Shown here: piece after piece, positions 1 to 64,000 of the stretch
Layout of the letters: each line of letters starts with the position of its first letter
Numbering within the stretch: the stretch's first letter is position 1
NCBI RefSeq assembly: GCF_900188375.1
Contig: NZ_FZOO01000001.1
Coordinates: 620,001 to 684,000 of the forward strand
Source: Geodermatophilus pulveris
GTDB lineage: Bacteria > Actinomycetota > Actinomycetes > Mycobacteriales > Geodermatophilaceae
Direction: 5' to 3'
DNA length: 64,000 bases
Made by a program: the position numbers and the translations under genes
The notes under the pieces: generated by a model
Told to the model about the DNA's origin: nothing
What the model saw: the letters and a program-made list of their open reading frames with translations, nothing else
Databases searched by the model: none

Positions 1-274
1 GCGCCGCGTTGAGGCCGGCGTCCGGTTCGTCGGGCACCGTGCGCGCGCCCAGGGCGCGCACCTCGGCGGCCGCGGCCGGGTCGTCGGTGACCACCAGGAC
101 GCCGCCGACGGCGGGGGAGGACAGCGCCGCGGCGACGGTGTCGCCGAGCAGGGCCAGCACCAGCCGGTCGTGCGCGGCCCCCGGCGGCCCGGCGACCGCG
201 CCGGACCGCGGCCGCAGCCGGGTCTTGGCCAGCGACAGCCGCTTCGCCGGGACGACGACCGACCACGCGCGCAC
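1..274 (-). CDS. cofC: 2-phospho-L-lactate (or phosphoenolpyruvate) guanylyltransferase, N-terminal part
   Basis: The gene runs off the left edge, so only about 91 N-terminal residues are present. The protein opens with [20 protein letters not shown], the nucleotide-binding start typical of CofC/FbiD, followed by a [18 protein letters not shown] stretch and VLVVTDD. The family guanylates 2-phospholactate or PEP in coenzyme F420 synthesis. The GTG at 274 is the only start that keeps the family's usual N-terminus. It is divergent from the acyltransferase gene to its right, an arrangement I recall from other actinobacteria. Identity is secure from motifs; which substrate is used cannot be told. 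Confidence 0.85.
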
Positions 275-408
275 GGCGCCAGTGTGGACACACCCGCCGA
301 CACCCGGCCGACGGACCCGGTGCGCCCTCCGGGACAGCCGAGGGTCGATCATGGGGGGATCGCAGACCCGGCCGGACAGGCGCCGGGCGGCACGGAGGGG
401 AGGGGCCG

Positions 409-1224
409 GTGACGCAGGACGGGTCCCCGGACGCCGGGGGGACGCGGCGCGCCCCGGCCGCGCGGTCCCGGTGGCGCACCCGCCGGCCGCTGACGCCGGC
501 GCTGCTGTTCTGCGTGCTGGTCATCTACCCGGCCACCGTGCTGCTGTTCCGGATGCGCTACCGGCACGCCGAGCGGTTCCCCCGCACCGGGCCGGTGCTG
601 CTGGTGGCCAACCACGTGTCGGTGCTGGACCCGCTGGCCTGCGCCCGGCTGGTCTGGGACTGCGGCCGCGTGCCGCACTTCCTGGCCAAGGAGTCGCTGT
701 TCACCGGGTGGGCGGGCCGGCTGCTGCGGGGTGCCGGGCAGATCCCGGTGGCCCGCGGCTCGGCCGACGCCCGCACCTCGCTCGCGGCCGCCGAGGCCGA
801 CCTCGCCGCCGGCAACGTCGTGGTCATCTACCCCGAGGGGTCGGTGACCCGGGACCCGGACTGGTGGCCGATGGAGGCGCGCACCGGGGTGGCGCGGCTG
901 GCGCTGGCCACCGACGCCGTCGTCCTGCCGGTGGCGCAGTGGGGCCCGCAGCGCGTGCACGACTACCACGCCAAGCGGCTGCACCCGCGGCTGCGCGCGC
1001 CCGCCGAGTACCTGGTCGGCGAGCCGGTCGACCTCACCGACCTGCGGGCGCGAGCGCGCGCCGGGCGGCCGATGACCGGTGACCTGCTGCGGCAGGTGAC
1101 CGACCGGATGATGGCCAGCGTGCGCGACCAGCTGGCCGAGCTCCGCGGGGAGCCGGCCCCTCCCACGACCACTCCCCACCCCCGGCGTGCGCTGCCCGGC
1201 GACCTGCCGGGGAGCGCCGCGTGA
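409..1224 (+). CDS. plsC: 1-acyl-sn-glycerol-3-phosphate acyltransferase (PlsC family)
   Basis: A 271-residue membrane-associated acyltransferase that would acylate lysophosphatidic acid. Residues about 31-49 form one hydrophobic segment. The HX4D catalytic motif is H69-D74 (NHVSVLD) and the substrate-binding motif YPEGS lies at 141-145. The GTG start follows GGAGGGGA at good spacing. The tail after residue 250 is Pro/Thr-rich and probably disordered. The stop overlaps the gpsA start (GTGA), so acylation and glycerol-3-phosphate supply are probably co-translated. Sister-family lipid acyltransferases share these motifs, so the exact acceptor is inferred. Confidence 0.88.
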
Positions 1225-2216
1225 CCCGCGTCGCCGTCCTCGGCGCCGGCTCCTGGGGCACCACGTTCGCCAAGGTGCTGGCCGACGCGGGCTGCTCGGT
1301 GCTGCTGCACGCCCGCCGGCCGGAGCTGGCGGGGACGATCGGGGAGACGCGGCAGAACCCCGACTACCTGCCCGGCATCCGGCTGCCCGACCGGCTGCGG
1401 GCGACCGCCGACCCCGCCGAGGCGCTCGCCGGCGCCGAGATCGTGGTGCTCGCCGTCCCCTCCCAGTCGCTGCGGGCCAACCTCGGCGAGTGGGCGCCGC
1501 TGCTGCCGGCCGACGCGGTCCTGCTGTCGCTGATGAAGGGCATCGAGCTCGGCAGCACCAAGCGGATGAGCGAGGTGATCTGCGAGGTCACCGGCGCGGG
1601 CCCGGACCGGGTCGCCGCGCTGTCGGGCCCCAACCTGGCCCGCGAGATCGCCGAGGAGCAGCCGGCCGCGACCGTGGTGGCCTGCCCCGACCGCGAGCGG
1701 GCCGCCCAGGTGCAGGCCGCCTGCCACACCCCCTACTTCCGGCCGTACACGAACGCCGACCTGGTCGGCTGCGAGCTCGGCGGCGCGGTCAAGAACGTCA
1801 TCGCGCTGGCCTGCGGCATCACCGAGGGGATGGGCTTCGGCGACAACACCCGGGCCTCGCTGATCACCCGCGGCCTGGCCGAGACCGCCCGGCTGGGCGC
1901 GGCGCTCGGCGCCGAGCCGACCACCTTCGCGGGGCTCGCGGGCCTCGGGGACCTGGTGGCCACCTGCAGCTCCCCGCTGTCGCGCAACCGCACCTTCGGC
2001 GAGCGGCTGGGACGCGGGATGTCCGTGGAGGAGGTGCAGCGGGGCACCCGGCAGGTCGCCGAGGGGGTCAAGAGCTGCCGGCCGGTGCTGGACCTGGCCC
2101 GGGCGCGCGGGGTGGACATGCCGCTCACCGAGGCCGTCGTGCGGGTGTGCCACGAGGGCGTGCCCGTGCCGCAGATGGTGAAGGAGATCATGTCCCGGGA
2201 GGCGAAGCCGGAGTGA
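1221..2216 (+). CDS. gpsA: NAD(P)-dependent glycerol-3-phosphate dehydrogenase
   Basis: Reduces dihydroxyacetone phosphate to sn-glycerol-3-phosphate for phospholipid synthesis in the cytosol. The Rossmann motif GAGSWGTT is at residues 8-15, a conserved LSLMKGIE segment at 102-109, LSGPNLA at 134-140, and the catalytic lysine is K191 in [28 protein letters not shown] follows. The 331-residue length is normal. It overlaps plsC by 4 bp upstream and the trans-sulfuration gene by 4 bp downstream (GTGA both times), which argues for one transcript. Confidence 0.97.
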
Positions 2217-3349
2217 GCGGGCAGACCGCGTGGGGTGACGGCACCCGGTCGGTGCGGGCCGGCGAGGAGCCGCCCGTGCCCGGCGCGCCGATGCGCCCGT
2301 CGCCGGTGTTCGCCGCCCCCTTCCACCTGGGCGACCGCCCGCCGGGCGCCGACGGCGCGGACACCTACGCCCGCACCGGCCAGCCGACGCTGCGCGCCTT
2401 CGAGGCCGCCGTCGGCGAGCTGGACGGCGGTCGCTGCCTGTCCTTCGCGACCGGCATGGCCGCGATCAGCGCAGCGGTGCTGGCCGTCGTCCGCGCCGGC
2501 GACCGCGTCGTGCTCCCCTCGGACGGCTACTACGCGACCCGGCTGCTGGCCCGCGACGAGCTCGAGCGCTACGGCGTGACGGTGCAGTACGTGCCGACCC
2601 CGGAGATCGGCGCGGTGGCGGCCCGCGGCGACCTGGCGGGCGCGCGGTTCGTGATGCTGGAGACGCCGAGCAACCCGCTGCTCGACGTCTGCGACGTCGC
2701 GGCGGTCGCCCGCGCCACCCGCGCCGCCGGAGCTGTGCTGGCCGTCGACAACACCACCGCCACCCCGCTGGGGCAGCGGCCGCTGGAGCTGGGCGCCGAC
2801 CTGACCGTCGGCGCGGACACCAAGGCGCTCACCGGGCACAGCGACCTGCTGCTCGGCCACGTGAGCACCGCCGACGACGCGCTGTACGCCCGGCTCAAGG
2901 ACTTCCGCGACCACACCGGCGCCACGCCCGGCCCGTTCGAGGCCTGGCTCGGGCACCGCTCGCTGAGCACCCTGGACCTGCGGCTGGCCCGCCAGGCGGC
3001 GACCGCCGCGGCCGTCGCCGACCTGCTGGCGGCGCACCCCGCGGTGGGCGGCGTGCGCTGGCCGTGGCGACCCGGCGACCCCTCCCACGAGCTGGCCTGC
3101 CGGCAGATGCTGCGCCCGAACGGCGTGGTGTCCGCCGAGCTGCCCGACGCGGCGGCGGTCGCGCGGCTGGTGGGCGCCAGCCGGCTCTGGGCGGCGGCCA
3201 CCAGCTTCGGCGGGGTGCACAGCACGGTCGACCGGCGGGCCCAGTGGGGCGGTGACGCGGTCGGCGAGGGGTTCGTGCGGCTGTCCTGCGGCATCGAGGA
3301 CACCGCGGACCTGGTCGCCGACCTCCGCACCGCCCTCGACGCGGTCTAG
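2213..3349 (+). CDS. Cystathionine gamma-lyase / trans-sulfuration PLP enzyme
   Basis: A 378-residue fold-type I PLP enzyme of the Cys/Met metabolism family. The likely PLP lysine is K204 in [11 protein letters not shown], with the ring-stacking and Asp contacts in SDGYYATR (104-111) and AVDNTT (177-182). The N-terminus carries the family signature [14 protein letters not shown] near 51-64. The GTG start at 2213 overlaps the gpsA stop. The family splits or builds cystathionine or releases thiols; the present member could be a gamma-lyase or a cystathionine beta-lyase-like enzyme. Its last codon overlaps that of the convergent phosphatidylcholine synthase (shared CTAG). Confidence 0.88.
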
Positions 3350-4104
3350 CCGACGGGCGCGGGCTCGCCGCGGCGGCGGTGCGCCGCCCGCGCGGTCAGC
3401 CACAGGCTCACGCCGACGTAGTAGCCGATGTAGGCCAGCGACAGGGTCACCACGACCGGGTGCGGGTCGGGCACCTGCAGCAGCAGGACGCCGTAGAGCA
3501 CCAGCCACGCCGCCGTCAGCACCAGGCTCAGGCCGTGCAGGACGGGGGTGCGCGAGGGGTACAGGTAGCGGACCGGCACGAACACCAGCAGCGAGCAGAC
3601 GACCAGCACGGTCGCCACGAGGCCCGGCGCCAGGTCCAGCACGATGGCGTAGAAGGCGACCACGTTCCAGTAGCTCGGGAAGCCCAGGAACGTGTGGTCC
3701 TCGGTCTTCGCGTCGATCCGGCAGAACTGGTAGCTCGACGCCAGCAGCGGCAGCGCGGCCACGACCCACCCGAGGGTGCCGGCCGGCAGCGACCCGGTGG
3801 TCCACAGCAGCACGACCGGGGCGAAGGCGTAGGTGAGGTAGTCGACGATGTCGTCGAGCCGGGCGCCGTCGAACCAGGGGATCGTCTCCTTGACCCGCAG
3901 CCGGCGGGCCAGCATCCCGTCGGTGCCGTCGACGACGAGGGCGACCAGCCCCAACCACAGGGCGGCCACGGCGTCGCCCTCGAAGGCCGCCAGCACGATG
4001 AGCAGGCCGAGCACCGAGCCGCTGGCGGTGTAGAGGTGGACGGCGGCCCCGGCCAGCCGCAGGCCGAGCGGGGGGGACGCCGTCCCGGCACTGTTCTGGG
4101 CCAT
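3346..4104 (-). CDS. pcs: Phosphatidylcholine synthase (CDP-alcohol phosphatidyltransferase, Pcs type)
   Basis: An integral membrane enzyme that would join CDP-diacylglycerol to choline. The CDP-alcohol motif is complete: D59, D62-G63, A66-R67, then G80, D84 and D88. The 12-residue insert before G80, containing [10 protein letters not shown], and the DYLTY that follows match the Pcs branch better than the PgsA/PssA branch. Several hydrophobic segments follow. I chose ATG 4104; an in-frame GTG at 4122 would add six residues. Phosphatidylcholine is reported as a polar lipid of Geodermatophilaceae, which fits. It is convergent with the trans-sulfuration gene with overlapping stops. Confidence 0.85.
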
Positions 4105-4180
4105 CGCGACTGAGGTTCCCACACCGGGGGTGCACCGGCGCCGTCGTGCCCGTCGCCGGGGCCGGCCGCGTCGCCTCCAC

Positions 4181-4186
4181 TAGGGT
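4181..4186 (+). promoter_or_regulatory. Candidate -10 element (TAGGGT) upstream of ddl mini-ORF
   Basis: The hexamer TAGGGT fits the actinobacterial TANNNT -10 pattern and sits 8 nt before the ATG at 4195. Transcription starting there would be leaderless for the 9-codon open frame that overlaps the ddl start. No clear -35 is visible. Confidence 0.4.
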
Positions 4187-4194
4187 CGGCCGCG

Positions 4195-4224
4195 ATGAGC
4201 GGACAGCCGGGGAAGCCGCTGTGA
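4195..4224 (+). CDS. Possible 9-codon leader peptide overlapping ddl
   Basis: An ATG directly after a -10-like hexamer opens a frame of nine codons (MSGQPGKPL) whose TGA stop overlaps the GTG start of ddl as GTGA. This is the same coupling geometry used by most neighbouring gene pairs. It may be a leader peptide that delivers ribosomes to ddl, or a coincidence. No homology can be claimed for so short a peptide. Confidence 0.3.
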
Positions 4225-5372
4225 GCGGGCCAGTGCAGCGGTTGCGGGTGGCGGTGGTGTTCGGCGGCCGCAGCGCGGAGCACCCCATCTCCTGCGTCTC
4301 GGCCGGGGCCGTCCTCGCGGCCCTGGACCGCGACCGCTACGACGTCGTCCCCGTGGGCATCACCCGCGCCGGCGCCTGGGTGCTGCCCGACCCCGGCCTG
4401 CGGCTGGCGATCGTCGACGGCGCGCTGCCCGAGGTCACCGGCGGGACGGCGGTGACGCTCGTGGGCGACCCGGCCGGGCCCGGGCTGCTGCGCCTGGACG
4501 GCGGGGGCGAGCGGATCGGGCTCGACGTCGTCTTCCCGGCGCTGCACGGCACCCACGGCGAGGACGGCACGGTCCAGGGACTGCTGGAGATGAGTGGCAT
4601 CCCCTACGTGGGCTCCGGGGTCTTCGCCAGCGCGGCGTCGATGGACAAGGAGTTCACCAAGAAGCTGCTCACCGCCGCCGGGCTGCCGCAGGGCGACCAC
4701 GTGGTGCTGCGCGACGCCGCGGGCGCGCTGACGGCCGACCCCGGCGCGCTGGACGCCGCCGCCCGCCAGCGGCTGGGCCTGCCGGTGTTCGTGAAGCCCG
4801 CGCGGGCGGGGTCCAGCATCGGGATCACCCGGGTGACGGACTGGGCGCAGTTCCCCGAGGCCGTCGCGACCGCCGCCGCGGTGGACGCCAAGGTGGTCGT
4901 GGAGGCCGCCGTGCCCGGCCGGGAGATCGAGTGCGGCGTGCTGGCCGGACCCGGCGGCGGGCCTCCGGAGGCCAGCCTGCCGGCCGAGATCCGGCTGCAC
5001 CCCGGCACCGACTGGTACGACTTCGCCGCCAAGTACCTCGACGACGCCGCCGACTTCGACGTCCCGGCCGACCTGACCGCCGAGCAGACCCGCGCGGTGC
5101 AGGAGGCGGCCCGCCGCGCCTACCTGGCGCTGGACTGCCGGGGCCTGGCGCGGGTCGACTTCTTCCTCGGCGCCGGCCCGGACGGCGCCGAGCGGCTGGT
5201 GGTCAACGAGGTGAACACCATGCCGGGGTTCACGCCCATCTCGATGTACCCGCGGATGTGGGCCGCCTCCGGGGTGGACTTCGCCGCGCTGGTGGACCGG
5301 CTGGTCGAGGTGGCCCTGGCCGGCGTGAGGGCCACCGGCCCGGCCGCGGCGCTGGACGGCACCTGGGCGTGA
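4221..5372 (+). CDS. ddl: D-alanine--D-alanine ligase
   Basis: An ATP-grasp ligase that makes the D-Ala-D-Ala end of the peptidoglycan stem peptide. The N-terminus [19 protein letters not shown] is the classic Ddl start, [18 protein letters not shown] gives the substrate loop, DKEFTKKLL the ATP region, and [20 protein letters not shown] the C-terminal metal and D-Ala site. Its 383 residues are normal for the family. GTG 4221 is preferred because the family start aligns there and it overlaps the upstream 9-codon frame. The stop overlaps the lipoprotein gene start (GTGA). Confidence 0.96.
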
Positions 5373-6013
5373 CCCCGCCGGCGGTGGTCCGGCACGGCGG
5401 GCCGGCGCTGCTGCTGGCCCTGCTCCTGGGGTGCACCGCCCCGCCGGACGGCGGCCCCCCGGCTCCCGGTGCCGCGGCGACCCCGGAGGCGGTCGCGGAG
5501 CTGGAGCCGCTCGTCGTCACCGCGGTGCCCTCCGGCCTGCCCCGGGTACCGGACGACTCGCTGTCGCCGCCGGCCGGGGCGAAGTCCGTCCAGGACGTCG
5601 CGGGCTACGCGGAGGACGCCGACCGCGAGCGCGAGGTGCTCGACGACTACGGCTACCTCTTCGGCTGGGAGCGCTACTGGGGGTCGGGGTCCGGCCGGCT
5701 GACCACCGTCGCCGTCCACCGGTTCGCCACCGCCGAGGGCGCCGGGACGTTCACCGAGGACGTCGCCGCGCACGACGCGCGGGTCTACGGCGGCCGGCTG
5801 CAGGCCGACCCGGCGGAGCTGCCGGCCGGCTGCTCCCTGCTGGTGCTGCCCGACGGCGCCCCGGCGGCGCGGGTGGCCTCGCCCGCGGCGTTCACCTGGT
5901 GCCCGCACGGGGTGTTCAGCGTGTCGGTGACCGCGGTGGCCGGCTCGGTGGAGGTCGCCACCGGGGAGGCGCGGGCGGTCACCGCCGCCCAGCTGGACCG
6001 GCTCCCGGGCTGA
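5369..6013 (+). CDS. Putative lipoprotein of unknown function
   Basis: A 214-residue protein with a typical lipoprotein signal: a short charged start, the hydrophobic run PALLLALLL, and a lipobox LLLGC with the acylated Cys at 22. A Pro/Ala-rich linker follows and then a folded domain containing two Cys (SLLVLP region and TWCPHG). I do not recognise the domain. The GTG start overlaps the ddl stop, so it is probably co-transcribed with the ligase and acts outside the membrane. It ends one base from the convergent DUF3515 gene. Confidence 0.75.
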
Positions 6014-6014
6014 C

Positions 6015-6566
6015 TCAGCCGCCGGCGCCGATCGGCTGCAGGGGCAGGGTGTCGTTGATGACCGGGGCCAGCGCGGTGACCGGGGCGCTGTCGGTGTCGG
6101 CGGAGACGGTGACCTGCAGGTACACCGGCCGGTCGACGGCGGTCCAGACGACCCGGTCGGGGTCGGTGGTGTCCACCAGCCAGTTGACCCCGCTGATCTG
6201 GATCAGCGGGGACGTCGGCTCCAGTGCGGCCGGCCGCTCGACGCCGCAGACGAGCACCACCGGCGGCTCGCCCCAGGCGTAGGCGAAGGGGGAGTCGGAG
6301 TCCACCGGGCGGGACTGCTCGCCGGCCAGCTCCAGCGGCAGCTGTCCCATCAGCGCCGGGCAGGCGGCCTCGGCCTCCGGGGTGACCGGCGGCACCGGCA
6401 CCGGCAGCGGGGGGAGGTCGGCGCGACCGGGCACCGGGGAGCCCTCGACGTCGGCCACCGCGTCGCCGTCCGGCCCGCCGGCCGGCTCGTCGTCGCCGAG
6501 GACGCGGGTGAGCACCAGCAGCACGACCACCAGCGGCACGACGACGGCGGTGACGAGCAGCGCCAC
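6015..6566 (-). CDS. DUF3515 family membrane-anchored protein
   Basis: A single-pass protein: residues 1-24 from the GTG at 6566 form a transmembrane helix (MALLVTAVVVPLVVVLLVL), followed by an acidic Pro-rich linker and an extracytoplasmic domain with two Cys, as in actinobacterial DUF3515 proteins. The frame stays open upstream for 26 more codons to a CTG at 6644 whose TG bases overlap the TGA stop of the Lrp-like gene (CTGA). That extension (LSTLTESPGPAGDPTPPPR) looks like a cytoplasmic tail, so the true start may be the CTG. Function is unknown. Confidence 0.78.
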   Translation of the reverse strand: MALLVTAVVVPLVVVLLVLTRVLGDDEPAGGPDGDAVADVEGSPVPGRADLPPLPVPVPPVTPEAEAACPALMGQLPLELAGEQSRPVDSDSPFAYAWGEPPVVLVCGVERPAALEPTSPLIQISGVNWLVDTTDPDRVVWTAVDRPVYLQVTVSADTDSAPVTALAPVINDTLPLQPIGAGG

Positions 6567-6640
6567 CCGCCGCAGCGGGTCCTCCGCCCGGGGCGGCGGC
6601 GTCGGGTCGCCGGCGGGCCCGGGGCTCTCGGTCAGGGTGC

Positions 6641-6874
6641 TCAGATGTTGACGACGGGGCAGGTCAGCGTCCGGGTGATGCCGTCGACGGACTGCACCCG
6701 GGCCACGACCAGCCGGCCGAGCTCGTCGACGGTCTCGGCCTCGGCGCGCACGATCACGTCGTAGGGGCCGGTGACGTCCTCGGCCTGGGAGACGCCCGCG
6801 ATCTCGCTGATGGTCGACGCCACCTGGGCGGCCTTGCCGACTTCGGTCTGGATCAGGATGTAGGCGTGGACCAC
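6641..6874 (-). CDS. Lrp/AsnC ligand-binding (RAM) domain protein, no DNA-binding domain
   Basis: A 77-residue stand-alone RAM domain opening with VVHAYILIQTEVGKAAQVA and ending GITRTLTCPVVNI. It lacks the helix-turn-helix found in full Lrp/AsnC regulators. This stand-alone form is common and highly conserved in actinobacteria; such proteins bind small ligands and assemble into rings. GTG 6874 follows GAGGAAGGG, a good ribosome binding site, and matches the family start. It is followed directly by the DUF3515 gene. Confidence 0.88.
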   Translation of the reverse strand: MVHAYILIQTEVGKAAQVASTISEIAGVSQAEDVTGPYDVIVRAEAETVDELGRLVVARVQSVDGITRTLTCPVVNI

Positions 6875-6966
6875 GGGAGACCCTTCCTCGGGCGGCGCTG
6901 CAGGTGCGGCGTCCGCGCCGCTGGGCGGACAGTTGCGCAACCTACCGCAGCACGTTGGAGGAGCCG

Positions 6967-8001
6967 GTGAGTCGTCCCCGTCCGCTGGTCCCACGGACCG
7001 ACCCCGCCGACAGCGTCCGGGTCGTGGGCGAGTTCGGCGTCATCGCCCGCGTGCTGGCGCGCTCCGGCGTGGCCCGGGCGGCCGAGGTCGGGCCCGGGGA
7101 CGACGCCGCCGTCCTGCGCACCCCCGACGGCCGGGTGGTCGCCACCACCGACGTCCTCGTCGAGGGGCGGCACTTCCGGCGGGACTGGTCCTCGGCCGAG
7201 GACGTCGGGCACAAGGCGGCGGCGGCCAACCTGGCCGACGTGGCCGCGATGGGCGCGGTGACGACCGCCCTGCTGGTCGGGCTCGCCTGCCCGCCGGACA
7301 CCCCGACGACGTGGCTGGAGGGCGTCGCCGCCGGCCTGGCCGCCGAGTGCGCGCCGCTGGGGGCCGCGGTGGTCGGCGGGGACACGGTGTCGGCCGCGCC
7401 GGGCAGCGGCGCCGTCGTCCTGTCGGTGACCGCCCTGGGCGACCTGGGCGGGCGGGCCCCGGTGCTGCGCTCCGGTGCCCGGCCCGGCGACGTGCTGGCC
7501 CTGGCCGGGCGGCTGGGCTGGTCGGCCTGCGGGCTGGCCGTGCTGCGGCGCGGGTTCACCAGCCCGGCCGCTGCGGTGGCCGCGCACCGGCGGCCCACCC
7601 CGCCGTACGCGGCCGGACCGGCGGCGGCCGGCGCCGGGGCGACCGCGATGTGCGACGTGAGCGACGGGCTGCTGGCCGACGCCGGGCACCTGGCCCGGGA
7701 GAGCGGCGTGCGCATCGACGTCGACCGGGCCGCGCTGGTGCGGGCCACCCTGGAGCCGCCCGGTCCGCTGCAGCAGGTGGCCGCCGCCCTCGGCGGGGAC
7801 CCGATGGCCTGGGTGCTCACCGGCGGGGAGGACCACGCCCTGCTGGCCACCTTCCCCGCTCGCCGGCCCCTGCCCGAGGGCTGGACGCCGGTCGGCGCGG
7901 TCCGCGCCGGCCAGCCGGGGGTGTGGGTGGACGGCCAGCCGGCGGAGGCGGTGGCCGCGGCCGTCGGGGCGGAGGGGACCGGTCATGCGCACTTCCGCTG
8001 A
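6967..8001 (+). CDS. thiL: Thiamine-monophosphate kinase
   Basis: Phosphorylates thiamine monophosphate to the active diphosphate. The protein has the PurM-like N-terminal motif VGPGDDAAVL, the Mg/ATP segment TTDVLVEGRHFRRDW, NLADVAAMGA, VVGGDTV and the C-terminal CDVSDGLLADAGHLA and TGGEDHALL motifs, all in the expected order. Its 344 residues are typical. The GTG start at 6967 follows GGAGGAG. The last 17 bases overlap the GNAT gene, consistent with an operon. Confidence 0.95.
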   Translation: MSRPRPLVPRTDPADSVRVVGEFGVIARVLARSGVARAAEVGPGDDAAVLRTPDGRVVATTDVLVEGRHFRRDWSSAEDVGHKAAAANLADVAAMGAVTTALLVGLACPPDTPTTWLEGVAAGLAAECAPLGAAVVGGDTVSAAPGSGAVVLSVTALGDLGGRAPVLRSGARPGDVLALAGRLGWSACGLAVLRRGFTSPAAAVAAHRRPTPPYAAGPAAAGAGATAMCDVSDGLLADAGHLARESGVRIDVDRAALVRATLEPPGPLQQVAAALGGDPMAWVLTGGEDHALLATFPARRPLPEGWTPVGAVRAGQPGVWVDGQPAEAVAAAVGAEGTGHAHFR

Positions 8002-8488
8002 GCCCCGGCTGGCCGACGGCCGTCCGGTGGCCCTGCGCGCGGTCCCCTACGACGACCCGCTCGCCCGCGAGATGGTGTCCCGCGTGCAGCAGGAGTACGT
8101 GGCGCGCTACGGCGGCCCGGACGAGGCGGTCGTCGACGCGGCGCAGTTCGAGCCGCCGGCCGGGCTGTTCCTCGTCGCCGAGGTGGGCGGCGTCCCCGCG
8201 GGGTGCGGCGCCTGGCGGGTGCACGCGCCCGGCGTGGCCGAGGTCAAGCGGGTCTACGTGGCGCCGGTGTTCCGGCGGCAGGGGCTCGCGCAGCTGCTCA
8301 TGGCCGCGCTGGAGGACAGCGTCGCGGCCGCCGGGCACCGGTCGGTGGTGCTCAACTCCGGGCCCGAGCAGCCCGAGGCGCTGGCGCTGTACGCGGGCCT
8401 GGGCTACACCCCGGTGCCCGGGTACGGCGTCTACGCCGACGCGCCGGGCGCGGTGCACCTGGGCAAGGACCTGGCGGGTGGGCGGTGA
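7985..8488 (+). CDS. GNAT family N-acetyltransferase
   Basis: A 167-residue acetyl-CoA-dependent acyltransferase. Motif A is visible as VKRVYVAPVFRRQGLAQLLM with the RRQGLA pyrophosphate loop, followed by a beta-bulge segment and the SGPEQPEALALYAGLGY motif B region. The substrate cannot be predicted. It starts at ATG 7985 inside the end of thiL and its stop overlaps the next gene as GTGA, so it is part of the thiL transcript. Confidence 0.88.
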   Translation: MRTSAEPRLADGRPVALRAVPYDDPLAREMVSRVQQEYVARYGGPDEAVVDAAQFEPPAGLFLVAEVGGVPAGCGAWRVHAPGVAEVKRVYVAPVFRRQGLAQLLMAALEDSVAAAGHRSVVLNSGPEQPEALALYAGLGYTPVPGYGVYADAPGAVHLGKDLAGGR

Positions 8489-9111
8489 GCGGCGTCGTGA
8501 CCGTCTCGGCGTCCTACGGCGCCGGGGGGGCCGAGGTCGGGCCCGCCGTCGCGGCCAGGCTGGGGACGCTCTTCCACGACCGCGCCATCCCCGCCCGGGT
8601 GGCCGGGCGGCTGGGCATCCCGGTGGCCGAGGCGGAGGCGAACGACGAGACCGTCGCCCGGGGGCTCTGGCGGATCGTCGCCTCGCTGGGCTCCATGCCC
8701 GACCCGATGGGCGGCGTCGTCCCGGTGACCGAGCAGCTCGACGAGCGGACCTTCCGGCTGCAGACCGAGCGGGTCGTGCGCGAGATCGCCGACGGGCCGG
8801 GCGGGGTGGTGCTGGGCCGGGCCGCCGCGATGGTCCTCGGCGACCGGCCCGACGCCCTGCACGTGCGCCTCGACGGGCCCGCGGAGCGCCGGCTGGCCGC
8901 CGCCGTGGCCCGCAGCGGCCGCCCGCCGGAGGAGGTGCGGCGGGAGATGCGCGCCAACGACGCCGCGCGGGAGGGGTACGTGCGCCGCAACTACCGCGTC
9001 GACCCGGCCGCACCGGGCAGCTACCACCTGGTCATCGACAGCACCGCGCTGCCGCTGCTGACCGTCGTCGACCTGGTGGTCGAGGCTGCCCGCGGCCGCG
9101 GCATCGCGTGA
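8485..9111 (+). CDS. Cytidylate kinase-like family protein
   Basis: A 208-residue P-loop kinase-fold protein of the cytidylate-kinase-like group. The N-terminal VTVSASYGAGGAEVGPAVA replaces a classic Walker A and is typical of this group. LFHDRAIP follows, then GGVVLGRAAAMVL and a LID-like segment with DAAREGYVRRNYRVD. True nucleotide kinase activity has not generally been shown for this branch. The GTG start at 8485 overlaps the GNAT stop. The gene ends 19 bp before a strong inverted repeat that may act as a terminator. Confidence 0.8.
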   Translation: MSGVVTVSASYGAGGAEVGPAVAARLGTLFHDRAIPARVAGRLGIPVAEAEANDETVARGLWRIVASLGSMPDPMGGVVPVTEQLDERTFRLQTERVVREIADGPGGVVLGRAAAMVLGDRPDALHVRLDGPAERRLAAAVARSGRPPEEVRREMRANDAAREGYVRRNYRVDPAAPGSYHLVIDSTALPLLTVVDLVVEAARGRGIA

Positions 9112-9130
9112 GCGCCGGGCCGTTCCCGGC

Positions 9131-9186
9131 GAGATCGGCGATCTCGCACGGATCCGGGCCCCGCAGCGTGCGAGATCGCCGATCTC
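9131..9186. repeat. 56-bp palindromic repeat, left copy flanking the DUF559 remnant
   Basis: The unit begins and ends with perfect 19-bp inverted arms (9131-9149 and 9168-9186) around an 18-nt loop. Each arm itself contains GAGATC-GGC-GATCTC, a palindrome with one central mismatch. A second 56-bp copy lies at 9683-9738 in direct orientation, about 44 of 56 positions identical. It could double as a transcription terminator for the upstream operon, though no T-tract follows. Confidence 0.85.
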
Positions 9187-9187
9187 G

Positions 9188-9660
9188 TCAGCGGAGGGCG
9201 CGGCGGATCTCCGCGACGACCCCCGCAGGGCGGCCCAGGACGTCGGCCGAGGTGAACCGCAGCACCGTCCACCCCGCGGCGACGAGCCGGTTGTGCCGGC
9301 GCAGGTCGTTGACGAACACGTCGCGCTCGCGGTGGACGTCGCCGTCGAACTCGACGAGGACCGGAGGTCCCGCTCCTGCATCGGGATCTCGATGCCCCCG
9401 AGCCCGGCGGCCGTCCGGTGGCTGACGACGGCACCGGGCGGGGCGGTGAGCAGCACGGCGGCGAGCCGAACGGTCGCCTCCGCGGCCACCCCCTGCGGCA
9501 GGTACGTGTCCCGCGACAGGCGGACCACCGCCGGGTGCTTCAACTGGCGGTCGGTGATCCCGGCCGCACGGACCATGGCGCGGGTCGCGGGTCCGGTCTG
9601 GCGGGACACGGGGCGTCGACGGGGCACCGCGGCAGCCTGCCGGGGACGACGCGGGTCCAC
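9188..9660 (-). pseudogene. DUF559 (Vsr-like endonuclease) gene with AbiEi-like N-terminus, internally deleted and frameshifted
   Basis: The N-terminal part reads from a GTG at 9660 through QTGPATRAMVRAAGITDRQL, ATVRLAAVLL and SHRTAAGLGGIEIPMQE, the AbiEi-like winged-helix start seen in actinobacterial DUF559 proteins. Near 9365 the coding sense moves to another frame, which gives GPPVLVEFDGDVHRERDVFV, LRRHNRLVAAGW and LRFTSADVLGRP, the conserved DUF559 C-terminus. About 100-150 residues normally between them are missing, so an internal deletion with a frameshift is the simplest reading. It lies between two direct 56-bp repeats. Confidence 0.8.
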
Positions 9661-9682
9661 CTGCGTCGTCCACAGGGCGGGC

Positions 9683-9738
9683 GAGATCGGCGGTCCCGCA
9701 CGGATCGGGGGACGCAGGCGAGTGAGATCGGCGATCTC
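9683..9738. repeat. 56-bp palindromic repeat, right copy flanking the DUF559 remnant
   Basis: Same length and direction as the unit at 9131-9186. The first ten bases, the GCACGGATC centre and the terminal GATCGGCGATCTC-type block are kept, while the left arm has drifted (GGTCCC for GATCTC). The rest of the gap from 9739 to 9820 shows nothing further that I can identify. Confidence 0.8.
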
Positions 9739-9820
9739 GCCGGGGGAGTGGCGAGCTGCGGACGCGACGGAGCCCGGGGTCCGAGGACCTCCGGGCTCCG
9801 GTCGAACGGTGACCGCTGCG

Positions 9821-10012
9821 TCAGGCGCGCACGACCTTGCCCGCGCGGATGCAGGAGGTGCACGCGTTGATGCGGCGGCGGTTGCCCGGGGCGACGAGCG
9901 CCTTCACGGACTGGATGTTCGGGTTCCAACGGCGCGGCGTGCGGCGGTGCGAGTGCGACACCGACATGCCGAAACCGGGCCCCTTGCCACAGACGTCGCA
10001 CACGGCAGCCAC
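9821..10012 (-). CDS. rpmB: 50S ribosomal protein L28
   Basis: A 63-residue large-subunit protein opening [20 protein letters not shown] with the family's [14 protein letters not shown] segment. It carries two CxxC pairs (C5/C8 and C51/C54), so it is the zinc-binding C+ form of L28. It is divergent from the FakA-like gene. A -10-like TAGACT reads towards it on the minus strand at 10085-10090, giving a leader of about 65-70 nt. C+ L28 genes in actinobacteria are often paired elsewhere with a zinc-free copy under Zur control; none is in this window. Confidence 0.97.
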
Positions 10013-10164
10013 GGTGGATCACTCCCAGAGATTCGTTTCGCGGACGGCGGCACGCCGACGCGCCCGCACACAAGACCTCCGAGGAGTCTAACCGCTCCCC
10101 GGCCGGGACGTCGGAGGGGTCGCCGGGGCCCGCTCGCGCACCCGGGGCTGTCGGCCCGGCTGGG

Positions 10165-10170
10165 TAGTCT
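10165..10170 (+). promoter_or_regulatory. Candidate -10 (TAGTCT) for a leaderless fakA-like transcript
   Basis: TAGTCT ends 6 nt before the GTG at 10177, which places the predicted +1 at or next to the start codon. No ribosome binding site is visible upstream of that GTG, which agrees with leaderless translation. Confidence 0.5.
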
Positions 10171-10176
10171 CCGGCC

Positions 10177-11805
10177 GTGCTGCGGGCGCTCGACGACGCC
10201 GCGGTCGGCCAGTGGTGCCGGGCCGCGGTCGACGCGCTGTCCGCGGCCCGGGGGCGCCTGGACGACCTCAACGTCTTCCCCGTGCCCGACGGCGACACCG
10301 GCACCAACCTGCTGGCCACGGCCCGGGCGGCGCTGGCCGAGCTGGAGCAGGCGCCGCCGGGGGGCACCGAGCCGGTGTGGGCGGTGATGGCCCGCGGCGC
10401 GGTGCTGGGCGCCCTCGGCAACTCCGGCACGATCCTCGCCCAGCTCGTCCGCGGGCTCGCCGACCAGCTCGCCGGGCAACCGCCGGCCGACGGGCCGACC
10501 CTCGCCGCCGCCCTGCAGAAGGCCGCCGACACCGCCTACGGCGCGGTCGCCGACCCCGAGGAGGGGACCTTCCTCACGGTGGCCCGCGCGGGCGCCGAGG
10601 CCGCGGGGGCCGCGGTCGCCGGCGGGCACACCGGGCTGGCCGAGGTGGTGCGGGCCGCCGCCGACGGCGCCCGGGCCGCCCTGGAGCGGACGCCGGGGCA
10701 GCTGGCCGCCCTGCGCGAGGCCGGCGTGGTCGACGCCGGCGGGGCGGGGCTGTGCCTGGTCCTCGACGCGCTGGTGGCCACGGTGACCGGCGTCGGGCCC
10801 GACCGCCCGCCGCTGGTCCGCCGGCCCCGGCACGGGGCGCACGCCGGGCACCACCACGGCCCGGACCCCGGCGACCTGCCGCACCAGCCGCCCGCCGGCC
10901 CGGGCAGCGAGGTCCAGTACCTGCTGGCCGGCAGCGACGAGGCCGCCGTGGCCCGGCTCCGGGACCGGCTCGCCGCGCTCGGCGACAGCCTGGTGGTCGT
11001 GGGCGTCGACACCCCGGCCGGGCGCGAGTGGAACGTGCACGTGCACGTCAGCGACGTGGGGGCGGCCATCGAGGCCGGCATCGAGGCCGGCCGCCCCCAC
11101 CGCATCTCGGTCAGCCCGCTGGCCCCGGTGCGGTCCCCGGCGCCGGTGCCCGGGGCGCGCGCCGTCGTGGCGATCGTCCCCGACGGAGGCCTGGCGGAGC
11201 TGTTCCGCGGTGGGGGCGCCACCGTCGTCCCCTGCGGGCCGGGCGGCGTCACCGAGGACGACGTGCTCGCCGCGGTCCTGGGCTGCGGCGCGGCCGGCGT
11301 CGTCGTGCTGCCCAACGACGCCGACCTCACCGCCCCGGCCGCCCGCGCCGCCGAGCGGGCCCGCGAGGAGGGACGCGAGGTCGCCGTGGTCCCCACCCGG
11401 TCGCCGGTGCAGGGCCTGGCCGCGCTCGCCGTCGCCGACCCGGCCCGGCGCTTCGGCGACGACGTCATCACCATGGCCGAGGCGGCCGCCGCGACCCGCT
11501 GGGCGGAGGTCACCGTCGCGGAGCAGGAGGCGCTGACCAGCGCGGGCCGCTGCGTGCCCGGTGACGTGCTCGGCTCGGCGGACGGCGACGTGCTGCTCGT
11601 GGGCGGCGCCGCTCCGGCGGTCGCCTGCGAGCTGCTGGACCGCCTGCTGTCCGCCGGCGGGGAGCTGGTCACCCTCGTGCTCGGCCCCGACACCGACCTC
11701 GCCGCCGCCGTGCTGGCCCACCTGGCCGGCCGGCACCCGACGGTCGAGGTGACCCGCTACGACGGCGCGCCCGAGGGGGTCCGGCTGCAGGTGGGGGTGG
11801 AGTAG
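10177..11805 (+). CDS. DAK2/FakA-like kinase-domain protein (YloV family)
   Basis: A 542-residue protein with an N-terminal DhaL/DAK2 ATP-binding domain (LNVFPVPDGDTGTN at 31-44, LGALGNSGTILAQ, DAGGAGLCLVLDAL) and a C-terminal FakA domain with PNDADL and VVPTRSPVQGLAAL. The family phosphorylates fatty acids bound to a FakB/DegV partner. No FakB gene lies here. A His-rich insert (HAGHHHG) near 225 is unusual. The gene is directly followed by recG (TAGTG overlap), a pairing I recall across actinobacteria and firmicutes. Confidence 0.9.
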   Translation: MLRALDDAAVGQWCRAAVDALSAARGRLDDLNVFPVPDGDTGTNLLATARAALAELEQAPPGGTEPVWAVMARGAVLGALGNSGTILAQLVRGLADQLAGQPPADGPTLAAALQKAADTAYGAVADPEEGTFLTVARAGAEAAGAAVAGGHTGLAEVVRAAADGARAALERTPGQLAALREAGVVDAGGAGLCLVLDALVATVTGVGPDRPPLVRRPRHGAHAGHHHGPDPGDLPHQPPAGPGSEVQYLLAGSDEAAVARLRDRLAALGDSLVVVGVDTPAGREWNVHVHVSDVGAAIEAGIEAGRPHRISVSPLAPVRSPAPVPGARAVVAIVPDGGLAELFRGGGATVVPCGPGGVTEDDVLAAVLGCGAAGVVVLPNDADLTAPAARAAERAREEGREVAVVPTRSPVQGLAALAVADPARRFGDDVITMAEAAAATRWAEVTVAEQEALTSAGRCVPGDVLGSADGDVLLVGGAAPAVACELLDRLLSAGGELVTLVLGPDTDLAAAVLAHLAGRHPTVEVTRYDGAPEGVRLQVGVE

Positions 11806-13985
11806 TGGCCGTCGACATGGCGACCCGGCTGGACCGGGTGCTCGGCGCCAGGACGGCCAGGGCGATGGCCGAGTCGCTGGACCTGCACACGGTGCGCGAC
11901 CTGCTGCGGCACTACCCGCGCCGCTACGCCAGGCGCGGTGAGATGACCCGCCTGGACGACCTGCAGGTCGGCGACCGCGTCACCGTGCTGGCCCAGGTGC
12001 GCACGGTCAGCACGCGGAAGATGCGCAACCGCCCGGGGTCGCTCACCGAGGTCACCGTCGGCGACGGCGCCGGCACCATGCAGCTGGTCTTCTTCAACCG
12101 CCGGCACGGCGACCTCACCGCGGGCGCCTGGGGACTGTTCGCCGGCACGGTCGGCGAGTACCGCAGGAGCAAGCAATTCGCCCACCCCGACTTCCACCTC
12201 ATCACCGGGGACGACGACACCGACTGGGCCCGCGCGCTCATCCCGATCTACCCGGCGACCAAGGAGGTGTCCAGCTGGGTCCTGCAGCGGTCCGTGAAGC
12301 TGCTGCTGGACGCCACCGGCGGCTTCGGCTTCGTCGAGGACCCGCTGCCCGAGCGGCTGCGCGCCCGCCACGGGCTGCCCAGCCTGGCGGCCGCGCTGCT
12401 CGACGTGCACCGGCCCACCTCCGACGACGACGTCGAGCGGGCGGCGCACCGGCTCAAGTGGGACGAGGCGCTCACCCTGCAGCTCACCCTCGCCGCCCGC
12501 CGCCGCGCCGCCGCGCTGGAGCCCGGCGTGGCCCGGCCGCGGCGGGCCGGCGGGCTGCTGGACGCCGTCGACGCCGCGCTGCCCTTCGCCCTCACCGACG
12601 GGCAGCGCGAGGTGGGAGAGGAGCTGGCCGCCGAGCTGTCCCGGGAGCAGCCGATGCACCGGCTGCTGCAGGGCGAGGTCGGCGCCGGCAAGACGGTCGT
12701 CGCGCTGCGCGCCATGGCGCAGGTCGTCGACGCCGGCGGGCAGGCGGCGCTGCTGGCCCCCACCGAGGTGCTCGCCGCCCAGCACGCCCGCAGCATCGGC
12801 GCCATGCTCGGCCCGCTGGGCCGCGCCGGCGAGCTGGACGGCGACCCGGCCGGCACCCGCGTGGTGCTGCTCACCGGGTCGCAGAAGGCCGCCGCCCGCC
12901 GGGAGGGCCGCGCCGCGGTCGCCGGCGGCAGCGCCGGCATCGTCGTCGGCACCCACGCGCTGCTGCAGGAGGGCGTGGAGTTCGCCGACCTCGGGCTGGT
13001 CGTCGTCGACGAGCAGCACCGCTTCGGCGTGGAGCAGCGCGACGCGCTGCGCGCCAAGGGCAACCGGCCCCCGCACGTGCTGGTGATGACCGCGACGCCG
13101 ATCCCGCGGACGGTCGCCATGACCGTCTACGGCGACCTGGAGACCTCCACGCTGCGCCAGCTGCCCGGCGGGCGCGGCGGCGTGGCCAGCTCCGTGGTCC
13201 CCGTCCGGGACCGGCCGGCCTGGCTGGACCGCGCCTGGGAACGGCTGCGCGAGGAGGTCGCCGCCGGCCGGCAGGCCTACGTCGTCTGCCCGCGCATCGG
13301 GGAGGACGCCGCGAGCGGGGAGGAGCCCGACGAGGCCGGCGGCGCCGCGGCCGAGGGCGGCTCGGACCGCCGTCCGCCGCTGGCCGTCCTCGACGTCGCC
13401 GAGGAGCTGCGCGCCGGCCCGCTGGCCGGGCTGCGCCTGGAGGTCCTGCACGGCCGGCTGGCCCCGGAGGTCAAGGAGGCCACCATGCGGGCCTTCGCCG
13501 CCCGCGAGGTCGACGTGCTGGTCGCCACCACCGTCGTCGAGGTCGGCGTGGACGTGCCCAACGCCACCGTGATGGTGGTCATGGACGCCGACCGGTTCGG
13601 CGTCAGCCAGCTGCACCAGCTGCGCGGCCGCGTCGCCCGGGGGGAGCACCAGGGGCTGTGCCTGCTGGTCTCCGAGGCGTCCCCCTCCTCGGCGACGGGC
13701 CAGCGGCTGGCCGCGGTGGCCGCCACCTCCGACGGCTTCGAGCTGGCCCGGCTGGACCTGGAGACCCGCCGCGAGGGCGACGTGCTCGGCGCCGCGCAGT
13801 CCGGGCGCCGCTCGGGCATCCGGATGCTCTCGCTGCTGGAGGACGAGCAGCTCATCGCCGAGGCCCGCGCGGAGGCCACCGCGCTGCTGGCCACCGACCG
13901 CGGCCTGGCCGACTTCCCCAGCCTGGCGATGGAGGTGGCCGCGCTGGCCACCGACGAGCGCGCCACGTACCTGGAGAAGACATGA
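11805..13985 (+). CDS. recG: ATP-dependent DNA helicase RecG
   Basis: Remodels stalled replication forks and Holliday junctions. The N-terminal wedge/OB domain (VTVLAQVRTV) precedes the SF2 helicase core: Walker A GEVGAGKT from about 290, LLAPTEVLAAQHA, the DExH-type box DEQH at 402-405, VLVMTATPIPRT, and QLHQLRGRVARGEH as motif VI. An acidic Gly/Ala/Glu-rich insert lies near 505-525. Its 726 residues are normal. The GTG start shares a base with the preceding TAG stop. A hairpin repeat begins right after its stop codon. Confidence 0.97.
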   Translation: MAVDMATRLDRVLGARTARAMAESLDLHTVRDLLRHYPRRYARRGEMTRLDDLQVGDRVTVLAQVRTVSTRKMRNRPGSLTEVTVGDGAGTMQLVFFNRRHGDLTAGAWGLFAGTVGEYRRSKQFAHPDFHLITGDDDTDWARALIPIYPATKEVSSWVLQRSVKLLLDATGGFGFVEDPLPERLRARHGLPSLAAALLDVHRPTSDDDVERAAHRLKWDEALTLQLTLAARRRAAALEPGVARPRRAGGLLDAVDAALPFALTDGQREVGEELAAELSREQPMHRLLQGEVGAGKTVVALRAMAQVVDAGGQAALLAPTEVLAAQHARSIGAMLGPLGRAGELDGDPAGTRVVLLTGSQKAAARREGRAAVAGGSAGIVVGTHALLQEGVEFADLGLVVVDEQHRFGVEQRDALRAKGNRPPHVLVMTATPIPRTVAMTVYGDLETSTLRQLPGGRGGVASSVVPVRDRPAWLDRAWERLREEVAAGRQAYVVCPRIGEDAASGEEPDEAGGAAAEGGSDRRPPLAVLDVAEELRAGPLAGLRLEVLHGRLAPEVKEATMRAFAAREVDVLVATTVVEVGVDVPNATVMVVMDADRFGVSQLHQLRGRVARGEHQGLCLLVSEASPSSATGQRLAAVAATSDGFELARLDLETRREGDVLGAAQSGRRSGIRMLSLLEDEQLIAEARAEATALLATDRGLADFPSLAMEVAALATDERATYLEKT

Positions 13986-13987
13986 GA

Positions 13988-14043
13988 GAGGACCCCGTCC
14001 TCCTCACCCCTCGCAGGCTCGGGGCGAGCCTCGGGACGGGGCC
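13988..14043 (+). repeat. Stop-codon-associated hairpin repeat, copy A (recG/rsmD)
   Basis: Begins two bases after the recG stop and ends at the base before the rsmD ATG. It has the outer stem CCCCGTCC/GGACGGGG and the conserved centre CTCGCAGGCTCG, whose inner arm is complemented by CGAGCCT. The element fills the whole spacer, so any ribosome binding site of rsmD must come from it. Five related copies occur in the window. Confidence 0.88.
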
Positions 14044-14598
14044 ATGACCAGGCTGGTCGCGGGGGTCGCGGGCGGGCGCCGGCTGCGGGTGCCGCCGTCG
14101 GGCGTGCGGCCCACCGGCGACCGCGCGCGGGAGGGGCTGTTCAACACCCTCTCGACGCTGCTGGACCTCGAGGGCGCCACCGTCCTCGACCTCTACGCCG
14201 GCTCCGGTGCGCTCGGGCTGGAGGCGCTCAGCCGCGGCGCGGCGCAGGTGGTGTTCGTGGAGCACGCCCCCCGCGTGCTGCCGGTGCTGCGGGCCAACCT
14301 GGACGCCGTCGGCCTGCCCGGCGGACGGGTGGTGCCGGGCTCGGTGCCCACCGTCGTCGCCGGGGCGCCGCCGGCCCGCTTCGACCTGGTCCTCGCCGAC
14401 CCGCCCTACGCCACGCCGCCGGCCGACGTGGTCGGCGTGCTGCAGGCGCTGGTCAGCGGCGAGTGGCTGGCCGAGGGCGCCGTCGTGGTGGTCGAGCGGC
14501 CGAGCCGCGAGGCGCCGTTCGCCTGGCCGACACCCCTGCGCGGCCTGCGCGACCGCCGCTACGGCGAGGCGGTGCTCCGGTACGGTCGCTGTCCGTGA
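14044..14598 (+). CDS. rsmD: 16S rRNA (guanine(966)-N(2))-methyltransferase
   Basis: Methylates G966 of 16S rRNA using S-adenosylmethionine. The SAM motif VLDLYAGSGALGLEAL spans about 48-63 and the catalytic DPPY is at 119-122. The opening RLVAGVAGGRRLRVP and VRPTGDRAREGLFN are family hallmarks. Its 184 residues are typical. It is followed by coaD with a GTGA overlap, a common bacterial pairing. Its last codons (TAC GGT CGC TGT) use unusually T-rich choices for this genome and contain a -10-like sequence for coaD. Confidence 0.96.
   Translation: MTRLVAGVAGGRRLRVPPSGVRPTGDRAREGLFNTLSTLLDLEGATVLDLYAGSGALGLEALSRGAAQVVFVEHAPRVLPVLRANLDAVGLPGGRVVPGSVPTVVAGAPPARFDLVLADPPYATPPADVVGVLQALVSGEWLAEGAVVVVERPSREAPFAWPTPLRGLRDRRYGEAVLRYGRCP
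14581..14586 (+). promoter_or_regulatory. Candidate internal -10 (TACGGT) for coaD
   Basis: TACGGT within the last codons of rsmD lies 8 nt before the coaD GTG, the spacing expected for a leaderless start. The local GGT and TGT codons are rare in these genes, which may reflect selection on the DNA sequence. It could still be chance. Confidence 0.3.
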
Positions 14599-15083
14599 GA
14601 CGTGCCGTCTGCCCCGGGTCGTTCGACCCCGTGACCAACGGGCACGTCGACGTCATCACCCGGGCCGCGGCCCTGTACGACGAGCTCGTCGTCGCCGTGC
14701 TGGTCAACCCCGGCAAGGCCGGGCTGTTCACCGTCGACGAGCGCATGGCGCTGCTGCGCGACGCGGTCGCCGACGTGCCCAACGTGCGGGTCGACAGCTT
14801 CCAGGGCCTGCTCGTCGACTACTGCCGCGCCCACGACGTCCCGGTGATCGTCAAGGGGCTGCGGGCGGTCAGCGACTTCGAGTACGAGCTGCAGATGGCG
14901 CAGATGAACCGCGAGCTGGCCGCGGTGGAGACGCTGTTCGTCCCCACCGCCCCGCAGGTCGGCCACCTGTCCTCCAGCCTGGTCAAGCAGATCGCCACCT
15001 TCGGCGGGGACGTCTCCGGCCTGGTGCCCAAGGCCGTGCACGAGCGGCTGGTCGCGCAGCGGGAGCGGGAGGGCAGTCCGTGA
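14595..15083 (+). CDS. coaD: Phosphopantetheine adenylyltransferase
   Basis: Transfers AMP to 4'-phosphopantetheine in coenzyme A synthesis. The nucleotidyltransferase motif is GSFDPVTNGHVDVI (8-21, T/HxGH at 14-17), followed by VIVKGLRAVSDFEYELQMAQMN and the C-terminal HLSSSLVKQIA loop that matches the ISSTxxR-type motif. Length is 162 residues. The GTG start overlaps the rsmD stop and its own stop overlaps the next gene by 4 bp. Confidence 0.97.
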   Translation: MRRAVCPGSFDPVTNGHVDVITRAAALYDELVVAVLVNPGKAGLFTVDERMALLRDAVADVPNVRVDSFQGLLVDYCRAHDVPVIVKGLRAVSDFEYELQMAQMNRELAAVETLFVPTAPQVGHLSSSLVKQIATFGGDVSGLVPKAVHERLVAQREREGSP

Positions 15084-15772
15084 CCGAGGTGGTGTACCGC
15101 CTGTACGAGGTCGTCGACGAGCTGGGCAGCGTCATCGAGAACGCCCGCAGCGTGCCGATGTCCGGCGGGACGTGCATGGTGTCCCGCGACATGCTGCTCG
15201 ACCTGCTCGACGACCTCCGGGAGAACCTGCCCGCCGAGGTGCACAAGGCCGGCGCGATCGTGGAGCAGCGCACCGAGATCCTCCAGCAGGCGCAGGCCGA
15301 GGCCGAGCGGCTGACCGGGCGCACCCGCAGCGAGACCGAGCAGGTCGTCGGCGCGGCCCGCCGGCAGCGGGAGGAGATCCTCGGCACGGCCCGGCGGCAG
15401 CGCGACGACCTGCTCACCCGCGCCCAGGCCGAGGCCGAGGACCTGCTCGCCCGCGCCGAGGAGGAGGCCGAGCAGATCGTCGAGCAGGCCCGCCGGCACC
15501 ACGAGGCCGTCCTCGCCGACGCGCAGGCCCAGCACGCGGAGATCCTGGCGGCCGCGCAGGCCGAGCACGAGCGGCTGGTCAGCGAGACCGAGGTCTACCG
15601 CGGCGCCGTGGACCGCGCCGACGAGCTGGGGGCGCAGACCGCGGCGGACGTCGCCCGCATGCGCACCGAGGTCGACGAGTACGTCGACAGCCGGCTCGCC
15701 GACTTCGGCGGCACGCTGGAGCGGATGCTGCGCTCGGTGGAGAAGGCCCGGTCCAGCCTCCGCGCGACCTGA
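15080..15772 (+). CDS. SepIVA-like DivIVA-family coiled-coil protein
   Basis: A 230-residue protein with a short N-terminal domain (YRLYEVVDELGSVIENARSV, SGGTCMVSRDMLLDLLDDL) and then a long, Ala/Glu/Gln/Arg-rich coiled coil from about 60 to 180 containing repeated QAEAE and ARRQR units. Its place next to coaD and upstream of DUF177-rpmF-rnc matches Mycobacterium Rv2927c, known as SepIVA, which is needed for division and envelope growth. I infer the same role: a membrane-curvature or septum-linked scaffold. The GTG start overlaps the coaD stop. Confidence 0.78.
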   Translation: MTEVVYRLYEVVDELGSVIENARSVPMSGGTCMVSRDMLLDLLDDLRENLPAEVHKAGAIVEQRTEILQQAQAEAERLTGRTRSETEQVVGAARRQREEILGTARRQRDDLLTRAQAEAEDLLARAEEEAEQIVEQARRHHEAVLADAQAQHAEILAAAQAEHERLVSETEVYRGAVDRADELGAQTAADVARMRTEVDEYVDSRLADFGGTLERMLRSVEKARSSLRAT

Positions 15773-15801
15773 GCCGGGACGGCGCCGTCCGCGCGATCGG
15801 G

Positions 15802-15807
15802 TAGGCT
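15802..15807 (+). promoter_or_regulatory. Candidate -10 (TAGGCT) upstream of DUF177-rpmF-rnc
   Basis: TAGGCT in the gap after the SepIVA-like gene lies about 75 nt before the ATG at 15882. The same hexamer occurs upstream of ffh. No convincing -35 is seen. Confidence 0.35.
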
Positions 15808-15881
15808 GACCTCCTGGTCCGACCGCCGGAGGTCCCGTACCCCCGCCGGGCCCTTCCCCGCTGCCTACCGCGAGTACCGAC

Positions 15882-16502
15882 ATGCCTGCCGCACCGCTGC
15901 CCCGCTCCGGCGCCGCGTCCCCGGACGCCCGGCGTCCGGCCGCCAACCCCTGGTCCGTGGACCTGCGCGAGCTCGGCCGCCGGGCCGGGTCGATGCACGA
16001 GCTGGAGCGCTCGCTCCCCGCGCCCGCCGACTGGCGGGTGGAGCTCATCGGCGTCCCCGAGGGCGCCCCGGTCGCGCTGCGGCTGCGGCTGGAGTCGGTG
16101 ATGGAGGGGGTGCTCGTCTCCGGCGAGGTCGACGTCCCCGTCGCCGGCTCCTGCGCCCGCTGCCTCGAGCCGGTCGAGGACACCCTGGAGCTCGACGTCC
16201 AGGAGCTGTTCGCCTATCCGGGCAGCACCACGGAGGCCACGAGCGAGGAGGACGAGGTCCGCTCCGTCGAGGGCGAGCACATCGACCTCGAGCCGATGGT
16301 CCGCGACCTCGTCGTGCTGAGCCTGCCGCTGGCGCCGACCTGCACCGACGACTGCGCCGGGCTGTGCGTCGACTGCGGGCAGCGGCTCGACGACCTGCCG
16401 GCCGACCACACCCACGAGCAGCTCGACCCGCGCTGGGCCGGGCTGGCCGCACGACTCGCCGCACCGGGCACCCCCGGCGCGGCCGACCCAGAGGAGAACT
16501 GA
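15882..16502 (+). CDS. DUF177 (YceD) family protein
   Basis: A 206-residue protein with the YceD core [36 protein letters not shown] and a C-terminal Cys cluster ([18 protein letters not shown]) that probably binds zinc. YceD proteins are consistently encoded just upstream of rpmF and have been linked to 23S rRNA or 50S maturation. Here one base separates it from rpmF, with GAGGAGAA as the intervening ribosome binding site. The N-terminal 20 residues are low-complexity. Confidence 0.92.
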
Positions 16503-16503
16503 C

Positions 16504-16683
16504 GTGGCCGTCCCGAAGCGGAAGATGTCCCGCTCCAACACCCGCGCCCGGCGTTCGCAGTGGAAGGCCACCGCGCCCACCCTGACGCCGTGCCCGAACA
16601 AGGCCTGCGGCCAGCCCAAGCCGCCGCACCAGGCCTGCCGGAACTGCGGCCAGTACGCCGGCCGCCAGGTCCTCTCCGTCTGA
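16504..16683 (+). CDS. rpmF: 50S ribosomal protein L32
   Basis: A 59-residue protein starting [20 protein letters not shown], with a zinc ribbon formed by [10 protein letters not shown] and CRNCGQYAG. It is a structural component of the 50S subunit. The GTG at 16504 follows GAGGAGAACTGAC. The downstream rnc frame is open through the rpmF stop, with a CTG overlapping it. Confidence 0.96.
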
Positions 16684-16700
16684 CGCCGGTCGCACCAGCC

Positions 16701-17525
16701 GTGGGGACGACGCCACCAGGCGCCCGGCCGGCCGCCGACGGGTCGGCCGGCCGCTCCCCGGCCGGTGCCGCGCACGCCGACCGCGCGGCCGCCTGGCTCC
16801 TCGACGCCCTCGGCATCGAGCTGCCCGGCGGCCTGCTCGCGCTGGCCCTGACCCACCGGTCCTGGGCCTACGAGCACGGCGGGCTGCCCACCAACGAGCG
16901 CCTGGAGTTCCTCGGGGACTCGGTGCTCGGCCTGGTCGTCACCGACGAGCTCTACCGGCGCCACCCCGAGCTGCCCGAGGGGCGGCTGGCGAAGCTGCGC
17001 GCCTCCGTGGTCAACATGACCTCCCTGGCCGGCGTCGCCCGCCGGCTCGGCGACGGCGGCTTGGGCCCGCACCTGCTGCTGGGCCGCGGGGAGGAGACCA
17101 CCGGCGGCCGGCACAAGGACTCGATCCTGGCCGACGCGGTGGAGGCCCTCATCGGCGCCGTGCACGTCGGCCTCGGCCTGGACGCCGCGGCGGCCATCGT
17201 GCACCGGCTGTTCGACCCGCTGCTCGACCAGGCCGCCACCCGGGGCGCCGGCCTGGACTGGAAGACCAGCCTGCAGGAGCTGGGCGCCCGGCTGGGCCTG
17301 GGCGCCCCGGCCTACCAGATCGAGGACGCCGGCCCCGACCACGCCAAGACCTTCACCGCCGCCGTCGTCCTCGCCGGCACCGTCCACGGCCGCGGGGCCG
17401 GGCGCACCAAGAAGGCCGCCGAGCAGGAGGCCGCCGAAGCCGCCTGGCGGGCGCTGTCCGACGTCACGCCGGAGGGGGCGCCCCGGGACGGCGAGGCCGT
17501 CGCAGCCGTGACCGGCGCGGGCTGA
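16701..17525 (+). CDS. rnc: Ribonuclease III
   Basis: Cuts double-stranded RNA in rRNA processing. The catalytic signature [13 protein letters not shown] (65-77 from this start, E69 and D73) is intact, with [16 protein letters not shown] as the second acidic cluster. A C-terminal dsRNA-binding domain contains [21 protein letters not shown] 16701 lacks a ribosome binding site; the frame is open to a CTG at 16680 that overlaps the rpmF stop as CTGA and may be the real start. The N-terminal 25 residues are low-complexity. mutM follows after four bases. Confidence 0.95.
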
Positions 17526-17529
17526 GCGC

Positions 17530-18420
17530 GTGCCCGAGCTGCCCGAGGTCGAGGTGGTCCGGCGCGGCCTGGAGCGCTGGGTCGCCGGGCGCACCGTCGC
17601 CACCGTCGAGGTGCACCACCCACGCGCCGTCCGCCGGCACCTGGAGGGCACCGGCCACTTCGTCGCCGCCCTGACCGGCCGTACCCTCACCGCCGCCCAC
17701 CGCCGCGGCAAGTACCTGTGGCTGCCGCTGGCCGAGACCGACGGCACCCCCGCCGGGCAGGCGCTGGTCGCCCACCTCGGGATGAGCGGCCAGCTGCTGG
17801 TGGAGAAGCCCAGCCAGCCCGACGGCACGCACCTGCGCGCCCGGTTCACCTTCACCGACGGCGGCCGGGAGCTGCGCTTCGTCGACCAGCGCACCTTCGG
17901 CGGGCTGGCGGTCGAGCCGTGCGCGGGAGAGGAGATCCCGGCCCGGCTGGCGCACATCGCCATCGACCCGCTGGACGGCTCCTTCGACACCGACGCGTTC
18001 AGCGCGGCCCTGCGCCGCCGGCGCACCGAGGTCAAGCGCGCCCTGCTGGACCAGACGCTGATCGGCGGGGTCGGCAACATCTACGCCGACGAGTCGCTGT
18101 GGCGGGCCCGGCTGCACGGCGCCCGCCCCACCGACCGGCTCACCCGGGCCCAGGTGGCCGAGCTGCTGGAAGGGGTGCGCGACGTGCTCACCGAGAGCCT
18201 GGCGCAGGGCGGGACGTCCTTCGACTCCCTCTACGTCGACGTCAACGGGCGCAGCGGCTACTTCTCCCGCCACCTGGCGGTCTACGGCCAGGCCGACCGG
18301 CCCTGCCCCCGGTGCGGGACGCCGATCGTGCGCGAGTCGTTCATGAACCGCTCCAGCTACAGCTGCCCGCGCTGCCAGCCGCGGCCCCGTTCGTCACCCG
18401 CCCGCCCGAGGCGGCCGTGA
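17530..18420 (+). CDS. mutM: Formamidopyrimidine-DNA glycosylase
   Basis: Removes 8-oxoguanine and other oxidised purines. It starts [15 protein letters not shown] with the catalytic Pro2 and Glu3, has the K57-region RRGKYLWL, the helix-two-turn-helix ([18 protein letters not shown]) and a C-terminal zinc finger with Cys pairs CPRCGTPI and SYSCPRCQP. Length is 296 residues. The stop overlaps the acylphosphatase start (GTGA). The position between rnc and smc matches mycobacterial fpg. Confidence 0.97.
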
Positions 18421-18683
18421 GGCGGGTCGTCGCCCTGGTCGGAGGTTCGGTGCAGGGCGTGGGCTACCGGTGGTTCGTCCGCGGGCGGGCCACCGCAGCG
18501 GACCTGGCCGGATCGGCGACCAACCTCCCCGACGGCCGCGTCGAGGTCGTGCTCGAGGGTCCGGACGCCGCGGTGGCCGCCGTCCTGGCCGATCTCGACG
18601 GTCCACGGGCGCCCGGCGCGGTGACGTCGGTCGACGTCCGTGACGAGCCGGTGCAGGGCGTCCGCGGGTTCACCACGACGTGA
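18417..18683 (+). CDS. acyP: Acylphosphatase
   Basis: A small 88-residue hydrolase of acyl phosphates. The signature [13 protein letters not shown] contains the catalytic Arg, and [15 protein letters not shown] holds the catalytic Asn. The GTG start overlaps the mutM stop. The location just before smc is the same as in mycobacteria. Confidence 0.95.
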
Positions 18684-18831
18684 CGAACGCGACACCCGCC
18701 TGACACGATGGGTCTGCAGTGTGCCCGTTGACCTGCGTGTCCGGGCCTGTCACCCTGGGGACACAGGACCGCGCCGACCGTCGTACGGGGCGCAGGTCAT
18801 CCCCTCACGCAGTCGAAAGGCCGTTGTCGCC

Positions 18832-19023
18832 ATGGCCAAGGCCCTGTTCGGTCACGTCGTCGCCCCCGCGGAGCTCCGAGTAGTCGAGGAGAACGCCGTC
18901 CTGCGGGCCCGGGTGCGTCGTCTGGAGCAGGAGCTGGAGGCGCTCCGCGCCCAGCGGGACGCCGCCATCGCCCACGAACTGCTCAGCCTCGCCGGCGACA
19001 ACGCCGAGCCCGCGCTCGCCTGA
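18832..19023 (+). CDS. Small conserved coiled-coil protein upstream of smc
   Basis: A 63-residue protein, MAKALFGHVVAPAELRVVEE then a short coiled coil (LRARVRRLEQELEALRAQRD) and a C-terminal HELLSLAGDN. ATG 18832 is preceded by GTCGAAAGGCC, which holds a weak AAAGG site. It has its own upstream gap of about 148 bp that includes TTGACC at 18728. I know this family as a short conserved actinobacterial protein without a firm function. It ends in a TGA immediately followed by a hairpin repeat. Confidence 0.75.
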   Translation: MAKALFGHVVAPAELRVVEENAVLRARVRRLEQELEALRAQRDAAIAHELLSLAGDNAEPALA

Positions 19024-19083
19024 AGAAGGACCCCTCTGCCCCCCGCCACTCGCAGGTTCGCAGCGGGACCCTGCAGAGGAGCC
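19024..19083 (+). repeat. Stop-codon-associated hairpin repeat, copy D (before smc)
   Basis: Starts at the first base after a TGA stop (AGAAGGACCCC). The outer stem differs from copies A and B: CCTCTGC pairs with GCAGAGG, and CCCGC with GCGGG. The centre CTCGCAGGTTCG is conserved. The changes on both sides of the stem keep pairing. Confidence 0.85.
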
Positions 19084-19109
19084 GACCGCTGGGCAGGTAA
19101 CTCGCCGTC

Positions 19110-22100
19110 GTGCATCTCTCGAGCCTGACGCTGAAGGGCTTCAAGTCCTTCGCGTCCGCGACGACCCTGCGCCTCGAGCCGGGGATCACCGCCGTCGTCG
19201 GCCCCAACGGCTCCGGGAAGTCCAACGTCGTCGACGCCATCGCCTGGGTCCTCGGCGAGCAGGGCGCCAAGAGCCTGCGCGGCGGCAAGATGGAGGACGT
19301 CATCTTCGCCGGCACCGCCGGCCGCCCCGCCCTGGGCCGGGCCGAGGTGACGCTGACCATCGACAACGCCGACGGCGCGCTGCCGATCGAGTACACCGAG
19401 GTCTCGATCACCCGGCGCATGTACCGCTCCGGGGAGAGCGAGTACGAGATCAACGGCGACAAGGTCCGGCTGCTCGACGTCCAGGAGCTGCTCAGCGACG
19501 CCGGCATCGGCCGGGAGATGCACGTGGTCGTCGGCCAGGGCCAGCTCGACGCCGTCCTGTCCGGCCGCCCCGAGGACCGCCGCGCCTTCGTCGAGGAGGC
19601 CGCCGGCGTCCTCAAGCACCGCAAGCGCAAGGAGAAGGCCCTCCGCAAGCTCGAGGGGATGCAGGCCAACCTCGACCGCCTCGGGGACCTCACCGCGGAG
19701 CTGCGCCGCCAGCTCAAGCCGCTGGGCCGGCAGGCCGAGGTGGCCCGCCGCGCGGCCGGCGTGCAGGCCGACCTGCGCGACGCCCGGCTGCGGCTGCTGG
19801 CCGACGACCTCGTCCGGCTGCGCGACGCCCTCGACCAGGACGTCGCCGACGAGGCCGCGGCCCGCCGGCGGAGGGCCTCCGTCGAGGCCGAGCTGGCGCG
19901 GACGGCGTCCCGCGAGTCGGCGCTGGAGACCCGGCTGGCCGCCGACGCACCGCTGCTGGCCGCCGCCCAGGACACCTGGTACCGGCTGTCCGCCCTCACC
20001 GAGCGCTTCCGCGGCACCGCCCAGCTGGCCGCCGAGCGGCACCGGCACCTCTCCGCCGCCCCGCCCGCGGGCGCCGCCGGCCGCGACCCCGACCAGCTGG
20101 AGGCCGAGGCCGAGCGGGTGGCCGCCACCGAGGCGCAGCTCGCCACCGGCCTGGACGCCGAGCGCGGCCGGCTGGCGACGGCCGTGGCCTCCCGCACGGA
20201 GCTGGAGACCGCGCTCGCCGCCGCCGAGCGGGCCTGGGTCGCCGCGGCCCGCGCGCTGGCCGACCGCCGGGAGGGCCTGGCCCGGCTGTCCGGCCAGGTC
20301 GCCGCAGCCCGCTCCCGCGTCACGGCGGGGGAGGCGGAGATCGAGCGGCTCACCGCGGCCGCCGCCGAGGCCGCCGACCGCGCCGAGGTGGCCGCCGGCC
20401 GGCTGGCCGAGCACCGGGCGGCGCTGGCCGGCCGGGAGGACGAGGACGTCGCGCTGGTCACCGCCCACGCCGACGCGGTCGCCGCGCACGCCGAGGCGGC
20501 CCGCGCGGTCACCGAGCTCGCCGCCGCCGAGCGGGCCGCCGAGCGCGACCGTGCCTCCGCGCAGGCCCGCCGGGACACCCTCGCGCAGGGGCTGGCGCCG
20601 GCCGACGGCGTCGCCGCCGTGCTGGCCGCCGGCCTGCCCGGTGTCCTCGGCGCGGTCCCCGAGCGGGTCACGGTCGCGCCCGGCGCGGAGGTGCCGCTGG
20701 CCGCCGCGCTGGCCGGCCTGGCCGACGCCCTCGTCGTGGACTCCGTCGCCGGGGCCGCCGCCGCACTCGCCCACCTCAAGGACGTCGCCGGCGGCCGCGC
20801 CGGCCTGCTGGTCACCGGCGGCCCGCCCGCCCTGCCCCGCGACGGCTGGCCGCCGCTGCCCGAGGGCGTGCGCTGGGCGCGCGACCTCGTCGACGCCCCC
20901 GCGGAGCTGCAGCCCGCCCTGGACCGCGCCCTGGACCGCGTCGCCGTCGTCCCCGGCCTGGACGCCGCGGTCACCCTGGTCACCACCCACCCGCGGGTGC
21001 GGGCGGTGACCGCCGACGGCGACCTGGTCGGCGCCGACCGGGCGGTCGGCGGGCAGGCCGACGCTCCCTCGGGGCTGGAGGTCCGCGCCCGGGTGGACGA
21101 CGCCGAGCGGGACCTGGCCGCCGCCTCCGCCCGTGCCGCCGAGCTCGCCGACCGGCTGGCCGCGGCGCGAGACGCCGCCCGCGAGCGCTCGGCCGACGTC
21201 GAGGCGACCCTCGCCGCACGCCAGGCGGCCGACCGCACCCGCTCGGCCGCCGCCGCGCAGCTCGCCGAGCGGGGCGCCGCCGCCCGGTCGGCCACCGCCG
21301 AGGCCGAGCGGTCGGCGGCCGCGCGGGTCCGTGCCGAGCAGGCCCTGGAGCAGGCGCGGACCGCGCTGGCCGGCCTGGAGCAGCGGCTCGCCGACGCGCA
21401 GGCGGCGCCGGTCGCCGACGAGCCCGACCCGGCCGAGCGGGACCGGCTGCGCCGGGAGACGGCCGCCGCCCGGCAGGCGGAGACCGAGGCGCGGCTGGCC
21501 GTGCGGACCGCCGAGGAGCGGGCCCGGGCGCTGACCGGGCGGGCGGAGTCGCTGCGCCGGCAGGCCGGCCAGGAGCGGGCCGCCCGCGAGCGGGCCGCCG
21601 CCGCGCGGGCCGCCCGCGAGCGCGGCGCGCGGGTGGCCGCCGGGGTGCGGGCCGGCGCCGAGGCGGCGCTGACCGCGCTGGCGTCGTCCCTGGCCCGGGC
21701 CGCCGCGGAGCGCGACGAGCTGGCCCGGCTGCGCACCGCGGCGGAGGCCGGGCTGCTGGAGGTGCGCGTCGCCGTCCGCGCGGCCACCGCCGAGCTGGAG
21801 CGGCTCACCGACGAGGTGCACCGCGACGAGGTGGCCCGCGCCGAGCAGCGCTACCGCATCGAGGCGCTGGAGGGCCGCGCCGCCGAGGAGTACGGCGTCG
21901 ACCTGCCCACCCTGGTCGCCGAGTACGGCCCGGCCGCACCGGTGCCGCCCACCCCGGCGGAGGTCGCCGCCGCGCAGGCGGCGGGGGAGCCGGAGCCGGA
22001 GGCGGTGCCCTACGACCGGGCCGCCCAGGAGCGCCGCGCGGCCCGGGCCGAGCGCGACCTGGCCACGCTGGGCAAGGTGAACCCGCTGGCGCTGGAGGAG

Positions 22101-22676
22101 TTCGCCGCGCTGGAGGAGCGGCACGGGTTCCTGGCCACCCAGCTGGAGGACCTCAAGGCCACCCGCCGGGACCTGCTCACCGTCGTCCGCGAGGTCGACG
22201 GGCGCATCCACGACGTCTTCGCCTCCGCGTTCGCCGACGTGCAGCGGGAGTTCGAGCAGGTCTTCGCCGTCCTCTTCCCCGGCGGGCAGGGCCGGCTGCA
22301 CCTCACCGACCCCTCGGACATGCTGACCACCGGCGTGGAGATCGAGGCCCGCCCGCCCGGCAAGCGGGTGCGGCGGCTGTCGCTGCTGTCCGGCGGCGAG
22401 CGGTCCCTGACCGCCGTCGCGCTGCTGGTGGCGATCTTCCGGGCCCGGCCCTCGCCGTTCTACGTGCTCGACGAGGTCGAGGCCGCCCTCGACGACGTCA
22501 ACCTCGGCCGGCTGCTCACCCTGGTGGAGCAGTTGCGCGCGACCTCGCAGCTGATCGTCATCACCCACCAGAAGCGGACGATGGAGATCGCCGACGCGCT
22601 GTACGGGGTGAGCATGCGCGGCGACGGCATCACCGGCGTCATCAGCCAGCGCCTGCGCGAGGCCGAGCCCGCCTGA
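19110..22676 (+). CDS. smc: Chromosome partition protein SMC
   Basis: A 1188-residue condensin ATPase. Walker A GPNGSGKSN is at 31-39, the N-terminal head continues to about 165, two long Ala/Glu/Arg-rich coiled coils flank a hinge around 500-640 (VLAAGLPGVLGAVPERVTV onward), and the C-terminal head has the ABC signature LSGGERS near 1094 and Walker B VLDEVEAALDD near 1118. The extreme Ala/Arg content reflects GC pressure. GTG 19110 gives the canonical LKGFKSFA start. The preceding copy-D repeat lies in its leader. Confidence 0.97.
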   Translation: MHLSSLTLKGFKSFASATTLRLEPGITAVVGPNGSGKSNVVDAIAWVLGEQGAKSLRGGKMEDVIFAGTAGRPALGRAEVTLTIDNADGALPIEYTEVSITRRMYRSGESEYEINGDKVRLLDVQELLSDAGIGREMHVVVGQGQLDAVLSGRPEDRRAFVEEAAGVLKHRKRKEKALRKLEGMQANLDRLGDLTAELRRQLKPLGRQAEVARRAAGVQADLRDARLRLLADDLVRLRDALDQDVADEAAARRRRASVEAELARTASRESALETRLAADAPLLAAAQDTWYRLSALTERFRGTAQLAAERHRHLSAAPPAGAAGRDPDQLEAEAERVAATEAQLATGLDAERGRLATAVASRTELETALAAAERAWVAAARALADRREGLARLSGQVAAARSRVTAGEAEIERLTAAAAEAADRAEVAAGRLAEHRAALAGREDEDVALVTAHADAVAAHAEAARAVTELAAAERAAERDRASAQARRDTLAQGLAPADGVAAVLAAGLPGVLGAVPERVTVAPGAEVPLAAALAGLADALVVDSVAGAAAALAHLKDVAGGRAGLLVTGGPPALPRDGWPPLPEGVRWARDLVDAPAELQPALDRALDRVAVVPGLDAAVTLVTTHPRVRAVTADGDLVGADRAVGGQADAPSGLEVRARVDDAERDLAAASARAAELADRLAAARDAARERSADVEATLAARQAADRTRSAAAAQLAERGAAARSATAEAERSAAARVRAEQALEQARTALAGLEQRLADAQAAPVADEPDPAERDRLRRETAAARQAETEARLAVRTAEERARALTGRAESLRRQAGQERAARERAAAARAARERGARVAAGVRAGAEAALTALASSLARAAAERDELARLRTAAEAGLLEVRVAVRAATAELERLTDEVHRDEVARAEQRYRIEALEGRAAEEYGVDLPTLVAEYGPAAPVPPTPAEVAAAQAAGEPEPEAVPYDRAAQERRAARAERDLATLGKVNPLALEEFAALEERHGFLATQLEDLKATRRDLLTVVREVDGRIHDVFASAFADVQREFEQVFAVLFPGGQGRLHLTDPSDMLTTGVEIEARPPGKRVRRLSLLSGGERSLTAVALLVAIFRARPSPFYVLDEVEAALDDVNLGRLLTLVEQLRATSQLIVITHQKRTMEIADALYGVSMRGDGITGVISQRLREAEPA

Positions 22677-22777
22677 CCGTCGCGGTCGCGCCCGGATCGC
22701 GCCGTCGCGCACCGACCGGTAGGACGGGGGACGGCGCGCCGCCCGGCGCCCCCTGCCCCGACGACGCGAGGACGCCC

Positions 22778-25111
22778 GTGGCCGCCCCCACCCTCGACAC
22801 CGACCCGTGGACGGTCCGCGAGCCGCACGTGGACCCCGGGACGCTCGCCGTCGCCGAGTCGCTGTTCAGCCTCTCCAACGGGTACCTGGGCATGCGCGGG
22901 ACGCTGGACGAGGTCGAGCCGTGCGCCACCCGCGGCACGTACCTGTCCGGGGTCTACGAGACCCACCCGCTGTCCTACCCCGAGGGCGGCTACGGCGACC
23001 CCGGCGAGGGGCAGGCCATGCTCACCGTCGCCGACGGCACGCCGCTGCGGCTGCTGGTCGACGGGGTCCCGCTCGACGTGCGCGAGGTCCGGCCGGAGCT
23101 GCACGAGCGCACGCTGGACCTGCGGGCCGGCACGCTGGACCGCCGGGTGCGCTGGACCGCGCTGTCGGGCACGACGGTGGAGGTCTCCTCGCGGCGGCTG
23201 GTGTCCCTCGCCGAGCGCTCCGTGTGCGCGGTGCGGTACGAGGTCCGCGCCCTGGACGGCCCCGCGCACGTCGTCCTGCGCTCCGAGCTGGTCTCCGGGG
23301 CGGTCACGCCCACCGGCGTGCGCAACGACGACCCGCGGGTCGCCGAGGTATTGGACTCCGCCTTCGAGCCGCTCGTGCACGTCCGCGCGGACCACGGGGG
23401 CGCGCTGGCGTCCCGGACCCGGCGGTCGGGGATCACCGTCTCCGCCGCCGTCGGGCACGAGGTCGACGGCGGGCAGGTGCACACCCACGTCGACCCCCAC
23501 CACGTCGTCACCACCGTCACCGCCGACCTGGGCCCCGGCGAGGGCCTCGCGGTGGTCAAGACCGTCGGGTACAGCTGGTCCTACGACGCCGGGGCCGGCT
23601 CCGTCGTCGGGGAGGCGTCGGCGGCCCTGAGCTCCGGCGTCGACCGCGGGTGGGACGGCCTGCTCGCCGGCCAGCGCGCCGTCCTCGACGAGCTGTGGGC
23701 GACGGCGGACGTCGAGGTCGACGGCGACACCGAGCTCCAGCAGGCCCTGCGCTACGCCGTCTTCCAGCTGTTCTGCTCCGCCGCCTGCATCTCCGACGCC
23801 CCCGTCGGCGCCAAGGGCCTGACCGGTGTGGGCTACAGCGGGCACACCTTCTGGGACGTCGAGGGGTTCGTGCTGCCGGCGCTGACGCTGCTGCGCCCGG
23901 ACGCGGCGGCCCGCCTGCTGCGCTGGCGCTCCGGCACCCTCGACCTCGCCCGCGAGCGGGCCGGCACGCTCGGGCTGGACGGCGCGGCCTTCGCGTGGCG
24001 CACCATCGGCGGGCGGGAGACCTCCGCCTACTGGCCGGCGAGCACCGCGGCGATGCACGTCAACGCCGACATCGCCCGCGCCTTCTGGCTGCACCAGAAC
24101 GCCACCGGCACCGACCTCGTCGCCCTGGGGGGCGTGGGGGTGCTGGTGGAGACCGCGCGGCTGTGGACGTCCCTCGGCCACGAGGACGCGGCCGGGCGCT
24201 GGCACCTCTTCGGCATGACCGGGCCGGACGAGTACACGGGCGTCGTCGACGACAACGTCTTCACCAACCTCATGGCCCGGCGCAACCTGCGGTGGGCCGC
24301 CGACGCCTGCCGGCGGTGGCCCGAGCGCGCGGCGGAGCTCGGTGTGGAGGACGCGGAGACCTCCGCGTGGCGGGCCGCGGCCGACGCGGTGCACGTCCCG
24401 TGGGACGGCGACCTGCGGGTGCACCCGATGAACGCGAACTTCACCGCCTACCGGGAGTGGCGGTTCGAGGAGGAACGGGACCGCTACCCGGTCCAGGAGC
24501 ACCAGCACTACGCCACGTTCTACCGGCGGCAGGTGCTCAAGCAGGCCGACCTGGTGCAGGCGCTGTGGTGGTGCCGCGACGACTTCACCGCCGAGGAGGT
24601 GGCGCGCGACCTGGACTACTACGAGGCGCGCACCGTCCGGGACTCCTCCCTGTCGGCCGCGATCCAGGCCGTCGTGTGCGCCCAGGCGCAGCACCCCGAC
24701 CTGGCCCTGCGCTACCTGCGCGAGGCCGCCCTCGTCGACCTGCGGGACGTCACCGAGGGCACCGCCGAGGGGCTGCACATGGCCTCGGTGGCCGGGGCGT
24801 GGCTGGCGCTCGTCGCCGGCCTGGGCGGGCTGCGGGAGGACCACGAGGACCTGGAGATCGCGCCGCTGCTGCCGGCCGCCCTCACGCGCACCGCCTGGTC
24901 GGTCACCTGGCGCGGCCGGCTGCTGCGCGTGGAGACCACCCGCGCGGGCACCAGCGTCACGCTGGTGCGCGGGGACGGGCCGGTGACCGTCGTCGCCGAC
25001 GGCGCCCGCCTGTCGGTCACGGCCGACGCCCCCGCGCACGTCCCGCTGCGTGCCCCCGACCCGCTGCTCGGCGAGCCGCGGCAGCCGGCCGGCCGCGAGC
25101 CGCGCACCTGA
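22778..25111 (+). CDS. Glycoside hydrolase family 65 disaccharide phosphorylase
   Basis: A 777-residue enzyme with the GH65 layout: an N-terminal beta-sandwich opening with SLFSLSNGYLGMRG, an alpha/alpha barrel with GYSGHTFWDVEGFVLPAL, and the catalytic acid E485 in MTGPDEYTGVVDDNVFTN. KQADLVQALW supplies the phosphate/sugar region. GH65 enzymes phosphorolyse maltose, trehalose or kojibiose; the substrate cannot be fixed by eye. No beta-phosphoglucomutase gene is adjacent. A TAGGAC at 22721-22726 may be its -10. Convergent with the endonuclease-like gene. Confidence 0.88.
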   Translation: MAAPTLDTDPWTVREPHVDPGTLAVAESLFSLSNGYLGMRGTLDEVEPCATRGTYLSGVYETHPLSYPEGGYGDPGEGQAMLTVADGTPLRLLVDGVPLDVREVRPELHERTLDLRAGTLDRRVRWTALSGTTVEVSSRRLVSLAERSVCAVRYEVRALDGPAHVVLRSELVSGAVTPTGVRNDDPRVAEVLDSAFEPLVHVRADHGGALASRTRRSGITVSAAVGHEVDGGQVHTHVDPHHVVTTVTADLGPGEGLAVVKTVGYSWSYDAGAGSVVGEASAALSSGVDRGWDGLLAGQRAVLDELWATADVEVDGDTELQQALRYAVFQLFCSAACISDAPVGAKGLTGVGYSGHTFWDVEGFVLPALTLLRPDAAARLLRWRSGTLDLARERAGTLGLDGAAFAWRTIGGRETSAYWPASTAAMHVNADIARAFWLHQNATGTDLVALGGVGVLVETARLWTSLGHEDAAGRWHLFGMTGPDEYTGVVDDNVFTNLMARRNLRWAADACRRWPERAAELGVEDAETSAWRAAADAVHVPWDGDLRVHPMNANFTAYREWRFEEERDRYPVQEHQHYATFYRRQVLKQADLVQALWWCRDDFTAEEVARDLDYYEARTVRDSSLSAAIQAVVCAQAQHPDLALRYLREAALVDLRDVTEGTAEGLHMASVAGAWLALVAGLGGLREDHEDLEIAPLLPAALTRTAWSVTWRGRLLRVETTRAGTSVTLVRGDGPVTVVADGARLSVTADAPAHVPLRAPDPLLGEPRQPAGREPRT

Positions 25112-25176
25112 CGGTCCGCGGGCACCCCGGATCGTGGCGTACGGATCGCGGCTGGCCCCGGTGGCGTAGCCGGCGC

Positions 25177-25992
25177 TCAGACGCCGGAGGCCACCAGCAG
25201 GTCCACGACGAGGGGCAGGTGGTCCGAGGCGCCCGCGGCGTCGAGCACGTGCGCGCGGGTCACGCCGACGCCGGGGGACACCCACACCTGGTCGATCCGC
25301 CGGTGCGGACGGCGGGCGGGGTGCGTCTCCCCGTGCTGGTGGTGCCAGAACCGCCAGCCGGCCCGGTCCTCGCGGTCGGGCGCCAGCTCCCAGGCGTCGG
25401 TGAACCGCCCGGCGAGTCCGGCCAGCTCCGGCGCGCGGGGGTCGGCGTTGAAGTCCCCGACGAGGACGCCGGTCTCCATCGACTCGGTGTGCAGCGCGGC
25501 GATCGCGGCGGTCTGCTCGGCGCGCTCGGCCGGGGAGCGGGTGGACAGGTGGGTGGTCGTCACCCACAGCGCGGCGCCGTCGAGCTCCACCATGGTCCGC
25601 AGCGCGCTGCGCGGCTCGCCGCCGCCGGGCAGCGGGTGGACGTCGCTGACCAGGATCGGCAGCCGGGACAGCAGCGCGTTGCCGTACTGGCGGCGGGCCC
25701 CGCCGTCGCGGCGCGGCTCGTCGATCGCCGGCCCCCACGCCAGCTGCATGTCCAGCGCCCGCGACAGCAGCAGCGCCTGGTCGACGTCCTCGCTGCGCTC
25801 GCCGAAGTGCCGGTCGACCTCCTGCAGGCAGATGACGTCGGCGTCGGCCGCGGCGAGCACGGTGGCCAGCCGCGGCAGGTCGTGCCGGCCGTCGTCCCCG
25901 ACCCCGTGGTGGGTGTTGAAGGTGACCAGCCGGACGGGCACCGGCGGCTGGTCCGGGCCCGGGGCCGGCCGGGGGTGCAGGGCGTCGGTCAC
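25177..25992 (-). CDS. Endonuclease/exonuclease/phosphatase (EEP) family protein
   Basis: A 271-residue metal-dependent phosphoesterase fold. Motifs in order: VTFNTHHG (metal-binding Asn), ICLQEVDRH (catalytic Glu), LLSRLPIL, TTHLS, VGDFNADP (catalytic Asp and Asn), RIDQVWVS and ASDHLPLVVDL (catalytic Asp-His). There is no signal peptide. The GTG start lies four bases after the stop of the PhoD-like gene, so the two phosphoesterases form an operon. Substrate unknown; DNA, phosphoinositide-like or nucleotide targets are all possible. Confidence 0.88.
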   Translation of the reverse strand: MTDALHPRPAPGPDQPPVPVRLVTFNTHHGVGDDGRHDLPRLATVLAAADADVICLQEVDRHFGERSEDVDQALLLSRALDMQLAWGPAIDEPRRDGGARRQYGNALLSRLPILVSDVHPLPGGGEPRSALRTMVELDGAALWVTTTHLSTRSPAERAEQTAAIAALHTESMETGVLVGDFNADPRAPELAGLAGRFTDAWELAPDREDRAGWRFWHHQHGETHPARRPHRRIDQVWVSPGVGVTRAHVLDAAGASDHLPLVVDLLVASGV

Positions 25993-25996
25993 CCGC

Positions 25997-27691
25997 TCAG
26001 CCTGTCACCTCCGCCGCGACCGGGGCCGCGAGCGGCAGCTCGGCGACCAGGCGCAGCTGCTCCTCCCCGGCGCCGTCGAGCTCGCTGACGAACAGCCGGA
26101 AGGAGGCCCGGCGGTCGTGCAGGACCAGCTCGCCGAGCTGGTTGCCGAAGTAGGGGCCGGCGTGCTTGGTCCAGTCCAGCTCCGAGGGGGCCACCCGGGT
26201 CAGGCGGGACACCGCGGCGGTCAGCCGGCGGGCCCAGCGGCTCCAGCCGATCCGGAAACCCACGCGGATCGGGTGCGGCGCCTGGTTGTGCAGCGGCGAC
26301 ACGGTCAGCTGGTGCACCCGGGTGGCCAGGCCGTCCGGCGCCACCAGCTCGGCGGCGTAGGCGTGGTGGACGTCGCCGGAGAGCACCAGCGCCGTCGCCG
26401 GCGCCCGGCCGTGCTCCCCACGCCCCACCGCGAGCAGCAGCCGGCCCAGCCGCTCGAAGGAGTCGCCGAACGCCGCCCAGTGCTCCAGGTCGGCCGCCTG
26501 GCGCAGCCGCTCCGACGCCCAGCCGACCGGCCGGCCGAGGTGGCGGCGGACCAGCGTCTCGTTCCACCGCTCGACCTCGTGGATGGCGTGCGGCAGCAGC
26601 CACGGCAGGGAGGTGCCCAGCACCAGGTGCTCGACGCCCTCGTCGACGGCGCGGCGCACCGCCGCCTCCACCCAGGCGAACTCGTCGTCGTCGAGCATCG
26701 CGCGGGCGGACTCCTCCAGCACCCGGCCGGCCCGGCTGTCCACCATGACCATCCGCGCCTCGCCCCAGTGCCGGACGTAGCTCCAGCGCACCGAGCGCGG
26801 GTCGCGGTCGGCGGCCTCGGCCATCGCCTGCAGCACCGCCTCGGCGTCGCCGGGCCGCTCGCGGACCGCCCGCCAGGTCCGGTCCTCGGCGAGCTCCTGC
26901 GGGCTGAGGTTGCCCAGGTGCTGGTAGACCCAGTAGCTGACCAGGCCGCCGCAGATCCGCCGGGTCCACCAGTCCTGCCCGGTCACCTCCCGGCGCCAGG
27001 CGGCCGAGGTGTTCCAGTCGTCGATCATCTCGTGGTCGTCGAAGATCATCGACGAGGGGATCGTGGACAGCAGCCAGCGCACCTGCGGGTCGCTCCAGGA
27101 CTCCGCGTAGAGCCGGGTGTAGTCCTCGAAGTCGTCGACCTGGGCGTCCGCCGGCGCCGGCCGGCCCCGGCGCAGCGACAGCCACCGGCGCGTCTCCGGC
27201 GTCAGCTCGTCGGCGTAGACCTGGTCACCGAGCAGCACCAGCGCGTCGGGCCACTCGTCCTCGGGCTGGGCGGCCAGCCGCGCGGCGTAGCAGTCCAGCG
27301 CGTCGGGCGGGATGCCGTCGGCGGCGTCGACGGTGCTGGGCGTGGCGTAGCGGCAGGAGCCGAACGCGATGCGGAAGGGCCCCGGTCGGCCCGGCGTCCG
27401 GATCCGGCTGGGCGGGAACGGCGAGGCGGCGTCCGGCCAGACCCGCTGCGGCTCCCCGCCGTCGGTGGACAGGTGCACCTCGTAGGGCGTGGTGCTGCCC
27501 GGCTCCAGGCCCTCGACCAGCACGAGGGCGAAGTGGTGGCCGCCCACGGTGAAGGTGCGCGCGCGCCGGCCGAGCACCTGCACCTCGCAGGGCCGGTCGG
27601 TCTCCACCCAGACGGTGGCCGAGACCGGGTCGACGTGCCGCAGGAGGGGACCGATCAGGAGGACCGGGTTCTCCCGGCCGGGCAGCGGCAT
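25997..27691 (-). CDS. PhoD-like alkaline phosphatase/phosphodiesterase
   Basis: A 564-residue protein with an N-terminal fibronectin-like domain and a metallophosphoesterase core: FGSCRYAT, LLGDQVYADE, IFDDHEMIDDW, VMVDSRAG and LSGDVHHAYAAE. These match the PhoD family. Unlike secreted PhoD it lacks a Tat signal and begins at once with the folded domain, so it is probably cytosolic. It is divergent from ftsY across 73 bp and co-directional with the EEP gene. Confidence 0.85.
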   Translation of the reverse strand: MPLPGRENPVLLIGPLLRHVDPVSATVWVETDRPCEVQVLGRRARTFTVGGHHFALVLVEGLEPGSTTPYEVHLSTDGGEPQRVWPDAASPFPPSRIRTPGRPGPFRIAFGSCRYATPSTVDAADGIPPDALDCYAARLAAQPEDEWPDALVLLGDQVYADELTPETRRWLSLRRGRPAPADAQVDDFEDYTRLYAESWSDPQVRWLLSTIPSSMIFDDHEMIDDWNTSAAWRREVTGQDWWTRRICGGLVSYWVYQHLGNLSPQELAEDRTWRAVRERPGDAEAVLQAMAEAADRDPRSVRWSYVRHWGEARMVMVDSRAGRVLEESARAMLDDDEFAWVEAAVRRAVDEGVEHLVLGTSLPWLLPHAIHEVERWNETLVRRHLGRPVGWASERLRQAADLEHWAAFGDSFERLGRLLLAVGRGEHGRAPATALVLSGDVHHAYAAELVAPDGLATRVHQLTVSPLHNQAPHPIRVGFRIGWSRWARRLTAAVSRLTRVAPSELDWTKHAGPYFGNQLGELVLHDRRASFRLFVSELDGAGEEQLRLVAELPLAAPVAAEVTG

Positions 27692-27765
27692 GCCGCACAG
27701 CGTCCCACCGTCGCGGGTGGCGCAGTGCTCCTGGCTGCGAGGCCCCCGGCTGCGAGACTGGGGCC

Positions 27766-28992
27766 ATGGAGTTCGTGCTGATCGCGATCGCGATCCTGCT
27801 CGTCGGCCTGGTCCTCGGGGTCAGCCTCCTCGTCGGCCGCGGCCGGCGGACCACCCGGCTGGACGACGACGCCGCCACCGGCACCACGCTGACCCGGCCG
27901 CGCCCGCCCGCCCCGGCGCCGGAGGCCCCGCCCCGCCCGTCGGGGTCCACGGCCAGCGGGCTGGGGACCACCGCCGAGCCGGACGCCGTGCAGCCCGAGG
28001 CGCCCCCGGCGGTCGTCCTGCCCCCGGCCGAGCCCGAGCCGGGGCTGGTCTTCGAGACCCCGCCGCCGTCGTCGGGCCGGCTGGTCCGGCTGCGCTCCCG
28101 GCTGGCCCGCTCCCAGTCCGACCTGGGCCGCGGCCTGCTCACCGTCCTGGCCCGCGAGCGGCTCACCGAGGACGACTGGGAGGAGCTCGAGGAGACCCTG
28201 CTCGCCGCCGACGTCGGCGTGGCCGCCACCCAGCAGATCGTCGCCCGGCTGCGCACCCAGTCGATGGTGCTGGCCACCGCGTCCGGTGCGGAGCTGCGCG
28301 CGCTGCTGGTCCGCGAGCTCACCGCGGTGCTGGGCCCGGACCTCGACCGCAGCCTGGCCGTGGAACGCCGCGACGGGCGGCCGGGGATCGTCCTCGTCGT
28401 CGGCGTCAACGGCGCGGGCAAGACCACGACCTGCGGCAAGATCGCCCGCGTCCTCGTCGGCGACGGCCGCAGCGTGGTCCTGGGCGCCGCGGACACCTTC
28501 CGCGCCGCGGCCGCCGACCAGCTGGAGACCTGGGGCGAGCGGGTCGGCGTGCTCACCGTGCGCGGCCGGGAGGGGGCCGACCCGGCCTCGGTCGCCTTCG
28601 AGGCCGCCCGCACGGGGGTGGAGGGCGAGGTGGACACCGTCGTCGTCGACACCGCCGGGCGGCTGCACACCAAGGGCGGCCTCATGGACGAGCTCGGCAA
28701 GATCAAGCGGGTCGTGGAGAAGGTGGCGCCGGTGACCGAGGTGCTGCTCGTGCTCGACGCCACGACCGGGCAGAACGGCGTCGTCCAGGCGCGGGTGTTC
28801 ACCCAGGCGGTCACCGTGACCGGCGTCGTGCTCACCAAGCTCGACGGGACGGCCAAGGGCGGCATCGTCGTCTCCGTGCAGCGCGAGCTGGGCATCCCGG
28901 TCAAGCTGGTCGGGCTGGGGGAGGGCGCCGACGACCTGGCCCCCTTCGAGCCGGAGACCTTCGCCGAGGCACTGGTCGGCGGCGCGGACTGA
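27766..28992 (+). CDS. ftsY: Signal recognition particle receptor FtsY
   Basis: A 408-residue SRP receptor GTPase. An N-terminal transmembrane helix (FVLIAIAILLVGLVLGVSLL) anchors it, an acidic/Pro-rich A domain runs to about 105, and the NG domain contains the P-loop GVNGAGKTTTCGK from about 213, DTFRAAA, VVDTAGRLHTKGGLMDEL and TKLDGTAKGG. It works with Ffh, encoded at 40.6 kb. The stop codon is followed at once by a hairpin repeat. Confidence 0.97.
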   Translation: MEFVLIAIAILLVGLVLGVSLLVGRGRRTTRLDDDAATGTTLTRPRPPAPAPEAPPRPSGSTASGLGTTAEPDAVQPEAPPAVVLPPAEPEPGLVFETPPPSSGRLVRLRSRLARSQSDLGRGLLTVLARERLTEDDWEELEETLLAADVGVAATQQIVARLRTQSMVLATASGAELRALLVRELTAVLGPDLDRSLAVERRDGRPGIVLVVGVNGAGKTTTCGKIARVLVGDGRSVVLGAADTFRAAAADQLETWGERVGVLTVRGREGADPASVAFEAARTGVEGEVDTVVVDTAGRLHTKGGLMDELGKIKRVVEKVAPVTEVLLVLDATTGQNGVVQARVFTQAVTVTGVVLTKLDGTAKGGIVVSVQRELGIPVKLVGLGEGADDLAPFEPETFAEALVGGAD

Positions 28993-29053
28993 AGGAGGAC
29001 CCGCCTGCCCCCCCACCGCTCGCAGGCTCGCGGCGGGCCCCTGCAGTCGGGCC
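28993..29053 (+). repeat. Stop-codon-associated hairpin repeat, copy E (after ftsY)
   Basis: Begins directly after the ftsY TGA with AGGAGGACCC. The centre CTCGCAGGCTCG is flanked by CCGC/GCGG and CTGC/GCAG pairs, closest to copy D. It may terminate ftsY transcription, although no T-run follows. Confidence 0.82.
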
Positions 29054-29133
29054 GTTCCGGTACGTCACCGGCTCGGCGCGGGCCCCTGGAGGGCAGCCAC
29101 CGGTCAGCGGTCCGCGGCGGGCTGCCCGAGGTG

Positions 29134-29546
29134 TGGGACCGCCTCGCGGGCCCCGGCGCCGGGGCCGCCGGGCCCGGTGCTGCGGCTGCTGGCCGTCGAC
29201 CTGTGGGGCGGGGTGTGGTGCAACGACACCCCGGCGGCCGCCCGCTGGTACCACCGCGACGGCACGGGTCCGGCCTCGCACCTCGCCTTCTCGCCGGGGC
29301 ACGTGCACCCCTTCGCCCTCGCGGTGCTGGACGGCGGCCCGCGGCGGGCCCGGCTGCGGTGGGCCCTCGCCTGTACGGCTACCTGCTGGGGGCACCGCCG
29401 TGCTCACCGCGCCCCGCGACCGCCGCGCCCGGCGGGTGCTCGGCCTGGTCACCACGGCCGGCGGGGCGGTGCTCGACCGCGCCCTGGGCCCCTCGGCGGC
29501 CGCGCCGTGGTCCGCGCCGGTCCCCTTCACCAAGCTGCCGGCCGGC
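29134..29546 (+). pseudogene. Decayed coding locus of unknown family
   Basis: This stretch after ftsY reads like coding sequence broken by at least one and probably two frameshifts. One frame gives LLAVDLWGGVWCNDTPAAAR and HVHPFALAVLDGGPRRARLR; near 29360-29395 the sense shifts to another frame giving TAVLTAPRDRRARRVLGLVT and FTKLPAGSPG. An upstream third-frame piece (LPEVWDRLAGPG) may be its N-terminus. No intact gene and no family I recognise. It runs up to the end of the convergent threonine aldolase gene. Confidence 0.35.
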
Positions 29547-30623
29547 TCACCCGGCGCCCCCGCCGCCGCTGAGCGCCGCCACGGCGGCGCGCACGTCGCC
29601 GTCGGGCAGCGCCAGCGTCGCGTCGCCGACCGCGACCTCCAGCCGCGCGGTGCCCGGGTCCCCGGTCGCCACGGGCACCCCGGTCCACAGGCCCTGCTCG
29701 GCGGCCAGCGCGCGGGCGGCCGCGGCGGCCGCGTCCGGCGGGGTGCGCAGCAGCAGGTGCAGCATCGGCGTCTGCGGCGGGTCCGGGACGACGGTGACGC
29801 CCGGCAGGCCGCGCACCGCGTCGGCGACCTCGCGGGCCCGCCGCAGGTAGGCCGGCATCAGCGGCAGCCGGCGGCGCAGGCAGGTCAGCGCGGACGCCGC
29901 CCCCGGCCACATGCCGAACAGCGTGCCGCCCATCCGGCGCCGCCACTCCCGCACCTCGGCGACCACGTCGGCCGGCCCGGCCAGGCAGCACCCGGCCAGC
30001 GCGCCCAAGCCCTTGTAGAAGCTCACGTACACGGTGTCGAAGGCCGCGGCGAGCTCGGCGGGGGAGCGCTCGTAGCCGGCCGAGGCCTCCCACAGCCGGG
30101 CACCGTCGAGGTGGGCGGCCGCGTCCCGCTCCCGCGCCCAGGCCGCCTGCGCGACCACGTCCTCCCACGGCGGCAGCCGGCCGCCGAGGTCGCGCTGCGG
30201 CAGCTCGACGAGCAGCGCGGCCGGGCGCTCGGCGACGCCGTCGAGGTCGGCGCGCAGCAGCAGCCGGTGCCGGTCGCCGACGGGGCGGCCGACCAGGTCG
30301 TGCAGCCGCTCGGGGGCCTGCTCCTCGTGCCGGGCCAGGTGGCACTCGGGGTGGTACAGCACGGTGCGCCGCCCGCGCCGGTCGGCGTGCACCCGCAGCA
30401 CCGCCTGCTGGGCCATCACCCCGCTGGGCAGGTACACGGCCGCGGGCAGCCCGAGCACCGCGGCCACCTCGGCCTCCAGCTCGGCGACCACGCCGCCCTC
30501 GCCGTAGCGGTCCAGCGCGGTGTCCGCCGGCACGGTGGCCAGCAGGTCGGCCGCCCGCCGGTCGCCGTGGCCGCCCAGCGACCGGTCGCAGGCGGCGCGC
30601 AGGACCGCCAGGTCGTCGTCCAC
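29547..30623 (-). CDS. Low-specificity L-threonine aldolase-like PLP enzyme
   Basis: A 358-residue fold-type I PLP enzyme of the beta-eliminating lyase family. The PLP lysine is K204 in YVSFYKGLGALAG, the family signature HLDGARLWEA lies just before it, and YLPSGVMAQQAVLRVH is the cofactor phosphate-binding region. The enzyme would cleave threonine to glycine and acetaldehyde or act on related beta-hydroxy amino acids. GTG 30623 starts four bases after the stop of a small upstream frame. Confidence 0.85.
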   Translation of the reverse strand: MDDDLAVLRAACDRSLGGHGDRRAADLLATVPADTALDRYGEGGVVAELEAEVAAVLGLPAAVYLPSGVMAQQAVLRVHADRRGRRTVLYHPECHLARHEEQAPERLHDLVGRPVGDRHRLLLRADLDGVAERPAALLVELPQRDLGGRLPPWEDVVAQAAWARERDAAAHLDGARLWEASAGYERSPAELAAAFDTVYVSFYKGLGALAGCCLAGPADVVAEVREWRRRMGGTLFGMWPGAASALTCLRRRLPLMPAYLRRAREVADAVRGLPGVTVVPDPPQTPMLHLLLRTPPDAAAAAARALAAEQGLWTGVPVATGDPGTARLEVAVGDATLALPDGDVRAAVAALSGGGGAG

Positions 30624-30627
30624 CCGG

Positions 30628-30864
30628 TCAGTCCCGCCGGGCCGCGCACCCGGCGGCCCGCGGCTCCTGGGGGCGGGCGACCAGCGCGACGTCGTCGGCG
30701 TGCTGCGGGGCCGACCGGGCGAGCCGGGCGACGGTGCCGGGGGTGACCAGCGGGAAGAGGGCCGGCGCCTCGTCGACGACCCGGGCGGAGTCGGGCACCG
30801 GGAGGTCCGCGGACGCGCGGCGTCCCGCCTGCCGCCCGTCCCGGCCCTGCTCGTCCGCGGTCAC
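30628..30864 (-). CDS. Small hypothetical protein
   Basis: A 78-residue frame opened by GTG 30864, which is preceded by GGGAGGGG at a good distance. The sequence (LPVPDSARVVDEAPALFPLV, TVARLARSAPQHADDVALVA) has no motif I recognise, a charged low-complexity start and a basic C-terminus. It ends just before the threonine aldolase start, so it could be the first gene of a two-gene unit. The good ribosome binding site is the main support. Confidence 0.45.
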   Translation of the reverse strand: MTADEQGRDGRQAGRRASADLPVPDSARVVDEAPALFPLVTPGTVARLARSAPQHADDVALVARPQEPRAAGCAARRD

Positions 30865-30940
30865 GGTGCTGGTCCCCTCCCGGACGGGTGCCGTCCACGA
30901 CGCACTACCCGGTTCCGGCGTGTGACACCTCCCGCAGCGC

Positions 30941-31687
30941 TCAGGGGACGGTGCGCGGGTCGAAGCCGTAGGGCAGCTCCAGCCGGTGGCGGGCGAGCAG
31001 GTCGGTGTCGGTGAGCAGCTCCCGGGTCGGCCCGTCGGCCACCACCACCCCGCCGTCGAGGACGACCGAGCGCGGGCACAGCTGCAGGGCGTAGGGCAGG
31101 TCGTGGGTGACCATCAGCAGCGTCACCGGCAGGGCCGCCAGCACCTCCGCGAGCTCCCGGCGCCCGGCCGGGTCCAGGTTGGACGACGGCTCGTCGAGCA
31201 CCAGCACCTCCGGGTGCATGGACAGCACCGTGGCGACCGCGACCCGCCGCCGCTGGCCGAAGGACAGGTGGTGCGGTGGCCGGCCGGCGGCCCCGGTCAT
31301 GCCGACCTGGGCCAGCGCGGCGTCCACCCGGGCCCGCACCTCGTCCTCGGGCAGGCCCAGGTTGCGCGGGCCGAAGGCGACGTCCTCGCCGACGGTCGGC
31401 ATGAACAGCTGGTCGTCGGGGTCCTGGAAGACGATGCCGACCCGTCGCCGCACCTCGGGCAGGTGCGCCCGCTGCACCGGCAGCCCGGCCACCGTCACCG
31501 CGCCACGGCCGCCGGTGAGGATGCCGTTGAGGTGCAGCACCAGGGTGGTCTTCCCGGCGCCGTTGGGCCCGAGCAGCGCGACCCGCTCGCCGCGGTCGAC
31601 CCGCAGGTCCACGCCGTACAGGGCCTGGTGCCCGTCGGGGTAGGCGAAGGCGAGGTCCTCGACGAGCAGGGAGGGGGGCGCGCTCAC
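30941..31687 (-). CDS. cbiO: Cobalt/nickel ECF transporter ATP-binding subunit
   Basis: A 248-residue ABC ATPase of the CbiO/NikO group. Walker A GPNGAGKTT is at 40-48, the Q-loop in VFQDPDDQLFMPTV, the signature as LSFGQRRRVAVA, and Walker B LVLDEPSSNLDP, with switch H in VTHDL. The start overlaps the cbiQ stop by 4 bp (GTGA). It is the last gene of the metal-importer operon and energises uptake through CbiM. Confidence 0.93.
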   Translation of the reverse strand: MSAPPSLLVEDLAFAYPDGHQALYGVDLRVDRGERVALLGPNGAGKTTLVLHLNGILTGGRGAVTVAGLPVQRAHLPEVRRRVGIVFQDPDDQLFMPTVGEDVAFGPRNLGLPEDEVRARVDAALAQVGMTGAAGRPPHHLSFGQRRRVAVATVLSMHPEVLVLDEPSSNLDPAGRRELAEVLAALPVTLLMVTHDLPYALQLCPRSVVLDGGVVVADGPTRELLTDTDLLARHRLELPYGFDPRTVP

Positions 31688-32466
31688 CCGAGCAGCAGGC
31701 CCGTCGCCAGGACGGCGGCCGCACCCAGGGGGAGGGCCAGCGCGGCGAGCCAGGCCCGGGCGGGCACCGCGGGGGCCGGCCCGCCCGGCAACCGGCCGGC
31801 GTAGCCGCGCGACAGCATCGCCAGGTGGACCCGCTCGCCGCGCTCGTAGGAGCGGACGAACAGCGAGCCGGCGGCCGGGCCCAGCACCCGCAGCGCGCCG
31901 AGGTGGCGGCCCCGGAACCCGCGGGACTCCCGGGCCACCCGCATCCGGGCGAGCTCGCCGGCGACGACGTCGGTGTACCGCATCATGAACATCAGGATCT
32001 GCACGAGCAGCGCGGGCAGCCGCAGCCGCTCCAGGCCCGCCAGCAGCGCCCGCGGCTCGGTGGTCGCGGCCAGGACGACCGCGGCCAGCACCGACAGCGT
32101 CGCCTTGGCCAGCAGCCCGCCGGCGGCCACCAGGCCGCTCTCGGACAGCGCGAGCCCGGCGACCTCGACCCGCGGTCCCTGCGCCACGAACGGCAGCAGC
32201 ACCGCGAACAGCACGAACGGCACCTCGATCGCCAGCCCGCGGGCCAGCCGGGCCGGCCCGACACCGGCCACGGCGGCGGCCAGCAGGACCAGCGCCAGGT
32301 GCCCCCCGTGGGCCGCCCAGGCCCAGTCGGCGTGCACGGGGGTGGCCACGACGACCAGCGCGAAGCCGAGGACGGCGACCAGCTTCAGGTGCGGCGGCAG
32401 CCGGTGCACCGGGCTGGACCCGGCCAGGTAGGCCGCGCCCAGGACGCCGCCGTGCACCGCGGCCAC
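31684..32466 (-). CDS. cbiQ: Cobalt/nickel ECF transporter transmembrane subunit
   Basis: A 260-residue membrane protein with at least five hydrophobic segments and the CbiQ T-component signature near 170-200: RYTDVVAGELARMRVARESR followed by GFRGRH, then ERGERVHLAMLSRGYAG, which contacts the ATPase. SSPVHRLPPHLKLV at the N-terminus is also characteristic. It couples CbiO to CbiM. One base separates its GTG start from the preceding stop. Confidence 0.92.
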   Translation of the reverse strand: MAAVHGGVLGAAYLAGSSPVHRLPPHLKLVAVLGFALVVVATPVHADWAWAAHGGHLALVLLAAAVAGVGPARLARGLAIEVPFVLFAVLLPFVAQGPRVEVAGLALSESGLVAAGGLLAKATLSVLAAVVLAATTEPRALLAGLERLRLPALLVQILMFMMRYTDVVAGELARMRVARESRGFRGRHLGALRVLGPAAGSLFVRSYERGERVHLAMLSRGYAGRLPGGPAPAVPARAWLAALALPLGAAAVLATGLLLG

Positions 32467-32467
32467 G

Positions 32468-32796
32468 TCAGTCCGCCGGGGTCGCGGCGTCCCGGCCGCG
32501 GCGGCGCAGCGCCCAGGCCAGGCCGCCGGCGAGCAGCAGGGTCACCGCGACGCCGGCCACGCCGGCCAGGCCGCCGGACAGCCGGCTGTCCGCCCCGCCC
32601 ACCTGGTAGTCCGCCAGCGGCGAGCCCGCGGCCGCGCTGTCCTCCGCGGTGTCCAGGAACCCGGCCTGCCCGGCGGCCCACTCCAGCCCGTCCGGGGAGG
32701 CGCTGGCGTACCAGCTGAGCACCCCGGCGACGAGCAGGGCGACCGCGAGACCGGCGAGCCACGGGGTGCGGCCGCGGCGGAGCGCCGTGCCGGCGC

Positions 32797-32800
<4 letters not shown>
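32468..32800 (-). CDS. PDGLE-domain small subunit of the metal importer (CbiN/NikN-like)
   Basis: A 110-residue protein with two transmembrane helices (TPWLAGLAVALLVAGVLSWY and GVAGVAVTLLLAGGLAWAL) and a loop carrying SPDGLEWAAGQAGF, the PDGLE motif that identifies the accessory subunit of nickel and cobalt ECF importers. The GTG start overlaps the cbiM stop (GTGA). PDGLE-type N subunits occur with both Ni and Co systems, so the motif alone does not decide the metal. Confidence 0.88.
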
Positions 32801-35543
<2,743 letters not shown>

Positions 35544-35601
35544 AGAAGGACCCCGTCCTCCTCACGCCTCGCAGGCTCGGCGCGAGCCTCGGGACGGGGC
35601 C
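35544..35601 (+). repeat. Stop-codon-associated hairpin repeat, copy B (glnK/glnD)
   Basis: Begins at the base after the glnK stop (AGAAGGACCCC). It has the outer stem CCCCGTCC/GGACGGGG and a perfect inner hairpin AGGCTCG-GCG-CGAGCCT. It is the best-formed copy, nearly identical to copy A and close to copy C. Its placement inside the operon could reduce glnD expression relative to amt-glnK. Confidence 0.9.
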
Positions 35602-35675
35602 GTCGGTCGGGGTGGCGGGCAGGCCCGCCACCCCGGCCGACGCCGTTCGAGGGTCCCCGACACCGAGGGGGAGAC

Positions 35676-38054
35676 GTGCTGGACACCGGGTCGCTGCCCG
35701 CACTGCCGCGGGCGCGACGCACCGAGGTGCTCGACGGCTGGCTCGCCGGGCTGCTCGACGCGGCCGTCGCCGGCACGCCGCCGGCCCGCTCGCGCCGCGG
35801 CGGCGGGCGGGACGCCGGGGCGCGCAGCGGCACCGAGGGGCTCGCGCTGGTCGCCGTGGGCAGCCTCGGCCGCCGGGAGCCCCCGCCGTTCGGGGACCTC
35901 GACCTCGTCCTGGTGCACGAGGGGCGCCCGGAGATCGCCGCCCTCGCCGACGCCGTCTGGTACCCGATCTGGGACGCCGGGCTGCGGCTGGACCACTCGG
36001 TGCGGACCGTCGCCGAGGCCGTCCGCGTCGCCTCGACCGACGTCAAGGCCGGGCTCGGGCTGCTCGACGTCCGCCTGGTGGCCGGGGACGCCGGCCTCGC
36101 CGCCGCGCTGCGCACCGCCACCCTGGGCAGCTGGCGGCAGTCGGCATCCCGGCTGCTGCCCCAGCTGCGCGACCTGCGCCGCGGCCGCGCCCGGCAGGTC
36201 GGCGAGCTGGCCTTCCTGCTGGAGCCCGACCTCAAGGAGGCCTACGGCGGGCTGCGGGAGGGTCAGGTGATGCGGGCGGCGGCCGCGGCCCAGCTGACCG
36301 ACGAGCCGGCCGCCGAGGTCGGGGAGGCCTACGCCTTCCTGCTCGACGTGCGCGACGAGCTGCGCCGGCGCTCCGGCCGGCCGACCGACGTGCTGGTCCG
36401 CCAGGAGCAGCGGCCGGTCGCGGTCGCGCTCGGCCTGCCCGACGAGGACGCGCTGCTGCGCGAGGTGAGCCTGGCCGGGCGCCGGCTGGCCTTCGTCGCG
36501 GACGAGACCTGGCGGCGGGTGGAGGACGCGCTGGTGCGCCGTCCCCGCGGCCGCTACCGCCGGGTCCGCCGCGAGCCGCTGGCCGAGGGCGTGGTGCGCC
36601 AGGGCGACGAGGTGGTGCTGGCCCGCGACGCCCGCCCGGCCGCCGACCCCGGCCTGGTGCTGCGCGGCGCGGCCGCCGCGGCCCGGGCGGACCTGCTGCT
36701 GAGCCCGTACACCCTCAAGGTGCTCGCCGTGCACTCCCCGCCGGTGCCCGAGCCCTGGCCGGCCGAGGTGCGCTGGTCGTTCCTGCGGCTGCTGGCCAGC
36801 GGGCGCTCGGCAGTGCCGGTGCTCGAGCAGCTGGACCAGGAGGGCCTGCTGTCCCGGCTGCTGCCGGAGTGGGACCGCGTGCGGTCGCTGCCGCAGCGCC
36901 ACCCGTGGCACCGGTTCACCGTCGACCGCCACCTGGCGGAGGCCGCCGCGGCCGCCGCGGAGCTGACCCGCGACGTCGACCGCCCCGACCTGCTGCTGGT
37001 CGGGGCGCTGCTGCACGACGTCGGCAAGGGCTGGCCCGGGGACCACAGCGTCGTCGGCGAGCCGATCGCGGCGCAGGTCGCCACCCGGATGGGCTTCGGC
37101 GCCGCCGACGTCGCCACGCTGGCCGCGATGGTGCGCCACCACCTGCTGCTCCCCGACACCGCTACCCGCCGGGACATCGACGACCCGGCCACCGTGGACC
37201 GGGTCGCCGCCACCATCGGGCACGACCCGGCGCTGCTGCACCTGCTGCACGCCCTGGCCCAGGCCGACGGGGCGGCGACCAGCTCCTCGGCGTGGTCGCC
37301 GTGGAAGGCGCACCTGGTCGCCGCGCTGGTGGCCCGCGTGCAGGCGCGGCTGGGCGGCGCCCCGGTGCCCGAGCCCGAGCCGGTGCTGCACCCCGGGGAG
37401 CCGCAGGTCCGCACCGACGACCCCGCCGACGCCGGCGTGGCGGTGGGCGTGGCGGACGTGGCCGACGGCCAGCGGGTGACCATCGTCGCCCCCGACCGGC
37501 ACGGCCTGTTCAGCCGGCTGGCGGGGGTGCTGGCGCTCAACCAGCTCGACGTGCGCGCCGCGAAGGTCGACGTCGTCGGCGACCGGGCCACCGCGGTGTT
37601 CGCCGTCCGGCCGCGCTTCGGGCGGCCGCCGGTCGCCGCCATCCTGGCCGACGCGGTCCGCGCCGCGCTGGAGGGCACGCTGCCGCTCGCCGAGCGGCTC
37701 CGGCAGCGGGAGGCCGACTACCGGCAGGACGCCGCCCGGGCGGCGCCCCCGCGGGTCTCCTGGCACAACGGCGAGGTGACCGGCGACGCCACCGGCATCG
37801 TCGAGGTCCGGGCGGGGGACCGCGCCGGGCTGCTGTACCGGCTGACCGCGGCGCTGGTGGCCGAGGGGCTGGACGTCACGTCGGCGCGGATCGAGACCCT
37901 CGGTGCCGACGCCGCCGACCACTTCTACGTGCACAACCCCTCGGGGGAGCCGATCGGCGCCGAGCAGCGGGGGCGGGTGGAGGCCGCGCTGGCCGCCGCC
38001 GTCCGCGGCGCCGTGCCCGACGCGGTGGCCGACCGGACGGACACGCCGGCCTGA
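35676..38054 (+). CDS. glnD: PII uridylyl-/adenylyltransferase
   Basis: A 792-residue bifunctional enzyme. The nucleotidyltransferase motif is GSLGRREPPPFGDLDLVLV with D74 and D76; the usual Ser before the first Asp is Gly here. A central domain follows, then an HD hydrolase domain with LLHDVGKGWPGDHS (H447-D448), and two C-terminal ACT domains (VTIVAPDRHGLFSRLAGVLA and VEVRAGDRAGLLYRLTAALV) that sense glutamine. It modifies the GlnK T-loop Tyr, most likely by adenylylation as in other actinobacteria. GTG 35676 follows GGGGGAGAC. Confidence 0.95.
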   Translation: MLDTGSLPALPRARRTEVLDGWLAGLLDAAVAGTPPARSRRGGGRDAGARSGTEGLALVAVGSLGRREPPPFGDLDLVLVHEGRPEIAALADAVWYPIWDAGLRLDHSVRTVAEAVRVASTDVKAGLGLLDVRLVAGDAGLAAALRTATLGSWRQSASRLLPQLRDLRRGRARQVGELAFLLEPDLKEAYGGLREGQVMRAAAAAQLTDEPAAEVGEAYAFLLDVRDELRRRSGRPTDVLVRQEQRPVAVALGLPDEDALLREVSLAGRRLAFVADETWRRVEDALVRRPRGRYRRVRREPLAEGVVRQGDEVVLARDARPAADPGLVLRGAAAAARADLLLSPYTLKVLAVHSPPVPEPWPAEVRWSFLRLLASGRSAVPVLEQLDQEGLLSRLLPEWDRVRSLPQRHPWHRFTVDRHLAEAAAAAAELTRDVDRPDLLLVGALLHDVGKGWPGDHSVVGEPIAAQVATRMGFGAADVATLAAMVRHHLLLPDTATRRDIDDPATVDRVAATIGHDPALLHLLHALAQADGAATSSSAWSPWKAHLVAALVARVQARLGGAPVPEPEPVLHPGEPQVRTDDPADAGVAVGVADVADGQRVTIVAPDRHGLFSRLAGVLALNQLDVRAAKVDVVGDRATAVFAVRPRFGRPPVAAILADAVRAALEGTLPLAERLRQREADYRQDAARAAPPRVSWHNGEVTGDATGIVEVRAGDRAGLLYRLTAALVAEGLDVTSARIETLGADAADHFYVHNPSGEPIGAEQRGRVEAALAAAVRGAVPDAVADRTDTPA

Positions 38055-38067
38055 GCTCCGCGGTCCT

Positions 38068-38085
38068 GTCACACCCCCGTGTGAC
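38068..38085. promoter_or_regulatory. Inverted repeat GTCACAC-N4-GTGTGAC
   Basis: A perfect 7-bp inverted repeat around CCCC, 13 bp after the glnD stop and about 58 bp before the zinc-ribbon gene. The size and symmetry are typical of a dimeric repressor site. It lacks the length and T-run of a terminator. Confidence 0.45.
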
Positions 38086-38142
38086 GCTCCCGGGCGAGCG
38101 GGACGGACCGGTCCCGACACCGACCGCAGGGAGACGATCGCC

Positions 38143-38364
38143 ATGCCCGGCCAGTCCGCCGCCGTCGCCGCAGCCGAGGGCCGGGTGTGGCCCTGCCCGT
38201 CCTGCGACGCCGACCGGGAGTTCGTCCAGCCGCCGTGCGGGGACGGGCACACCGAGGACGGCGGCGAGTGCCCCGAGTGGGCGTGCGCCGACTGCGGCAC
38301 GGCCCTGGTCTCCGGCAGCCCGGCCGGGGTGGCCGCCGGGCCCACCCGCCGCGCCGCCGCCTGA
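38143..38364 (+). CDS. Small zinc-ribbon protein
   Basis: A 73-residue protein with Cys pairs CPSC near the N-terminus and CADC near the C-terminus, plus additional Cys (PPCGDG, GECPEWAC) and His between them, so it is likely a zinc ribbon. ATG 38143 lies behind CAGGGAGA. Function unknown. The perfect inverted repeat upstream may control it. A short gap then leads to the convergent baeRF gene. Confidence 0.65.
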   Translation: MPGQSAAVAAAEGRVWPCPSCDADREFVQPPCGDGHTEDGGECPEWACADCGTALVSGSPAGVAAGPTRRAAA

Positions 38365-38402
38365 GCGAGGACGGACGGGGACGACACCGCGGGGGCCGGC
38401 GG

Positions 38403-39449
38403 TCAGCGGACCGTGAGCGCCACCCGCCCCCGGCCGGCCAGGGCGCCGTCGGTGACCAGCGCCACCCAGCCACCGCGCAGCAGCACCGTCTCGATGACCT
38501 CGTCGACGAGGTCGTCCACCACGTCAGGGTGGTCGACGTCGGCCGCCGGGGTCAGGAAGTCGCCGTCCGCGCTCAGCCGGGCCGGGTAGGTGAAGCCCTC
38601 CTCGACCGCCAGCATCTCCGGCCGCTCGCACCGCGCCGCCAGCCACACCGCGTCGATGCCCTCGACCACCGCCGCCCGCGAGCGCCGCCGGTCGAGCAGC
38701 GCGAGCGCCTCGTCCTGCCGGCTCAGCAGGTAGGCGTCCAGGACCTCCCGTTCCCGCGGCACCAGGTCCGGCAGCGGCGCGCGCAGCAGGCTCCCGGTCA
38801 CCGTCCCGGCGAGCCGGTCGAGGTCCCGGGACAGCCGGCGGAAGCGGGTGACCGTGCGCTCCGCGCCGACCAGGACCAGCGGGGCCGGGTGCAGCCGCCG
38901 GTGGGTGGCCAGCGCCTGGTCCACCCGGCGCAGGAAGGCGTCCCGGGACACGCCGTCGGCGACCAGCGGGAACGGCGAGCGGGGTGGGGGCCGCAGGTCC
39001 TCGGCCACGCCCTCCAGCAGCCGCGCCTCCCGGTCCGACAGCAGCAGCACGAGGTGCCGCGGCGTGCGGTGCAGGGTGCGGACCAGGTCCCGGGTGGCGA
39101 AGGTCGGGTCGACGACGACCCGGTCGGTCACGGGCACCGGGAGCCGCACCACCTCGCGGACGACCGGGTTGACGAACACCGCGATGCCCCGGCCGGTCGG
39201 ACCGGACCGGGCGCGGGCGACCGTCTCGGCCAGCGCGCCGGCCAGGTCGGACCCGACCCGCCCGTCGCCCGCGAGCCGCACGGTGGCGTCGGCGGCCAGC
39301 CGCTCCAGCGTCGCCGCGTCCGCCTCGGTCATCCGCGGGGCGGGCCGGGTGGAGGCCAGCAGGGAGACACAGGGGTCGGCCCGGACCGACTGGAGCAGCA
39401 GCACCTGCTCCGGCGTCGGCCAGTCGGCCCGCGGCGGGGCGCCGGTCAT
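38403..39449 (-). CDS. baeRF-type (bacterial archaeo-eukaryotic release factor-like) protein
   Basis: A 348-residue protein that looks like family 3 of the bacterial aeRF1-like proteins: LLQSVRADPCVSLLASTRPA at the start, GIAVFVNPVVREVVRLP, HLVLLLSDREARLLEGV (the aeRF1 core beta strand) and the C-terminal DLVDEVIETVLLRGGWVALV. Relatives of this superfamily bind ribosomes, and one member (Balon) is a hibernation factor; a ribosome-linked stress role is inferred here. The ATG overlaps the stop of the USP-like gene (ATGA). Confidence 0.72.
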   Translation of the reverse strand: MTGAPPRADWPTPEQVLLLQSVRADPCVSLLASTRPAPRMTEADAATLERLAADATVRLAGDGRVGSDLAGALAETVARARSGPTGRGIAVFVNPVVREVVRLPVPVTDRVVVDPTFATRDLVRTLHRTPRHLVLLLSDREARLLEGVAEDLRPPPRSPFPLVADGVSRDAFLRRVDQALATHRRLHPAPLVLVGAERTVTRFRRLSRDLDRLAGTVTGSLLRAPLPDLVPREREVLDAYLLSRQDEALALLDRRRSRAAVVEGIDAVWLAARCERPEMLAVEEGFTYPARLSADGDFLTPAADVDHPDVVDDLVDEVIETVLLRGGWVALVTDGALAGRGRVALTVR

Positions 39450-39895
39450 GCCCCGTCCCCGCGCAGCGGCACCGCGTCCAGGCGCCGGGCCAGCCGGCTG
39501 ACCGCGCGGTCGAGGACGCGCTCGCGACGCCGGCCGCGCAGACCGGCCAGGCGGTGCAGGCTGATCCGCGCCGGGACGCCGGCCGCGGCCGCGCGGGAGC
39601 GGGCCAGCGCGAGGAGGTCGGCGGCCTCGCGGTCGGCCTCCTCCGCCAGGCCGGCCAGCAGCCGGGCGTCCAGGGTGAGCGGCACGCGGGGGAGGAGCAC
39701 GGCGGTGTGCACCTCCTGCCCGGTCTCCCCGGCCCGGCCGTAGGCCGCGTCGAGGACGTCCACCGCGCCGTCCCGGCCCAGCACGACGGCCAGGAGGCGG
39801 GGCGCGTTCCCCCGGGGCGTCCCGGCGGGGGACCCCGCCGGCGCGGTGGGCGCGGGTGGGGCGGTGCGCCCGGGTGGGGCGAGGGGCAGGGTCAC
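39446..39895 (-). CDS. Universal-stress-protein-like protein
   Basis: A 149-residue protein. A Pro/Ala-rich N-terminal 38 residues precede RLLAVVLGRDGAVDVLDAAY, HTAVLLPRVP, a helix rich in Ala/Glu (EEADREAADLLALARSRAAA) and ISLHRLAGLR. This is the USP-like alpha/beta order, though no ATP-binding G-x2-G-x9-G(S/T) motif is visible. GTG 39895 follows GGGAGG. It is the first gene of a coupled pair with the baeRF protein and is divergent from the winged-helix regulator gene. Confidence 0.6.
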   Translation of the reverse strand: MTLPLAPPGRTAPPAPTAPAGSPAGTPRGNAPRLLAVVLGRDGAVDVLDAAYGRAGETGQEVHTAVLLPRVPLTLDARLLAGLAEEADREAADLLALARSRAAAAGVPARISLHRLAGLRGRRRERVLDRAVSRLARRLDAVPLRGDGA

Positions 39896-40084
39896 GGGGG
39901 CCTCCCGGGTGTGGCGAGGTCTCCCCCGGTCCCGGAGGACCGGCGCCACCCGGGCCGGAGCCGGGACTGACGGGTGACGGCTGTCGCTGGCGCGGTCGGG
40001 TACTCCCCTCGCTGGAAGCACGATACAGGAAGACGTCATCAGGTGACAGGGGGCCGGGGGACTCCGTCGGCGCGGCTCCTCCCG

Positions 40085-40090
40085 TACGGT
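40085..40090 (+). promoter_or_regulatory. Candidate -10 (TACGGT) for leaderless winged-helix gene
   Basis: TACGGT lies 7 nt before the GTG at 40098, and no ribosome binding site is present between them. This is the same geometry as at fakA, lepB and rnhB. Confidence 0.45.
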
Positions 40091-40097
40091 CCTGCCC

Positions 40098-40412
40098 GTG
40101 ATCGCGCCCTCCGGGTGGACCTTCCTCTCCAACCACGGCCACGTGCTGGTCAGCCTGGCCGCCGACCCGGACGCCCGGATCCGCGACGTCGCCGACCGGG
40201 TGGGCATCACCGAGCGCGCGGTGCAGACGATCGTCGGAGACCTCGAGGCCGCCGGCTACGTCGTCCGGGAGCGGGTCGGCCGGCGCAACCGCTACACCGT
40301 GGTGCCGCGGGGCCGGTTCCGGCACCCCCTCGAGCAGCACGTGCGGGTCGGTGACTTCCTGGCGCTGGTGCTCGGCGCCGGTGACCCCCCGCCGCCGCCG
40401 GGACCCGCCTGA
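40098..40412 (+). CDS. Winged helix-turn-helix regulator
   Basis: A 104-residue DNA-binding protein. The helix-turn-helix is IRDVADRVGITERAVQTIVG followed by DLEAAGYVVRERVGRRNRY as the wing, MarR/ArsR-like. The C-terminal 40 residues (HPLEQHVRVGDFLALVLG) may form a dimer helix. It lies divergent from the USP-like/baeRF pair across about 200 bp and may control it. A -10-like TACGGT sits just before the GTG. Confidence 0.8.
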   Translation: MIAPSGWTFLSNHGHVLVSLAADPDARIRDVADRVGITERAVQTIVGDLEAAGYVVRERVGRRNRYTVVPRGRFRHPLEQHVRVGDFLALVLGAGDPPPPPGPA

Positions 40413-40450
40413 CGGCTCCGCGCACCGGCCCGGCGGCGGGCCGCGCTGGT

Positions 40451-40456
40451 TAGGCT
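40451..40456 (+). promoter_or_regulatory. Candidate -10 (TAGGCT) upstream of ffh
   Basis: TAGGCT in the 149-bp gap would give ffh a leader of about 100 nt. The same hexamer precedes the DUF177 gene. No clear -35 is seen. I see no small SRP RNA gene in this gap. Confidence 0.35.
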
Positions 40457-40561
40457 GGCCCCAGGTGGCGCGACGGCTCCGGGGCTCCCGGGCGCCCGAG
40501 GCCGAGCAGCCGGTCGCAGCGACCGGCCGGCCGCGCCCGCGAGTTCTGACGAGGACGTGCT

Positions 40562-42147
<1,586 letters not shown>

Positions 42148-42151
<4 letters not shown>

Positions 42152-43227
42152 GCGCGCTGCACCTCTCCGGCGTCGTGCTGCCCGCGGGGGAGCACCGGGA
42201 CGTGTGGGTGCGCGACGGGCGGTTCACCTCCGAGCCGGTGCCCGGCGCGGAGACGGTGGGCCGCGGCGGCTGGCTGGTGCCGGGCCTGGTCGACGCGCAC
42301 TGCCACGTCGGCATCGCCCGCGGCGGGGGGCACGTCGCCGACCTCGCCGCCGCCCGGGAGCAGGCGCTGGCCGAGCGCGCCGCCGGGGTGCTGGCGCTGC
42401 GCGACTGCGGCTCCCCGGTCGACACCCGGGACCTGGACGGCGACCCGGAGCTCCCGACGATCGTCCGCGCCGGGCGGCACATCGCCCGCACCCGCCGTTA
42501 CATCCCCGGGCTGGCCGTGGAGATCGAGCCCGACGCGCTGGTCGAGGAGGTGCGGGTGCAGGCCCGCCGCGGCGACGGCTGGGTGAAGCTGGTGGGGGAC
42601 TGGATCGACCGCGGCGTCGGCGACCTCGCCCCGGAGTGGCCGGCCGACGCCCTCGCCGCGGCGATCGCCGCCGCGCACGCCGAGGGTGCCCGGGTCACCG
42701 CGCACACCTTCGGCACCGACGCGCTGCCCGACCTCGTCCGCGCCGGCATCGACTGCATCGAGCACGGCACCGGCCTGACCGAGGAGCTCGTCGGGGAGAT
42801 GGCCGCCCGCGGCACCGCCGTCGTCCCGACGCTGGTCAACGTGGCGAACTTCCCCGGCTTCGCGGCGGCGGGGGAGAAGCGGTTCCCCGCCTACGCCAGC
42901 ACGATCCGCCGGCTGCACGCCTCCTCGGGCGCCGTCGTCCGCGCCGCCTTCGACGCCGGCGTGCCGGTGTTCGCCGGCACCGACGCCGGCGGCGGCATCG
43001 ACCACGGCCGGATCGCCGACGAGGTGCGCGCCCTGCACGCGGCCGGGATCCCCGCCGAGGCGGCGCTGGCCGCGGCCTCCTGGTCGGCGCGCTCGTGGCT
43101 GGGGCTGCCCGGCATCGAGGACGGCGCCCCGGCCGACGTGGTCGTCTACGACGCCGACCCGCGTGCCGACCTCGACACCCTCGCCCGCCCGCAGCGCATC
43201 GTCCTGCGCGGCCGCGTCGTCGCCTGA
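42148..43227 (+). CDS. Amidohydrolase family protein
   Basis: A 359-residue metal-dependent hydrolase. Metal ligands are visible as DAHCHVG (HxH), the later VTAHTFGTDA and CIEHGTGL His residues, and FAGTDAGGGIDHG with the catalytic Asp. PGLVDAHCH and PADVVVYDADP (the C-terminal beta-sandwich return) are typical of the imidazolonepropionase/prolidase-like branch. The GTG start overlaps the ffh stop, a pairing seen in other actinobacteria. The substrate is unknown. Confidence 0.88.
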
Positions 43228-43238
43228 GGGCCCCCGAT

Positions 43239-43314
43239 GATCAGCTGAGCTGATCGTCGCGGGTCCTGGCTCACTGCCGGTCGTGAGCCCGGACCCGCGG
43301 AGGTGAGCCCGGAC
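43239..43314. repeat. Perfect palindrome and three 20-bp-spaced GTGAGCCcGGAC motifs upstream of proS
   Basis: GATCAGCT-G-AGCTGATC (43239-43255) is an exact palindrome. It is followed by a 12-mer in three copies: one inverted at 43263-43274 (one mismatch) and two direct and identical at 43283-43294 and 43303-43314. Their starts are exactly 20 bp apart, about two helical turns. They fill most of the 135-bp gap between the amidohydrolase and proS. Confidence 0.7.
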
Positions 43315-43362
43315 GCCGGAAGTCGCGCGCGGCCGCCGCCGGGCGCCTGGGAGACTCCCCGG

Positions 43363-45114
43363 GTGCTCCTTCGCATGTCGACCCTCTTCCTGCGCACCCT
43401 GCGCGACGACCCGGCCGACGCCGAGGTCCCCAGCCACCGCCTGCTGGTGCGGGCCGGCTACATCCGGCGGGCCGCGCCCGGCGGGTTCACCTGGCTGCCG
43501 CTGGGCTACCGCGTCTTCCGCAACGTCGAGCGGGTGGTCCGCGAGGAGATGGACGCGATGGGCGCCCAGGAGGTGCACTTCCCGGCGCTGCTGCCGCGCG
43601 AGCCCTACGAGGCCACCGGCCGGTGGACCGAGTACGGCCCCAACCTGTTCCGGCTGCAGGACCGCCGCGGTGTGGACCACCTGCTCGGCCCCACCCACGA
43701 GGAGATGTTCACGCTCCTGGTGAAGGACCTGTACTCCTCCTACAAGGACCTGCCGCTGTCGCTGTACCAGATCCAGACCAAGTACCGCGACGAGGCGCGG
43801 CCCCGGGCCGGGCTGTTCCGCGGCCGCGAGTTCACCATGAAGGACAGCTACTCCTTCGACGTCGACGACGCCGGGCTGGACCGCAGCTACGCCGCCCACC
43901 GCGACGCCTACATCCGCGTCTTCGACCGCCTGGGCCTGGACTACGTGGTCGTCTCGGCGATGTCGGGCGCCATGGGCGGGTCCCGCAGCGAGGAGTTCCT
44001 GCACCCGACCGCCATCGGCGAGGACACCTTCGTACGCTCCGCGGGCGGCTACGCGGCCAACGTCGAGGCGGTGACCACCGTCGTCCCGGACGAGGTGCCG
44101 ATCGACGGCCTGCCGGCCGCGCACGTCGAGGACACCCCCGACACCCCGACCATCGAGACCCTGGTCGCGGTCGCCCGCCAGCTGTTCCCGGACGCCGGGT
44201 ACACGGCGGCGGACACGCTGAAGAACGTCGTCGTCACCCTCGTGCACCCCGACGGCACCCGCGAGCCGCTGGTCGTCGGCCTGCCCGGCGACCGGGAGGT
44301 GGACGCCAAGCGGCTGGAGGCGCAGGTCGCGCCGGCCGAGGTCGAGCCGTTCACCGACTTCGCCGCGCACCCGGAGCTGGTCAAGGGCTACATCGGCCCG
44401 CAGGTGCTCGGCAGCGGGGGCAAGGCCGCCATCCGCTACCTCGTCGACCCGCGGGTGGTGCCCGGCACCCGGTGGATCACCGGGGCCAACGAGCCGGGCA
44501 GGCACGTGTTCGACCTCGTCGCCGGCCGGGACTTCGCCTGGGACGGCGTCATCGAGGCCGCCGAGGTGCTGCCCGGCGACCCCGCGCCCGACGGCTCCGG
44601 CCCGCTGGAGCTGGCCCGCGGCGTGGAGCTGGGCCACATCTTCGCCCTCGGCCGCAAGTACGCCGAGGCCCTGGGCCTGCAGGTGCTCGACGAGAACGGG
44701 AAGCTCGTCACGGTCACCATGGGCTCCTACGGCATCGGCGTCTCCCGCGCCGTGGCCGCCATCGCCGAGTCCACCCACGACGAGCTGGGCCTGGTGTGGC
44801 CGCGGGAGGTCGCGCCGGCCGACGTGCACGTGGTGGCCACCGGCAAGGACGCGGCGGTGTTCGAGGCCGCCGGGGCGCTGTCCGGCGAGCTGGTCGCCGC
44901 CGGGCTCACCGTGCTCTACGACGACCGGCCGAGGGTCTCGCCCGGGGTCAAGTTCAAGGACGCCGAGCTGCTGGGGATGCCGACGATCGTCACCGTCGGC
45001 CGCGGGCTGGCGCAGGGCGTCGTCGAGCTGCGCGACCGGGCCACCGGGGAGCGGTCGGAGGTGCCGGTGGCCGAGGCCGCCGCCGCGGTGCTGGCCGCCG
45101 TCCGAGGCTGGTGA
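43363..45114 (+). CDS. proS: Proline--tRNA ligase (bacterial type with editing domain)
   Basis: A 583-residue class II synthetase. It starts [20 protein letters not shown], the conserved opening of this type; the frame is open upstream but GTG 43363 fits the family. Motif 2 is [31 protein letters not shown] follows, the INS editing domain spans about 220-400 ([13 protein letters not shown]), and motif 3 is [19 protein letters not shown]-terminal anticodon-binding domain ends it. The TGA is followed at once by a hairpin repeat. Confidence 0.96.
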
Positions 45115-45169
45115 AGGACCCCGTCCTCCTCACGCCTCGCACGCTCGGCGCGAGCCTCTGGACCGGGCC
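45115..45169 (+). repeat. Stop-codon-associated hairpin repeat, copy C (after proS)
   Basis: Begins directly after the proS stop with AGGACCCCGTCC. It has the same left half as copies A and B, but the right arm has decayed (CTGGACCGGG for CGGGACGGGG). It lies three bases before the end of the convergent AraC-family gene. Confidence 0.82.
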
Positions 45170-45171
45170 GC

Positions 45172-46107
45172 TCACCGGCCCCCGGCGACCCGCGCCCGGT
45201 AGCGCGACGGCGTCGTGCCGTAGGCCGCGCGGAAGGCCCGGCCGAACACCGAGGGGTCGGTGAAGCCGCACCGGTGCGCCACCGCCGACAGCGGCACGTC
45301 CGGTGCGCGGGCGAGCTCGTCGCGGGCGCGCTCCAGCCGCCGGCGCCGCACGTAGCCCGCCACGGTGTCCTGGCGGCCGGCGAACAGCCGGTGCAGCTGC
45401 CGGACGGAGACGAAGTGGGCGGCCGCGATGTCGCGCGGGCCGAGCGCGGGGTCGCCCAGGTGCTCCTCCACGTGGGCCCGCACGGCGCGCAGCAGGGCGT
45501 CCTCGCCGCGCGGCGTCCCGGCCGGGGGAGGGGGCGCGGCCCCGGCGGCGGTGGTGACCAGCCCGAGCAGGTCACCGGCGAGCCGGTCGGCGGGCCCGGC
45601 GTCGACGACGTCGGGGCTGCCCACCAGGTCGGTGATCATCCGGCCCAGCACCCTGGTCAGGCCGGCCGAGCCGTCCAGCCGCCGCGCGGTCAGCCCGCCG
45701 GCGGAGGCCTCGGGCCGGCACCAGGTGAGCACGAGCAGCGACCAGGCCGGCGCGGTCCCGGCGGAGAGCTCCCAGGTGAACGGCCGGTCGGTCTCGTAGA
45801 GGGCGTAGTCCCCGGGCCGCAGCCAGCACTCCCGGCCGTCCTGCTGCACGCGGGCGGCGCCCCGCTCCAGCAGCCCGACCTGCACGTAGCGCCGCCCGTC
45901 GGCGCGGGCCAGGCCCGCCGTGCGCACCGCCCGCTGGTCCACCGACCCCACCCGGGACAGCTGCAGCGAGCCCACGGCCCGGCTGGTGACCTCGCCGGCG
46001 ACCGGCCGGTCGCCGGCCGGGGTGACGTCGAGGCCGACGAAGTGCTCGCCCAGCAGGTCCCGCCACGGCCGGACGCCGGTGCACCGGGCACTCGTCGACG
46101 TCGGCAT
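45172..46107 (-). CDS. AraC-family transcriptional regulator
   Basis: A 311-residue regulator. The N-terminal half resembles the AraC-binding-like domain that senses a ligand (LQLSRVGSVDQRAVRT, YVQVGLLERGAARVQQDG, WLRPGDYALYETDRPFTWEL). The C-terminal double helix-turn-helix is clear: RDIAAAHFVSVRQLHRLF and VPLSAVAHRCGFTDPSVFGR with FRAAYGTTPSRYR. ATG 46107 follows GAGGTCCCG. It is divergent from the molybdopterin oxidoreductase gene across 186 bp and is the obvious candidate to control it. Confidence 0.92.
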   Translation of the reverse strand: MPTSTSARCTGVRPWRDLLGEHFVGLDVTPAGDRPVAGEVTSRAVGSLQLSRVGSVDQRAVRTAGLARADGRRYVQVGLLERGAARVQQDGRECWLRPGDYALYETDRPFTWELSAGTAPAWSLLVLTWCRPEASAGGLTARRLDGSAGLTRVLGRMITDLVGSPDVVDAGPADRLAGDLLGLVTTAAGAAPPPPAGTPRGEDALLRAVRAHVEEHLGDPALGPRDIAAAHFVSVRQLHRLFAGRQDTVAGYVRRRRLERARDELARAPDVPLSAVAHRCGFTDPSVFGRAFRAAYGTTPSRYRARVAGGR

Positions 46108-46293
46108 CGGGACCTCGCTCGGGTCGGCCGCGCGGGACCGGTCGGCGGGTCCCGGGCAGGACGCCGCCGAGCGTGCCACGGGGACACCGGCCCGGGGAAG
46201 GCGCGGGGAGTCGAGGACCGGGCACGCAGCGTCGACCGGCGACCCGGGTGTCCCGCCACGATCGCCGCAGCGCCGGACCCCCAGGAGGCGACC

Positions 46294-48420
46294 GTGTCCG
46301 TGACCGACCTGCCGATGCCCGGGACGACGACGGTGCACGGCGCCTGCCCGCTGGACTGCCCGGACACCTGCGCGATGGAGGTCACCGTCGAGGACGGCCG
46401 GGCCGTCCGCGTCCGCGGCGACCGCTCGCACCCGTACACCCGCGGCGTGCTCTGCGTGAAGATGAACGACTACGAGCGCACGGTCTACAGCCCCGACCGC
46501 GTGCTGTACCCGCTGCGGCGCACCGGGCCCAAGGGCAGCGGGCAGTTCGCGCGGATCTCCTGGGACGACGCGCTGGACGAGATCGCCGGGCGGTTCACCG
46601 AGATCGCCGCGACGTCCGGCCCCCAGGCGATCATGCCGGTCAGCTACCTGGGCACCCAGGGCATCCTCAACGGCCTCAACGTCGGGGACCCGTTCTTCAA
46701 CCGGCTGGGCGCCACCATCAGCGAGCGCACCTACTGCGACTCCGGGTCGTGCACCGCCTACGCGATGACGGTCGGCGCGACCGCCGGCGTCGACCCGGAG
46801 TCCTTCGTGCACGCCCGGTACATCCTCATCTGGGCCAACAACATGCTCAGCACGAACCTGCACCTGTGGCCGTTCGTGGCCGAGGCGCAGCGGCGCGGCG
46901 CCAAGGTCGTCGTCATCGACCCCGTCCGGCACCGGACGGCGCAGCACGCCGACTGGTACATCCCGATCCGGCCGGGCACCGACGGCGCGCTGGCGCTGGC
47001 GATGATGCACGTGATCATCGGCGAGGGGCTGACCGACGACGACTACGTCGCCCGGTACACGGTCGGGTTCGACGAGCTCGCCGAGCGGGTGCGGCAGTAC
47101 ACCCCCGAGTGGGCCAGCGGGGAGACCGGCATCCCCGCCGAGGACATCAGGACGCTGGCCCGCGAGTACGCCGCGGCCGAGCCGTCGGTGATCCGGATCG
47201 GGGTCGCGATCGAGCGGCACGCCGGCGGCGGGCAGACGGTGCGCGCCATCTCCTGCCTGCCGGCGCTCACCGGGGCCTGGCGCCGGCCCGGCGGCGGGCT
47301 GCTGCAGCTGCCGCTGTGGGCGTTCCCGGTCAACTGGCCGGCCTTCCTCGGCGCGGAGTTCATCCGCCCGGGCACCCGCGTGGTCAACCAGTTCCTGCTC
47401 GGCCGGGCGCTGACCGGCGCGCTCGACCTGGACCCGCCCATCCGCGCGCTGATGGTCTACAACAGCAACCCGCTGGTGGTCTGCCCGGAGCAGGACACGC
47501 TGGTCGCCGGGCTGTCGCGGGAGGACCTGTTCACCGTCGTGAGCGAGCACTTCCTCACCGACACCGCCGACTACGCCGACATCGTGCTGCCGGCGACCAC
47601 CCAGCTCGAGCAGCGGGACCTGATGTTCTCCTGGGGCCACCTCTACGTGACGAGCAACGAGCCGGCCGTCGCGCCGCTGGGGGAGGCGGTGCCCAACACC
47701 GAGCTCTTCCGCCGGCTGGCCGCGCGGATGGGCTTCACCGAGCCGGTCTTCACCCGCACCGACGAGCAGATGGTCGCCGAGGCGTTCGACTGGTCCTCGC
47801 CGGTGCTGGAGGGCATCACGCCGGAGACGCTGGCGCGGGACGGCTGGGCCCGGCTGCGGCTGCCCGGGCCGGACGAGTACGCCCCGCACGCGGAGGGCGG
47901 CTTCCCGACGCCGTCGGGCAGGGTGGAGTTCGTCTCCTCGGCCGCCGCCGGGGGCAACTTCGTCCTGCCGCTGTTCCGCCAGGGCTCCACCGAGCACCAG
48001 CCCGGCGACCCGGTGGACCCGCTGCCGCACTACGTCCCGCCGCGGGAGCGGCCGGACGGCCGGTACCCGCTGGCGCTGCTGTCGCCGAAGTCGCACGCCT
48101 ACCTCAACTCCAGCTTCGCCGACCGGCCCGGTCAGCAGCGGGTGCAGGGCGAGCCCGCGCTGCACGTGCACCCGGAGGACGCCGCGGCCCGCGGGCTGGC
48201 CGACGGCGCGCAGGTGTCCGTCGTCAACGACCGGGGCCGCTTCACCGCGCGGCTGCACGTCACGACGGACGTCGCACCCGGCGTGGTCGTCTCGCCGATG
48301 GGCGCCTGGCGCAAGCACTCGCGCGGCGCGACGGTGAACGCGCTGAGCCCCTCGGTGTTCGCCGACCTGGGCAACGCGCCGACCTTCTCGGACAACCTCG
48401 TGCAGGTCGAGCCCGCCTGA
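46294..48420 (+). CDS. Molybdopterin-dependent oxidoreductase (DMSO reductase family)
   Basis: A 708-residue enzyme. The N-terminal [4Fe-4S] motif is CPLDCPDTC (C18, C22, C26) plus C54 in GVLCVK. The Mo-cofactor domains include SERTYCDSGSCTAY (140s-150s), LIWANNMLSTN, VVIDPVRHRTA, YNSNPLVV and the C-terminal NDRGRF and MGAWRKHS segments. No Tat signal is seen, so it should be cytoplasmic. The natural substrate is unknown. GTG 46294 sits behind CCAGGAGGCGA. No partner subunits are adjacent, so electrons must come from a separate donor. Confidence 0.9.
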   Translation: MSVTDLPMPGTTTVHGACPLDCPDTCAMEVTVEDGRAVRVRGDRSHPYTRGVLCVKMNDYERTVYSPDRVLYPLRRTGPKGSGQFARISWDDALDEIAGRFTEIAATSGPQAIMPVSYLGTQGILNGLNVGDPFFNRLGATISERTYCDSGSCTAYAMTVGATAGVDPESFVHARYILIWANNMLSTNLHLWPFVAEAQRRGAKVVVIDPVRHRTAQHADWYIPIRPGTDGALALAMMHVIIGEGLTDDDYVARYTVGFDELAERVRQYTPEWASGETGIPAEDIRTLAREYAAAEPSVIRIGVAIERHAGGGQTVRAISCLPALTGAWRRPGGGLLQLPLWAFPVNWPAFLGAEFIRPGTRVVNQFLLGRALTGALDLDPPIRALMVYNSNPLVVCPEQDTLVAGLSREDLFTVVSEHFLTDTADYADIVLPATTQLEQRDLMFSWGHLYVTSNEPAVAPLGEAVPNTELFRRLAARMGFTEPVFTRTDEQMVAEAFDWSSPVLEGITPETLARDGWARLRLPGPDEYAPHAEGGFPTPSGRVEFVSSAAAGGNFVLPLFRQGSTEHQPGDPVDPLPHYVPPRERPDGRYPLALLSPKSHAYLNSSFADRPGQQRVQGEPALHVHPEDAAARGLADGAQVSVVNDRGRFTARLHVTTDVAPGVVVSPMGAWRKHSRGATVNALSPSVFADLGNAPTFSDNLVQVEPA

Positions 48421-48498
48421 GGGGGACCTCTGTTCCCGCCTCCCATCCGGGCCCGCCCCGAACCTGCGAGGGGTGGGGAGGCGGGGGGTCCTCCGTCT
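48421..48498 (-). repeat. Stop-codon-associated hairpin repeat, copy F (inverted, before rpsP)
   Basis: Read on the minus strand it gives GGAGGACCCCCCGCCTCCC, the conserved centre CTCGCAGGTTCG, and a complementary right half GGGAGGCGGG ending GGTCCCC. Outer GGACC/GGTCC and inner CCCGCCTCCC/GGGAGGCGGG arms pair. It follows the oxidoreductase stop directly, but in the opposite orientation to the other copies, and lies in the rpsP promoter region. Confidence 0.8.
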
Positions 48499-48636
48499 GG
48501 CATCATGGACCGTCGAACACGGCGGTGCGCGGCCCTCTCACCGCTGCCGGCCGTGTCCCTGGCTCCGCCCCGGCGTAACCCCACGCGTCCGTCCGGCGAG
48601 CACCGACAGACAGCGTTCGAGGAGAACCCACCCACC

Positions 48637-49122
48637 GTGGCCACCAAGATCAAGCTCATGCGTCTGGGCAAGATGCGTGCCCCGTACTACCGCATCGTCG
48701 TCGCCGACTCCCGCACCAAGCGCGAGGGCCGCGTCATCGAGACGATCGGCAAGTACCACCCCAAGGAGGAGCCCTCCTTCATCGAGGTCGACTCCGAGCG
48801 GGCGCAGTACTGGCTGGGTGTCGGCGCGCAGCCGACCGAGCCGGTCGCGGCCATCTTCCGGGTCACCGGCGACTGGCAGCGGTTCAAGGGCGAGGCCGCG
48901 CCGCCGCCCATGCGGGTCGCCGCCCCCAAGCCGGACAAGAAGGCCCTCTACGAGGAGGCCGTCCGCGCCTCCGGTGGCGAGGAGCCGGCCGCCGGCGCCA
49001 CCACCCCGAAGAAGAAGGCCGCCCCCCGGACCGAGTCGCCCGCCGACACGGTGGCCGAGGCCGCCGGTGCCGGCGGCGAGGGCACGGCCTCCGGTGGTGC
49101 GCCCACGACGGCCGCCGAGTAG
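48637..49122 (+). CDS. rpsP: 30S ribosomal protein S16
   Basis: The S16 core occupies the first 85 residues ([56 protein letters not shown]). The remaining 75 residues are an actinobacterial extension rich in Ala, Pro, Gly and Thr with a Lys patch (TPKKKAAP). GTG 48637 follows CGAGGAGAACCCACCCACC. First gene of the conserved rpsP-khpA-rimM-trmD group. Confidence 0.96.
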
Positions 49123-49125
49123 CCC

Positions 49126-49362
49126 GTGCTCGAAGAGGCGCTCGAGCACCTGGTCAAGGGCATCGTCGACCACCCGGAGGAGGTCACGGTCGACCTGCTG
49201 ACCAACCGCCGCGGCAAGACCCTCGAGGTGCGGGTGCACCCCGACGACCTCGGCAAGGTCATCGGCCGCGGCGGGCGCACCGCTCGCGCCCTGCGCACCG
49301 TGATGACCGGGGTGGGCGGCCGCGGCCTGCGGGTCGACGTCGTCGACACCGACGGGCGCTGA
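49126..49362 (+). CDS. khpA: RNA-binding KH-domain protein KhpA
   Basis: A 78-residue single KH domain with the GxxG loop in DLGKVIGRGGRTARALRTVM (45-51). KhpA proteins pair with KhpB/Jag and bind many RNAs, affecting division and sRNA action. It lies three bases after rpsP and before rimM, its standard place. Confidence 0.93.
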   Translation: MLEEALEHLVKGIVDHPEEVTVDLLTNRRGKTLEVRVHPDDLGKVIGRGGRTARALRTVMTGVGGRGLRVDVVDTDGR

Positions 49363-49375
49363 GCGTCCGCCCGAG

Positions 49376-49405
49376 CACCCCGCCGTGGACCACCCCGCCG
49401 TGGAC
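49376..49405 (+). repeat. 15-bp perfect tandem duplication at the rimM start
   Basis: The unit CACCCCGCCGTGGAC occurs twice with no gap. Because it is a multiple of three and contains GTG, it gives rimM two in-frame GTG starts 15 bp apart (49385 and 49400). It adds five residues, DHPAV, to the N-terminus if the first is used. Confidence 0.9.
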
Positions 49406-49921
49406 ATAGCGCACGACGACACCGTGGTGGTCGGCCGGATCGGCCGGCCCCACGGTGTCCGCGGCGAGGTCACCGTGGAGGTCCGCACCGACGACCCGGC
49501 CCTCCGGTTCGCCCCCGGCAGCGTGCTGCGCACCGAGCCCGCCGGCCGTGGCCCGCTCACCGTCGCCGGGCACCGGTGGAACGGCCAGGTGCTGCTGCTG
49601 GCCCTCGACGGGGTGGACAGCCGCGAGGCCGCCGAGCAGCTGCGCGACACCGAGCTGCACGTGCCGGTGGCCGAGCTGCCGGCGCTGGAGGACGACGTCT
49701 TCTACGACCACCAGCTCGTCGGCCTGACCGCCCGGCTGCCCGACGGCGCGGAGCTGGGCACCGTCGCCGCGGTGCGCCACGAGGGTGCGGACCTGCTCGT
49801 CGTCCACCGGGTCGGCGGCGGGCAGCTGCTGGTGCCGTTCGTCACGGCGATCGTGCCCACCGTCGACCTCGCCGGCGGCTTTCTCGTCGTCGACCCGCCC
49901 GAGGGGCTGCTCGACCTGTGA
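49385..49921 (+). CDS. rimM: Ribosome maturation factor RimM
   Basis: A 178-residue 16S processing factor with the N-terminal [20 protein letters not shown] motif, [14 protein letters not shown] at the start of the PRC-barrel domain, and [14 protein letters not shown] near the end. The start is ambiguous: the 15-bp duplication gives GTG at 49385 and GTG at 49400 in frame. The stop overlaps trmD (GTGA). Confidence 0.95.
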
Positions 49922-50658
49922 GCCCGCCGTTCCGGATCGACGTCGTCACGATCTTCCCCCAGTACCTCGCCCCGCTGCGCCAGTCGCTGCTGGGCCGGGC
50001 CGCCGAGCGCGGCCTGGTCAGCGTGGGCGTCCACGACCTGCGGCAGTGGACCGACGACCTGCACCGCACCGTGGACGACGCCCCCTACGGCGGCGGCCCC
50101 GGCATGGTGATGAAGCCCGAGCCGTGGGCGCGCGCGCTGGAGGCCGTGCGCCCGCCGGGCACCCGGCTGGTCGTGCCCACCCCGGCCGGCCGGCCGTTCA
50201 CCCAGGCCCTCGCCGCGCAGTGGGCGGCCGAGCCGGGCCTGGTCTTCGCCTGCGGGCGCTACGAGGGCATCGACCAGCGGGTCGCCGACTGGGCGGCGGG
50301 GGCCGGGCCGGTGTCGGAGGTCTCCATCGGGGACTACGTGCTGGCCGGCGGTGAGTCCGCGGTGCTCGTCATGGTGGAGGCGGTGACCCGCCTGCTGCCC
50401 GGCGTCGTGGGCAACCGGGAGTCCGTCGAGTACGACTCGCACGCCGACGGGCTGCTGGAGGGTCCGGCCTACACCCGGCCGGCGTCCTGGCGCGGCCACG
50501 ACGTCCCCCCGGTGCTGCTCTCCGGCGACCACGCCGCGATCGCCCGCTGGCGGCGCGCGGAGTCCCTGCGGCGGACGGCGGCCCGCCGGCCGGACCTGCT
50601 GGCGGCGCTGCGCGACGGCGCGCTGGGCGAGGCCGACCGCGCCGTCCTCGATGGCTGA
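49918..50658 (+). CDS. trmD: tRNA (guanine(37)-N(1))-methyltransferase
   Basis: A 246-residue SPOUT methyltransferase that makes m1G37 and prevents frameshifting. [13 protein letters not shown] opens the protein, [20 protein letters not shown] contains the G-rich loop, and the trefoil knot is marked by [13 protein letters not shown] and [14 protein letters not shown]. The GTG start overlaps rimM. Its 3' end overlaps the NUDIX gene by 8 bp. Confidence 0.96.
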
Positions 50659-51151
50659 CCGCGCCTGGGTCCGGCCCACCGCGCGCGTCGTCGTCCTCGA
50701 CCCCGGCGGGCGGGTGCTGCTGCTGGGCGCCCGGCTGACCGACCCGGCCGTCCCGCCCGGGGACGTGCTGTTCTGGTACACCCCCGGCGGTGGCGTGGAG
50801 CCGGGGGAGGGCGTCCGGGAGGCCGCCGCCCGGGAGCTGGCCGAGGAGATCGGGCTCGTCGCGGCGCCGGCGGACCTGGAGGGCCCGGTGTGGCTGCGGC
50901 GGCACGTCGGCCCCTTCGCGGGGGTCCTGGTCGACTCGCGGGAGACGTTCTTCGTGCTGCGCGACGTCGTGCACGAGGTGGACCCGAGCGGACGCACCGA
51001 CCTGGAGCTCCTGGGCGCCGAGCCGCACCGGTGGTGGAGCGCGGCCGAGGTCGCCGGGAGCACCGAGGCGTTCGCCCCGGCCGGGCTGGCCGAGCTGCTC
51101 GCCGAGCTGGCCGCCGGACCCTGGACGGGGCCGCCGCGCTTCGTCGGCTGA
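50651..51151 (+). CDS. NUDIX hydrolase
   Basis: A 166-residue protein with a complete NUDIX box at about 46-69 ([20 protein letters not shown] then EIGL). The family hydrolyses nucleoside diphosphates linked to another group; the substrate is not predictable. It starts inside the end of trmD, so it shares the rpsP-trmD transcript. Downstream is the leader of rplS. Confidence 0.92.
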
Positions 51152-51296
51152 CTCTGTGGCACAGTAGAGAGCTGCTGCGGACGCACCGCTGCGTCGATGC
51201 CGGGCTCCCGTCGGAGTCCGGCTCCCCGGATCGGACAGCCGGAGCCGGCTGCCGTCCGCACTGCACCGACATGACCGTGAGGACAGGACTGCCGCG

Positions 51297-51653
51297 ATGA
51301 ACACCCTGGACGTACTCGACGCCGACTCCCTGCGCGACGACATCCCCGGGTTCCGCCCGGGGGACACGGTGAAGGTCCACGTGCGCGTCATCGAGGGCAA
51401 CCGCTCCCGCATCCAGGTCTTCCAGGGCGTCGTCATCCGCCGGCAGGGCGGGGGCATCCGCGAGACCTTCACCGTCCGCAAGGTCAGCTTCGGCGTGGGC
51501 GTGGAGCGCACCTTCCCGGTGCACACCCCGGTCGTGGAGAAGATCGAGGTCGTCACGCGCGGTGACGTGCGCCGGGCCAAGCTGTACTACCTGCGCGAGC
51601 TGCGCGGCAAGGCCGCCAAGATCAAGCAGAAGCGCGAGACCGTCTCGCGCTGA
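51297..51653 (+). CDS. rplS: 50S ribosomal protein L19
   Basis: A 118-residue protein with [40 protein letters not shown] and the C-terminal [20 protein letters not shown], all standard for L19. ATG 51297 follows GTGAGGACAGG. The 145-bp gap before it, with a TGACTC-rich stretch near 51149, probably contains its own promoter, but I cannot define a convincing -35/-10 pair. Confidence 0.97.
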
Positions 51654-51708
51654 CGCGACGCGGGCCGGACGTCCGGTCCGCTCCGACCACGGCGGGTCCC
51701 CCGCGCCG

Positions 51709-51714
51709 TACGCT
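51709..51714 (+). promoter_or_regulatory. Candidate -10 (TACGCT) for leaderless lepB
   Basis: TACGCT ends 7 nt before the lepB ATG at 51722. CCGACC at 51683-51688 is a weak -35. No ribosome binding site fits between the hexamer and the start. Confidence 0.45.
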
Positions 51715-51721
51715 GGCCCCG

Positions 51722-52654
51722 ATGAGCAGCGACCGGCCCGGGCGGCCCGCCGACGTCGTCCCGGAGGGGGAGGACCCCCGGCAGGCCGGTTCCGCCGCCG
51801 ACACCGGACCCCTGCGGCCCTCCGGGCGCCGCGCGCGCCGCGGCGGCGGCGGCGGCAAGGAGGAGAAGGGCTCGCTGCTGCGCGAGCTGCCGGTGCTCCT
51901 GCTCACCGCCTTCGTGCTGGCGCTGGTGGTGAAGACCTTCCTCGTGCAGGCGTTCTTCATCCCGTCGGGCTCCATGGAGCAGACGCTGCACGGCTGCCCC
52001 GGCTGCACCGGCGACCGGGTGCTGGTCAACAAGGTGCCCTACTGGTTCGGCGAGCCCGAGCCCGGCGACATCGTCGTCTTCGAGGGGCCGGAGAGCTGGT
52101 CGCCGGAGGTGCAGGTCGCCGAGCCGGGCAACTGGGCCTCCAGCAGCCTGCTGTGGCTCGGTCGCGCGATCGGGGTGGCCCCGCCCAGCGAGGACGACTT
52201 CGTCAAGCGGGTCATCGCCACCGGCGGGCAGACCGTGCAGTGCTGCGACGCCGAGGGCCGGGTCACCGTGGACGGCGAGCCGCTCGAGGAGCCCTACGTC
52301 TACGAGAACACCCCGCTGGAGAGCCGGGCGTTCGGGCCGGTGACCGTCCCCGACGGCCGGCTGTGGGTCATGGGCGACCACCGCTCGGCCTCGGCGGACT
52401 CCAAGCACCACATCGGCGACGAGTGGTCGGGCACGGTCGCGGTGGACGACGTGGTGGGCAAGGCCGCGCTGATCGTCTGGCCGCTGGACCGGATCGGCAC
52501 CCTGGCCGCACCCGACATCCAGGGCACCGAGGCCGCCGGGCGGCCCATGCCGGTCTCCGGTCCCGCCGCGGTCGCCGCGCCGTACGCGCTGGGCCTCGTG
52601 GGGGCCGTGCCGCTCACCGCCTGGCGACGACGGCGCCGCGCGCGTCCGCGCTGA
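51722..52654 (+). CDS. lepB: Signal peptidase I
   Basis: A 310-residue membrane serine protease that removes Sec and Tat signal peptides. A 55-residue Pro/Arg/Gly-rich cytoplasmic head precedes a transmembrane helix (ELPVLLLTAFVLALVVKTF). The nucleophile is S84 in FFIPSGSMEQTL and the general base is K162 in DDFVKRVIATGG; GDHRSASADSKHHIG is the conserved box E. Extra Cys pairs (CPGC at 92-95 and CC at 174-175) may form a disulfide outside the membrane. A second helix near the C-terminus is likely. Confidence 0.96.
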   Translation: MSSDRPGRPADVVPEGEDPRQAGSAADTGPLRPSGRRARRGGGGGKEEKGSLLRELPVLLLTAFVLALVVKTFLVQAFFIPSGSMEQTLHGCPGCTGDRVLVNKVPYWFGEPEPGDIVVFEGPESWSPEVQVAEPGNWASSSLLWLGRAIGVAPPSEDDFVKRVIATGGQTVQCCDAEGRVTVDGEPLEEPYVYENTPLESRAFGPVTVPDGRLWVMGDHRSASADSKHHIGDEWSGTVAVDDVVGKAALIVWPLDRIGTLAAPDIQGTEAAGRPMPVSGPAAVAAPYALGLVGAVPLTAWRRRRRARPR

Positions 52655-52666
52655 GCGGCACCGCCC

Positions 52667-52710
52667 CGACCCGACCCGCACCCCCGACCCCGGGCGTGCG
52701 GGTCGGGTCG
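52667..52710 (+). terminator. Rho-independent-type hairpin after lepB
   Basis: Perfect 15-bp arms (CGACCCGACCCGCAC and its complement) enclose a 14-nt loop, 13 bp after the lepB stop. There is no T-run, as is usual in such GC-rich genomes. Confidence 0.65.
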
Positions 52711-52726
52711 TCCCCGGGGTCGTACC

Positions 52727-52895
52727 GGAATGGCATCGCCATGTCGACACGAATGGGTGGCATCACCATTCCCTGTTCCTGCTGCGACTCGACGGCCATT
52801 CCACGGACGTCCGAAAAAATCTCCAGAAATGTTGGAAAAGTGTTCAAGCACCCATCTCACCCGTCCGATGGAGCTCTCGAGAGATCCACCGGACG
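52727..52895. promoter_or_regulatory. AT-rich, palindrome-rich control region of the orphan response regulator gene
   Basis: The stretch is far richer in A and T than anything around it. GGAATGG at 52727 is mirrored by CCATTCC at 52766 and again at 52796; ATGGC-ATC-GCCAT lies inside the first. GGACGTCC (52805-52812) is a palindrome. A 34-nt imperfect inverted repeat at 52862-52895 (CGTCCG-TGGA arms, centred on CTCTCGAGAG) ends six bases before the ATG at 52902. No gene is supported here. Confidence 0.6.
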
Positions 52896-52901
52896 TGTGA
52901 A

Positions 52902-53621
52902 ATGGAGCCCATCGTGTCCGCACCCATGGCGAACGCCGCCCGCGGCGTCACCCGCGTGCTCATCCTCGCCGACGCGCCGGTCCTGCGCCGTGGGCTGGTC
53001 AGCATGGTCAACGAGACCGCCGGCATGCAGTCGGTCGGCACCCCCGGCGAGCTGCGCCGCGCCCTCACCCTGGTCGAGACCGCCCGCCCCGACGCGGTGG
53101 TCGTGGAGCTGGGCTCCGGTCGCGCCGCCACCCTCAACGCCTGCCGCGACCTGCGCCGCCGGTACCCCCGGGTCACCATCGTCGCCCTCGGCACCTCCGA
53201 GGACCCGGCCGTGGTCAACGAGGCGCTGGCCGCCGGTGTCCGCGGCTACCTCATGATCAGCACGTCGCCGACCCTGCTCGGCTGGGCCATCCTGGCCGCC
53301 CGGGCCGGCCGCACCGTCGTGGACCCGCAGATCCGCCGGGTCGAGCCGTCCGCCGTCCCGGCCGCGAAGCCGCTCACCCCCGAGGTGCCGCTGACCCGCC
53401 GCGAGTCCGACGTCCTCGACGAGCTCCTCCAGGGCCAGTCCAACCGCCAGATCGGCCGCAACCTGTTCATCAGCGAGGACACCGTCAAGTCCCACGTCAA
53501 GGCGATCCTGCGCAAGCTGGGTGCCCGCGACCGGGCGCACGCGGTCTCCCTGGTGCTGTCCTCGCGCACCCCGGCGGCGTGCACCTGTGGCACCCACGCC
53601 CTGGCCCCCGCCGAGGCCTGA
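52902..53621 (+). CDS. LuxR/NarL-type response regulator with degenerate receiver
   Basis: A 239-residue protein. The receiver fold is clear (VTRVLILADAPVLRRGLVSM, RPDAVVVELGSGRAA, VAALGT-like strand, EALAAGVRGYLM), but the phospho-acceptor Asp is Glu69 and the acidic pair DD is AD. The C-terminal LuxR helix-turn-helix is intact (LTRRESDVLDELLQGQSNRQ, SEDTVKSHVKAILRKLGARD). No sensor kinase is adjacent. It may act without phosphorylation. Starts at GTG 52914 or ATG 52926 are alternatives. A strong hairpin terminator follows. Confidence 0.85.
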   Translation: MEPIVSAPMANAARGVTRVLILADAPVLRRGLVSMVNETAGMQSVGTPGELRRALTLVETARPDAVVVELGSGRAATLNACRDLRRRYPRVTIVALGTSEDPAVVNEALAAGVRGYLMISTSPTLLGWAILAARAGRTVVDPQIRRVEPSAVPAAKPLTPEVPLTRRESDVLDELLQGQSNRQIGRNLFISEDTVKSHVKAILRKLGARDRAHAVSLVLSSRTPAACTCGTHALAPAEA

Positions 53622-53657
53622 ACGCGGCCACCTGCCCGGCGCCCGGCGCCCGACCGT

Positions 53658-53698
53658 CCACGGGCCGGCCCCCTCTGACCCCGGGGGCCGGCCCGTGG
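53658..53698 (+). terminator. Strong terminator hairpin after the response regulator gene
   Basis: Perfect 16-bp arms (CCACGGGCCGGCCCCC and its complement) with a 9-nt loop, starting 37 bp after the stop codon. It separates this gene from rnhB. Confidence 0.8.
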
Positions 53699-53743
53699 CG
53701 TCCCCGCGTCCCGGGTCCCGTCCGGCCCCTCGGGCGGGCGTCG

Positions 53744-53749
53744 TACTGT
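53744..53749 (+). promoter_or_regulatory. Candidate -10 (TACTGT) for leaderless rnhB
   Basis: TACTGT lies 9 nt before the rnhB ATG at 53759, just after a terminator hairpin, so a new transcript must begin here. No ribosome binding site is present. Confidence 0.5.
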
Positions 53750-53758
53750 CGGACCGCG

Positions 53759-54535
53759 ATGGCCCTCCGTACCACCCAGGCACCCCCCGCGACGCGCGCC
53801 CGCACCCGCCCCCCGGGCCCCGCCGAGGACCGGCCCGACGCCCTGTGGGACATGGAGCGCGCGCTGCGCCGCCGCGGGTTCGCCGCGGTCGCCGGCGCCG
53901 ACGAGGCCGGCCGCGGGGCCTGCGCGGGCCCGCTCGTCGCCGCCGCCTGCGTCCTGCCGGCCGGCCGCGGCGGCCGGGTGCCCGGCCTGGCCGACTCCAA
54001 GCTGCTCACGGCCGCCGCGCGCGAGCGGGTCTACGAGGAGGTGGTGCAGCGGGCCGACTCCTGGTCGGTGGTCGTCCTGCCCGTCGACGACCTCGACGCG
54101 CGCGGCATGCACGTGACCAACATCGAGGCGCTGCGCCGGGCGGTGTGGAACCTGGACCCCGGCGCGGACTACGTGCTCACCGACGGCTTCCCCGTCCCGG
54201 GACTGGCCCGCCCCACCCTCGCGGTGTGGAAGGGCGACCGGGTGGCGGCGTGCGTGGCGGCGGCATCGGTGCTGGCCAAGGTCACGCGGGACCGCATCAT
54301 GCTGGACCTGCACGAGCGCTGGCCCCAGTACGACTTCGCCGGCCACAAGGGCTACAGCACCGCGGCGCACGACGCCGCCCTCCAGCGGTACGGGCCCTGC
54401 CCGGCGCACCGGGCGCGCTTCGTCAACGTGGCGCGGGCCCGCGACGCACACGCCGGTCGGGGACTCCAGCTCACCGGCTCCGCGCCGATGGTCGATGATG
54501 GGCCCATGGGCACTGTCTCCGGAGAGCCGCGATGA
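53759..54535 (+). CDS. rnhB: Ribonuclease HII
   Basis: A 258-residue enzyme that nicks RNA in RNA-DNA hybrids. The DEAGRG motif is in AVAGADEAGRGACAGPLVAA, followed by DSKLLTAAARERV and ASVLAKVTRDRIM. A 30-residue basic, Pro-rich N-terminal extension is present. Its stop overlaps the DUF2469 gene as ATGA, the order found in mycobacteria (rnhB then Rv2901c). Confidence 0.96.
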   Translation: MALRTTQAPPATRARTRPPGPAEDRPDALWDMERALRRRGFAAVAGADEAGRGACAGPLVAAACVLPAGRGGRVPGLADSKLLTAAARERVYEEVVQRADSWSVVVLPVDDLDARGMHVTNIEALRRAVWNLDPGADYVLTDGFPVPGLARPTLAVWKGDRVAACVAAASVLAKVTRDRIMLDLHERWPQYDFAGHKGYSTAAHDAALQRYGPCPAHRARFVNVARARDAHAGRGLQLTGSAPMVDDGPMGTVSGEPR

Positions 54536-54852
54536 GCACCGAGGACCTGGAGAAGTACGAGACCGAGATGGAGCTGCAGCTCTACCGCGAGTACCGGGAC
54601 ATCGTGCGGCAGTTCACCTACGTCGTGGAGACCGAGCGCCGCTTCTACCTGGCCAACTCCGTGGACCTGCAGGTCCGCGAGGCCGCCGGCGAGGTCTACT
54701 TCGAGCTGAAGCTGTCCGACGCCTGGGTCTGGGACATGTACCGGCCGGCCCGCTTCGTGCGCAACGTCCGGGTGCTGACCTTCAAGGACGTCAACGTCGA
54801 GGAGCTGGACAAGCCCGACCTCGAGCTGCCCGACGGTCCCCGCCTGACCTGA
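54532..54852 (+). CDS. DUF2469 family protein
   Basis: A 106-residue, highly conserved actinobacterial protein (EDLEKYETEMELQLYREYRD, VVETERRFYLANSVDLQVR, FELKLSDAWVWDMYRPARFV). It is the counterpart of mycobacterial Rv2901c. No function is established. The ATG overlaps rnhB. The 132-bp gap after it contains two direct copies of GGCCGTCCACAG (54905 and 54925 region) and no gene. Confidence 0.92.
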   Translation: MSTEDLEKYETEMELQLYREYRDIVRQFTYVVETERRFYLANSVDLQVREAAGEVYFELKLSDAWVWDMYRPARFVRNVRVLTFKDVNVEELDKPDLELPDGPRLT

Positions 54853-54984
54853 TCCGCTGCGCACGCCGGGCACCCTGCCGCCCGGCGGCGACGACCGGCC
54901 GCCGGCCGTCCACAGGCACCCCGGCCGTCCACAGACCGCCGCCGGACGTGGCGGGCGGCCCGCCCGCGGGACGACGGTCGCCCG

Positions 54985-55344
54985 GTGGCAACCACATCGG
55001 ACCTCGGCGCCCACGGTGAGCGCATCGCCGCCGCCTACCTGACCGAGCGCGGCCTGCGGGTCCTCGACCGCAACTGGCGCTGCCGGGACGGCGAGCTGGA
55101 CATCGTCGCCCGCGAGGGCGACACGCTGGTCTTCTGCGAGGTCAAGACGCGCCGCGCGGTCGGCTTCGGCCACCCCGTCGAGGCCGTCGGGCACGCCAAG
55201 CAGCGCCGGCTGCGGACGCTGGCGCAGCGCTGGCTGGCCGCGCACGACGAGCACGCGCCCGAGCTGCGCTTCGACGTCGTCGGCGTGCTGGTGCGCGGCG
55301 ACCGGCCCGCGCTGGTCACCCACCTGCGGGCGGCGTTCTCGTGA
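54985..55344 (+). CDS. yraN: UPF0102 (YraN) family nuclease-fold protein
   Basis: A 119-residue protein with the restriction-endonuclease-like core: GERIAAAYLTERGLRVLDRN, GELDIVAREGDTLVFCEVKT and a C-terminal strand. The E-LD...EVK residues match a nuclease active site, though activity is poorly known. GTG 54985 lies after CGACGGTCGCCCG with no clear ribosome binding site. The stop overlaps comM (GTGA), and the yraN-comM-dprA order is conserved. Confidence 0.93.
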   Translation: MATTSDLGAHGERIAAAYLTERGLRVLDRNWRCRDGELDIVAREGDTLVFCEVKTRRAVGFGHPVEAVGHAKQRRLRTLAQRWLAAHDEHAPELRFDVVGVLVRGDRPALVTHLRAAFS

Positions 55345-56861
55345 CGCTGGCGCGGACGTGGTCGGTGGGCCTGGCCGGCGTGCACGGCGCGATGGTCGAC
55401 GTCGAGGTGGACCTGTCGGCCGGCGTGCCCGGCGTCGTGCTGGTCGGCCTGCCCGACGCCGTCGTGCGGCAGTCGGTGGACCGGGTGCGGGCGGCGGTGG
55501 TCAACGCCGGCGGCCGGTGGCCGCTGCGCCGGATCACCATCGGGCTGTCCCCGGCCGCCATGCCCAAGCAGGGCAGCGGCTTCGACCTGGCGCTGGCCGC
55601 CGCCGTCCTGGCGGCCGACGGCGCGGTACCGGCGGCGTCGGTGGAGCAGCTGGTGCTCATCGGGGAGCTCGGGCTCGACGGCTCGGTGCGGGCAGTGCGC
55701 GGTGTGCTCCCGGCCGTGCTCGCCGCCTCCCGTGCCGGGCACGCGACGGTCGTGGTGCCCACCGGCAACGCGGGGGAGGCCGCGCTGGTCGAGGGCGTCG
55801 AGGTGCTGGCCGCCGGCACGCTCGCCGAGGTCGTCGCCCACCTGCGGGGCCGGGCACCGCTGCCCCGGCACACCCGCGGCGCCCTGCCGCCGGACGCGCC
55901 GGGCCCGGACCTCGGCGACGTCGTCGGCCAGCCGATCGGCCGGCGGGCGGTGGAGGTCGCGGCCGCCGGCGGGCACCACCTGTTCCTCAGCGGTCCGCCG
56001 GGAGCCGGCAAGACGATGCTCGCCGAGCGCCTGCCCGGCCTGCTCCCGCCGCTGGACGAGCAGGCGGCGCTGGAGGTCACGGCCATCCACTCCGTGGCCG
56101 GGACGCTGCCGCCGGAGTCCCCGCTGGTGACCCGTCCGACGTTCGAGGCCCCGCACCACTCGGCGACGACGGCCGCCCTCGTCGGCGGCGGGTCGGGGCT
56201 GATCCGCCCCGGGGCGCTGTGCCGGGCCCACCGCGGGGTGCTCTTCCTGGACGAGGCGCCGGAGTTCCCGCGCGCGGTGCTCGACACGCTGCGCCAGCCG
56301 CTGGAGCGCGGCTCGGTCACCATCTCCCGCGCCGGCGGGTCGGCCACCTTCCCCTGCCGCGCGCAGCTGGTGCTGGCCGCCAACCCCTGCCCGTGCGCCA
56401 GCGCCGCGGGGGACACCGCCTGCACCTGCACCCCGCCGGAGCGGCGGCGCTACCAGACCCGGCTGTCGGGCCCGCTGCTGGACCGCATCGACCTGCGGGT
56501 CGACCTGCCGGCCGTGACCCGGGCCGCCTGGCTGGAGGCCGGCACGGCCCCCGAGCCGACCGCCGCCGTCGCCGGCCGGGTCGCGCAGGCCCGGGCGGCC
56601 GCCGCGGCGCGGCTGCACGACACCGGCGTGAGCCTGAACAGCCAGGTGCCCGGCCGGCTGCTCCGCGAGCGGTGGTCGCCACCGCGCCCGGCGCTGCGGC
56701 TGGTCGAGCGGGCACTGGAGCGCGGGGCGCTGTCGGTCCGCGGCTACGACCGCGTGCTCCGGGTGTCCTGGACGCTCGCCGACCTGGCCGGCCGGACGGT
56801 CCCCGGGGGCGACGACGTCGCCGAGGCCCTCGGCCTGCGCCTGCAGCGGACCGCGGCGTGA
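55341..56861 (+). CDS. comM: YifB/ComM family Mg-chelatase-like AAA+ ATPase
   Basis: A 506-residue protein. The N-terminal Lon-protease-like fold (VDVEVDLSAGVPGVVLVGLP) leads to an AAA+ domain with Walker A GPPGAGKTMLAERLPG near 219 and Walker B GVLFLDEAPEF, a zinc-like Cys loop (NPCPCASAAGDTACTC) and a C-terminal YifB domain. ComM helicases drive branch migration during natural transformation. Here it is coupled on both sides by GTGA overlaps to yraN and dprA. Confidence 0.94.
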   Translation: MTLARTWSVGLAGVHGAMVDVEVDLSAGVPGVVLVGLPDAVVRQSVDRVRAAVVNAGGRWPLRRITIGLSPAAMPKQGSGFDLALAAAVLAADGAVPAASVEQLVLIGELGLDGSVRAVRGVLPAVLAASRAGHATVVVPTGNAGEAALVEGVEVLAAGTLAEVVAHLRGRAPLPRHTRGALPPDAPGPDLGDVVGQPIGRRAVEVAAAGGHHLFLSGPPGAGKTMLAERLPGLLPPLDEQAALEVTAIHSVAGTLPPESPLVTRPTFEAPHHSATTAALVGGGSGLIRPGALCRAHRGVLFLDEAPEFPRAVLDTLRQPLERGSVTISRAGGSATFPCRAQLVLAANPCPCASAAGDTACTCTPPERRRYQTRLSGPLLDRIDLRVDLPAVTRAAWLEAGTAPEPTAAVAGRVAQARAAAAARLHDTGVSLNSQVPGRLLRERWSPPRPALRLVERALERGALSVRGYDRVLRVSWTLADLAGRTVPGGDDVAEALGLRLQRTAA

Positions 56862-58114
56862 CCGCCGTCCCGGGTCTCGACGAGGACATGGAGCAGGGGC
56901 TGGCCGAGCCGGTGGGCCCGGACGGCACCGCCGGCCCCGCGGTGCGCCGGGCCCGCGCGTGGCTGAGCCGGGCCGCCGAGCCGGGCAGCGTCGCCTTCTG
57001 GCGGTTCGTGGAGGACGCCGGGCCGGTGCAGGCGGTGCGCCGGCTGCGGGCCGGCCGGGCGCCGGACGCCGTCCGGGCGCTGGTGGGCGCCCGGGCGGAG
57101 CAGGACGCCTCGCTGGCCGACCTGCTGCGGGCGCAGCGCTGCGGTGCGCGGCTGGTGGTCCCCGAGGACGACGAGTGGCCCGGCCACCCCCTGCACTGCC
57201 TGACCCTGGCCACCGGCCGGGAGCCCGACGACCCGCGGCACCACCCGGCGCGCACGGTCTCACCGGTGCCGCCGGTGGCCCTGTGGGTGCGCGGGCCGGC
57301 CCGGCTCGACGAGCTGGCCGAGCGCTCGGTGGCCGTCGTCGGGGCCCGGGCCTCGACCGCCTACGGCGAGCACGTCGCCGCGGAGCTCGGCCACCAGCTG
57401 GGGCAGCGCGGCTGGACGGTGGTGTCCGGCGGGGCCTTCGGCATCGACGCGGCCGCGCACCGGGGCGCCCTGGCCGCCGACGCCCCCACCGTGGCGGTCC
57501 TCGCCTGCGGGGTCGACCGGGTCTACCCGGCCGCGCACGGCGCGCTGTTCCACCGCATCGCCGAGTCCGGCCTGCTGGTCAGCGAGTGGCCGCCCGGCGC
57601 CGCCCCGCACCGGCACCGGTTCCTGGTGCGCAACCGGCTGATCGCCGCGCTGACCCGCGGCACGGTCGTGGTGGAGGCGGCGGCCCGCTCGGGCGCGCAG
57701 GCCACCGCCCGGCGGGCACAGCGGCTGGGCAAGCAGGTGATGGTCGTGCCGGGGCCGGTCACCTCGGCGATGTCGGTCGGCTGCCACGAGCTGCTGCGCG
57801 ACACCGGGCTGGGCGCGGTCCTGGTCGCCGGCGCCGCGCACGTGGCCGAGGCGGTGGGGCGGCTGGGGGAGGACCTCGCCGACCCGCCGCCGCGCCCCAC
57901 CGGCGCGCGCGACGGCCTGTCCGACGTCGCCGTCCGGGTGCTCGACGCCTGCCCGGTGCGCTCCGGGGTCAGCCCCGAGCGGCTGGCGCGGGTGGCCGGC
58001 TGCGACGTCCTCGACGTGCTGCGGGTGCTGCCGGTGCTCCAGCTCGCCGACCTGGTCGAGTGCACCGACGCCGGGTGGCGGCTGGCCCGCGCGCCGTCGG
58101 CGGGGAGGAGGTGA
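56858..58114 (+). CDS. dprA: DNA processing protein DprA
   Basis: A 418-residue protein that loads RecA on incoming single-stranded DNA. The Rossmann-fold core has [61 protein letters not shown] and [20 protein letters not shown]. An extra 100-residue N-terminal region and a C-terminal winged-helix ([12 protein letters not shown]) are typical for actinobacteria. The GTG start overlaps comM. Confidence 0.94.
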
Positions 58115-58178
58115 GGGCGGGACCGGACGCCCGCGGTCGGCGCTTCGGCTTGACCCGCGATGGGCCGCGGCCGACCGT

Positions 58179-59120
58179 GTGCAGGTGACCGCTCGCACCG
58201 CCGCCGTGCGCGCCGCGCTGCCGCCGGCACTGGCGGAGGTGCTGGCGGCCTACGAGGAGCACCTGCGCTGGCAGCGGGACCTCTCCGCGCACACCGTGCG
58301 CGGGTACGTCGGTGACGCGACCTGGCTGCTGGAGCACCTCGTCCGGCGCGGCGGCACCCGGGTCGAGGACCTCGACCTGGCCGCCCTGCGCAGCTGGCTG
58401 GCGCACAACCGCACCCGCGGCGCGGGCCGGGCCACCATCGCCCGCCGCGCCGCGGCCGCCCGGTCGCTGACCCGCTGGCTGCGCCGCACCGGCCGCACGC
58501 CCGAGGACGTCGGTCTGCGCCTGGTCAGCCCCAAGGCGCACCGCACGCTGCCGGAGGTGCTCGCCCCCGACCAGGCCCGCGCCGTGGTCGACTCCGCCGC
58601 CGGCGCGGAGGACGCGGTGGGTCTGCGCGACGCCGTCGTCCTCGAGCTGCTCTACGCCAGCGGCATCCGGGTCAGCGAGCTGGTCGGCCTGGACGTCGAC
58701 GACGTCGACCGGGCCCGCCGCCTGCTCCGGGTCCTCGGCAAGGGCCGCAAGGAGCGCACGGTGCCCTACGGCGCCCCGGCCGAGCGGGCGCTGGACGCCT
58801 GGCTCACCCGCGGGCGCCCGGCGCTGGCCGCCGAGCGCTCGGGGGCGGCGCTGCTCCTCGGGGTGCGCGGCGGCCGGCTGGACCCCCGCGAGGCGCGCCG
58901 CACCGTGCACACGGCGCTGACCGCCGCGCCCGGCGCTCCCGACATGGGCCCGCACGGGCTGCGGCACTCGGTCGCCACGCACGTCCTGGAGGGCGGCGCG
59001 GACCTGCGCCTGGTCCAGGAGCTGCTCGGCCACGCCAGCCTGGCCACCACCCAGCTCTACACGCACGTGACCGTCGACCGGCTCCGCGCCGTGCACGCCC
59101 GGGCGCACCCGCGTGCCTGA
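58179..59120 (+). CDS. xerC: Tyrosine recombinase XerC
   Basis: A 313-residue site-specific recombinase that resolves chromosome dimers. All catalytic residues are present: R164 (SGIRVSEL), K188 (LGKGRKERT), H259 and R262 (HGLRH), H285 (LGHASL) and Tyr294 (TQLYTHV). The SAM-like N-terminal domain spans 1-105. GTG 58179 and GTG 58185 are both possible starts. The dprA-xerC-whiG order matches Streptomyces. Confidence 0.94.
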
Positions 59121-59134
59121 CCGGACCGTTGCCC

Positions 59135-59153
59135 GTGTCTGACACAGTTGACC
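59135..59153. promoter_or_regulatory. Palindrome and BldD-like half site upstream of whiG
   Basis: GTGTC-T-GACAC (59135-59145) is a perfect short palindrome. TGACACAG within it matches the left half of the BldD consensus TNACNC(A/T)GNGTNA, while the right half (TTGAC) is weak. whiG is a BldD target in Streptomyces. The TTGACC at 59147 could instead be a -35. Confidence 0.35.
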
Positions 59154-59235
59154 CTGCGCGCCGCCGGATCGCGCACCACCCGTGCCCACCCCGAGGACAC
59201 CTGCCCGGTACCTCCGACCGTCGGGAGCGCAGACC

Positions 59236-60036
59236 GTGACCGAGGCCGCCATCCACCGGCTCGCCGACACCCCGGACGAGGCCGACGCCGCGCTGGCCGA
59301 GCTGTGGGCCGGCTACGTCGCCGACCGGGCGCCGGAGCTGCGCGACCGGCTGATCCTGCACTACGCGCCCCTGGTCAAGTTCGTCGCCGGCCGCGTCGGC
59401 AGCGGCCTGCCCGCGCACGTGGAGCAGGCCGACCTGGTCTCCTACGGCACCTTCGGCCTGATCGACGCGATCACCCGGTACCAGCCCTCCCGCGAGGTCA
59501 AGTTCGAGAGCTACGCGATGGCGCGCATCCGCGGCGCCATCATCGACGAGCTGCGCAGCACCGACTGGATCCCGCGGTCGGTGCGGATGAAGGCCCGGCA
59601 GTTCGAGCGCACCGTGGCCGCGCTGGAGGCCCGGCTGCAGCGCAGCCCCACCGAGGAGGAGGTGGCCGCCGACATGGGCATGGACGTCGAGGACGTCCGC
59701 AGGTTCCTCGGCCAGCTCTCCCTGGTCAACGTCGTCGCGCTGGACGAGCTGCTCTCCGACGACGAGGGCGGCGCCCCGCGCCTGGTCGACACCCTGCAGG
59801 ACACCAGCGCGCTGGACCCGCAGGCCATGGCCGAGCACGGCGAGGCCCGCCAGATGCTGGCCCGCGCGGTCGAGCAGCTGCCCGAGCGGGAGAAGGTCGT
59901 GGTCAGCCTCTACTACTTCGAGGGGCTGACCCTCGCCGACATCGGCCGCGTCCTCGGCGTCACCGAGAGCCGCATCTGCCAGCTGCACACCAAGGCCGTA
60001 CTGCACCTGCGCACCAAGCTCGCCGACATCGCCTGA
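59236..60036 (+). CDS. whiG: RNA polymerase sigma factor, WhiG/FliA family
   Basis: A 266-residue group 3 sigma factor. Region 2 contains [40 protein letters not shown] and [20 protein letters not shown]; region 3 has [20 protein letters not shown] and region 4 [20 protein letters not shown] then [20 protein letters not shown] 59236 is chosen because GGGAGCG precedes it; GTG 59182 is upstream in frame without such a site. Its place beside xerC and rpsB matches Streptomyces whiG, where it drives spore-stage genes. Confidence 0.92.
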
Positions 60037-60087
60037 CCGCGACGCCGGCCACCACGGGGCCGGCCGACGCCGTGGGGTCATCTGCCG

Positions 60088-60993
60088 GTGGGGGCCCAGC
60101 CCGACGACTGCGTGACAGCAGCCGGCGTCGACCGCGAGGGCCTCGTCACGGTGCTGCGCGCCGCGGGCGCTCGGTTCGCCTACGTGCACGGCAGCCGGGT
60201 CGGCGGTGGTGCTCGGCCGGATTCCGATCTCGACGTGGCCGCCTGGTTCGGCCGTCCGTCCGCCGAGCCGTGGACGCGCGACCTGCCCGACGTGGTCGAC
60301 CTGGTCGCGCTCGACGACCTGCCGCTCGACGTCGCCGGCCGGGTCGCACTCGACGGCGTCCTGCTGTTCGACGACGACCCGCCCGCTCGTGTCCGGTGGG
60401 AGGCCGACACCCGGCTGCGCTACCTCGATGAGACCTGGCGCCGGCGGTCGGCCGGCCGCGACTTCCTCGCAGCACGGGCACGTGGTCGACGCCGAGCGCG
60501 TCGTCGCGCTCCTGCGCCGCCTCGACGTGGAGGTCGGCTACCTGCGTGCACGCGCGGCCCAGGACCGCGCGGCCCTGCGTGCCGACGAGGAGCGGCTCAG
60601 CGGCCTGAGGTACCGCTTCGTGACCGCCCTGGAGACGCTGGTCGACATCGCGCAGCACCTGTGTGCCTCCGAGGGATGGGGCCCGCCGCGGTCGAACGCG
60701 GACAGCGTCCGGCTCCTCGGCGTCCACGGTGTGGTCGACGGCGACCTGGCGGAGCGGCTCGCTGGCGGGGTGGGCTTCGGCAACGTGCTGGTGCACCAGT
60801 ACGCCGAGGTGGACGACGACCGGGTCGTCGCCAACCTCGACGACGTGGGCGACCTCCTGCGCTTCGTCGAGCTGGCGTCGCGCTGGCTGGTGGCCGACCA
60901 GAGCTGACGGGTGGGAGCCGCGAGGGGTCGGCTCACCCCATCGGCAGCAGGCGGACCTCGGGCGGCTCGAGCAGGGACAGCGGGTCCAGGTAG
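60088..60993 (+). CDS. MntA-like nucleotidyltransferase antitoxin, reading frame without early stop
   Basis: The first 130 or so residues form a minimal nucleotidyltransferase: FAYVHGSRVGGGARPDSDLD with G35-S36, ten residues, then D47 and D49 (GSX10DXD), VVDLVALDDLPLDVAGRVAL, and RVRWEADTRLRYLDETWRRR. This is the MntA type that AMPylates HepT-like HEPN toxins. Unusually, no stop appears at the expected end near 60480; the frame stays open across the whole hepT gene to 60993, adding a 170-residue Arg/Gly/Pro-rich tail. A lost stop or frameshift is suspected. GTG 60112 is an alternative start. Confidence 0.65.
   Translation: MGAQPDDCVTAAGVDREGLVTVLRAAGARFAYVHGSRVGGGARPDSDLDVAAWFGRPSAEPWTRDLPDVVDLVALDDLPLDVAGRVALDGVLLFDDDPPARVRWEADTRLRYLDETWRRRSAGRDFLAARARGRRRARRRAPAPPRRGGRLPACTRGPGPRGPACRRGAAQRPEVPLRDRPGDAGRHRAAPVCLRGMGPAAVERGQRPAPRRPRCGRRRPGGAARWRGGLRQRAGAPVRRGGRRPGRRQPRRRGRPPALRRAGVALAGGRPELTGGSREGSAHPIGSRRTSGGSSRDSGSR
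60482..60907 (+). CDS. HepT-like HEPN (DUF86) protein with altered RNase motif
   Basis: A 141-residue helical protein of the DUF86/HepT toxin family: RFVTALETLVDIAQHLCASE, a middle loop, and FGNVLVHQYAEVDDDRVVAN. The RX4H catalytic motif is normally RNxLVHxY; here the Arg position is Gly100 while N101, H105 and Y107 remain. Loss of the Arg would be expected to remove RNase activity. It is in the +1 frame relative to mntA and may start at GTG 60482. The partner antitoxin gene overlaps it completely. Confidence 0.75.
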   Translation: MVDAERVVALLRRLDVEVGYLRARAAQDRAALRADEERLSGLRYRFVTALETLVDIAQHLCASEGWGPPRSNADSVRLLGVHGVVDGDLAERLAGGVGFGNVLVHQYAEVDDDRVVANLDDVGDLLRFVELASRWLVADQS

Positions 60994-61460
60994 TCCTCCC
61001 CGCGGCGCAGGCCCCAGTGCAGGCAGGCCGCGACCGGGCACCCCGCGTGCCCGGCGGCCAGCGCCCCGAGCACGGCGCCGCGCGCGACCGGCTGCCCCGC
61101 CCCCACGGCCGGGACCACCGGCTCGTACGTCGTCCGCAGGCCGCCGGCGTGGGCGACGCTGACCACCGGCCGCCCGGCCACCATCCCGGCGAAGACGACC
61201 ACGCCGTCCCCGGCGGCGCGGACCGGGGCGCCGGGGGAGCCGGCGAGGTCCACGCCGCGGTGCCCGGTCCCGTAGCGGTCCGGCGGCGGGTCGAAGGCGC
61301 GGGTCACCTCCCCGTCGACCGGCCGCGACCACGGACCGGCGGCGGCCCCGGCGGCGGGCGCGGCTCCCGCGTCACCGCCGGCCGGCAGCAGCAGGACGGC
61401 GACGAGCAGCAGGGGGGCGAGGACCCGGGGGCGCACCCGGCCAGGCTGCCGCCGCGCCAC
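60933..61460 (-). CDS. M23-family peptidase (LytM domain), secreted
   Basis: A 175-residue protein with an N-terminal signal peptide (VLAPLLLVAVLLLPAGGDAG) and a LytM/M23 metal-binding domain: PDRYGTGHRGVDLAGSPGAP gives HxxxD, and CLHWGLRRGEDYLDPL gives the HxH-type segment as LHW only. The second motif His is replaced (HWG for HxH), so activity is uncertain and it may bind peptidoglycan or activate amidases. GTG 61460 and GTG 61436 are alternative starts. Divergent from rpsB. Confidence 0.82.
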   Translation of the reverse strand: MARRQPGRVRPRVLAPLLLVAVLLLPAGGDAGAAPAAGAAAGPWSRPVDGEVTRAFDPPPDRYGTGHRGVDLAGSPGAPVRAAGDGVVVFAGMVAGRPVVSVAHAGGLRTTYEPVVPAVGAGQPVARGAVLGALAAGHAGCPVAACLHWGLRRGEDYLDPLSLLEPPEVRLLPMG

Positions 61461-61531
61461 GCCCGGCGGGGCGCCGGACGGCGGGCTGTGGACGGTCCCG
61501 GCCGCGGGGGAGGGGCGCTCCCGGCGGGGCG

Positions 61532-61537
61532 TATGCT
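61532..61537 (+). promoter_or_regulatory. Candidate -10 (TATGCT) for rpsB-tsf
   Basis: TATGCT at this position would give rpsB a leader of about 190 nt. The leader is GC-rich with several self-complementary stretches, which fits feedback control of S2 synthesis. I could not define a named leader motif. Confidence 0.4.
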
Positions 61538-61736
61538 CGGCGGTGCGGCCCGTCCGTGACGGGTCGACTTCGCGCGTCCTCCACCCCGCTGGCAGCAGCG
61601 GGACGGTCGCCACCCCGGTCCCCGCTCGCGGGGTCGTGGCGGCCCGGGACGCCAGGGCGGAGCGCCACCCGGTGCCCGCGACAACCGAGGAGCGCGGCCC
61701 GCGTGGCCGCGCGCACAGGACAGAGAGGCTGCGGCC

Positions 61737-62693
61737 ATGGCAGTCGTCAGCATGAAGCAGCTGCTCGACAGCGGCGTCCACTTCGGGCACCAGACCCGTC
61801 GCTGGAACCCGAAGATGAAGCGCTTCATCTTCACCGAGCGCAACGGCATCTACATCATCGACCTGCAGCAGACGCTCGGGTACATCGACAACGCCTACGA
61901 GTTCGTCAAGCAGACGGTCGCGCACGGCGGGACGATCCTGTTCGTCGGCACCAAGCGCCAGGCGCAGGAGGTCGTCGCCGAGCAGGCGCAGCGGGTCGGC
62001 ATGCCCTACGTCAACCAGCGCTGGCTGGGCGGCATGCTCACCAACTTCTCCACGGTGCACAAGCGGCTGCAGCGGCTCAAGGAGCTCGAGGACATGGAGC
62101 AGACCGGAGTGCTGGTCAGCCTGTCCAAGAAGGAGCAGCTGGGCCTGACCCGCGAGAAGGCCAAGCTCGAGCGCAGCCTCGGCGGCATCCGCGACATGCA
62201 GAAGGTGCCCAGCGCCGTCTGGATCGTGGACACCAAGAAGGAGCACATCGCCGTCGGCGAGGCCCGCAAGCTGAACATCCCGGTGGTCGCGATCCTCGAC
62301 ACCAACTGCGACCCCGACGAGGTCGACTACAAGATCCCGGGTAACGACGACGCCATCCGCAGCGCCGCACTGCTGACCCGCGTGATCGCCGACGCCGTGG
62401 CCGAGGGCCTCATGGCCCGCTCGGCGCAGCAGGCCAACGCCGGCCGCGAGGACGGCGCCCCGGCGGCCATCGGCGGCGACGAGCCGCTGGCCGACTGGGA
62501 GCGCGAGCTGCTCACCGGCCAGCAGGGCGACGCCCCGGCGGACGCCCCGGCCGACACCACGGCCGGCGCCGCCGCACTGCCGGAGACGCCCACCGAGCCC
62601 CCGGCCGTCAGCGCCGCCGACATCGCCCCCGTCGCGGGCGTGCCGGCCACCGGCGACACGGCCACCGGCACCCAGGGCGCCCAGAACGGCTGA
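61737..62693 (+). CDS. rpsB: 30S ribosomal protein S2
   Basis: A 318-residue protein: [65 protein letters not shown] and [19 protein letters not shown] are S2 hallmarks. The last 70 residues are an acidic Ala/Pro/Thr-rich tail common in actinobacteria. ATG 61737 follows ACAGAGAGGC. It is co-transcribed with tsf. Confidence 0.97.
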
Positions 62694-62699
62694 GCGGCA

Positions 62700-62726
62700 G
62701 CCCCGTCCCCCCGGGGGCGGGGCCGC
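62700..62726 (+). terminator. Hairpin between rpsB and tsf
   Basis: GCCCCGTCCCC pairs with GGGGGCGGGGC across a tiny loop, allowing one G-T pair. With no T-run it is better read as an attenuator or RNA stabiliser setting the S2 to EF-Ts ratio than as a full terminator. Confidence 0.5.
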
Positions 62727-62764
62727 ACCGCTCCCCACCCCACCGAGACCTTCGAGGAAGAGGC

Positions 62765-63580
62765 ATGGCTGACTTCACCGCGGCCGACGTCAAGCGTCTC
62801 CGCGACGCCACCGGCGCCGGCATGATGGACTGCAAGAAGGCGCTCACCGAGGCCGACGGCGACTACGACAAGGCCGTCGAGTTCCTCCGCGTCAAGGGCG
62901 CCAAGGACGTCGGCAAGCGCCTGGAGCGCTCGACGACCAACGGCGTCGTCGTGAGCAGGGACGGCGCGCTGCTCGAGCTCGACTGCGAGACCGACTTCGT
63001 CGCCAAGAACGCCGACTTCGTGACGCTGGCCCAGCGGCTGCTCGACGTCGTCCTGGCCCAGCGGCCGGCCGACCTCGACGCGCTGCTCGCCACCGACGTC
63101 GACGGCCAGACCGTCGCCGCGCTCATCGAGTCCGAGTCCGCGCGCATCGGCGAGAAGCTGGTCCTCAGCCGGTTCGCCGTCTTCGACGGTCCGACCGCCA
63201 CCTACCTGCACAAGCGGGCCACCGACCTGCCCCCGGCCATCGGTGTCGCGGTGCAGTACAGCGGAGGCAGCGAGGACGCGGCGCGCAGCCTGGCGATGCA
63301 CATCGCCGCGGCCCGCCCGCGCTACCTCGCGCGCGAGGAGGTCCCCGCCGAGGCGGTGGAGACCGAGCGGCGCGTGGCCGAGCAGACCGCCAAGGAGGAG
63401 GGCAAGCCCGAGCAGGCGATCAGCCGGATCGTCGAGGGGCGGGTCAACGCCTACTACAAGGACTTCGTCCTGCTCGAGCAGCCGTCGATCACCGAGCCCA
63501 AGCGCACGGTCAAGCAGATCCTCGACGAGGCCGGCCTGACCGTGCAGCGGTTCGCCCGCTTCGAGGTCGGCCAGGCCTGA
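62765..63580 (+). CDS. tsf: Elongation factor Ts
   Basis: A 271-residue nucleotide exchange factor for EF-Tu. It opens with [20 protein letters not shown] and [20 protein letters not shown], then [30 protein letters not shown] and the C-terminal [18 protein letters not shown]. All conserved contacts to EF-Tu (TDFV) are present. ATG 62765 follows CGAGGAAGAGGC. Confidence 0.97.
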
Positions 63581-63609
63581 ACGGGCGCACTGCGCTGCAG
63601 TGCCGCCGT

Positions 63610-63647
63610 CCACCGGCCCCGTCCCACCTCCGGGACGGGGCCGGTGG
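63610..63647 (+). terminator. Terminator hairpin after tsf
   Basis: Perfect 16-bp arms (CCACCGGCCCCGTCCC and its complement) with a 6-nt loop, 29 bp after the tsf stop. It should end the rpsB-tsf transcript, so pyrH needs its own promoter. Confidence 0.82.
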
Positions 63648-63741
63648 CGCGTCCGGGCGGTCGGGGACCGCCCGGTCCGCAGGCTGCCGCGGACCCCGTG
63701 GGGCAGGATCAGGGGAACGACGCCGAGCGAGGGATGAGCCG

Positions 63742-64000
63742 TTGACCGACACCGCCGCGCCGGAGGCCACCGTGCCCACCTCCGCACCCACCGCCTTCCA
63801 GCCCGCCGACGGGGCGGGCTACAAGCGGGTCCTGCTCAAGCTGTCCGGGGAGGCGTTCGGCGGCGGGAAGGTCGGCGTGGACTCCGACATCGTGCGCGGC
63901 ATCGCCCGCCAGCTGGCCGACGTCGTCGACGGCGGCACCCAGGTCGCCGTGGTCGTCGGCGGGGGCAACTTCTTCCGCGGCGCCGAGCTGTCCCAGGCCG
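63742..64000 (+). CDS. pyrH: UMP kinase, N-terminal part
   Basis: The gene runs off the right edge; about 86 residues are seen. After a 25-residue Ala/Pro/Thr-rich lead, [20 protein letters not shown] and [16 protein letters not shown] are the UMP kinase phosphate-binding and nucleotide motifs. The start is most likely TTG 63742, which overlaps the TGA of a three-codon frame (ATG AGC CGT TGA) as TTGA; GTG 63772 is an alternative. The rpsB-tsf-pyrH order is conserved. Confidence 0.92.

Follow-up and report, generated by a model that had tools for sequence, protein, structure and literature searches.

The window, a stretch of 64,000 nt from Geodermatophilus pulveris (GCF_900188375.1, contig NZ_FZOO01000001.1, positions 620,001-684,000, forward strand), carries six related hairpin elements. 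All six were located where the initial annotation had placed them, and at E 0.1 a covariance model recovered the same six and nothing else in the window. As had been claimed, five of them come just after the TGA that ends the upstream gene, and the GGACC that opens the element begins 4, 4, 4, 4 and 1 nt later.

13986-13989, plus strand: NRRA spacer separating the GGACC of copy 1 from the stop codon
13990-14043, plus strand: copy 1, GGACC...GGGGCC, outer stem CCCCGTCC/GGACGGGG; TGA at 13983-13985, gap 4 nt
19028-19083, plus strand: copy 2, outer stem CCTCTGC/GCAGAGG; TGA at 19021-19023, gap 4 nt
28997-29053, plus strand: copy 3; TGA at 28990-28992, gap 4 nt
29054-29069, plus strand: tail at the 3′ side of copy 3, GTTCCGGTACGTCACC (GTTCCAGCACGTCACC is the form seen most often)
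35548-35601, plus strand: copy 4, outer stem CCCCGTCC/GGACGGGG; TGA at 35541-35543, gap 4 nt
45116-45169, plus strand: copy 5, loop CTCGCACGCTCG; TGA at 45112-45114, gap 1 nt; convergent gene pair
48437-48491 (also delimited as 48434-48494), minus strand: copy 6, in inverse orientation to the upstream gene (which ends at 48420), no stop codon in front

The 3′ end of copy 1 abuts an ATG at 14044. The NRRA spacer is also found at 19024-19027, 28993-28996 and 35544-35547, with a lone A at 45115, and of the six matches copy 6 scores lowest, at 47.3 bits. The centre described as common to all six is present as CTCGCAGGYTCG in five copies, whereas the copy at 45115 has CTCGCACGCTCG.

The covariance model R1, built from 21 of 46 copies selected for a single stem geometry, found 53 copies on the 720-kb contig that holds the window, which extrapolates to about 320 per genome. 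Across the 4.38-Mb genome the centre pattern was counted 56 times, versus 0 for a reversed-pattern control. Further copies in related genomes had been expected: under stricter filters that lost weak matches, the family-wide search gave matches in at least 101 of 112 Geodermatophilaceae genomes, and the order-wide search found one or two copies each in three genomes outside the family (among the matches listed, from 73 of 298 genomes). Copy number in genus g18 ran from 0, 2 and 4 up to at least 48 model matches per genome. Genome G069 had 0 model matches, yet 34 core matches versus 15 in the control, so its apparent lack of copies may mean decayed or divergent ones. Rfam 15 gave no match in the window, and the only two hits near copy 1 were far below thresholds. 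Searches of phages, plasmids and viral contigs returned no match to the element, leaving carriage by them unsupported. The family was not found described in a literature search with most subscription journals outside its scope, and it may be in print.

A sample of 168 hairpin copies (53, 71 and 44) was taken from regions, not whole genomes, of three genomes. The unit is mostly 52-58 nt long and reads GGACC, outer stem, inner stem, loop with CTCGCNNGCTCG, returning stem and GGCC. The stem thus has two parts, the loop is 12 nt or similar, and the outer stem of about 7-10 bp is hypervariable yet paired. A 16-nt tail like GTTCCAGCACGTCACC follows in 42 of the 168 copies.

The distances to stop codons all rest on gene ends from a home-made codon-usage gene caller. 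The proposed enrichment at stop codons was clear: 107 of the 168 copies start 0-8 nt past a sense stop versus about 5 expected, with 40 of 53, 39 of 71 and 28 of 44 in the three regions against 2.0, 2.0 and 1.5 under random intergenic placement. The distance is exactly 4 nt in 59 copies, giving the junction (C)TGA-NRRA-GGACC. C stands before the TGA in 56 of these 59, against 376/610, 216/331 and 187/331 among all TGA stops of the three regions, and RRA directly precedes GGACC in 139 of the 168 copies. For other genera, the count covered 105 copies, repeated sequences and 14 matches in which GGACC was not recognisable having been removed. In 82 of them an open frame of at least 50 codons is closed by a stop triplet no more than 6 nt away, a weak criterion that 2512 of 5000 random stop triplets also satisfy; in 9 the triplet closes no such frame, and 14 have no triplet.

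Some copies sit away from gene stops, including in divergent promoters. By a crude rule, 15 of 61 such copies were scored as nested in another copy (more are nested by eye), leaving 46; a stop-like triplet precedes 21 of these against a background of 7.8%, which points to target choice. In C14, copies were found at 34 of 276 plus-strand stops versus 6 of 159 minus-strand stops (p 0.003), a difference not found in G024 or G013. Among the listed G013 and G024 copies 74 of 116 are lead-oriented, a share that resembles that of genes and was not used as evidence.

The idea that the element donates the stop codon was not supported. Empty sites have a stop too, and TGA is not enriched at filled sites (95 of 107 stops, against 610/705, 331/377 and 331/387 among all stops of the three regions). 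At the 19024 site, copy-free genomes end the gene in TGA or TAA and sense-filled genomes in TGA or TAG. The stop codon seems to belong to the gene. At least two gaps differ, TAG when empty and TGA when filled in gap 322, TAG when empty and TAA or TGA when filled in gap 364; donation is therefore possible at some sites.

Orthologous sites were found filled, inverted, filled by another subfamily, collapsed or empty. The 19024 site was read by eye in 26 genomes, giving 8 sense copies, 6 inverted, 3 degenerate or collapsed and 9 without a copy; this reading is preferred to an automatic tally, which gave 7 sense, 1 inverted and 18 without a copy and overlooks several copies. The site of copy 4 holds a near-identical copy in G013 and a different, inverted one in G024. 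Filled and empty states differed in 34 gaps after length filters, and orientation differed in 11 of 35 shared gaps and agreed in 24 (first copy per genome). Nested and tandem forms are both present. The varied states of orthologous sites, together with copies within copies, look like those of mobile units. The earlier proposal of a REP/MITE-like unit inserting at stops is thus supported by presence, absence and inversion, by nesting and by high copy number. Nowhere could an insertion be read cleanly together with a target-site duplication. Gaps with a copy of their own were also filled in 24 of 28 cases in G024 and 19 of 30 in G013, and gaps without one were filled in 30 of 174 and 22 of 185, respectively. 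Such occupancy common to relatives, far above background, agrees as well with copies being kept by selection or simply inherited.

Copies could also have spread and turned over without transposition, if replication slippage, template switching and gene conversion acted between hairpins; the arms would stay complementary by the same means. By eye, nesting seems to cost the host copy some 10 nt of its loop, as if the inner copy had replaced it; outer-stem-only forms occur at the orthologous 19024 site in G002 and G007; 3′ halves are repeated; and one site can hold different subfamilies across species. These processes do not readily explain how the unit reached so many genes unrelated to one another, with CTGA|NRRA as the favoured junction, nor its family-wide spread, and we regard them as an unlikely source of the family.

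Pairing was said to be kept despite changed outer stems, and this was confirmed. Covariation is strong, with both sides changed in 12 of 18 pairs. The alignments A6/A7 hold 45 of the 168 matches, exactly 62 nt long and picked by eye, and lean towards structure since they are model matches; a weak 62-nt match (L103:2331-2392) was excluded and two rows are out of register. A pairing sample chosen by the loop is free of this lean, although its outer stems were located by best-match search. Paired cells amount to 96.0% on the complementary strand versus 90.8% on the sense strand, the former having G.T/G.U where the latter has A.C. The complementary strand is more stable in 162 of the 168 copies with RNA parameters and in 152 with DNA parameters. 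The pairing advantage rests largely on a single inner pair, and part of the energy difference may come from loop composition. The kept pairing does not prove the selection on RNA structure read from it, because the complementary strand pairs better, because changes between species often look by eye like subfamily replacement, and because hairpin-templated repair could keep the arms matched.

About as improbable, and perhaps slightly more so, is that the elements act for the upstream gene as functional 3′-UTR signals, whether terminators or sites of RNA processing, and that selection on RNA structure has preserved them. The clustering behind sense stops, the covariation and the occupancy common to relatives agree with such a role. 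The convergent-pair and downstream-hairpin tests, however, gave no support for a 3′-end signal: there was no excess in convergent versus co-directional pairs (p 0.23, 0.86 and 0.84), and a further strong hairpin lay downstream in 10 of 63 cases with an element versus 63 of 447 without. TTTT occurs within 20 nt downstream in 0 of the 168 copies and TTT in 4. The element is missing or inverted at the same gene in sister species, other copies lie in divergent promoters or within copies, and pairing is better on the complementary strand. Domesticated translation-control hairpins that would stall ribosomes near stops, as PMC12306157 reports for those E. coli REPs that lie no more than 15 nt from a stop codon, would suit the 0-8 nt distance of most copies and are very improbable, given that stop-like triplets are enriched where no gene ends and that presence at a given gene differs between species.

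Candidates for an enzyme that moves the unit were searched for, without a mover being found. The Y1_Tnp domain (PF01797) was found in 0 of the 112 family genomes, the control search detecting it in 5 of 14 named genomes, and a Y1/RAYT mover was rejected on this absence. Reverse transcriptase (PF00078) is present in 49 of the 112 and absent from the window's own genome, so it is not required there, and it was set aside as well. No autonomous long copy was found among 784 RRAGGACC sites from C14, G024, G013 and further loci. A matching 3′ arm lay within 130 nt in 101 and further off in 12; judged on the printed ends, 11 of these 12 look fortuitous and the last seems to belong to a neighbouring copy. 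Genes flanked by elements on both sides numbered 6, 10 and 5 in the three regions, and from their first residues they look like housekeeping genes.

Intrinsic terminators are likewise GC-rich hairpins after a stop codon; the present element differs in having a conserved loop and no T run, and in being followed by further strong hairpins as often as usual. The MIRUs of mycobacteria insert into DTGA sites. MIRUs are actinobacterial and apparently mobile too, and spare genes by inserting at translation signals, in their case start codons, with an ORF coupled to the gene (PMC12548453); our copies mostly lie behind stops, and 2 of 168 end 0-5 nt before a sense start. GTAG REPs, for which movement by RAYT transposases has been proposed (PMC2817692, PMC3733652), are also short, imperfect, intergenic palindromes of high copy number. 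They differ in that no Y1_Tnp occurs in the 112 family genomes, GTAG directly precedes the foot in 0 of the 168 copies, and our unit is longer and has a tail. Some E. coli REPs are also close to stop codons, about 11% within 15 nt (PMC12306157) versus 107 of 168 within 8 nt here. CGTC REPs, mainly of alpha-Proteobacteria, are likewise described as REP families without a dedicated transposase, with stems of 8-9 bp, loops of 4-5 nt and a CGTC tag (PMC3733652). Here the stem has two parts and the loop about 12 nt; in 4 of 168 copies CGTC occurs in the 6 nt following GGCC, and in 12 the 5′ flank contains its complement.

Taken together, the element is probably a REP-like, non-autonomous mobile hairpin of Geodermatophilaceae, moved in trans by a non-Y1 enzyme. 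We infer that this enzyme would recognise the folded complementary strand and place the unit beside TGA- or TAG-like target triplets. Copies would then persist mainly where the target triplet is the gene's own stop or adjoins a promoter -10 box, since a unit inserted at such a place leaves the gene intact; this would also fix the sense orientation. Effects on the host gene, putatively ribosome stalling or mRNA stability, would be secondary. Rather doubtful, though possible, is the fuller version of a stop-homing hairpin whose folded bottom strand is moved by an undescribed non-Y1 enzyme for single-strand hairpins, encoded family-wide, 3′ UTRs being repeatedly colonised at one exact distance. 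The best-studied REPs are attributed to RAYT, and here an abundant REP-like family occurs where the Y1 domain was not found; it is a defined system in which a second such mover of hairpins could be sought. Moreover, with filled, empty and inverted orthologous sites available, what a hairpin next to the stop does to its gene is directly testable.

The hairpin repeat is set mainly behind stop codons. Among 168 copies compared (53 in C14, the contig holding the window, and 71 and 44 in regions of two relatives, G024 and G013), 107 start 0-8 nt 3′ of the sense stop, the stop codon of the upstream gene on the element's strand. The numbers were 40/53 in C14, 39/71 in G024 and 28/44 in G013, where 2.0, 2.0 and 1.5 were expected. 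The distance was exactly 4 nt in 59 of the 107, every stop being TGA, and 1 nt in 24. C preceded TGA in 56 of those 59 copies; for TGA stops overall, the share was 56-65% across the three regions. Elements behind the seven TAG stops lay at 5 (four), 2 (two) or 8 nt (one). The filled sites comprised 95 TGA, 7 TAG and 5 TAA stops, which is no TGA excess over the 86-88% among all stops. These results support insertion at stop codons, as the initial annotation had suggested. Its other proposal, that the element donates the stop, did not hold as a general rule. At the 19024 site, 26 genomes of the genus showed by eye 8 sense, 6 inverted and 3 degenerate or collapsed copies and 9 loci without a copy. 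Stops there were TGA or TAA without a copy and TGA or TAG when sense-filled, indicating that the element is not simply the source of the stop. However, the kind of stop in gaps 322 and 364 is not the same in filled as in empty genomes, so donation may occur at some sites.

Stop-like triplets were also found beyond gene ends. In other genomes of the family (loci scored include Blastococcus, Modestobacter, Goekera and Trujillonella), an open frame of at least 50 codons was closed by a stop triplet no more than 6 nt away in 82/105 copies; because 2512/5000 stop triplets taken at random likewise end an open frame of that length, this count shows the triplet more than a gene. Of 61 copies away from called gene stops, a stop-like triplet stood 0-6 nt before 21 of the 46 non-nested (background 7.8%) and 3 of the 15 nested ones. 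TAG preceded 8/12 copies in divergent gaps, mostly as the complement of a TAGGCT-like box that we take to be the -10 box of the neighbouring gene. Since triplets precede copies also off gene ends, the stop-like triplet itself, gene-ending or not, seems to be a target.

All six elements described for the window were found, and they were precisely the window matches, at E 0.1, of a covariance model made from 21 copies. The centre CTCGCAGGYTCG, first ascribed to all six, is present in five; the copy at 45115 reads CTCGCACGCTCG. Exact centres numbered 56 in the genome and 0 for the reversed control. The contig of 719,972 bases yielded 53 matches to the model (E 0.1), and the whole genome at least 151 (150 candidates scored); extrapolation from the one contig, weak matches included, gives ∼320 copies per genome. 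On the sense strand, the 5′ half reads NRRA-GG-A-CC, a hypervariable outer stem (∼7-10 bp) and CCCC-R-CCN up to the loop CTCGCNNGCTCG, followed by NGG-C-GGG-NCCCT, the complementary outer stem and GGCC. A tail resembling GTTCCAGCACGTCACC (at least 11/16 bases) followed GGCC in 42/168 copies. In 46 copies selected by loop (40/51 outside the window plus the six within), the first inner pair was C-G in 20 and G-C in 16, the second C-G in 34 and G-C in 11, and outer stems such as CCCCGTCC, CCTCGGTGC and CCACGCTTC each had their exact complement. An alignment of 45 copies showed both-sided changes in 12/18 stem pairs and 90.8% paired cells on the sense strand, reached by 0/500 shuffles.

Turnover was evident at orthologous gaps. 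Between C14 and two relatives, 15 comparisons were filled in C14 only and 52 in the relative only (34 gaps passed the length filters). Among 35 gaps filled in at least two genomes, orientation (first copy per genome) was the same in 24 and different in 11, and shared gaps often held different subfamilies, as read by eye. Nested copies, also by eye, took the place of the host loop and were often bordered by ACCG or CTCG on one side and the 3′ inner stem on the other. Gaps filled in C14 were mostly filled in the relatives too (24/28 in G024, 19/30 in G013), which counts against a purely neutral view. Elements flank both sides of gene C14 526963-527572, presumably a cobalamin adenosyltransferase from its first residues, and of its G024 and G013 orthologues (3/3). 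Outer-stem remnants without the inner stem-loop were seen at C14 147926-147960 and, in genomes G002 and G007, at the 19024 site; element 3′ halves with tail were repeated in succession in the G013 region (reversed coordinates 267450-267515 and 385475-385540).

In copy number, palindromic form and turnover, the family resembles REP elements. For GTAG REPs, movement by Y1-type RAYT transposases has been proposed (PMC2817692, PMC3733652); PF01797 was found in 0/112 family genomes. CGTC REPs are described as lacking a dedicated transposase (PMC3733652). Given these three points, we propose a non-autonomous hairpin that would be moved in trans by a putative enzyme with a CTGA/TAG-like target. The complementary strand had 96.0% paired cells, chiefly because the fourth inner pair, A.C in 30/46 sense copies, becomes G.U; several further pairs also favour it. 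It was predicted to fold better in 162/168 copies with RNA and 152/168 with DNA parameters. Both results suggest that the element is recognised through this folded strand, the one opposite the mRNA, possibly as single-stranded DNA or antisense RNA. Hairpin-to-hairpin template switching probably contributes to turnover and may preserve arm complementarity. A reverse transcriptase domain (PF00078) occurs in 49/112 family genomes, the window's own not being among them. The literature searched, with partial coverage, gave no description of this hairpin family.

Matches were present in 101/112 family genomes and 9/12 genera. The 11 genomes without a match were the near-complete G041 and G069 and nine of genera g21-g23, many incomplete; low copy numbers also occurred in genera otherwise rich. 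Counts of CTCGCANGCTCG versus control agreed with model matches in G041 (10 vs 5), G057 (1 vs 4) and G043 (83 vs 19), but less in G069 (34 vs 15, despite no model match). An order-wide draw of 298 genomes, at most 247 from outside the family, gave matches in 50 family genomes and three others with 1-2 copies each. The strong copies in these three, G164, G173 and G248, from other families of the order, suggest horizontal transfer or assembly contamination. A separate set of 16 other-family genomes had no copies, and phage, plasmid and viral collections gave no match. In a pattern scan, the matches listed (at least 80) were Geodermatophilaceae by name, or MAGs labelled Geodermatophilaceae or Frankiales.

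A role in 3′-end processing, also raised initially, was not supported. A terminator role also lacked support: copies showed no preference for convergent gene pairs, further hairpins followed at the usual rate, and TTTT occurred within 20 nt downstream in 0/168. A long terminator-like hairpin lies directly 3′ of copy 4 (window 35602-35640), and a very similar one trails its G013 orthologue. In E. coli, one study reports ribosome stalling for REPs within 15 nt of the stop, a position held by ∼11% of REPs (PMC12306157), whereas 107/168 elements lie within 8 nt here. Stalling in E. coli together with this near-stop share makes it plausible, by analogy, that the element influences the upstream gene.
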